From positions 1 through 28,558 of the IMG/VR virus record IMGVR_UViG_3300010391_000054: 28,558 nucleotides of DNA; one strand, written 5' to 3'. The position numbers and the translations under genes are program-made. Every line of letters starts with the position of its first letter. The stretch's first letter is position 1. The notes beneath the pieces are model-generated. The model was not told where the DNA came from, searched no databases, and saw only the letters and a list, made by a program, of their open reading frames with translations. Positions 1-28,558 of this stretch are shown here, piece after piece. This DNA comes from a virus.

Positions 1-1469
1 ATCTGGTAGATCGCGGTCTGGGTGCTATCGCAGGTGCCCGCAGATTGTGTATAGACCGTGTGGTATCCACTGGTCCCCATCACGTTGCCGATGGTGTTGT
101 AGAAACGGTTTACGGCGTCGATAACGACGGCGAAGGTACGGTCTGTCTTGCCGCCAGATGATCCTCCCACAAGGTCGCGCCCGGTGTAGCGGTTGCGGAA
201 GGCGGTCATCAGGTTGGATGGTCCGTGTACATTATCCCCTTCCTCGCCATTGCCGATGTTGCCCTCGAACAGGTTGTAGATGTCGCCAATGCTGTGGTGG
301 TAGGAACTGAACTGCTGCCAACCGGGGGCGCTTCCCGCCGGGGTGCCAGTATAGTACTGGTCGATGGAGAAGTTGTACCCCTGTACGCCGCCCATGCAGC
401 CTTCGTTCATGTAGGTGAAGGGGGCGTGCTGGGTGATATTGTTCTCGAACAGCGCATCCCCGGAACCCCAGCAGGAAAAGTGGTAGTTGTTGGACGATGG
501 AAGGGCACCGTAGGCATAGGTATCGCGCACGGTGACATTCTTGGACGAGTATGCTTGGACCTGGTAGGTGCCAGATCCGTTTGTGCCTTGCCCGATCAGC
601 CGCGCTCCTTTGACCCAGGCGTTCGAGGCATACAGGAAATCAACATTGGCGAATGCGGAAGAAGTCCTTGCATCGAGCGACATATTCTCGATACCGACAT
701 TTTTTACCTCATTGTTCTGGAACCAGATTTGCGGCGTGCGTCCACTGGCGAAATCCGGCACACGAACGCCCGGCGAAATCCCAATGACCGAGCCAGCGAT
801 TGAAGTCACGATCTGCGGGTCAACCTGGAAGCGTCCCGGTCGCCCATTGGAGTTATCCCCACCGCCGCAAGCTGCCGCATTACATACGGCCACGCCGGAG
901 GCGGGTTTTGAACTCTGCTGGGCTTGATCCAGAAAAATCAAACTGCCGACATGCAGGTTGGCCAAACTGCCCTTAACCGTGGTGCCAAGGTTGATGCTGG
1001 TGGTTCCCCGAGTATAAGGTCCGGTCCAGTTGATCGCGTTGGTGTAGGCGTTATCTCCGGCCAGCCCAGTATCGGTATTTTGAATGCAGATGTTGGCTCC
1101 GCCGGATGTCGAGCAACTGCCAGAGCCGCTGAACACCACAAATGACGAATTGGCTCCGGCGCCACGGAGGACGACATTGGATTTACCGGAAAAGTCGATG
1201 GCCCCGGCAAAGTTATAAGTACCAGCGTTCAGCGAAACCATGCCGACATTGCTTGGCGTACTCCCCGCCGCGCAGGAAGTGATGTCTGCATTCAAGGTGG
1301 CCAGAGTGACGCCGGGACTTCTGATGACACAGGTATGTCCGGGCGTCAGGACATTAGCTCCGGCACCCGACCAGTCGATTGCTCGCGAGGATGCAACAAT
1401 CCCGCTCCATAGCTGCGCAGCAGCCAAGTTTGATGCAAGAAATGCAGCCAAGATTACAAGTATTTTCAT
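1..1469 (-). CDS. Secreted-type parallel beta-helix protein, tail spike/adhesin candidate (3' end cut by window)
   Basis: I read one uninterrupted frame of 489 codons from ATG at 1469 to the left edge, so the C-terminus is missing. The first ~18 residues (MKILVILAAFLASNLAAA, then QLWSG) look like a Sec signal peptide: a lysine, a hydrophobic core and an Ala-rich cleavage site. The body is rich in G, N, S and T and contains the patterns typical of right-handed beta-helix (pectate-lyase-like) folds, for example IDFSGKSNVVLRGAGAN near residues 95-112 and runs such as NEVKNVGIENMSLDA. The start codon lies one base after the TAA of the preceding gene (TAAAATG), so translation is probably coupled. 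Beta-helix proteins at this genome position are usually receptor-binding spikes or depolymerases, which is my inference. No catalytic residues could be assigned. Confidence 0.8.
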   Translation of the reverse strand, partial: MKILVILAAFLASNLAAAQLWSGIVASSRAIDWSGAGANVLTPGHTCVIRSPGVTLATLNADITSCAAGSTPSNVGMVSLNAGTYNFAGAIDFSGKSNVVLRGAGANSSFVVFSGSGSCSTSGGANICIQNTDTGLAGDNAYTNAINWTGPYTRGTTSINLGTTVKGSLANLHVGSLIFLDQAQQSSKPASGVAVCNAAACGGGDNSNGRPGRFQVDPQIVTSIAGSVIGISPGVRVPDFASGRTPQIWFQNNEVKNVGIENMSLDARTSSAFANVDFLYASNAWVKGARLIGQGTNGSGTYQVQAYSSKNVTVRDTYAYGALPSSNNYHFSCWGSGDALFENNITQHAPFTYMNEGCMGGVQGYNFSIDQYYTGTPAGSAPGWQQFSSYHHSIGDIYNLFEGNIGNGEEGDNVHGPSNLMTAFRNRYTGRDLVGGSSGGKTDRTFAVVIDAVNRFYNTIGNVMGTSGYHTVYTQSAGTCDSTQTAIYQ

Positions 1470-1470
1470 T

Positions 1471-2946
1471 TTACGGTGCCTTGAATGCCGCAGCCAGCGC
1501 CGCGCCGCCAGAGGTCGTGGCATTCGCCCAGTTCCACACGAAATTTATTGTCGAAGTGTTCGGGTTGTAGTAGTGCCCGTAGCCGTCAGACGAGTCCATC
1601 AGCCCGGTCGAGGAATCGTCCTGCCCGGAATACCACGATGAATCGAAAATGTGCCCGCTGGTGGGCATGGCACAGGGCGGCCCAATGCCGGTGTTCTGGA
1701 TGGCGATGACCAATCCGTTGCTGGTGGTTGGCGTTATGTCGGGCGCGTGCGTGGTATCGCTGCCCGCCGCGCCGGGACAACTCGCTCCTCCGGCATTGGT
1801 CTGCTCCGCCGCTGCATTGCTGCCGCTGGTGTCGTAGGGAGAAGTGGCCGCGCCCGTGATGTCGTAAATCACCAAGATCCCAGTGACCCCGCTGTTCGCA
1901 TTGTTGATGGTCATGGTGCGGGTGTTGGGACTGGTGGTGGTCGCATTCGCCGCATAGCGCATCTGCGGGTAATCGTTGTTCGGGGTCGTGACCACGGTGT
2001 AGGTGTTGCTGTCCGTGTCGGTGATCGAGGTAATGGACTGATCGGTTTTGGTTTGTGCCGTGCTGGACACAATCAGGTTTCCGCTGGCTGGGAACTGGAC
2101 GACATAAGCGGCTGCGTTCATCGAGGAGTGATAGACCCGCACAATGCGGATTCCAGAAGAGGGCGCGGTCCCCGCCGACGCGGCCTTGAACGCGATAGCA
2201 GCCGACGCAAAAGTATCGGCGCTTGATTGGTTAAAGGTCAATGTGGGGTTGATGGCGCCGGTGCTGCCAAAAACCCGGTACTGAGCCGCCCGTGCCGTGT
2301 GCCGGTCTACGCTCAGCAGGCTAAACCCAGAACCGGCCACTACGCTAGTCACAGCGCCGTTACAGCACAGCGAGGCGTCCGTAATGCCGTAGTGATAGAC
2401 CAAGTCGTTGGCTATCGTAGTAGTAATCGAACCCGCTGCGACGGTTGGGCCGGTCACGTTCGATGTGCTGGTGGCGGTGCCATCCACCGCCGAGGACGTG
2501 GCGACGTTGTAGAACTCGGAACACTCGAAATGGACGTTGAACTCGGCGGCGCTCAGGGTCAAGGTCAGGTCTTGCGTCCCAGCCGCCACGCCGAGCACAT
2601 AGCGCAAGGCAATTTTGCGCGTGCCGTCATTCGAGGTCGGTCCCGCCGTCCAGGTATTACTGCCGATGTTGTCGGTGATGGTCGCGGTGGCGGCGGTGTC
2701 CCAGCTCACGCCGCAGATCAACAGGTTGCTCGCCAGCGTTGGGTTCGGGAGATGAAACTTGGCCACGCTAAATGTTTGCCCGCCATCGTTGGTGCCCCAA
2801 TCGACGTGCTGCACTAGGGTTGGAGTACTTCCGCCTCCGCCTCCACTCGGAGGCGCTGTAGCAGGTCCGGGAAACGGGACTCCCTGCGCTATTGCGGTGC
2901 CCAGCGCAGTGCCCAGCAAAGCGAACATGAGCATCAGCGGCTTCAT
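1471..2946 (-). CDS. Signal-peptide-bearing protein with two tandem beta-sandwich-like domains, fibre/adhesin candidate
   Basis: 491 aa. The N-terminus (MKPLMLMFALLGTALGTAIA, then QGVPFP) is a convincing signal peptide. A Pro/Gly-rich linker (residues ~25-40) follows. Two related segments come next: residues ~41-255, ending ASAAIAFKAA, and ~262-491, ending GGAALAAAFKAP. The similar ends and the shared pattern of polar beta strands (ITDTDSNTYT, ITDNIGSNTWTA) point to an internal duplication of a jelly-roll-type domain. The ATG directly abuts the TAG of the upstream fibre gene (TAGATG), so the two are translationally coupled. The function is not recognised from sequence. Its position between a repeat-rich fibre and a beta-helix protein suggests a surface or adhesion role. 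Confidence 0.8.
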   Translation of the reverse strand: MKPLMLMFALLGTALGTAIAQGVPFPGPATAPPSGGGGGSTPTLVQHVDWGTNDGGQTFSVAKFHLPNPTLASNLLICGVSWDTAATATITDNIGSNTWTAGPTSNDGTRKIALRYVLGVAAGTQDLTLTLSAAEFNVHFECSEFYNVATSSAVDGTATSTSNVTGPTVAAGSITTTIANDLVYHYGITDASLCCNGAVTSVVAGSGFSLLSVDRHTARAAQYRVFGSTGAINPTLTFNQSSADTFASAAIAFKAASAGTAPSSGIRIVRVYHSSMNAAAYVVQFPASGNLIVSSTAQTKTDQSITSITDTDSNTYTVVTTPNNDYPQMRYAANATTTSPNTRTMTINNANSGVTGILVIYDITGAATSPYDTSGSNAAAEQTNAGGASCPGAAGSDTTHAPDITPTTSNGLVIAIQNTGIGPPCAMPTSGHIFDSSWYSGQDDSSTGLMDSSDGYGHYYNPNTSTINFVWNWANATTSGGAALAAAFKAP

Positions 2947-5900
2947 CTAGCGAAGCACCTTCCAGTTCAGCGTAACTGCCCCCGGCGTCACCGCATTAGT
3001 CTGATCCTTATTGCACACGTCAAAGTTCACATTGCCAGCGGTCGGATAAGCAACGATGGACAGCGTGCCCGCCGGGGTATATCCGGTCACCGCCTTGATA
3101 CTACCATTCGGCGTGAAGGTTATCGTGTCTGTGGTGGCAACACTAGTAGCCGCAACCGTCACTACCGTAGCGCAGGTATTGGCAGCGATGGAACTGGTAC
3201 CCATGGCCGTGGAGCCGCTGGCCACAGTGTAGCTCATGGGGAATGGCCCGCCGTTGTTGTTGTTCACCAGCCAGCGGTGCAGTGTGCTATCGGCATAGAG
3301 AAGATCATGGCCAGCGGCGGCAGTTAGACTAGCGCCTGTGCCTTCAGTGGCGTCAAGGCCGCCATTAGTGCCGCTGCCGCCAATAATCGAACAGGTAAGC
3401 GCGCCCGCGCCATCGGTTGAGCAGCCGGTGTCCTGCTGGATGAGCTTGCCGGTGGTCGAGTTGAAGATAGCGAGGTGCTTGTCGGTAGCCGACGCTGGCC
3501 CTACAACGTCGCCAGTGCCGGTACCCGCAGCATGGCAAGCTCCATCGGCGCCAAGATACTGGATGCCGCTGCACGATGTAAACAGGGCGATGACATCAGC
3601 CGATGCAGCCGCGCTCAATACCCCCGTAGCGGTAGTGTTCTTGAGTATACCGGTGCTCAAGGAACCGAGAAACTGAGCGCCGCTTAGACCCGAATCGGCT
3701 GTCCCCTGCACAATAAATTTGTTGACGAAGACTACGTTAACGGTCCCGTTCACGCTATTGCCGGCGAGATTGCGGGCAGTGGTCCATCCAGCTGCGGTGC
3801 CGGTCGTGTTCTGGTTAAGAGTGGGGAAATCGCCCGCAACGGCGATGGACAGGACGCCGGTCGAGGTAGTGTTCTTGAGAATGCCGGTGCCCAATGCCCC
3901 AAGGAATTGCGGACCTGAGAGTCCCGCATCTACCGTCCCTTGGACAATGAATTTATTGGCGAAGGCCACGCTAACTGAGCCATCGACGCTGTTCCCTGCA
4001 AGCGCGCGCGCGGTGGTCCATTTGGCGGCGGAGGTGGCAGTATCGGCATTGCCGGTGACATTGCCGGTGACGTTCCCGACTAATGGCCCAGCAAACCCGA
4101 CCGCTGTGGTAGTGCCCAGCACACTGACCTTGAACATATCGGCGTTGGCGGCGGCGTTCTGGAAGCGCAGGAAGTCGCCGGTAGGGGTAGTGTCGGTCGC
4201 GCGCTTGCCGTAGATGGTCTCGTTCGTGTCGGCCAGTTGCGAGGCAGTGAACTGACCAGTGGTCGAGTTGTAGAGCAAATTAGCAGCCCCACCCAGCGCA
4301 GTAGCGTTGTTGTACTGTATCTGCGTGTCCGACCCGCCAGCGGTGGCGGAGGCGGTGATGGCCTGACAACTGAACAGGTGAGTGGTCGTGTCGTAGGCCA
4401 GTGCGTGCGTGGAGTCGCCGCAGTTAGTGATTGCCGTATAGGTAGCGGTATTAGACGCTGTGATGATTGGCACCGTGTTGGTCGAGGGCGATGTGCCGTA
4501 GGCGACGCCGTTGACTTTGACTACCGTCGTAACCATCGCCGAACTGGTCACATCGCCTGACAGACTGCCGGTGAACGTAGCGGCGGTGCCCGAGACGTTG
4601 CCGGTGACGTTGCCAGTGAGCGCGCCCGCGAATCCGGTAGCGGTAAAAATCCCGGTAGAGGGAACGAAGCTGAGCTTGGTCGAGGATATTTTCTGCGGCA
4701 GATTGCCCGTAGTGGCTGTTACCCACGCCGGATACATCGTCGCGGCGGTCGAGGTGTCATCGGTGACCGCGGTATTGGTAGCGTTGGTAGCCGTGCCCGA
4801 CAGCGCGCCGCTGAACGTGGTCGTGGTCAGTGTGCCAGATGATGGATTGAAAGTCAGCTTAGTACTCGATACCTTGGCCGCGAAGTTGCCCCCCACCGTC
4901 GCTGTCCACAGAGGAAACATGCTGGCGTTGGTGGTGGTATCGTCGGCGTTGTTGACGGGTACGGTAATCGCCGCCGAGCCGTTGAAGTTGACTCCGTTGA
5001 TGGCGCGCGTCGTGGCCAGAACCGTCGCCGTGGCAGCGTTGCCGGTAGTGCTGCCGGAGGTGCCACTCACGTTGCCGGTAACATTGCCGGTTAGATTGCC
5101 CGTCACATTCCCCGTCAACGGCCCGCTAAAACCGGTGCAGGTTTCTACCCCTGCTGCAATAGTACAGGCACTCGCGGTCAGGTCTGCCGCACCGCTGCCT
5201 GTTGGAACCGCGTTGGCTGTTGCGTTCAGGTCACCGGTGTGGGTGACCGTGCCAGCACCCGCAGGGTTATCGCAGGTACTATCGAATTTCAGATATCCCG
5301 AACAGGTGCCGCCATTGAAGAGGCCCACTACGTCGGCGGCGGCGGCGAGGCTCAATACCCCTGTGATATTAGTGTTCTTAACGATACCGGTGCCGAGCGA
5401 TCCCAAGAACTGAGAGTCGCTTAGTCCCGCATCGACTGTCCCCTGCACGATTAACTTGTTGGCAAAGACCACGTTGGCGGAACCATCAACCGAGTTGCCA
5501 GCTATGGTTCTCGCAGTCGTCCACTTGGCGGCGGACCCGGTGGTGTCCTGGTTGAACGTCGGCCATGCGGCACCGCCGGATACGGTAATTGCGCCAGCCC
5601 CGTCCATCCGCAGACACTTGGAGCCAACCGCGCAGAACTGGAAGGGCGGATTGTCGCTGTGACCGGAAATTGAACGCAGCAGATATCCGGTAGCCCCCGC
5701 CGCGCCTGCCGTAGACGAAATCGACACTCCCGCAGTGGCCCCGTAATTGGAACTGAAGCTAAACGTCAGAGGCCAGTTGGCCATATCGAACGTCTGCGCG
5801 GCAGTAGGGTTGGTCAGGGAACTGAGACTGGTGGTAGCGCCGGTGTGTGACAACACGTAGGTAACGACGGCGGCCACGCTGGGCACGGTGATATTGGAAG

Positions 5901-6681
5901 GGGACGCGAACGAGCCATCGGTGTCGAGGGTTAAGCCCCATGAAGTTTGCACGGTGCCAGCGCTGGGGGCGGCTGCGATAAGGATGCCGTTAGCCGCTGG
6001 GTCAACGGTGGGCATCAGGATCATAGACGGTGCGCCGGCCGCACCAGCGACGCCGACCGATGCGGAACCACTGCCTGATCCAACCAGCGTGATAGGAGCC
6101 GTGAAGCTAGTGGAACCGTCAGCATTGACGGTTATACCGAGACCGCCGTTAAGGAACGCCAGCGTGTGAACACCCAGATCGAAGCTCTTATTGCCGGTCG
6201 GATTCAAGACCGCATTCAAGGCGGGGCTGCTGGACAAACAGGTAATGACACCGGTGGAGGCCAGCGTGCAATCACCGCTCAGCGAGATCGGCGCGTAAGC
6301 GGCGCCTCCTGCGTTACCGATTAGCAACTGGCCCGCAGTGGGTGCGGTATTGGGCACGATGGCGACGTTGGTTTTGGCGTTAAGCGCGGTCTGCAAGTCG
6401 GTTTGATTGGATAGCGTGCCGGTGATGGAACCCCAGAGGCCACCGCCGCCGATACCGCAGTCAACCGAGGTGACGCCGACGACGCCGGCGCTATTGACGT
6501 GTAGACAGCGGATAGAACCCGTGAACGGCAGAGTGATGGACTGAGTGAAAGTATTGTGGCCGGTGAAAGTCTGGTCAACGTCGAGCGCAGCAGTCGTATG
6601 ACCTTGGCTCCAAGCGACGGATGACAGACTGGCCAGCGCCGCGATGAGCATGAGCAGTTTGAGCGACTTGAGCTTAGGCAC
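2947..6681 (-). CDS. Large repeat-rich tail fibre protein with an N-terminal signal peptide
   Basis: 1244 aa from GTG at 6681, chosen because a GGGGGAGG Shine-Dalgarno precedes it and because the protein then begins with a basic stretch and a hydrophobic core (LLMLIAALASLSSVAWS) that ends like a signal peptide. An ATG at 6774 would overlap the upstream gene and bury that signal. The body is a classic fibre sequence, with runs of GNVTGN, ATKL-like strands and RAINGVNFNGSAAITV. Three ~65-residue repeats carry the pattern AGNSV-DG, NK-IVQGT, QFLG-L-TGI-KNT, TGVLS (DNA about 5345-5530, 3838-4030 and 3600-3797). Two further repeats carry SSTKL-F-PS-G. No C-terminal chaperone or peptidase domain was recognised. 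It is the longest gene in the window and heads the three-gene adhesin cluster. Confidence 0.85.
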   Translation of the reverse strand: MPKLKSLKLLMLIAALASLSSVAWSQGHTTAALDVDQTFTGHNTFTQSITLPFTGSIRCLHVNSAGVVGVTSVDCGIGGGGLWGSITGTLSNQTDLQTALNAKTNVAIVPNTAPTAGQLLIGNAGGAAYAPISLSGDCTLASTGVITCLSSSPALNAVLNPTGNKSFDLGVHTLAFLNGGLGITVNADGSTSFTAPITLVGSGSGSASVGVAGAAGAPSMILMPTVDPAANGILIAAAPSAGTVQTSWGLTLDTDGSFASPSNITVPSVAAVVTYVLSHTGATTSLSSLTNPTAAQTFDMANWPLTFSFSSNYGATAGVSISSTAGAAGATGYLLRSISGHSDNPPFQFCAVGSKCLRMDGAGAITVSGGAAWPTFNQDTTGSAAKWTTARTIAGNSVDGSANVVFANKLIVQGTVDAGLSDSQFLGSLGTGIVKNTNITGVLSLAAAADVVGLFNGGTCSGYLKFDSTCDNPAGAGTVTHTGDLNATANAVPTGSGAADLTASACTIAAGVETCTGFSGPLTGNVTGNLTGNVTGNVSGTSGSTTGNAATATVLATTRAINGVNFNGSAAITVPVNNADDTTTNASMFPLWTATVGGNFAAKVSSTKLTFNPSSGTLTTTTFSGALSGTATNATNTAVTDDTSTAATMYPAWVTATTGNLPQKISSTKLSFVPSTGIFTATGFAGALTGNVTGNVSGTAATFTGSLSGDVTSSAMVTTVVKVNGVAYGTSPSTNTVPIITASNTATYTAITNCGDSTHALAYDTTTHLFSCQAITASATAGGSDTQIQYNNATALGGAANLLYNSTTGQFTASQLADTNETIYGKRATDTTPTGDFLRFQNAAANADMFKVSVLGTTTAVGFAGPLVGNVTGNVTGNADTATSAAKWTTARALAGNSVDGSVSVAFANKFIVQGTVDAGLSGPQFLGALGTGILKNTTSTGVLSIAVAGDFPTLNQNTTGTAAGWTTARNLAGNSVNGTVNVVFVNKFIVQGTADSGLSGAQFLGSLSTGILKNTTATGVLSAAASADVIALFTSCSGIQYLGADGACHAAGTGTGDVVGPASATDKHLAIFNSTTGKLIQQDTGCSTDGAGALTCSIIGGSGTNGGLDATEGTGASLTAAAGHDLLYADSTLHRWLVNNNNGGPFPMSYTVASGSTAMGTSSIAANTCATVVTVAATSVATTDTITFTPNGSIKAVTGYTPAGTLSIVAYPTAGNVNFDVCNKDQTNAVTPGAVTLNWKVLR

Positions 6682-6710
6682 GCGCGCTACCTCCCCCTTG
6701 CCCTCTGGTC

Positions 6711-7337
6711 TTAGGCTTCCGAACACGCCACAGTGTAGCCATCGTTGCTGTTGCTGGCACCACCCAGTATCCATAGTTCCGAGGTCAGCAGCGGGTTACC
6801 GGCGCTGTACTCGGTGGCGGTCCATGATTGGGGTTGTGCGGCGCTGGATACCTTAGCCAGCTTGACAATGCGGCGATAAGTGGCGGTCATCAGCGGAGAA
6901 TCACCGATGTAAGCCCACGTGCCGGCGGTGCCGTCCTCCATCTGCACGAAGATGCCGTTGACGGAGCGGTGCAGCGCGATGAACGTGCCGGTGCCGAACG
7001 CGCCGGAGATATGCGTGTTGAGGGTGACCGGGTTATTGACGCCCCCAGGTGATCCCTGCTGCTGGCCGAGCGTGAGCTGATTGCCGCCAGGGAGTGCGGA
7101 GATACGCGCCGGTTCACCATGCGTGTTATCCGGGTCGATGAGCCACACCACATCGCCGACACGGAACAGCGCTTCAGCGTCATAGACGGTGGAGTCTCCG
7201 GCACAGATCGTGCCCAAGGTGACGGTGATGGGTACGGATGCGGGCGCGCCGATACCAGCAGTGATGAAGCTCCCCATCAGTGGTTGAGGTACGGTCGTAC
7301 TCTGAATATGCATCAATGCCGTGGTTCTAAAAGCCAT
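6711..7337 (-). CDS. Phage structural protein of unknown function (208 aa)
   Basis: 208 aa from ATG at 7337. A GGAGG (7344-7348) lies 6 bases upstream, which favours this ATG over the in-frame GTG immediately before it. The sequence is soluble and beta-rich, with phrases such as VGDVVWLIDPDN and SVNGIFVQMEDGTAGTWAYIG, and has no membrane segment or recognised motif. It sits between small virion-type genes and the long fibre gene, so a baseplate or tail-completion protein is plausible. The start overlaps the stop of the 52-aa gene upstream (TGATG). The stop at 6711 leaves 29 bases to the fibre start, enough for that gene's ribosome-binding site. Confidence 0.75.
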   Translation of the reverse strand: MAFRTTALMHIQSTTVPQPLMGSFITAGIGAPASVPITVTLGTICAGDSTVYDAEALFRVGDVVWLIDPDNTHGEPARISALPGGNQLTLGQQQGSPGGVNNPVTLNTHISGAFGTGTFIALHRSVNGIFVQMEDGTAGTWAYIGDSPLMTATYRRIVKLAKVSSAAQPQSWTATEYSAGNPLLTSELWILGGASNSNDGYTVACSEA

Positions 7338-7495
7338 CACCGGCCTCCATTTTGATACAATAAAAACATGCGGCCCAGCCGCACAACTTCAACTGAGGTG
7401 AAGTCATGCACTCGCGTCAACGAGTCGCCAAACCGCAATCCGATTCTACCCCATACGATGCCGCCGCCCGCCGGTATTTCGGTGAATTCGCTCAT
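7337..7495 (-). CDS. Small phage protein of 52 aa, unknown function
   Basis: ATG at 7495, TGA at 7337-7339. It starts MSEFTEIPAGGGIVWGRI and ends LGRMFLLYQNGGR. The stop overlaps the ATG of the 208-aa gene (TGATG), and the start lies 14 bases after the stop of the 143-aa gene, so it fills an otherwise unexplained gap in a tightly packed operon. The ribosome-binding site is weak (GGGAAAG). The composition is protein-like, with alternating hydrophobic and polar residues. No family was recognised. Confidence 0.55.
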   Translation of the reverse strand: MSEFTEIPAGGGIVWGRIGLRFGDSLTRVHDFTSVEVVRLGRMFLLYQNGGR

Positions 7496-7509
7496 CTCAA
7501 CTTTCCCGA

Positions 7510-7941
7510 CTAATACCTACGTTTGCGTTTCATGTCACCCGACAAAGACGGTGATGGGCAAGCAGCCTCATTGTAAGAACGAGTACCACCGAGTCTCACA
7601 CCGGCATCGCCATCCTGCTGATCACGCTTCTCGCGGCGCTGTTGGACGCCAGTAGTGACTGTATGGAACTTGCCGCAGTTGATGTGCTCGCGGGCCTCGT
7701 CCATCACGTCCATCAGCTCATCGACATACTTCGATTTGCCTGTTTTGGGGTTGTAGCCAACGTACCGCTCCCGCATGCGCAGAGAGTCGGCGGGGATGGT
7801 GGACTCCAGCGAACGGTAGGTGGACGATGGTATGGTCTGGCGCTCATCGTCTGCGGTGCGGCCCATATCGCGAGGACCACGGGACTGGAGATGCGCGTAG
7901 ACTTCGGCGCTCTGCGATTTCGGTACTGGTTTCTTCGCCAT
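7510..7941 (-). CDS. Small basic phage protein of 143 aa, unknown function
   Basis: 143 aa from ATG at 7941, with AGGAG 5 bases upstream. It is hydrophilic and basic, with an N-terminal MAKKPVPKSQ. The middle region (YRSLESTIPADSLRMRERYVGYNPKTGKSKYVDELMD) looks structured, followed by a predicted helix (MDVMDEAREHI). The C-terminus is Arg/Lys rich (MKRKRRY). No motif was recognised. It lies in the tail-module operon, 13 bases after the zinc-ribbon gene, so it may be a virion accessory or assembly protein, but nothing in the sequence proves that. Confidence 0.7.
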   Translation of the reverse strand: MAKKPVPKSQSAEVYAHLQSRGPRDMGRTADDERQTIPSSTYRSLESTIPADSLRMRERYVGYNPKTGKSKYVDELMDVMDEAREHINCGKFHTVTTGVQQRREKRDQQDGDAGVRLGGTRSYNEAACPSPSLSGDMKRKRRY

Positions 7942-7954
7942 GACAACTCCTGAC

Positions 7955-8389
7955 TTAATGATTGATCGGGTTCGGCGCTGATGCCAGAGTTTTGTTCGCC
8001 GACGCCGCTACCCCTGCCGAGACCCCACCGGGATTTTTGTACGCCGCTGGATCACGATTGAACTTGCGCTTGTAATCGCGCGTGATATCTCCGGCACCGG
8101 GTTCGTGCCGCGGTGGCTTATCGGCACGGCCACCATCGTCGCTCGCCACCGCCAGCGCGACATTGTGTTCCTTCTCCACCCGGCGCAACTCGGCCTGCGA
8201 GTTGATGGTGATGGGCTTGCCGTCGCGACCGCGCACGTGCTGCAAGGTAAAGTTCTGGTACGGATTTTTGGCCGGAGTCACGTTGTTCGATGGCCGACAC
8301 ACTTGGCAATACTCACGCGGCTCGCCGCAGTTGTTAAACACCACCACGCCGCGTGGGCCTTCGTAGCCGCATTGAACACAATGAATCAT
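7955..8389 (-). CDS. Zinc-ribbon-like small protein (144 aa)
   Basis: 144 aa from ATG at 8389, one base after the TGA of the connector candidate (TGACATG). The N-terminus holds two CxxC pairs, CVQC at residues 4-7 and CQVC at 28-31, with a further Cys between them, consistent with a small Zn-binding ribbon. The remainder is hydrophilic and probably extended, with a helix around QAELRRVEKEHNVALAV and a low-complexity C-terminus rich in Ala, Asn and Pro. The function is unknown. Several phages carry such a protein near head-tail connector genes, but I cannot name the family. Confidence 0.75.
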   Translation of the reverse strand: MIHCVQCGYEGPRGVVVFNNCGEPREYCQVCRPSNNVTPAKNPYQNFTLQHVRGRDGKPITINSQAELRRVEKEHNVALAVASDDGGRADKPPRHEPGAGDITRDYKRKFNRDPAAYKNPGGVSAGVAASANKTLASAPNPINH

Positions 8390-8390
8390 G

Positions 8391-9419
8391 TCAGTAGTCG
8401 TCCCCGCTAGCCATCGTCGCCGTCATCGCCGCCAAGAACCCGCCGCCGCCGATGTGACCGGTGTACGGGTCGATCATCGGCAACTGTTCCCACTGAGTCA
8501 CGATATCTTGGCGATACAAATTTTCGTCGGCCTGCGCGGCGGACTGAATTTCCATCTCGAATTCCTTGCGCTTCTCCCCTGCGATGGTAACGCAGGTCGC
8601 CTCCGAGTAGTTAGGGTTAGATTTCGGGCGATAGAGCAGTACGTCGGCGATGGCACGGGCCTTGACGATGTCGGCGCGGATATACGGCGGCAGGTTGTCA
8701 CGATCATCGCTCAAGTTCGGCGGCTGCACATACGCGAGGTAAGGCAGCGCCATCTGCGTGTTGGGCGACGGCCATAGCTCAATCTGATAGTTGCCGTCAC
8801 GGTCGGGCGGCATGGTGGCGGCGACGCGCGGGTACAGCATCTGGATTCGCGCCGGGTCGATATTCTCGATGAGAGCTTGCGGGACGTTGGTACACATACG
8901 GTACATCAACTGGAGGTTCTTCATCGAGAGAAAGTACTTGATATTGGGGAACGAGTAATAGTACTTGGTGATGAAATATCCCGAGTAGGTGAAAGTAGGC
9001 AACCCCCACGGGAATTCCATAGTCAGCACTTGACGCACCTGATCAAAGCCGGTGATGGTAAGGATAGGCGAGGTGAACCCGACACGTAGTTGCTGGCCAA
9101 CAATGGGTTGCCCACCGATTGATGCCGTCCAGTTGGTGTCGATACCCTGCACGGTATTTGAGCCAAGCACTAGATTTATGACGCCGCGCGAATAGTAGCC
9201 GGGGGTAACGATCTGGCCTTTGGTTAGCAGCCCATACCATGTTCTCCGATCCAGGTATGCACGCAGCGCATTGTTTATAAAATTGCCAACGAGGGGAGAC
9301 CCCATACCCGTATGGTAAGAACCAACTTCACCTATTAACTGTCCAAAATTTTGCTGGTTGACATACGGCTGATTTCCACTCGGGGTAATCTGTCCGGTAA
9401 TGGTCGAGGGGACAGGCAT
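8391..9419 (-). CDS. Virion structural protein, candidate head-tail connector/adaptor
   Basis: 342 aa from ATG at 9419 (start MPVPSTITGQITPSG). An upstream in-frame ATG at 9464 would lie inside the endonuclease gene, whose TGA ends one base before this ATG. Recognisable elements are ALRAYLDRRTWYGLL (residues ~50-65), then a beta-rich segment with GIDTNWT and VGQQLRVGF, then ELWPSPN and LPPYIRADIVKARAIADVLLY, and near the end DENLYRQDI. This layout recurs in phage proteins between the capsid and fibre genes that I take to be head-tail connectors. That call rests on remembered pattern, not a database match. The original upstream context may have been altered by insertion of the HNH gene. Confidence 0.6.
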   Translation of the reverse strand: MPVPSTITGQITPSGNQPYVNQQNFGQLIGEVGSYHTGMGSPLVGNFINNALRAYLDRRTWYGLLTKGQIVTPGYYSRGVINLVLGSNTVQGIDTNWTASIGGQPIVGQQLRVGFTSPILTITGFDQVRQVLTMEFPWGLPTFTYSGYFITKYYYSFPNIKYFLSMKNLQLMYRMCTNVPQALIENIDPARIQMLYPRVAATMPPDRDGNYQIELWPSPNTQMALPYLAYVQPPNLSDDRDNLPPYIRADIVKARAIADVLLYRPKSNPNYSEATCVTIAGEKRKEFEMEIQSAAQADENLYRQDIVTQWEQLPMIDPYTGHIGGGGFLAAMTATMASGDDY

Positions 9420-9420
9420 A

Positions 9421-10089
9421 TCAACACGCCATCCCTTCCACGGACGGTATCCAATTATCGGCAACCATTACGGCAAGTCCGATCTTCTCGGCCTCCCGAT
9501 GAATTTTAACGTGCTCACTTTGCGTAACTACCAGCAGGTTACCAATGTGATTATTCGACGAGTTACCGTCAATGTGGTGAATCACCTCATCGCTGGATAA
9601 ATTTCTACCCAAATGTTTCTCCATGACAACACGGTGTTCGGGTCTATACTTTCCCTCTGCAACTTTCACGGCCCTCCGCGTGACCTGATGACGAGTGACG
9701 TGTCCCAGCGGAGCGCGATGAGACCTGCCATACTCTTTCCGCCAACTATTCCAACAGCCCAAAGAACAAAGAAGGGTCTGCTTTTGCTTCCCTAGAGCCT
9801 CAAACTTTTCACCACAGTTCTTGCATGTCCTGATGCGGTCTGCTACCCAAGCAGGATGATTCGGCCCATGAACAAACCGATGGTAGCAAGTCAGCGAACA
9901 GAAATTCCTTTTATTCCCCTGCGCCGAATTGATCTGCTCACCACACTGGCGGCATTTTCGATAGAACTTACGTCTTAGCCTACGCAGACATGACAAGCTA
10001 CAAGTACGCTTGTTGATGAGATGCGGAGGCACAGACATCTCTTGACCACAAACGGAACAGTTAATCGTGATACGTGAGAGTCTTGGCAT
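9421..10089 (-). CDS. HNH homing endonuclease with three zinc knuckles
   Basis: 222 aa. Three consecutive Cys4 knuckles lie at C11/C14-C30/C34, C46/C49-C64/C68 and C89/C92-C108/C112, each with the form CxxC...CSLxC. A C-terminal HNH_3-type nuclease core follows: EHRVVMEKHLGR (151-162), DEVIHHIDGNSSNN (168-180), NLLVV and SEHVKIH (191-197). The paired His171-His172, Asp174 and the distal His and Asn residues match the expected catalytic and metal site. Free-standing genes of this type act as homing endonucleases that spread into phage genomes. It lies just downstream of a strong terminator and directly before the connector gene, with its TGA one base from that gene's ATG, which suggests insertion at a gene junction. 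No obvious Shine-Dalgarno is seen. Confidence 0.9.
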   Translation of the reverse strand: MPRLSRITINCSVCGQEMSVPPHLINKRTCSLSCLRRLRRKFYRKCRQCGEQINSAQGNKRNFCSLTCYHRFVHGPNHPAWVADRIRTCKNCGEKFEALGKQKQTLLCSLGCWNSWRKEYGRSHRAPLGHVTRHQVTRRAVKVAEGKYRPEHRVVMEKHLGRNLSSDEVIHHIDGNSSNNHIGNLLVVTQSEHVKIHREAEKIGLAVMVADNWIPSVEGMAC

Positions 10090-10110
10090 ACAGCTATTGT
10101 AACGCCTAAC

Positions 10111-10145
10111 AAAAAAGGCCAGACCGGTTTGTTCCCGATCCGGCC
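10111..10145 (-). terminator. Rho-independent terminator after the head gene cluster
   Basis: On the minus strand an 11-bp stem (GGCCGGATCGG with CCGGTCTGGCC, two G-U pairs) encloses a 7-nt loop and is followed at once by TTTTTTG. It lies 48 bases after the stop of the 148-aa virion gene and before the HNH endonuclease, so it should end transcripts from the capsid genes. Tail and fibre genes further left would then need read-through, antitermination or their own promoter. Confidence 0.9.
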
Positions 10146-10192
10146 CGATGGAAGGGCACCTGACTTCTCCCCCTGCAAAACTCTTAACCGCG

Positions 10193-10639
10193 CTAGTAGC
10201 CGCGCACTCTCATAATCCAGCCCACACCGATCAAATCGTAGCTCGTGCTCAACTCCAGCAGTCTGCCACTGGTGGTGTTGTTCTCGTACACCTTGAACTG
10301 TAGCGATGAGTAGCCGCTCACGGGCGCACCCAAGGTCTGTCCCCAAGGCACGCCAGCAGCCCCGCCCAAGGCAGCCGACACGCCCGCAAGGATAGTGCTC
10401 TGCAACTGCGCCAGCGGGAAAATGATTTCCGGCCAGAACCCCGACGCTTGCGCGTTCATGCCCTCGATCCAAGCACCCGAAATCAGCCGCAGCCGCGTCA
10501 TGATGTTGTTGATGGTATAGCCACCGAAGATGTAATCAGCGCTGCCAGGATTGACGAGGAAGGATGCTTCCTGTCCGCCATCCGGTCCTAGCATGACACG
10601 GGAACCCTGCACTGCGGGTAGATACGCTGGCAACGCCAT
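10193..10639 (-). CDS. Virion protein of unknown function (148 aa)
   Basis: 148 aa from ATG at 10639, with GGAAGGGAG as ribosome-binding site. The sequence is soluble, mixed alpha/beta: RVMLGPDGGQEASF, then YIFGGYTINNIMTRLRLISGAWIEG, a small hydrophobic Gly/Ala stretch (AGVSAALGGAAGVPWG) and a beta-rich C-terminus (SLQFKVYENN, ending WIMRVRGY). No family was recognised. Its position directly after the capsid and decoration-like genes and before the terminator suggests a head-completion or minor capsid protein. Confidence 0.75.
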   Translation of the reverse strand: MALPAYLPAVQGSRVMLGPDGGQEASFLVNPGSADYIFGGYTINNIMTRLRLISGAWIEGMNAQASGFWPEIIFPLAQLQSTILAGVSAALGGAAGVPWGQTLGAPVSGYSSLQFKVYENNTTSGRLLELSTSYDLIGVGWIMRVRGY

Positions 10640-10708
10640 GTTGAACTCCCTTCCACGCTTCCAAGGTACTCTGACTACGCGCTACCTTATGCTACCCATG
10701 CCACCCGT

Positions 10709-11365
10709 TTAGAAGAACTGGCAGGTGGCCATGACGTTGGCGATATTGGACGAATGCGCCGCCAGCGCGGTGCCGACGAACTCGAAATCACTGTAGGTGG
10801 TCGCGCCATCGGGCACCACTGAGGTGATGGTGAAGTCGCCTGATCCATATAGCCTGGAACCGGCCGCTGCGCTGGTTGCGAACGCCGACAGCACCACGCC
10901 ACGCAGCGCAATCCAGACGTAGCTGCCAAGGCCGCTGTTGTCGAGGATCGTAGCCGATACTGCCGCGCCGACGCCGACGTTGGCCACCGAACCGGTGTTA
11001 GGGAGCAGCCACCCAGCCGCCGACACCGACTTGGACGCCACAACACCCGAAGCGAACGTGCCGACGACTTTGGTGAAGGTATTGTCGGCCCAGTACACGA
11101 CCGCCGGACCGGACTTCATCGCTGGCTTGGACGTATCCAAGTAGAGCACGTACTTGCACAGCAGCCCAGAGCCGTACCCCGCTCCCGACAGGAAGCCGCC
11201 GACGCCGCCACCGGAGGCGGATTGCGGAGGGAGATACGCCAGCGCCCCCAGCGGGTTACGCGCGCCATTGTTGAGCAGAGCCGCGTTGTATGGGTCAGCG
11301 GTGCCGTAGACACCGTAACCTGCCGCAAGATTCGATGAGATGATCGGATATTCGGTGGTCAGCAT
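10709..11365 (-). CDS. Capsid-associated structural protein, decoration candidate (218 aa)
   Basis: 218 aa from ATG at 11365, with GGAG 8 bases upstream. The N-terminus MLTTEYPIISSNLAAGYGVYG is followed by a Gly/Ser-rich loop (SASGGGVGGFLSGAGYGSG) and beta-rich segments such as KYVLYLDTSKPAMKSGPAVVYW and SYVWIALRGVVLSAF. It has no transmembrane segment long enough to be convincing. It follows the major capsid gene by 65 bases. A capsid decoration or minor head protein is the natural inference from order, but no motif proves it. Confidence 0.7.
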   Translation of the reverse strand: MLTTEYPIISSNLAAGYGVYGTADPYNAALLNNGARNPLGALAYLPPQSASGGGVGGFLSGAGYGSGLLCKYVLYLDTSKPAMKSGPAVVYWADNTFTKVVGTFASGVVASKSVSAAGWLLPNTGSVANVGVGAAVSATILDNSGLGSYVWIALRGVVLSAFATSAAAGSRLYGSGDFTITSVVPDGATTYSDFEFVGTALAAHSSNIANVMATCQFF

Positions 11366-11430
11366 GACGTTTTCTCCAAACTTCAGTTTATCGTTCCAGC
11401 AAACGTCGCTGGGATATCTGCACGCGGATT

Positions 11431-12426
11431 TCAGGAAACGTTCGCAAGAATGAACCCCAGCCGCGGCGCGGTCACTACAACATTCCCGCCGAACAGTGTC
11501 TGGCCAGCCATGTCCACCGAGTTCGGCAATTCCTTGAACCCGGTAAACCCAAACCCGAACCGCGGGTCATCCGACACGTAAGCGTCGATGTAGTCGGTGT
11601 TCATGCCGAACACGTAGCCCGCCGGACAGTACTGATCGACCACGACGGACATGCCGTTGAACCGGAACGCGCGGAAACCAGCGCCCTGGAGATCCGGGTC
11701 AACGTCATGGGTGCGCTGCATGGGCAGCATCTTCGCCCAGAAGGCGTTGTAGATGGACTGCGTGGTGGCGATGAATTTCGGCTGGTTGGGGCCGAACGTA
11801 GATTGGCCGAACGCCACCTGTAATTGCTGAAGACTGAATGGCCAGTTAGTGGCAGCCGGCGGCGAACCGGTGACGTTGCCGAAGTAGTAGCCGTTGATGC
11901 CCGCACTGGCACCCGACGCGATCGCCGACCGCGTGATGCCGCCGTAGGAAGCGTAGTTGGAGCCGTCGTCGTAACCGGCGAGAATGCCGTCGATGGCGAT
12001 CAGCGGCGTGACCGTGCCTTGACCGTCAGCGAAGAACCCGGTAATGAGCGACTGCGCCAGGGCTTGCTCGGCGTTCACGACCTTGGGCTCCAGGAAGTTC
12101 ATCACCGCCGCTTCACCGCGGTTGATGGGCAACTGTGTGCCCTGCACAGTGACGTTGGCGTAGTAGAACTTGGGATTGAAGGTCATCGCCGTCTGGGTCT
12201 CGACGTACCCGATGTCGAAGGTGCCGCCCGGCGGGAACGGCCCGGCCTTCAGCGGCGCGTACTGGAAGGGGACTTGTATCTGGTTGCCGCCCGGGTATGG
12301 CTTCGCCATCGAGCCGGATTTCCAGACCTTGACGAAGGTCGGTGAGACCTTGTAGTAGTTGTCGATGAATTCCGAACTGATGTAGTTCGTCGTCACCGCA
12401 CTGATGTCGCCATAAGTCAAAGGCAT
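11431..12426 (-). CDS. Major capsid protein (HK97-like fold expected)
   Basis: 331 aa from ATG at 12426, with GAGGAG 7 bases upstream, a strong initiation site. The start MPLTYGDISAVTTNYI and the segments KVWKSGSMAKPYPGGNQIQVPFQY (residues ~34-57), LPINRGEAAVMNF (~99-111), QPKFIATTQSIYNAFWAKML and FNGMSVVVDQYCPAGYVFGMNTDYID near the C-terminal third match what I know of phage capsid proteins: an extended N-arm, a beta-rich P-domain and a late (F/L)NG-(V/I)-VVD strand that ends in TDYI-like residues. Its place after a scaffold-like gene and after the portal supports the call. It is shorter than HK97 gp5 (385 aa) and has no visible protease or delta domain. Two alternative hairpins occupy its leader. 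Confidence 0.85.
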   Translation of the reverse strand: MPLTYGDISAVTTNYISSEFIDNYYKVSPTFVKVWKSGSMAKPYPGGNQIQVPFQYAPLKAGPFPPGGTFDIGYVETQTAMTFNPKFYYANVTVQGTQLPINRGEAAVMNFLEPKVVNAEQALAQSLITGFFADGQGTVTPLIAIDGILAGYDDGSNYASYGGITRSAIASGASAGINGYYFGNVTGSPPAATNWPFSLQQLQVAFGQSTFGPNQPKFIATTQSIYNAFWAKMLPMQRTHDVDPDLQGAGFRAFRFNGMSVVVDQYCPAGYVFGMNTDYIDAYVSDDPRFGFGFTGFKELPNSVDMAGQTLFGGNVVVTAPRLGFILANVS

Positions 12427-12445
12427 GACCGTCTCCTCGTCAACA

Positions 12446-12472
12446 ATGTCGTATCACGACATGCGCGATACG
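12446..12472 (-). promoter_or_regulatory. Mutually exclusive hairpins in the capsid gene leader
   Basis: Twenty bases upstream of the capsid ATG there is a perfect 7-bp hairpin with a 3-nt loop (ATGTCGT GAT ACGACAT, 12446-12462). A second perfect 6-bp pairing, CGTATC with GATACG (12450-12455 and 12467-12472), shares the inner bases, so both cannot form at once. The Shine-Dalgarno lies just after the first hairpin. Translational or operator control is possible. The function is inferred. Confidence 0.4.
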
Positions 12473-12488
12473 TGAAACTTTTAGCGAG

Positions 12489-13259
12489 CTACTGTACCGC
12501 CTGCCCGTCTTCCCTCTGCCGCCGCAACTGCGCCAACCTGTCCGCCGCCGCCATCGCGTTCGATTTGCCGTCGCCCGTGCCCACCGCCGCAGCCTTAGCC
12601 TTGGCGATGACCTGCTGCGCCGGCGACAGCCCAACCGTCTGCGTCGAGCCGGGAACATTGGTGCCGCTGGTCTTGACCTTGACACCCTCGGCGATGCCAT
12701 CGGCGATTTTTTTGGCGTTGCGCTTCTCGAACACGAACGAGTCGTGCGCCGCAGCCATATCCTTGTAGCCGACGCCAGCGGTCTTCTGGTCCATGACGAA
12801 CTTCTCGAAATCATCGCGCTTCAGCGGCTCGCCGAACTCGGCGCGGTGTGACTCCCTGACCTGCGCGTAATCATCGGCAGCCCTGATGGACGAAGCGAGC
12901 ATGTCGTTGCGGTACTCGCCGAGCTTGGCGACTGGCACGAACTTGGTGTCCAGTTCCTCGAAGCGGGTGTCGAGATTGGTGGACAACTCGGTCAGCTTGG
13001 CGAGAATGGCGCTGGAATCGCCAGTCACAGTAGCCAGGACCGCAGGTTTCACAGTAGCCAGGACCGCAGGTTCAGCAGCCGCAGCAGCCGCAGCCACTAC
13101 CGGCACGGGTTCTTCCTCGCCCAGATATGCCGAGAACAATTCGCTCATCTTGCGGTCATTGACCGCGAGCACAGGGTTGGCGTCGATCTTGGCCTGCACC
13201 ACCGCCCATTCCTCGGGCGTGCACATCGCCTTCAGTTGCTCGATCACTGATTTCGCCAT
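12489..13259 (-). CDS. Scaffold-like assembly protein (256 aa)
   Basis: 256 aa from ATG at 13259 with a GGAAGGAAGGA ribosome-binding site. It is highly charged and predicted helical. An N-terminal region (MAKSVIEQLKAMCTPEEWAVVQAKI) precedes a low-complexity Ala/Pro hinge with an octapeptide duplication (AVLATVKP, AVLATVTG). Long helices follow (AILAKLTELSTNLDTRFEELDTKF, KRDDFEKFVMDQKT), and the C-terminus is basic and Gln/Arg rich (RLAQLRRQREDGQAVQ). The position between portal and major capsid gene and the charged, helical composition fit a capsid scaffold. No protease is fused to it, and the sequence itself does not prove the role. Confidence 0.6.
   Translation of the reverse strand: MAKSVIEQLKAMCTPEEWAVVQAKIDANPVLAVNDRKMSELFSAYLGEEEPVPVVAAAAAAAEPAVLATVKPAVLATVTGDSSAILAKLTELSTNLDTRFEELDTKFVPVAKLGEYRNDMLASSIRAADDYAQVRESHRAEFGEPLKRDDFEKFVMDQKTAGVGYKDMAAAHDSFVFEKRNAKKIADGIAEGVKVKTSGTNVPGSTQTVGLSPAQQVIAKAKAAAVGTGDGKSNAMAAADRLAQLRRQREDGQAVQ
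13026..13072 (-). repeat. Tandem 24-bp direct repeat inside the scaffold-like gene
   Basis: Copy one occupies 13026-13049 and copy two 13050-13072. They are identical over 23 bases and differ only at the final position. The duplication is in frame and encodes two copies of an AVLATV octapeptide in the Ala/Pro hinge, so it probably arose by slippage. Confidence 0.9.
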
Positions 13260-13297
13260 AGTCTTGTCCTTCCTTCCATCGAAAAGTTATGCAGTCA

Positions 13298-13699
13298 CTA
13301 CATTCCCATGGCCGCCATGCCGCCACCGCCGGCACCCGCTCCAGTGCTTGGACCCGCGCCACCCGCAGCGGCCGCGCCCGGTGACATCCCCTCGGCAGCG
13401 CCTGTGGTAGCGCCCGCTGCCGGAGTCGCGCCTGTGGGCTGGAGTTTGGTCATGTACTGCTCTACCAACGTGACCATCTGCTGAGTCAGCTCTTTGTTGG
13501 CCGGATCGGTCTCCATCTTGTCGATTTTCTTGACGACTTCCAGCAGAGCAGTGACGTTCTTGACCTTCTCACCTGTAGCGGCGGCGTCGGCACCGGGTTT
13601 GGCGCCGGATGCGCCACTCGCCCCCGAGTACATCTGGCCCGCCGCCGAGTAGAAGTTCGGTGCGCTAGCGGGTTTCGATTTGGTCGTGCCGTCGGCCAT
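13298..13699 (-). CDS. Low-complexity virion-cluster protein (133 aa)
   Basis: 133 aa from ATG at 13699. The N-terminal third is Ala/Ser/Gly rich (FYSAAGQMYSGASGASGAK). A single amphipathic helix follows (EKVKNVTALLEVVKKIDKMETDP, then ELTQQMVTLVEQYMTKL, residues ~43-90). The C-terminus is a Gly/Ala/Pro tail ending GGGGMAAMGM. Such a helical core between disordered arms could be an assembly or internal head protein, but no family was recognised. It lies 38 bases before the scaffold-like gene and probably shares its mRNA. Confidence 0.65.
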   Translation of the reverse strand: MADGTTKSKPASAPNFYSAAGQMYSGASGASGAKPGADAAATGEKVKNVTALLEVVKKIDKMETDPANKELTQQMVTLVEQYMTKLQPTGATPAAGATTGAAEGMSPGAAAAGGAGPSTGAGAGGGGMAAMGM

Positions 13700-13708
13700 T
13701 GCGATTGG

Positions 13709-13945
13709 TTACGGCTTCGGTCCCTTCGTCCGCTGATCGTACCCTTTAGGGTAACCGGTCTTGGAGTCGGGCGAGACGATGTTGGTCGGCCAGACACCGG
13801 GGTGAGGCTTGTGACCGAAGGTGTGCATGGTGCCGCCGCCAACCGCAATCGCGGGGGGCGCTCCACCAAATGTTTCCTCGGTCGAACCCTTGCCCTTGCC
13901 CGGGCCTTTTGCGACTTCCTTGTTGCCGCCGCTTGAACGAGCCAT
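13709..13945 (-). CDS. Small Gly/Lys-rich protein (78 aa)
   Basis: 78 aa from ATG at 13945, chosen because AGGAG lies 7 bases upstream. An in-frame ATG at 13978 exists but has no such site. The protein starts MARSSGGNKEVAKGPGKGKG, then a low-complexity segment and a Pro/His-rich tail (MHTFGHKPHPGVWPTN, then TGYPKGYDQRTKGPKP). It is probably disordered. It stands between the portal and the 133-aa gene. No family or function was recognised. Confidence 0.6.
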   Translation of the reverse strand: MARSSGGNKEVAKGPGKGKGSTEETFGGAPPAIAVGGGTMHTFGHKPHPGVWPTNIVSPDSKTGYPKGYDQRTKGPKP

Positions 13946-13976
13946 ATCGGTGCTCCTGAACTTGGAATTGTTGTTC

Positions 13977-14038
13977 ACGGAACCGGTCGAGGATAGATAT
14001 CACCTCCGAACGGCTAAACTCTCCACCACCGGTTCCGT
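13977..14038. repeat. Perfect 11-bp inverted repeat (ACGGAACCGGT / ACCGGTTCCGT)
   Basis: Arms at 13977-13987 and 14028-14038 enclose a 40-base loop that contains a GATATC. The element lies in the untranslated stretch before the 78-aa gene. It could form a stem in mRNA or bind a dimeric protein. No poly-T follows on either strand, so it is not a standard terminator. Confidence 0.7.
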
Positions 14039-14063
14039 ATTTAGGGTTGGTGGTGACGGGCTA

Positions 14064-14120
14064 CTACTTACGCCCGTGCTTTCTCCCTTTCTTTCCCCTG
14101 CGCTTGCGTCCGCGAGCCAT
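14064..14120 (-). CDS. Candidate 18-aa highly basic peptide
   Basis: ATG at 14120 follows a near-consensus Shine-Dalgarno (AAAGGAGG, 8 bases upstream). The frame reads MARGRKRRGKKGRKHGRK and ends in two consecutive TAG codons (14064-14066 is the first). Twelve of 18 residues are Arg, Lys or His. The quality of the ribosome-binding site is the main argument that it is translated. It may bind nucleic acid or neutralise DNA charge in the head. A leader peptide is the alternative. Confidence 0.45.
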   Translation of the reverse strand: MARGRKRRGKKGRKHGRK

Positions 14121-14434
14121 AGTTAGCGGCCTCCTTTCCCCGAGATATCTCTATTCGGGTGCTGATGAGCGATTGGGTCTGAATCTCCGGCTCAATTTAT
14201 CCGCTCACCGAGGGGCGCGACGTTGATGCCAGTCGCACCGTCTAGGGCCAGCATCCAGACTTTTATATTTATTGTCAACTTATAGACAGAAAAATCTTTG
14301 GGTGGAATTGAGGCGAGGTACAATTGTTGGGTTAGGAAACGTCAGCCAGCGCTCCCTAACCCTGCATAAACCGAGGCAATAGAGGTGCCCCAACCATGCG
14401 TTCCGGTAAGCATACAGCAGCATGGAAGATAAGC
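14121..14434. other. 314-bp gap without a convincing gene, with AT-rich tract and inverted repeats
   Basis: No ORF with a ribosome-binding site was found. On the minus strand it holds, in order, an 8-bp inverted repeat GGGTTAGG/CCTAACCC (14329-14336, 14355-14362, 18-nt loop), an AT-rich stretch with a perfect -35-like TTGACA (14273-14278) but no good -10 at 16-18 bases, and a perfect 10-bp palindrome GAGATATCTC (14142-14151) next to the Shine-Dalgarno of the 18-codon ORF. It is a plausible leader or promoter region for the capsid genes. Confidence 0.5.
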
Positions 14435-17374
14435 CTACTGCTTTCTCTGTTTGCCCCCCGCTTGACCTTTACCAGTAAGCGCAGCACTGGCGGCAGCCAC
14501 AAGCAGTTTCAACCGCGCCTCTTCAAGCAGTTCACTCTTGTTGAGAGAAAAATCGAAGTTGGAATCTGACATCCTGAAAAACATCTGATCTGATATCTTG
14601 CCCATCTTCAGCAGGACGAACGCCATTTGCAGTTTGCGATCCTTCTCCGATTGCAGCAGCGTATCGCGGCGCACGGTGCCTTGGAATTTTCGCACGAAAT
14701 CTTCGGGCTTCATACCCTGCGGGATTGCTTCGCCATAGATGGGGCGGTAGTCAGCGGAGGACAGTCCACTCGCGCCCAGAATATTGACTCTGTGCGCCGC
14801 CGAATAGAACTGAAGCATATTGGCTATGGTCATCTGGCCGCCATCCTCGATATAGCTAGCCAACGCCTTTGACTCCACCTTGACCGGCAGTGACCGCGCG
14901 CCGAGAATCATCTCCAGCGAGTCGCCGCCGGGGACTTGCTTCTTGGTAAGCGCCTGCTGCATGGCCGACGCGCCCGAAGTCATTTCCAGTTCCTTGTTGA
15001 TCTCGCCGAGATAGCTAAACACCCAGCCGGGTATCTCGCTGCGCTTAGCAAACTCGGGAGCGCGCGGGGCGTTGTTGTTGTATTTGATCTTGCCGCCCGC
15101 GGCGCCAGGGTCCAATGCGTCCCAGTCGGCAGCGGGGAACGCGCCCTTGGGGCCGATGAGTGTGGGTTCGACAATGGCGTTAATCATGTCCAGCACGCCG
15201 CCCATGATGCGGTTGACGATGTTGTTCATCTGCATCCAAGGGCGCGCCATCGGGTCGCCGCTAAGTTTCCACGGCACGCGGAATGGGCGAAACACAGGGA
15301 AGGGAAAGCGCGCGTGCCAGTATGGGTTACAGGTATCTTCCAGCACGCAGCCGCCAGCGGTCACTATTACCCGTCCGCGCGGATAGAGAGATTCGCCAGG
15401 CTCGGCGCGGTAGGCCCAGTTCACCGTGGGTTCGCCGCGCGAATCGCAGGGGCCGACGGTTACGGTATGGCTGCGTTCATTGATCGAGTCGTCCCTAAGC
15501 CAGAACTCTTTCTGTAACGCCATCGGGTAGACGGCATCGTCAGCCGTCGCTGAGCGCTTAATACCCAGAGACATGCGCAGCCCCTCACCCATGCGCGACC
15601 AGGTTTCACGGGATATCTTACCGGGGCGATGAAAAGAGCCGCCGAGTTGACCGCCGTACTCCATGTCGTACTGAACGCGGCCAGCGAGCGCCTTGCCGAA
15701 CCTGCGTGCTAGATAGTCGCGGGTCACGACCGGGAAGTACTGGATGCACTCAGCATCGGAGGGGTTAGTGCCCGCGCCCATCACCGCCCACTGCCACGGT
15801 GCTATCGGGAGCAGTTCGTTGTCGCCCATGCCGCCGGCGAGCGCCGAGTTCCACTGGATTTTAGATGGTCCGGTGTGCAGCAGGCCATACAGTATTACGT
15901 CATACAGCCGATCTTCCAGCCGCGACTTCATTGCCCAATGGACGGCGAGTTCGTTGAGCATCTTCTCGAACGATGAGTTTCCGCACCAAGTAGAATTTCC
16001 ATCTCGACGAACGTAAACAATACCGTTCGGAACCGTCACACAATGAATCGTGCCGTCGTACTGGAATTTCTCGGCCTTCGGTCCCATGCGCTTGGAATAG
16101 CGCTCAATCACCGCAAAACTCTCACGGCAATCACACTCGTAGGTTTTTCCATGAATGATAAACTTTTGTCGATAGGGGGGGCGAGGCGTGACGCTCGCTG
16201 AAATACCGATCTTCTGAATAAGCTCGACGAGATTGTCCGCCAATCGACGGCTGACGGTGGTGTAATTGACAGAGATATCAGGACGCCCTTTCCTTCCTGA
16301 TTTACATTGACGCCTAACAAAATGTCCGTCGCCGAGAGCATAATAGTGAAGGAATATCTTGATCTGCCGAGGAGTAGCGTTACGGACTACCTCCGGAACA
16401 AACTTTTCGTGTGCAACGCCGAATTGGCGAAAATACTGGTTTACCGCTCGAAGGCTAAGGCGGAACTGTCGCCCGTCGTACCACCCGCCGATCCGATCAA
16501 ATAATTCTTTGAATTCCGGATAACCCTTAGAAGACACCGTCTGAGATACCCCTATGCCGCCGATTTTCATCATGCTGCCTTCGGCAATATAGGAGCCAAG
16601 CAACGCGCAGAAATCATCCCCCGATACCGTAAAGTCCTTACCGCTTTTCTTCGTTCGTGGAAACATCATGCTTCCAACCTCGACCCCTGTCCAAGTCGAT
16701 GTCTGCGGTATTTTTCTACCGTTGTGTAAACCGTCCGCAAACTCCTCTGCGGACACAATCTTCTCGACCCAATCATGATCCTGTTTGGCTTTAGTGGGGG
16801 CCGTGGCTACCAGCATCCGATGGGCGGGGGTTACGACGATATCTATGCACTTGGATTTGAAGTGATACATCGGCCCAGAGTACTGCTTGCTTACTAAGAC
16901 GGTGGGCCGCTGCCATTCAAATTCACCGGAGCGCGAACGGGTGGCTACGAAATCGTCAGAGAGTAAGTCCTTAAAAAGAACAAAACCCCGATCCCTCGTA
17001 AGAATTTCGGTTTTGGAGTCGTAACAATAGTCGTTGAGCTTGTCAAACAATTTGACCTGGAAGTCGATGGCCAAGTCGGTAAGCAGACCTACGTTGTCCC
17101 AAAAATGGCGGCGCGTTTTGTTCAGGACCGGGCGCTGACGGCCATAGCGGACTTTGTCCGTCCAGTGCTTGCCTTCCAAGTAGTTGATGATGCGCGTGGT
17201 CTCGCGGATTTCCTTTTCGCGGTCGCGGTCGCCGGTGGCTTGCTCGTGCAGGCGATCGGTCCACTCAACGACTTCCGATTCCAGTTGCAGCAAATTCGAC
17301 GGGGACAAGGTGGCGGGGGATGGCGGGGTTTCACCGAGAGCGGAAGGATCGGGGATAGTGGCAACGGTGGCCAT
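14435..17374 (-). CDS. Portal protein precursor, interrupted by an intein
   Basis: 979 aa as encoded; 629 aa after removal of the intein (residues 117-466). The N-extein contains RIINYLEGKHWTDK and KTRRHFWDNVGLLTD. The C-extein contains HWAMKSRLEDRLYDVILYGLLHTGP, FPFPVFRPFRVPWKLSGDP, MNNIVNRIMGGVLDMINAIVEPTLIGP and ELEMTSGASAMQQALTKK, a pattern familiar from large phage portal proteins, which form the dodecameric DNA gate at the capsid vertex. The length fits podovirus or large siphovirus portals. The C-terminus is basic (GGKQRKQ). The gene follows the terminase block and precedes the head genes, the usual order. No good Shine-Dalgarno precedes the ATG at 17374. A 15-codon ORF that ends 10 bases before it could provide coupled initiation. 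Confidence 0.85.
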   Translation of the reverse strand: MATVATIPDPSALGETPPSPATLSPSNLLQLESEVVEWTDRLHEQATGDRDREKEIRETTRIINYLEGKHWTDKVRYGRQRPVLNKTRRHFWDNVGLLTDLAIDFQVKLFDKLNDYCYDSKTEILTRDRGFVLFKDLLSDDFVATRSRSGEFEWQRPTVLVSKQYSGPMYHFKSKCIDIVVTPAHRMLVATAPTKAKQDHDWVEKIVSAEEFADGLHNGRKIPQTSTWTGVEVGSMMFPRTKKSGKDFTVSGDDFCALLGSYIAEGSMMKIGGIGVSQTVSSKGYPEFKELFDRIGGWYDGRQFRLSLRAVNQYFRQFGVAHEKFVPEVVRNATPRQIKIFLHYYALGDGHFVRRQCKSGRKGRPDISVNYTTVSRRLADNLVELIQKIGISASVTPRPPYRQKFIIHGKTYECDCRESFAVIERYSKRMGPKAEKFQYDGTIHCVTVPNGIVYVRRDGNSTWCGNSSFEKMLNELAVHWAMKSRLEDRLYDVILYGLLHTGPSKIQWNSALAGGMGDNELLPIAPWQWAVMGAGTNPSDAECIQYFPVVTRDYLARRFGKALAGRVQYDMEYGGQLGGSFHRPGKISRETWSRMGEGLRMSLGIKRSATADDAVYPMALQKEFWLRDDSINERSHTVTVGPCDSRGEPTVNWAYRAEPGESLYPRGRVIVTAGGCVLEDTCNPYWHARFPFPVFRPFRVPWKLSGDPMARPWMQMNNIVNRIMGGVLDMINAIVEPTLIGPKGAFPAADWDALDPGAAGGKIKYNNNAPRAPEFAKRSEIPGWVFSYLGEINKELEMTSGASAMQQALTKKQVPGGDSLEMILGARSLPVKVESKALASYIEDGGQMTIANMLQFYSAAHRVNILGASGLSSADYRPIYGEAIPQGMKPEDFVRKFQGTVRRDTLLQSEKDRKLQMAFVLLKMGKISDQMFFRMSDSNFDFSLNKSELLEEARLKLLVAAASAALTGKGQAGGKQRKQ
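15977..17026 (-). mobile_element. LAGLIDADG intein within the portal gene
   Basis: 350 codons, in frame. The N-terminal splicing block begins with Cys (CYDSKTEILTRDRGFVLFKDL, first 20 shown in part). The block-B motif is TPAHRML (66-72). The two LAGLIDADG-like motifs are LLGSYIAEGS (142-151) and YYALGDGHF (228-236). The C-terminal block has VTVPNGIVYVRR and ends WCGN, followed by extein Ser. The terminal Asn and +1 Ser allow standard splicing, but the usual penultimate His is Gly. The endonuclease acidic residues (Glu in AEG, Asp in GDG) are present, so it may be an active homing endonuclease. Confidence 0.93.
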
Positions 17375-17383
17375 GGGCGATGC

Positions 17384-17431
17384 TCAACGAACAATAACAC
17401 GAAACGCGGGAGGTAGAAAATTATCCAGCAT
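17384..17431 (-). CDS. Possible 15-codon leader ORF before the portal gene
   Basis: ATG at 17431 follows GGGAG by 5 bases, reads MLDNFLPPAFRVIVR and stops at TGA 17384-17386, 9 bases before the portal ATG, which lacks its own clear ribosome-binding site. It could serve translational coupling. It could equally be chance, given its length. Confidence 0.2.
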   Translation of the reverse strand: MLDNFLPPAFRVIVR

Positions 17432-17446
17432 CACCGCTCCCATCCG

Positions 17447-17956
17447 CTACCCCTCTACCCCACTCGACCGCAGCGTCACCAACAGTTGTGCTAGCCGCTT
17501 CACCGCGATCTCGCGTTCCTTCTCCAGTTCCTTGTACGAATCCAGCGCCGCGATGATCGCCGAACCACTGTTCAAGCCGCGCTTCTTCAACTCCACCGCT
17601 TCCGAGGACTGAATGAAAATGATAGCGTCGTCGGCGAGTAGATCGAAAAAGGTGCCGAGCGTGGTATGTAGACGACCTGCGAACTTATGCTCCAACGCTT
17701 CCCGCGTGCGTGGCATCACCCATACCGGCCACTTCACGGCGAGAGGGTTGGGCGCTTCCTGCTGCACGGCGGATAGCGGCGTCATGTCGGCGGACTCGCG
17801 CTGGAGTTGCGCCCATGACTCAAAGGCGTGATTGAATGGGCAAAGAAATTGATGAAGTTGGCGACGGAGTGGCGAATTGGGAGTGCCTTGCGCACGACAG
17901 CGAGGGCAATACATATAGGCTTGAGATTCGTCAAGAGGACGGACTAGGTTGGGCAT
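17447..17956 (-). CDS. Zinc-ribbon protein of the packaging module (169 aa)
   Basis: 169 aa from ATG at 17956 with AAGGA 11 bases upstream. An N-terminal Zn-ribbon-like segment has CPRC at residues 17-20 and CPFNH at 39-43. The centre (TLGTFFDLLADDAIIFIQSSEAVELKKRGL) is compact, and the C-terminus is a long helix with coiled-coil character (SYKELEKEREIAVKRLAQLLVTLR). It is the first gene after the promoter at about 18 kb and precedes the portal. The function is not recognised. Binding of DNA or of portal/terminase would fit the position. Confidence 0.75.
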   Translation of the reverse strand: MPNLVRPLDESQAYMYCPRCRAQGTPNSPLRRQLHQFLCPFNHAFESWAQLQRESADMTPLSAVQQEAPNPLAVKWPVWVMPRTREALEHKFAGRLHTTLGTFFDLLADDAIIFIQSSEAVELKKRGLNSGSAIIAALDSYKELEKEREIAVKRLAQLLVTLRSSGVEG

Positions 17957-17980
17957 CGGAGGTGATATCCTTCGGCGGTA

Positions 17981-18009
17981 AATATACCCGCAGATATCTC
18001 AACGGTCAA
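17981..18009 (-). promoter_or_regulatory. Sigma70-type promoter for the portal/head operon
   Basis: On the minus strand TTGACC (18004-18009) and TATATT (17981-17986) are separated by exactly 17 bases, an excellent match to -35 and -10 consensus. The predicted start near 17974 would give an ~18-base leader before the ATG at 17956. The spacer holds one GATATC (17993-17998) and the leader a second (17964-17969). The promoter lies in the only gap between the terminase/HNH block and the head genes. Confidence 0.7.
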
Positions 18010-18019
18010 CATATTTGTT

Positions 18020-18655
18020 CTATCGCTGTCTAGCGAGAGATCGTTTCCTCCGTGCACACCGCTTGTAATCCTTGACCAGCTTGGGAGTCGTCAGAGCTTT
18101 TTCCACACTCCATCCGCGAGCAAAACGGGCCAATAGAGTGTGGCTAGCAATGCCTACAATTCTAGCCCACTGACGTAAGGAATGAGACTCTCCTCTCCAC
18201 CGCAACAGCATGAATTTACCGCCGCGTGGCCCCGGAGGGGTCGTCAAAGATTTACGCGCACTCCAACCCAAGTCCAATCTCTGCGCTACAGTGCTGTCAA
18301 CCAACCCGAGTTTCTGAACAGCGGGAGTTTCCAGCCACGCCACCATCGGCATTTCTCGCCCATTCAATTTGATTACGCGGTTGTGGCGCGTATTTCGCAT
18401 CTGCTGTTTACGAGTCACCCAACGACAATTCTCAGGACTGTAGCCACGCCCCCTTAGATTATTATTGCGACGATCTAGAAGCAATCCGCGCTTATATCCG
18501 TGGCTCAACGCCCACTTGACGAAGTTGGAAGATATCATCCACTCCCGGCATATCTTGATGCCCCTTCCACCGTAACGGACATAACTGACATGGTTCGGAT
18601 TGAGGCATCTACCTTTCATCCCGTCCCAAACCCGATAAACGGGCAGGGAACTCAT
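18020..18655 (-). CDS. Free-standing HNH/AP2-type homing endonuclease
   Basis: 211 aa from ATG at 18655, preceded by GGAAAGGA. An upstream ATG at 18691 would overlap the terminase end. The N-terminal half has the sequence order of AP2/HNH phage endonucleases: PVYRVWDGMKGRCLNPNH, YVRYGGRGIKICREWM, FVKWALSHGYKRGLLLDRRNNN and YSPENCRWVTRKQQ. The usual IDR(I/R)DN motif appears as LDRRNNN. The C-terminal half contains two helix-turn-helix-like repeats, each ending GWSxxKSLTTP or GWSVEKALTTP, likely DNA-recognition modules. It sits directly behind the large terminase gene, a typical insertion place for homing endonucleases. AP2-domain proteins bind DNA; cleavage here is inferred from family resemblance. 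Confidence 0.85.
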   Translation of the reverse strand: MSSLPVYRVWDGMKGRCLNPNHVSYVRYGGRGIKICREWMISSNFVKWALSHGYKRGLLLDRRNNNLRGRGYSPENCRWVTRKQQMRNTRHNRVIKLNGREMPMVAWLETPAVQKLGLVDSTVAQRLDLGWSARKSLTTPPGPRGGKFMLLRWRGESHSLRQWARIVGIASHTLLARFARGWSVEKALTTPKLVKDYKRCARRKRSLARQR

Positions 18656-18668
18656 ACAATCCTTTCCG

Positions 18669-20867
18669 TTATTCTTCTTCGTATCCGTCATAATGCCTAT
18701 GAACTAGGATATCTCGATAGGCTTGTACGATATCTGGGGTGATATGCTTAGAATCCATGCCTTGTCGGTACAGTTGCCCTTCAGCGCTTTGAGGGGCATC
18801 GAAAATCGGTGACCACGGCGTATTGGCCTTTTGCACTACAACCGGAACGATGCGCCAAGGCAACTTCATCTTGTATTTGGCCTCTAACTTGGCGATCAAG
18901 ACTTTTCCCGCATCTTCACTATCCACATCCTCTACCATCCTACCATAATGGTCATAGATAGTAAACCGTAGCGGGGCTTTCGGCATCACTCCGCCTGCCG
19001 TGGAGGAGTTCGCGCCCGTGCCCATCGCCATACGGTCAGTGAGTTCGGCGCGCTTGCCGCCTTGGTGAGAGGCGCAGATGCAGATGATATTGGCCATCAC
19101 CGCATCGTCGTCGTTCTCGATACCCGCCGCCTTGGTCTCGTCCTCGTAGCGCCCGAAGTCGCGCATCTCCTCGATCGTGTGCTTGTTGCGGATAACGATG
19201 GTATGGTCCAGCAGCCGTTCGGCCATGCGGTTAATGGCGTCGTCGCGGGTCTGCGCGTTGGTGACCCAGTGAGTGTGCTGGGTAATGGTGTTGGATATTT
19301 TGTCCATCCTTTTCCAGCGGTACAGATTCGGGAAGTCGATCACCCACTGTAGATCATTGGCGGTGGTGATGCCGTCGCGGGCATACTCGACCGCCACCTC
19401 ACAGTCGTTGTACCAGTGAGCAATAGCGGCGACCACACGGGAGAGGTGAGCGGGACTCATGTGCCCGTGCCACTCGCAGACCTGCGTGTCGGGTTCGGCA
19501 CCGTAACCCAAGCGGTAGACGGCGATATCAGAGAAGTCGTCGTCGTCGCCGGGGCCACCGACATCACAGCCTAGATAGTATTCGTCCATGGAGCCGTCGC
19601 GGGGATATTCCCAAACCCAGAAGCGGTTATTCCACGCCGGCTTGTCCATCAACTCGTCGAGTGTAGGTTGGTGCAAGTGGAGTATCGGCGGCGCATCCAT
19701 AGATACGTATTCGATTTCGCCGACCGCGATGGGGTCGATGCAGTTCTCGCGCTGCTGGCGGTTCAATTCCTTGCGCGGGAAGGCGCAAAATCCCGATGAG
19801 ATAAACGCCTCTCCGCTCGTACAGGGGTAACTTTCGTAGTGGTCGTCCTCGGCACCGGTTGCCGATACCGCGCTGACGATTTTACGCCGCCGCCACTTGA
19901 AGAACCCCAGCGGTATCTGGAATTTTTCCTTTACCGCAACCGCCCTGCGTAACGCCCCCTCCTCTTCGGTCAGCGCCATGGTCTCGCCCGCGCGCAGGGG
20001 AACGAAATGTTTCTTCACCTTGTAGGCGGGTATGAATATCGGCGTCCACTCGGACTTGCCCGACTCCGCCGCCTGCCACATATTGTAGAACAGCCCAGTG
20101 CGCCCATAGGCGGTGGACTCCATGATGGCGAGGATGTCGCGTGCGTTCATCGAGGGTTCGATATCCGCGGTCCACACCGATGAATCAGGCCACCTTGAAA
20201 CTTCACTAAAATGGCCAGAGCGCAAGGTGCGACCGATCGCCACGCCGGTAGCCTTCTGCGCATTCGATACGATGAGCGTGGAACCCAGTCCCGGATCAAC
20301 GATGCGCCGACCCTCATCCGAACGCTGAAAAATAATGTGGAGACCCTGCTGCTTAGACAGGTACTCGGGTTTGAGCCACCATGGCAGCGCGTGGTAGGCG
20401 TCCATCATGCGGTTGAACATTTCCAGCGACACGCGGTCGTCCTGCGCCATGGACAGCGAGTAGGCTTGCGGGACGAAGATGGTGTCGTGGAAGATGAGCG
20501 CGGCGGTCCACGTGGTGCCGCCGGACTGGCGCGGCTTCAAGATGATGCCTTGGAAGCACCCGTCGCGGTCCCAGCCGGATTGGACGGCTTCGTAGATTAT
20601 TTCCTGATGCGACCAGAACGGATAGAGGGTCTGGACTACGCCGTTCTCGTTGCGGATGACGTGGTAGTTCTCCATGTAGTAGCGGCGGTCGGTGATGCAG
20701 CGCTCGATTTCTAGGTCGATAAAGGCGAGTTCGTCCGAGTGGAGAGAGTCCCACGCGCGGGGAAGGGCTTCAAGTTCGGTCTTGGAAATGTTCTGGGCGG
20801 AGATGAACTTATCGTCGAGGGCTTCGATGGCGTCGTTGAGACTAGCGTCCTTTCTACTTACCCGCAC
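18669..20867 (-). CDS. terL: Terminase large subunit (packaging ATPase/nuclease)
   Basis: 732 aa from GTG at 20867, three bases after the TGA of the small-subunit candidate (an overlapping ATG runs into a stop). The ATPase has Walker A LKPRQSGGTTW (110-120), a Walker-B-like HFSEVSRW (219-226) and the coupling segment MESTAYGRTGLFY (249-261). The RNase-H-like nuclease has its first Asp in YYLGCDVGG (D435), then CEVAVEYARDG and ENDDDAVMA. Both halves look intact. The protein is longer than many TerL (450-650 aa); about 100 extra C-terminal residues follow the nuclease (from about LTDRMAMGTG on). It docks on the portal and cuts concatemers. Gene order TerS-TerL-portal is standard. Confidence 0.93.
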   Translation of the reverse strand: MRVSRKDASLNDAIEALDDKFISAQNISKTELEALPRAWDSLHSDELAFIDLEIERCITDRRYYMENYHVIRNENGVVQTLYPFWSHQEIIYEAVQSGWDRDGCFQGIILKPRQSGGTTWTAALIFHDTIFVPQAYSLSMAQDDRVSLEMFNRMMDAYHALPWWLKPEYLSKQQGLHIIFQRSDEGRRIVDPGLGSTLIVSNAQKATGVAIGRTLRSGHFSEVSRWPDSSVWTADIEPSMNARDILAIMESTAYGRTGLFYNMWQAAESGKSEWTPIFIPAYKVKKHFVPLRAGETMALTEEEGALRRAVAVKEKFQIPLGFFKWRRRKIVSAVSATGAEDDHYESYPCTSGEAFISSGFCAFPRKELNRQQRENCIDPIAVGEIEYVSMDAPPILHLHQPTLDELMDKPAWNNRFWVWEYPRDGSMDEYYLGCDVGGPGDDDDFSDIAVYRLGYGAEPDTQVCEWHGHMSPAHLSRVVAAIAHWYNDCEVAVEYARDGITTANDLQWVIDFPNLYRWKRMDKISNTITQHTHWVTNAQTRDDAINRMAERLLDHTIVIRNKHTIEEMRDFGRYEDETKAAGIENDDDAVMANIICICASHQGGKRAELTDRMAMGTGANSSTAGGVMPKAPLRFTIYDHYGRMVEDVDSEDAGKVLIAKLEAKYKMKLPWRIVPVVVQKANTPWSPIFDAPQSAEGQLYRQGMDSKHITPDIVQAYRDILVHRHYDGYEEE

Positions 20868-20870
20868 ATA

Positions 20871-21419
20871 TCACCCGGATATCTCTTCAAACTCCACATC
20901 CTCCGCCGCGACCTGCGTAGGCTTGTTCATGCCCAACTGCTCGCGCTTCTCGCGCACGCGGGACTCGAACGACCTGCCCGCACCCGCACCCGGCGCATTG
21001 TTGATCCCGATATTGACCTGCGCGCCCGACGCCGGCGCCTTGACGCTCTCGACCATAGTGGCAGTGGCGCGCACCGCATCAATCCGCGTAGCGTGATCGG
21101 GTTCGTACACTGCCGCCCGCGTGACTTCGCCGGTCTGCGGGTTGCTGAGTTCGGGCAGCGCTACCCGCCTAGCCCGCTGTCCCTCGACCAGAGTTTTACC
21201 GATCGGGGCGACCGCGATAATGACCTGCTCATGGATGGCGGTCTCGACCATCTCGCGGGAATTGCTGGCCATCCAGCGCTCGACCTGCATGACGCCGGCC
21301 TCGACCATGGCCAACTCCGCGTTCATCAGCGCGGCGATATCTTCGGGTGACCGCCCGGCGCGCTTGAGAGCCCAGCAATGGCGGTCGAACGGCGTAACCG
21401 CGACCTTACCGTTACTCAC
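20871..21419 (-). CDS. Terminase small subunit candidate (182 aa)
   Basis: 182 aa from GTG at 21419 (VSNGKVAVTPFDRHC). This start overlaps the stop of the preceding gene (GTGAGTAA) and removes a spurious N-terminal extension that would run antiphase over the membrane-protein gene. The N-terminal half contains a helix-turn-helix-like segment (WALKRAGRSPEDIAALMN, then VQVERWMASN-like residues). The middle helix (ETAIHEQVIIAVAPIGKTL) could oligomerise. The C-terminus is low-complexity and ends acidic (VAAEDVEFEEISG), a tail that small terminases often use to contact TerL. It lies immediately before terL. Small terminases diverge strongly, so the call rests on position and architecture. Confidence 0.65.
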   Translation of the reverse strand: MSNGKVAVTPFDRHCWALKRAGRSPEDIAALMNAELAMVEAGVMQVERWMASNSREMVETAIHEQVIIAVAPIGKTLVEGQRARRVALPELSNPQTGEVTRAAVYEPDHATRIDAVRATATMVESVKAPASGAQVNIGINNAPGAGAGRSFESRVREKREQLGMNKPTQVAAEDVEFEEISG

Positions 21420-21891
21420 CGCCCTCGCCTTCGCCAGCGAGTTCTGCGCGGTCCTGAGCGGCTGTACGACCATAGCCGATGTGCCGTTCGCCGGTTTCGG
21501 GAGCAAAGGCTTCGGGGGCGAGATTGGTTTCCCGCGTGGCCTGGAGCGCGTCTTCCGATAGGAGGGCGCGGGCGAGCTCACCGATAGCGATTGCAGCGGT
21601 TTCAATCCTGCGTGCGGCGTTGATCGCTTCGAGGGATGCGGTTTGGAGTTTTTCACCGTTGATTTTGCCAACCGAAGCCTCCATGGCGATCCGGTGCGAC
21701 TCAAGCGTAGTACCAATTTCATTGCGTAGCAAGGACAAGTCGTGGATGGTGGCTTGGTTGGCGGCGACGGCAGAGTCCAGGAGTTTGCGCAGACGGTAAC
21801 CATCGTAGGCCAGATATCCGGCCATGGCGATCAGGCAGACGATGAACGCACCCAACAATAGTGAAAGCGCGACAATTCCCAAAGTGTTCAT
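21412..21891 (-). CDS. Membrane-anchored coiled-coil protein (159 aa)
   Basis: 159 aa from ATG at 21891, with AAGGCGG upstream. One N-terminal transmembrane helix (residues 4-29, LGIVALSLLLGAFIVCLIAMAGYLAY) is followed by a short basic stretch (DGYRLRK) and a long helical, coiled-coil-like region (LLDSAVAANQATIHDLSLLRNEIG to AINAARRIETAAIAIGELARALLSED). The C-terminal ~35 residues are acidic and low complexity, ending EGEGGE. The topology resembles phage inner-membrane accessory or spanin-like proteins, but no partner outer spanin or endolysin is visible in the window. It may instead tether the packaging or HerA machinery. The function is undetermined. Confidence 0.75.
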   Translation of the reverse strand: MNTLGIVALSLLLGAFIVCLIAMAGYLAYDGYRLRKLLDSAVAANQATIHDLSLLRNEIGTTLESHRIAMEASVGKINGEKLQTASLEAINAARRIETAAIAIGELARALLSEDALQATRETNLAPEAFAPETGERHIGYGRTAAQDRAELAGEGEGGE

Positions 21892-21893
21892 AT

Positions 21894-22061
21894 TTATCCG
21901 CCTTGACCACGATCAATCAATAGCTGCTTTATGTACTCGAAAAAGATCACCGCCGAGTCCGGGTCCGGAAATTGGACTATCACCCGGTGAATGTCATCCG
22001 GCGCGTAGAAGTCGGTGCCCGCCGGGAACAAATTGGCGGGTGCGGGAGTCGATTCGGTCAC
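21894..22061 (-). CDS. Small protein of 55 aa between the ATPase and the membrane protein
   Basis: GTG at 22061 overlaps the TGA of the ATPase gene (GTGA), and the TAA at 21894-21896 lies two bases before the next ATG, so the frame exactly fills the gap. It reads VTESTPAPANLFPAGTDFY, then APDDIHRVIVQFPDPDS, AVIFFEYIKQLLIDRGQGG. The second half looks like a beta-strand plus amphipathic helix. No family was recognised. The end-to-end fit is the main support. Confidence 0.65.
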   Translation of the reverse strand: MTESTPAPANLFPAGTDFYAPDDIHRVIVQFPDPDSAVIFFEYIKQLLIDRGQGG

Positions 22062-24817
22062 AGGAATAGCGTATCCTTGTTCGCTCGCACCTGACCTCCA
22101 TCTGTCACGATCAGCCTCGCCGTGCGCAAATCCGACAGGTAGGTAGTGAACGTCCCCGACTTGGACATCCCCGACTTATCGACCAGTTCCTCGCGCGACA
22201 TAGGCTCTCCTCCCGCCGCTACCAGCACATCCAGCATACGGCATGCGCCCTCGCGCAACTTAGGTTTCCACACCGCCAGCACCCCATCGGTAGTGCTCGG
22301 CGCGTCGGGCACATTACCACCAAAATACTCGACTCCGGCATCGGTCGCGTACACCAGTCCGTCACCGCGCTGCTCCATGTATCCACCCATACGCAGGTCG
22401 GACAGATAGGTGGTGAAGGTGCCGGACTTTTTCATGCCGGCATGGGAGCGCATCTGGCCCAACATCATGCCGTTAGGTTGCCACTGGACCAGCGCCGCCA
22501 GCATACGCTCGGCACCTGCGCGGAGTTTAGTGCTGGTGCCATTGTCCTGCTCAGGCTTTGACTGTACCCGCTCGGCCGTGCGCTGGATATTCGACAGACG
22601 CGGACCCGACTCGCGGCGTTCGCGCGGACTCGGCACCATCGCGGGTTCAGACTTGATCTCGGGCACTATCGCTGTGATGCGCGGCACGACAATAGCGCTC
22701 AAGATACCTGCGGCTTTCTTCATCGCGTCATGGCATTGCCGCAGTACCCTATCCGCTGCCCGCAGCCTGTCGTTGGCCTCGCGCGATGCCTGATGTATGG
22801 CACGCTCTACCGCGCGCTGATCGACGGCCTTGATCTCGACCGTGCGCGTCTCCGGCGGACGGGACTTGAGTTGTGACTTCAACTCTCGGATTTCGCGCCG
22901 CATCTCCGACTCGGTACGCGCCTTGTCCTCCGCTTCCTTGGGCAGATCCGCCAGCTTCGGTAGCAGCGCCTTGATCTGGTGGGGCGGCGGCGGAGGCTCG
23001 AACTTCTGCGCGCCGCTGCCGATCTCCGGGTGCGTGGTCTCCACTCCGCCCACTCGGATAAGCACCCGGTCGGTAGTGATCGCCCGCCCAATGGCGTAGA
23101 AGTTACCCGGCTCCAATACCCGTAGACCCTTTTTGAACTCGTGCTTCTCGTCCTTGCTGACGCTCAACAACTCGACCGCGCGGTCGATGTCCACATCCTC
23201 AAAGGTCAGCCCGACCATGCGGTTCAATAGCTCTGCGCTGGCGTCCTTATCGAGCTTAGCCAGCCGCTGCGTCGCCCATACCGCGCAGAACGCACGCTTC
23301 CGCCCGGTCGTGGCCAAGGAGATCATCGCCTCCTTGCAGCGCATGATATCGGCGCGCTCCTGCGAACTCCCCGCCCGCGGCATTTCCTGGGGGCAGTTGC
23401 CAGTCACAAACACCTTACCGTTGCGTCGAGCAACAAAAGCCCCCGTAGGCACCGTGATATCCCACACCTTTCCACTGTAATTCTCATTGAACGGGTGGCG
23501 AATATAGTGGTGTCTACGGCGGGATATATAGATCACCCACTGACCGTTCTGGGGTACACGCTTCTTAGTTCCACTCACTCCTAAGCGAACACAGAGTTCT
23601 TGGAAATCATCTGCCAGCTTCTCGTTCAATCCGGCGTAGAAGGTAATCCATCCGTTTTTATTGGCAGTTCCATCACCTTCCAACATTCCATCAAATAGAG
23701 ACTGTAACTGCTCACGGGAACCGTGTTGAAGGAGATATCTAGGTATGCGGTGAATACTTTCCGAATCCAAACTCTGCCGCACACGCCGAGACAGTTCGCT
23801 TCCGAAATACCAACGAATGGCCGGATTTTTCCCTTTACGGTTTCTATCCGAACGGGTTCTGCCTCCGAATTGAGTGAGTAACTCATCCAAGACGGTAGTC
23901 ATACGACGCCCACGCTTCGTCGTCGCACATGCCTGTTCGATGGCGATGTACTGATAGCGTCGATCACAAACGAAACCGTCCGTTATCACCCAACCGATCA
24001 ATCGGCAGAAAGCCGCCGATAAGGTACAGACGCTACCGTGGCTATACGGCCCTTCACCGAGAGGAATGAATACGTGATTGGGAACAGCATCGGCTCGACA
24101 AAAAACGGGGGGGTACACTTTGTACCGCCCTTGCGCCCGTTGGGTTCTCTGTAACACAACGCGATGCTCGGGGGTGGATAGGCAATCTATGCCATCACTT
24201 TTTAACCGCACCATCTGGCCCGTATACTTCCGAACGATTAAGCGCTCAACCTTACCCCACCGATATTGTCCACTCGCCATATCGTAGCAAAGAGCTTGGT
24301 CGCTGTACTTGTCGATTTCTCGATACCGTTTCCATCCAGCGAACGTGAGAAGTTCAGTGTCCTCCGAAAGACAGAACTTGTGTGACTCGTCCACGATCAC
24401 CAGCACCGGATGCCACAGGGTCTTGGGAGCGTCAACGAGCGATTCCAGAAACGCGGCCACCCAAGCGCGGCGCTGACTGGGGGATTTGCGAAACGCCTCG
24501 TAGATATCGCACACAGCCGAAGCGCGGATTTCCAGCAGCCGTTGCGCCAGAAGCCCGGCCGACCGCGTATCCGCCGGGGTCTCGCCGCCCTGACCGACGA
24601 GCACAAATCCGAATTTCTCGCGCAGACTGGCGAACTCCCCTTCCGGGTCGATAACGATGATCTGGACCTTACCGAATGCTTGTTCGCATAGCCGACGGAT
24701 AGCCCAGGATTTGCCGCCACCCGAGTTGGACTGGACCAGCAGCCGCGTGCGTAGGAGCACGTCAAGGTCGATGGAGACGTTGCGCACGCCGCATTTGCCG
24801 ATAACGATCTTACTCAT
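22058..24817 (-). CDS. HerA/FtsK-like ATPase precursor with intein and tandem winged-helix domains
   Basis: 919 aa as encoded; 593 aa without the intein (residues 149-474). Walker A is QSNSGGGKSW (29-38), the RecA-like strand IIVIDPEGEF is at 53-62, and Walker B is VLVIVDESHKF (138-148). The intein begins directly after this. Past the splice point come TTGRKR (arginine-finger-like) and CAVWATQRLAKLDKD, typical of DUF87/HerA ATPases that translocate DNA as hexamers. A coiled-coil segment follows (PKEAEDKARTESEMRREIREL). The C-terminus has two winged-helix-like repeats (residues ~765-834 and 854-919) that share KSGTFTTYLSDLR. It lies just upstream of the terminase genes. Its role could be in replication, recombination or DNA segregation; none is proven. 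The start overlaps the 54-aa gene (ATGAGTAA). Confidence 0.85.
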   Translation of the reverse strand: MSKIVIGKCGVRNVSIDLDVLLRTRLLVQSNSGGGKSWAIRRLCEQAFGKVQIIVIDPEGEFASLREKFGFVLVGQGGETPADTRSAGLLAQRLLEIRASAVCDIYEAFRKSPSQRRAWVAAFLESLVDAPKTLWHPVLVIVDESHKFCLSEDTELLTFAGWKRYREIDKYSDQALCYDMASGQYRWGKVERLIVRKYTGQMVRLKSDGIDCLSTPEHRVVLQRTQRAQGRYKVYPPVFCRADAVPNHVFIPLGEGPYSHGSVCTLSAAFCRLIGWVITDGFVCDRRYQYIAIEQACATTKRGRRMTTVLDELLTQFGGRTRSDRNRKGKNPAIRWYFGSELSRRVRQSLDSESIHRIPRYLLQHGSREQLQSLFDGMLEGDGTANKNGWITFYAGLNEKLADDFQELCVRLGVSGTKKRVPQNGQWVIYISRRRHHYIRHPFNENYSGKVWDITVPTGAFVARRNGKVFVTGNCPQEMPRAGSSQERADIMRCKEAMISLATTGRKRAFCAVWATQRLAKLDKDASAELLNRMVGLTFEDVDIDRAVELLSVSKDEKHEFKKGLRVLEPGNFYAIGRAITTDRVLIRVGGVETTHPEIGSGAQKFEPPPPPHQIKALLPKLADLPKEAEDKARTESEMRREIRELKSQLKSRPPETRTVEIKAVDQRAVERAIHQASREANDRLRAADRVLRQCHDAMKKAAGILSAIVVPRITAIVPEIKSEPAMVPSPRERRESGPRLSNIQRTAERVQSKPEQDNGTSTKLRAGAERMLAALVQWQPNGMMLGQMRSHAGMKKSGTFTTYLSDLRMGGYMEQRGDGLVYATDAGVEYFGGNVPDAPSTTDGVLAVWKPKLREGACRMLDVLVAAGGEPMSREELVDKSGMSKSGTFTTYLSDLRTARLIVTDGGQVRANKDTLFL
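23396..24373 (-). mobile_element. LAGLIDADG intein inserted right after Walker B of the ATPase
   Basis: 326 codons in frame. Block A starts CLSEDTELLTFAGWKRYREI. Block B is STPEHRVVL (66-74). The LAGLIDADG motifs are LIGWVITDGF (125-134) and LFDGMLEGDGT (226-236). The C-terminal blocks are VWDITVPTGAFVARRNGK and VFVTGN, followed by extein Cys. Asp in ITDG and EGDG suggest an active endonuclease. As in the portal intein, the penultimate residue is Gly rather than His. Splicing would join DESHKF to CPQEMP and restore the ATPase site. Confidence 0.95.
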
Positions 24818-24974
24818 CTTCGGCTTCCTCTTTGATCTGCTTCAACTTCTGCACGGTATAGGGTTCCTCTTGACAGGTACTGACACCAGCCAACGTCACA
24901 ATATCCTTCACCACAGCCACCGGGATGGTGGCGACGTTGATTGCGGTACGCACGATTTTTCCGAACAGACTCAT
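24810..24974 (-). CDS. Small conserved-looking phage protein of 54 aa
   Basis: ATG at 24974, TAA at 24810-24812. It reads MSLFGKIVRTAINVATIPV, then AVVKDIVTLAGVSTCQEEPY, TVQKLKQIKEEAEDE. The stop lies inside the first codons of the ATPase gene, an 8-base overlap (ATGAGTAA), and the start follows the deformylase stop by five bases. The first 30 residues form a hydrophobic or amphipathic helix pair, and the end is charged. I recall similar MSLFGK...VVKD...PYT-QKL proteins in many phages, function unknown. The match is from memory only. Confidence 0.75.
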   Translation of the reverse strand: MSLFGKIVRTAINVATIPVAVVKDIVTLAGVSTCQEEPYTVQKLKQIKEEAEDE

Positions 24975-24979
24975 ACCCG

Positions 24980-25510
24980 TCACCACCGTCCCCGCTTCAT
25001 CAGCCGCCTGACCTTGCGCTCGATCATCGAACGCTTGAGACTGGATATCCGATGCACGATCAATTCACCCGCAAGGTGATCGCACTCGTGCATGATCACC
25101 CGTGCCAGCAACCCGTCCGCCGTGCGCTGCTGCCACGCTCCGTTCAAGTCCTGATACCGCACGGTCACCGATGCCGGTCTTGTCACCAGAGCGCGGAACC
25201 CCGGCAGACTCAGACAACCTTCCTGCCCAGACTGCTTACCCTCAACCGCAATGATCGTCGGGTTGATGAGCGCCAGTTTCCCGCCCCCGCTCTTGCCCGC
25301 GCCCGTGTCGATAACCGCCAGCCGGATGCCCATGCCGATCTGCGGCGCCGCCAACCCGACGCCATTGACGGAGTACAACGTCGCGTACATATCGTCTATC
25401 ATCGCCGCCAGCCGACCGTTGAACTCGGTGACATCAGCCGCAGCGGTAGTGAGCACCGCATCCCGTTGCCAGCGCAGGATCGGGTAAATCATCGGATACC
25501 GTAAACTCAC
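24980..25510 (-). CDS. def: Peptide deformylase
   Basis: 176 aa from GTG at 25510, which overlaps the preceding stop (GTGA) and has GGAGG 7 bases upstream. All three deformylase motifs are present: GVGLAAPQIG (50-59), EGCLS (97-101, metal-ligand Cys99) and HECDH (141-145, two His ligands and catalytic Glu142). The length and the N-terminal YPILRWQRDAVLTTAA resemble bacterial enzymes, which remove the formyl group from nascent peptides at the ribosome exit. The C-terminus is strongly basic (SSLKRSMIERKVRRLMKRGRW) and may contact the ribosome. Phage-borne deformylases are known, notably in cyanophages, where they are thought to aid turnover or synthesis of host or phage proteins. The function here is inferred from complete motifs. 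Confidence 0.93.
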   Translation of the reverse strand: MSLRYPMIYPILRWQRDAVLTTAAADVTEFNGRLAAMIDDMYATLYSVNGVGLAAPQIGMGIRLAVIDTGAGKSGGGKLALINPTIIAVEGKQSGQEGCLSLPGFRALVTRPASVTVRYQDLNGAWQQRTADGLLARVIMHECDHLAGELIVHRISSLKRSMIERKVRRLMKRGRW

Positions 25511-25773
25511 AGCACGCCTCCGCCCAATCCCATGTCATTCACCACTGCCACGCCCGCCGTCTTGCCGTTCAACGACTTGTGCGCCACCCGCTCCCGACGC
25601 AACTTCCCGGCCATCTCCACGTCCGGCGCCGACAACTGCTCCACCGTAATCCGATAGGTGGACTTGCAGCGCGGGCATGTAATGGGCGGCGTCGGCGTGG
25701 TCGCCGCAAGCAGCCGCAAGGTGTCTCGCATGATGACCATCGGCACCGAGCATTCGTAGCAGGTGAAAGTCAC
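25507..25773 (-). CDS. Zinc-ribbon protein of 88 aa
   Basis: 88 aa from GTG at 25773, which overlaps the TGA of the preceding gene. An ATG further upstream would run through that gene. CYEC (residues 5-8) and CPRC (33-36), the latter in PPITCPRCKSTYRITVEQL, form a Cys4 zinc ribbon. A helical basic stretch follows (MAGKLRRERVAHKSLNGK). The stop overlaps the deformylase start (CTGTGAG). Such ribbons bind nucleic acid or proteins. No specific role is recognised. Confidence 0.7.
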   Translation of the reverse strand: MTFTCYECSVPMVIMRDTLRLLAATTPTPPITCPRCKSTYRITVEQLSAPDVEMAGKLRRERVAHKSLNGKTAGVAVVNDMGLGGGVL

Positions 25774-26000
25774 GACGCTCGCTCCCGTGATGTCATCTTC
25801 CGCTCCAGAGCGGCGCACTGTCCGCACCGCTCGTCCAACCGCTTGTCATGTATATACACGGCGCTGTTGTACTCAGTCGGGTCGATCAACTGCGGCACCT
25901 TCAGCCAGCGATAGCGAGGCCACCAAGGGGGGTCTTTGCGATCCTCCGGCGAGCGAGACGGTTTTTCATCAAGTATGCGGTTCTCGGCAAATATAGACAT
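25770..26000 (-). CDS. Small protein of 76 aa, unknown function
   Basis: 76 aa from ATG at 26000, with GAGAGGG upstream. The start is three bases after the TAA of the 99-aa gene. It is hydrophilic, with WWPRYRWLKVPQLIDPTEYNS in the middle and a CGQC pair (59-62) near the C-terminus, which could bind metal or be redox-active. No family was recognised. The overlapping stop/start with the next gene supports that it is real. Confidence 0.65.
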   Translation of the reverse strand: MSIFAENRILDEKPSRSPEDRKDPPWWPRYRWLKVPQLIDPTEYNSAVYIHDKRLDERCGQCAALERKMTSRERAS

Positions 26001-26003
26001 GGT

Positions 26004-26303
26004 TTACCCTCTCTCTCGCGTCCGCTCCATCACCCGCTCGCCTTGCCGTTTTCTGGTCTCACCATCGCAGAACCCGGCGATATCTCGCAGGTACCGGGCA
26101 TCGAGCGCCAGCCTGAGCGCATCGTTGGGCTTGAACAGATACCCACGCCCATGCCTGCACCATTCCACGCGCCCCAGCCGGATACGCAGAGCGCCCAGGC
26201 CACGACCGGTAACCGATATCACATCCCATACGCGAGTGCGTCGGGAGCGGGCGGTGATGACCTGCTGGAATTCCAGCCAACTTACCGATGATTTCGCCAT
26301 CAT
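26004..26303 (-). CDS. Small basic protein of 99 aa, unknown function
   Basis: 99 aa from ATG at 26303, which overlaps the thyX stop (ATGA). It is Arg rich. A beta-like N-terminus (FQQVITARSRRTRVWDVISVTGRG) leads to GYLFKPNDALRLALDARYLRDIAGF and a highly charged tail (ETRKRQGERVMERTRERG). It could bind nucleic acid, but no motif is recognised. An alternative start one codon later is equally possible. Confidence 0.65.
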   Translation of the reverse strand: MMAKSSVSWLEFQQVITARSRRTRVWDVISVTGRGLGALRIRLGRVEWCRHGRGYLFKPNDALRLALDARYLRDIAGFCDGETRKRQGERVMERTRERG

Positions 26304-27025
26304 CGCACCTTGGCCATCGACACCGACTGCTTCGCGCCCGGCTCGATGTCGTCGAACAGCAGCGGTATCTTGGACTGAAATTCCCGCAACAGTGGTATTG
26401 TCACTTGCTTCATCTGGGGATGCGCTTCCTGCGTCGTGCGCATAATGAAAAAGTGACGCCAGTTGCGCAGGTTCCCGGTCGTGGCGATGCGGCTGGCCAG
26501 CGCGTTAGGAAACACCGACCTTGCAATCTGCGGCGGCTTGCCGGCTTTCAGCAATTCTTTGTAGACCCGTTCGCACTCGGAAATCCCCGCCAGCCACTGT
26601 CCCATAGCCAAGTGGTCAGCGTCGCCCAGCGGCCACGGTGTACCCTGCTCATCCAGCTTGTAAGGAAATGGGCAAACGAAGCTGGGCGGCATCTTCTTCT
26701 CGTAGTTGACGAAGCGCGTGGACTCTTGAGTGAAACTGAACAGCCTATTCCGCACCCACTCGTGCGTGATGCCACGGTCCACAATGGCATCTACCGTCAC
26801 CGTGGCGTGCTCGACCACCGACCAATCCCCTTTGTCGAGAACCACGAAGTTGATGATGCGCTTCCATGAATCGGGTGTCACAGCGTCCTCGGAGCGGTGC
26901 GACTTGCGGGCTTCGTACTCGATGTGGCGCAGGAGCCGCAGCCCCATGGCGTGAGTGAATTCGTCGCTGGAGTTGTCGCCCAACGGCCCGGCTTCCAGTC
27001 GTGCGTAAGGTTCAATGATACGCAT
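26300..27025 (-). CDS. thyX: Flavin-dependent thymidylate synthase
   Basis: 241 aa from ATG at 27025 with GAGGAG upstream. The ThyX signature appears as RNRLFSFTQESTRF (92-105), a variant of RHRxxSxNExSxRY with the first His changed to Asn and the last Tyr to Phe. It is preceded by VVEHATVTVDAIVDRGITHEW, typical of the FAD/dUMP-binding region, and followed by helices ending SRIATTGNLRNWRHFFIMRTTQEAHPQ, the usual conserved R-N-x-x-H-F-x-x-x-R segment. The enzyme makes dTMP from dUMP with FAD and methylenetetrahydrofolate as a tetramer. The window also has a Dcd-family gene, so dUMP supply and use are co-encoded. Confidence 0.95.
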   Translation of the reverse strand: MRIIEPYARLEAGPLGDNSSDEFTHAMGLRLLRHIEYEARKSHRSEDAVTPDSWKRIINFVVLDKGDWSVVEHATVTVDAIVDRGITHEWVRNRLFSFTQESTRFVNYEKKMPPSFVCPFPYKLDEQGTPWPLGDADHLAMGQWLAGISECERVYKELLKAGKPPQIARSVFPNALASRIATTGNLRNWRHFFIMRTTQEAHPQMKQVTIPLLREFQSKIPLLFDDIEPGAKQSVSMAKVR

Positions 27026-27040
27026 TACGATTTATCTCCT

Positions 27041-27064
27041 CTACCCGTCTACCCGTATACCCGT
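27041..27064 (-). repeat. Octamer array, three copies of (C/A)TACCCGT on the plus strand
   Basis: Units at 27041-27048, 27049-27056 and 27057-27064 read CTACCCGT, CTACCCGT, ATACCCGT. They cover the end of the 46-codon ORF and lie just upstream of the thyX ribosome-binding site. The unit closely matches the array at 27190-27220. Confidence 0.8.
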
Positions 27065-27181
27065 GCCGTTCCCGTAGGACACAAGCCGGAAGCCGCTTCC
27101 CACGGCGACCCCACTCACCTGACCGCGGCGCCAAGCCTGGGCGGCGATCAGTTGGCTTATGCCCTGCGCGAACGGCATCAT
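27041..27181 (-). CDS. Possible 46-aa protein between octamer arrays
   Basis: ATG at 27181 (a second ATG follows) to TAG 27041-27043. It reads MMPFAQGISQLIAAQAWRRG, then QVSGVAVGSGFRLVSYGN, ending GTGIRVDG. It fills the gap before thyX, and its stop lies just before the thyX Shine-Dalgarno. The ribosome-binding site is poor, and both ends abut CGGGTAG octamers, so it may be a remnant or non-coding. Confidence 0.4.
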   Translation of the reverse strand: MMPFAQGISQLIAAQAWRRGQVSGVAVGSGFRLVSYGNGTGIRVDG

Positions 27182-27189
27182 CTAACTGT

Positions 27190-27220
27190 CTACCCGCCCG
27201 CCTACCCGCCTACCCGCCTA
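27190..27220 (-). repeat. Octamer array CTACCCGC with G-quadruplex pattern on the minus strand
   Basis: CTACCCGC occurs at 27190-27197, 27202-27209 and 27210-27217, with a CCGC insertion between the first two. The minus strand reads GGG-N5-GGG-N5-GGG-N1-GGG, a canonical four-tract quadruplex pattern, in the transcribed leader of the 46-codon ORF and just after the stop of the 66-aa gene. Confidence 0.8.
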
Positions 27221-27418
27221 ACCACCGCTGCTTAGCCCGCGCGGCGGTTTGGACTTCCGCCGATCCCGCTTGGCCTGCGCGGTGAAGTTCATCTCGCCGC
27301 GATACCACTCGCCCCTGGGTGTCAGAGAACCGCTCATGCGCTCGTAAGCGGGCAGCAACCGATCGAGCGGGACGTGCGGCAGCTTATCGGCCTCGGCACG
27401 GTGCATGGAAGGGAACAT
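27218..27418 (-). CDS. Small basic protein of 66 aa
   Basis: 66 aa from ATG at 27418, which shares its A with the dcd stop (TAATG). It has a Leu/Pro-rich start (LPHVPLDRLLPAYERMSGSL), then GEWYRGEMNFTAQAKRDRRK and a Lys/Arg/Pro tail ending SSGG. The stop lies at the edge of the octamer array. No family was recognised. The coupling with dcd supports it as a gene. Confidence 0.6.
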   Translation of the reverse strand: MFPSMHRAEADKLPHVPLDRLLPAYERMSGSLTPRGEWYRGEMNFTAQAKRDRRKSKPPRGLSSGG

Positions 27419-27876
27419 TACGACTTCTCCCCGCGCGATCCGGTAATACCACGCTGGTGCTGATATCTCCCCGCATATTTGGTGGTAGGCCCAGTCAGCC
27501 TGGCAAATATCAGATGCGCGAACGGCTCACCCAGCGGGATTTTCATCTCCGCGAACGCAGCGATCTCCAGCGTCAGGTTGCCCTCAGACCCGGCATCCAC
27601 CACCGTCGGCGGCAGGATCAGCCCCGAGCGTGCCCACGTGGACCGCAACTCGACGAAGGCCATCAGGTCGTCGGGCATACTGATGATCTCGCGCGTGCAC
27701 GCCAAGTAAAACTCGCCCTTCGCGAACCGCACGGCATACATCCCCGTGTCTCCTTGCTTAACCTGATCCAATATCAGGTCTATGCCGTTCTGCTGGAACT
27801 GCGCGGACATGACCGGGGCGATGGATAGCTTGCCCTGCTCGATATACCACTGGATATCGCGACCTGTCAGTATCAT
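27418..27876 (-). CDS. dcd: dCTP deaminase family protein (Dcd/dUTPase superfamily)
   Basis: 152 aa from ATG at 27876, with AGGTGAT upstream. It starts MILTGRDIQWYIEQGKL as Dcd proteins do (MILxDRDI), has GIDLIL where the family has YDLRLG, then ELRSTWARSGL (77-86; family RSSxAR) and LTLEI with the catalytic Glu104, and ends YAGRYQHQRGIT like the Dcd C-terminal KYxGQxGPT. The enzyme deaminates dCTP to dUTP, or in bifunctional members to dUMP. It is shorter than the usual 180-195 aa. dUMP made here would feed ThyX. Whether it is mono- or bifunctional, or a dUTPase, cannot be told by eye. Confidence 0.88.
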   Translation of the reverse strand: MILTGRDIQWYIEQGKLSIAPVMSAQFQQNGIDLILDQVKQGDTGMYAVRFAKGEFYLACTREIISMPDDLMAFVELRSTWARSGLILPPTVVDAGSEGNLTLEIAAFAEMKIPLGEPFAHLIFARLTGPTTKYAGRYQHQRGITGSRGEKS

Positions 27877-27886
27877 CGCCGATCAC

Positions 27887-28015
27887 CTAACGCCCGCCGC
27901 CCGCCGCCCGTAGCCGCTTCTTGCGCCACATGCGCTTCATAGCCAGCGACATTGCGCGCTTCTGTGCGGGCGTCAGATGGCGGCAAACGCTACGTCCGCG
28001 CCGTTTGACAGTCAC
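27887..28015 (-). CDS. Very basic 42-aa protein
   Basis: GTG at 28015 overlaps the preceding TGA (GTGA); TAG at 27887-27889. It reads VTVKRRGRSVCRHLTPAQKR, then AMSLAMKRMWRKKRLRAAGGGR. The LTPAQ-R--MS-AMK--W-KK pattern is a short amphipathic helix seen in small DNA-associated proteins, recalled from memory. Its high Arg/Lys content suggests nucleic-acid binding. It is tightly packed between neighbours. Confidence 0.65.
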   Translation of the reverse strand: MTVKRRGRSVCRHLTPAQKRAMSLAMKRMWRKKRLRAAGGGR

Positions 28016-28215
28016 GGCTTTTGCCGCTTCGCGCAGCGCCCCTTGGCCTCCATGATCGACAATCCGGCGTGGTCGTCCTCGAACACCTTGGCCGCCTGAT
28101 AAATATGCTCAATGGCGAGGTGACCGCGACCCGCAATGCGCGCAACAAAGGCGCTGAACCGGCGGTCGCCGACGGTCGAGCATTCGAAGTAGGGAGGTTC
28201 GCCGTGCCGGATCAT
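28012..28215 (-). CDS. Small conserved-looking phage protein of 67 aa
   Basis: 67 aa from ATG at 28215, four bases after the zinc-ribbon stop. A longer frame to 28266 would overlap that gene. Features are GEPPYFECSTVGDRRFSAF, VARIAGRGHLAIEHIYQAAKVF and SIMEAKGRCAKRQKP. The ECS..GD.RFS.F...I...IYQ-AKVF pattern recurs in small phage proteins of unknown function (from memory). Confidence 0.7.
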   Translation of the reverse strand: MIRHGEPPYFECSTVGDRRFSAFVARIAGRGHLAIEHIYQAAKVFEDDHAGLSIMEAKGRCAKRQKP

Positions 28216-28219
28216 CGCG

Positions 28220-28387
28220 TCACCGCCAGTTCCGCCGCTTGCACCGCGGGCATTCCTTGGGCACATGCGGCGCGGGCTGGCGCGACTGCCACCGATACAT
28301 GCACCCGCGGCACATCCACGACCCGGTACCTGCTGCCCTGCCCGCGACCGCCGCGGATTTCGTCCGTCGCTTGGTTGCCGTGCTCAT
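28220..28387 (-). CDS. First operon gene: 55-aa zinc-ribbon protein
   Basis: ATG at 28387 is preferred over ATG 28402, which lies within the promoter -10. The N-terminus is basic (MSTATKRRTKSAAVAGRA), followed by WMCRGCMYRWQ and a second Cys pair in ECPRCKRRNWR, forming a Cys4 ribbon. With the predicted start site near 28392, the leader would be only about five bases. The protein may act as a nucleic-acid-binding or early regulatory factor. Confidence 0.7.
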   Translation of the reverse strand: MSTATKRRTKSAAVAGRAAGTGSWMCRGCMYRWQSRQPAPHVPKECPRCKRRNWR

Positions 28388-28399
28388 AGTCCGAGTATT

Positions 28400-28427
28400 C
28401 ATATACCCCGCCGCTCATGGCTGTCAA
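28400..28427 (-). promoter_or_regulatory. Strong sigma70 promoter with UP-like tract, start of the leftward operon
   Basis: On the minus strand a perfect TTGACA (28422-28427) precedes TATATG (28400-28405) by 16 bases; an alternative -10, TATGAA, gives 18. Upstream lies a pure A/T tract (28431-28447, AATTTTATTTTTATTTTT on the minus strand), like an UP element. The predicted start near 28392 places the first gene's ATG within five or so bases, so the transcript may be nearly leaderless. Confidence 0.75.
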
Positions 28428-28463
28428 CGGAAAAATAAAAATAAAATTCGGCGCGGATTTTTA

Positions 28464-28544
28464 GGTTGACAACCGGACGTACTCATAGACGAGTAGGTGG
28501 GAAAAATTTTTCACCGTCCATGAAGATTCACGCGAATTCTCGTG
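28464..28544. promoter_or_regulatory. Cluster of three palindromes in the right control region
   Basis: Three symmetrical sites occur within 81 bases: GGTTGACAACC (28464-28474, 5-bp arms), GAAAAATTTTTC (28501-28512, perfect) and CACGCGAATTCTCGTG (28529-28544, 7 of 8 pairs). They lie upstream of the leftward promoter and may bind a dimeric repressor or mark a replication-control site. No direct evidence identifies the binder. Confidence 0.45.
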
Positions 28545-28558
28545 GCGTAGTGGTTGTA
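28520..28558 (+). CDS. Possible divergent gene, only its first 13 codons in the window
   Basis: ATG at 28520 opens a plus-strand frame that reads MKIHANSRGVVVV and continues past the edge. No Shine-Dalgarno sits at the right distance (AGGTGG is about 20 bases upstream), and no clear promoter faces right. A divergent regulator would fit the palindrome cluster, but the fragment is too short to judge. Confidence 0.2.
   Translation, partial: MKIHANSRGVVVV

What the first reader, a model, noticed from the sequence alone, without database searches (positions are those of the whole stretch)
5292..27860. About seven-fold excess of the palindrome GATATC
By hand I find 30 GATATC sites, first bases at 5292, 5682, 8084, 8502, 11413, 13996, 14144, 14592, 15612, 16274, 16838, 17964, 17993, 18531, 18708, 18729, 19524, 20160, 20878, 21336, 21813, 23345, 23456, 23734, 24503, 25044, 26079, 26215, 27462 and 27855. 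At ~60 percent GC about 4 are expected. In genes they occur in all three phases: Asp-Ile (14), ATA-TC with the rare Ile codon ATA (6) and x-TAT-C (5). Five lie in the small non-coding fraction, two at the head promoter. None occurs in the first 5.3 kb, the fibre genes. The phase independence argues for selection on DNA. Possibilities are a modification or protection site, a regulator or packaging site, or a host-genome signature like HIP1. Phages usually avoid palindromes.
Basis: partly seen in the sequence, partly recalled or inferred. Interest (0 to 1): 0.72.

Follow-up and report, generated by a model that had tools for sequence, protein, structure and literature searches.

The report
Phage-wide repeated operator-like DNA palindrome
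A phage genome fragment carries many more copies of the short DNA palindrome (A/G)GATATC(T/C) than chance or its protein code explains, and comparison with relatives suggests these are docking sites for a phage-encoded gene-control protein rather than a DNA-modification mark.

Summary
The excess is real. All 30 GATATC sites are present (the last at 27853, not 27855), and GATATC is the most over-represented 6-mer in the window. "Seven-fold" is a composition-only figure: a null that keeps proteins and codon usage gives 8.8 in genes (25 seen, 0/300 shuffles); between genes 0.4 are expected (5 seen).

The motif is longer: purine-GATATC-pyrimidine. In the closest relatives (contigs G001 and G009, probably two halves of one genome) AGATATCT occurs 22 times against 0.9 expected. 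It is 7.6-fold denser between genes. In the window it sits in the 17-bp spacer of the best sigma70-like promoter found.

In G009 and in another relative, G002, tandem AGATATCT pairs precede the promoters of homologous small genes. At that same locus other relatives encode ribbon-helix-helix (RHH) proteins. Two relatives have other palindromes there (CGTTAACG-like, CGTATACG), each matching the top 8-mer palindrome of its own genome.

Best reading: operators of a phage-encoded, probably RHH, regulator whose specificity changes between relatives. Binding is untested, the window lacks the regulator gene, and the role of in-gene sites is unknown.

The parts
17981..18009 (-). sigma70-like promoter TTGACC-N17-TATATT with AGATATCT in its spacer, upstream of gene 17447-17956
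   Evidence: only 10/12 match in 11300-21900, but the number of weaker promoter-like matches equals that of shuffles
17992..17999 (.). AGATATCT, putative operator inside the promoter spacer
17964..17969 (.). GATATC 8 bp upstream of the start of gene 17447-17956; second site of that promoter region
14143..14150 (.). AGATATCT, intergenic, upstream of a basic 18-codon micro-ORF; G001 has AGATATCT (1393-1400) before the matching micro-ORF
23733..23740 (.). AGATATCT inside gene 22058-24817
13996..14001 (.). GATATC, intergenic, 18 bp upstream of gene 13709-13978
11413..11418 (.). GGATATCT, intergenic, 48 bp upstream of gene 10709-11365
20878..20883 (.). GGATATCT, ATA phase, 11 bp upstream of the terminase gene start
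18708..18713 (.). GGATATCT within the terminase 3' end, upstream of the HNH gene; 21 bp from the next site
18729..18734 (.). cGATATCt, partner of 18708
5292..5297 (.). AGATATCC in gene 2947-6774 (TAT phase)
5682..5687 (.). AGATATCC in gene 2947-6774 (TAT phase)
15612..15617 (.). GGATATCT in the portal gene (ATA phase); kept in G001 and G002
21813..21818 (.). AGATATCC in gene 21412-21891
25044..25049 (.). GGATATCC in the peptide deformylase gene
8084..8089 (.). GATATC, in gene 7955-8389
8502..8507 (.). GATATC, in gene 8391-9464
14592..14597 (.). GATATC, in the portal gene (ATA phase)
16274..16279 (.). GATATC, in the portal gene
16838..16843 (.). GATATC, in the portal gene
18531..18536 (.). GATATC, in the HNH gene (ATA phase)
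19524..19529 (.). GATATC, in the terminase gene
20160..20165 (.). GATATC, in the terminase gene; kept in G001 and G002
21336..21341 (.). GATATC, in gene 20871-21506
23345..23350 (.). GATATC, in gene 22058-24817; kept in G001
23456..23461 (.). GATATC, in gene 22058-24817
24503..24508 (.). GATATC, in gene 22058-24817
26079..26084 (.). GATATC, in gene 26004-26303
26215..26220 (.). GATATC, in gene 26004-26303 (ATA phase)
27462..27467 (.). GATATC, in the dCTP deaminase-like gene (TAT phase)
27853..27858 (.). GATATC, in the dCTP deaminase-like gene, near its start (reader gave 27855)

Best explanation
The GATATC excess marks dispersed binding sites (consensus (A>G)GATATC(T>C), best site AGATATCT) of a phage-encoded transcription regulator, most likely a small ribbon-helix-helix (RHH) protein that controls its own promoter. 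A dimer would bind one 8-bp palindrome and neighbouring dimers would cooperate at tandem pairs 10-15 bp apart. Sites in or next to sigma70-like promoters would switch phage genes; the sites within genes may act like stoperators or as a weak-affinity reservoir. Shown here: the statistical excess, the flank preference, the intergenic clustering, tandem pairs in front of homologous small genes in two relatives, and other palindromes at the same locus in other relatives. Inferred: that the small protein is RHH, that it binds these sites, the direction of regulation, and that the window's phage carries such a gene outside the fragment.
For: Codon-preserving null: 25 vs 8.8 in genes, 5 vs 0.36 between genes. 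Flank preference R-GATATC-Y; YGATATCR in the window 3 vs 3.3, no excess. AGATATCT 22 vs 0.94 in G001+G009, top of 256 8-mer palindromes. 16 of 29 AGATATCT intergenic in 14% of the DNA, p=2e-7; 13 of 29 within 100 bp upstream of a start, p=1e-5. Window AGATATCT in the spacer of TTGACC-N17-TATATT. Tandem AGATATCT before the promoter of homologous small genes in G009 and G002. Proteins at the same locus in G015 and G003 pass the RHH_1 cut-off. G012 and G014 have other palindromes in that promoter, and CGTTAACG (6 vs 0.32) and CGTATACG (6 vs 1.5) are the top 8-mer palindromes of those genomes. With that promoter left out, the promoter word ranks 1, 1, 2, 4 and 14 of 64 intergenic palindromes in G001+G009, G012, G014, G002 and G015.
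Against: No binding data. The regulator gene is not in the window. G009, G002 and G014 proteins give no Pfam RHH hit; the G009 model has pLDDT 65 and no significant Foldseek match. G015 has the gene and one GATATC in its promoter but no genome-wide excess; G003 has the gene but no palindrome there. Many sites lie inside genes, and in G001+G009 even YGATATCR is in excess in genes (17 vs 8.4). GTATAC is in excess in G021 and G004 without a found regulator. The link to TTGAC boxes for GATATC over the whole G001+G009 genome is not significant.
Confidence: 0.55

Rival explanations
1. Operators of a phage regulator of another family, such as the Cro/CI-type HTH_3 protein of G001 (42199-42468), with the same logic of dispersed sites.
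For: HTH_3 at E 2e-11; palindromic operators are usual for Cro/CI proteins (own knowledge).
Against: No AGATATCT in front of that gene; the tandem pairs sit before the other small gene in two relatives.
Confidence: 0.17
2. Host-genome signature like HIP1: the phage copies a word that is iterated in its host's chromosome.
For: Sites occur in all reading phases and at random spacing.
Against: Most relatives lack the excess; AGATATCT is 7.6-fold denser between genes and clusters upstream of starts; tandem pairs.
Confidence: 0.12
3. Methylation or protection site of a phage or host DNA methyltransferase (GATATC is the EcoRV site).
For: The core is a typical type II palindrome; several other palindromes are avoided in the window.
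Against: No DNA methyltransferase family among most G001/G009 genes; the A/T flank preference and placement in and near promoters are not expected.
Confidence: 0.08
4. Codon and dipeptide effect: frequent Asp-Ile encoded GAT-ATC.
For: 14 of 30 sites are in-frame GAT-ATC, and 7.4 of these are expected.
Against: Out-of-frame sites 11 vs 1.4, intergenic 5 vs 0.36; the total exceeds all 300 codon shuffles.
Confidence: 0.03

Closest known systems
Stoperators and immunity repressors of Cluster A mycobacteriophages L5/Bxb1 (PMC6550527, PMC9283540)
   Same: Tens of copies of a short word over one phage genome, some inside promoters, most elsewhere; the word differs between related phages together with the regulator.
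   Different: Stoperators are asymmetric 13-bp sites mostly in one orientation, bound by an immunity repressor of temperate phages; here the site is an 8-bp palindrome, the candidate is RHH-like, and no integrase was recognised in the relatives' genes scanned.
SPBRE elements and master repressor MrpR of Bacillus prophage SPbeta (PMC10516654)
   Same: A repeated word found by sequence analysis in intergenic regions of one phage, later shown to be bound by a phage-encoded repressor.
   Different: SPBRE is 15 bp and MrpR has a tyrosine-recombinase fold.
MetJ/Arc/CopG ribbon-helix-helix repressors (own knowledge)
   Same: Small proteins that bind short tandem (near-)palindromic boxes; MetJ boxes (AGACGTCT) resemble AGATATCT.
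   Different: Known ones serve one or a few promoters rather than dozens of sites over a phage genome; membership of the G009/G002 protein is not proven.
HIP1 of cyanobacteria (own knowledge)
   Same: A highly iterated palindrome found in all reading phases.
   Different: HIP1 is a chromosomal signature; here the word is confined to a small phage clade and denser between genes.

Membership tests
Dispersed phage operator / stoperator system | Many copies of one word over a phage genome beyond chance | tested here: met
   30 GATATC in the window, 22 AGATATCT in G001+G009 vs 0.94
Dispersed phage operator / stoperator system | Some sites inside promoters | tested here: met
   window 17981-18009; tandem pairs before promoters in G009 and G002; by consensus match only
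Dispersed phage operator / stoperator system | Word differs between relatives together with the regulator | tested here: inconclusive
   fits G001+G009, G012 and G014, not G015 or G003
L5-type stoperators (strict sense) | Asymmetric sites in one orientation | tested here: not met
   the site is a palindrome
L5-type stoperators (strict sense) | Temperate phage with an immunity repressor that stops elongation at the sites | not testable with these tools
   no integrase recognised in the relatives' genes scanned; function needs experiments
Ribbon-helix-helix regulators (candidate protein) | Match to the RHH_1 family | tested here: inconclusive
   G015 and G003 pass the cut-off, G012 below it, G009, G002 and G014 no hit
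Ribbon-helix-helix regulators (candidate protein) | Beta-alpha-alpha fold | tested here: inconclusive
   G009 model beta-alpha-alpha at pLDDT 65, no significant Foldseek match; G002 single-sequence model poor
Ribbon-helix-helix regulators (candidate protein) | Binds the operator word | not testable with these tools
   needs EMSA or DAP-seq
Methyltransferase (modification) site | A DNA methyltransferase in the phage | tested here: not met
   none recognised by Pfam in most G001/G009 genes; a missed or host enzyme is not excluded
HIP1-like host signature | Same excess in the host chromosome | not tested
   host unknown; two bacterial genome scans found no relative

The most novel reading that the evidence does not exclude
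A family of phages with SU10-like portal genes carries, at one fixed locus, a small RHH regulator gene whose operator palindrome is scattered over the whole phage genome, and regulator and genome-wide word have switched together several times (RGATATCY, CGTTAACG, CGTATACG) among relatives whose capsid proteins are about 80-90% identical.
Probability: 0.35. Interest if true: 0.7.

Novelty: new variant of a known kind. Interest (0 to 1): 0.5.

Why it matters
If right, a plain word count in uncultivated phage contigs leads to an unannotated regulator and its binding word. It would show a dispersed-operator system like mycobacteriophage stoperators in a separate group of phages, apparently with a different protein fold and with fast change of specificity. 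That would be a natural series for studying how a regulator and dozens of its sites change together.

Tried and rejected
Composition or codon artefact: rejected by codon shuffles. Conversion of near-neighbour words (Vsr-like repair): one-mismatch words are not depleted overall. Position kept by descent: only 3 of 5 alignable window sites are kept in G001 and 2 of 6 in G002 (any 6-mer 15-16%), too few to judge. Absence from the fibre genes: only 1.2 sites expected there. Regular spacing: gaps look random (CV about 0.95). Host through relatives in bacterial genomes: none in two scans; no tRNAs in the window or the four relatives scanned. Locus L292, fetched as a relative of the anchor gene, is a false hit in another frame. 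A scan for further homologues of the small regulator-like gene found only G009 and G002 themselves. Foldseek was uninformative. Paper searches for over-represented or methylated GATATC gave nothing relevant by title and abstract.
Full report
WHAT WAS CHECKED. All 30 GATATC sites are in the window, with one coordinate off by two bases. GATATC ranks first of all 6-mers by second-order z-score. Expectation is 4.6 (composition), 5.6 (first-order Markov) and 8.4 (second-order). Shuffling synonymous codons across the window, which keeps every protein and the codon usage, gives 8.8 in genes against 25 observed (0/300): GAT-ATC 14 vs 7.4, TAT phase 5 vs 0.7, ATA phase 6 vs 0.7; between genes 5 vs 0.36 by composition. 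So about nine sites are ordinary and about twenty need an explanation.

WHAT THE WINDOW IS. It is a virus record of 28.6 kb with a portal matching the SU10 portal family (PF23899), a major head protein (phrog_9953), a terminase with distant phage relatives, two ORFs with LAGLIDADG domains, HNH endonucleases, peptide deformylase, ThyX and a dCTP deaminase-like protein. No phage record in the collection matches at DNA level. Related contigs were found by capsid protein and terminase. The closest are G009 (93% capsid identity over the part present) and G001 (terminase 69%), two contigs of one metagenome that look like one genome split near the capsid gene; next is G002 (91% capsid).

THE MOTIF IS LONGER THAN GATATC. 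Out-of-frame and intergenic sites prefer A, then G, before GATATC (both strands pooled): window A16 G9 T6 C1, G001 A29 G7 C4 T2, G009 A17 G9 C6 T2. In window genes RGATATCY is 8 vs 1.1 expected while YGATATCR is 3 vs 3.3. In G001+G009 AGATATCT occurs 22 times against 0.94, by far the top 8-mer palindrome. One caution: in G001+G009 genes the YGATATCR class is also in excess (17 vs 8.4), so the core alone has some weight there.

WHO HAS IT. The GATATC excess is strong in the window, G001 and G009, weaker in G002, marginal in G003, and absent in G012, G004, G007, G008 and most of about 40 other relatives, some of them short pieces. AGATATCT occurs 0-2 times in each of 18 larger contigs of the wider family.

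WHERE THE SITES LIE. Over window+G001+G009+G002, 16 of 29 AGATATCT are intergenic (14% of the DNA; p=2e-7) and 13 of 29 lie within 100 bp upstream of a start (12%; p=1e-5). Gene calls outside the window come from a simple caller written here and miss some genes. In the window AGATATCT fills the spacer of TTGACC-N17-TATATT (17981-18009), the only 10/12 sigma70 match in 10.6 kb, although the number of promoter-like matches there is what shuffles give. AGATATCT at 14143-14150 precedes an 18-codon basic micro-ORF, and G001 has AGATATCT before the matching micro-ORF.

A CANDIDATE REGULATOR. In G009 two AGATATCT 15 bp apart lie just upstream of TTGACA-N18-TATAAC and a gene for an 82-residue protein; in G002 two AGATATCT 11 bp apart lie upstream of TTGACA-N18-TAACAT and a 72-residue homologue (44% identity over 32 residues, E 5e-8 for the single comparison). 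The gene just upstream serves as an anchor and is found in nine contigs of the family. At the same place G015 and G003 encode RHH_1 proteins over the Pfam cut-off and G012 one below it; the G009, G002 and G014 proteins are not recognised. The G009 model is beta-alpha-alpha at pLDDT 65, Foldseek gives nothing significant, and the G002 single-sequence model is poor. Profile comparison of G009/G002 with G015/G003/G012 gives a weak local match (E 0.005, probability 7%). RHH membership of the G009/G002 protein is therefore likely but unproven.

SPECIFICITY SEEMS TO SWITCH WITH THE GENE. At the same locus the promoter holds CGTTAACA plus CGTTTACA in G012 and CGTATACC plus CGTATACG in G014. CGTTAACG (6 vs 0.32) and CGTATACG (6 vs 1.5) are the top 8-mer palindromes of those genomes, and 4/6 and 5/6 of them are intergenic. 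In G014, GTATAC lies in the spacer after TTGAC 5 times against 0.7. With the regulator promoter itself left out, the promoter word ranks 1 (G001+G009), 1 (G012), 2 (G014), 4 (G002) and 14 (G015) of 64 intergenic palindromes; the G014 promoter holds three palindromes, so its rank is the most generous. G015 (no excess), G003 (no palindrome) and three phages with another gene at that place (G016, G017, G020) are not explained. Two other relatives have a GTATAC excess (G021 18 vs 3.1; G004 11 vs 1.8) without a found regulator.

MECHANISM. The best-supported reading is a phage-encoded regulator with dispersed operators. Sites in a promoter spacer should repress; sites just upstream of the -35 box could activate or repress. 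Sites in genes may act as stoperators or as a reservoir; nothing here decides. The nearest known systems are the stoperators of Cluster A mycobacteriophages, with phage-specific words (PMC6550527), and SPBRE/MrpR of SPbeta, where a repeated word found in silico was shown 24 years later to be the site of the master repressor (PMC10516654).

RIVALS. No DNA methyltransferase was recognised in most of the G001/G009 genes. A host signature fits poorly with the small clade and the promoter bias but is untested, because no host is known. A Cro/CI-type HTH_3 protein in G001 is the main alternative regulator.

Noticed in passing
window 14064-14120 (-); G001 ending near 1358 (-); G002 within 14301-15000: A conserved micro-ORF for a very basic peptide (MARGRKRRGKKGRKHGRK in the window, MARGKKRRHGRRKKSRK in G001, MARGKGRKKGKRGKGRKHGRK in G002) between the portal and scaffold-side genes.
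   Followed up: partly
L122 2970-12301; L106 34-1510; L157 928-1936 (contigs IMGVR_UViG_3300020334_000028 and 3300020340_000001): In apparently unrelated phage contigs the tandem element AGATATCT-NN-AGATATCT repeats, in several cases immediately before the Shine-Dalgarno sequence of a gene (17 AGATATCT in the 62-kb contig, all before 12 kb); it could also form an RNA hairpin. A small protein in L122 (5208-5450, -) looks RHH-like by eye but has no Pfam hit.
   Followed up: partly
window 14435-17374 and 22058-24817: The portal gene and a HerA-like (DUF87) ATPase gene each contain a LAGLIDADG domain that looks like an intein or homing insertion.
   Followed up: no
window 9421-10089 and 18020-18691: Two HNH endonuclease genes sit between structural and terminase genes, probably homing elements.
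   Followed up: no
window, whole: ATCGAT, CATATG, GGATCC, GTCGAC, GACGTC and ACGCGT are absent although about 6 to 13 of each are expected, which looks like restriction avoidance.
   Followed up: no
G019 (record of L218, 94.6 kb): CGGCCG occurs 140 times against 51 and CAACGTTG 12 against 2.3, another strong palindrome excess in a distant relative.
   Followed up: no
G021 (record of L204, 48.7 kb); G004/G005: GTATAC/CGTATACG excess (G021 18 vs 3.1 and 6 vs 0.43) without a found regulator gene.
   Followed up: partly
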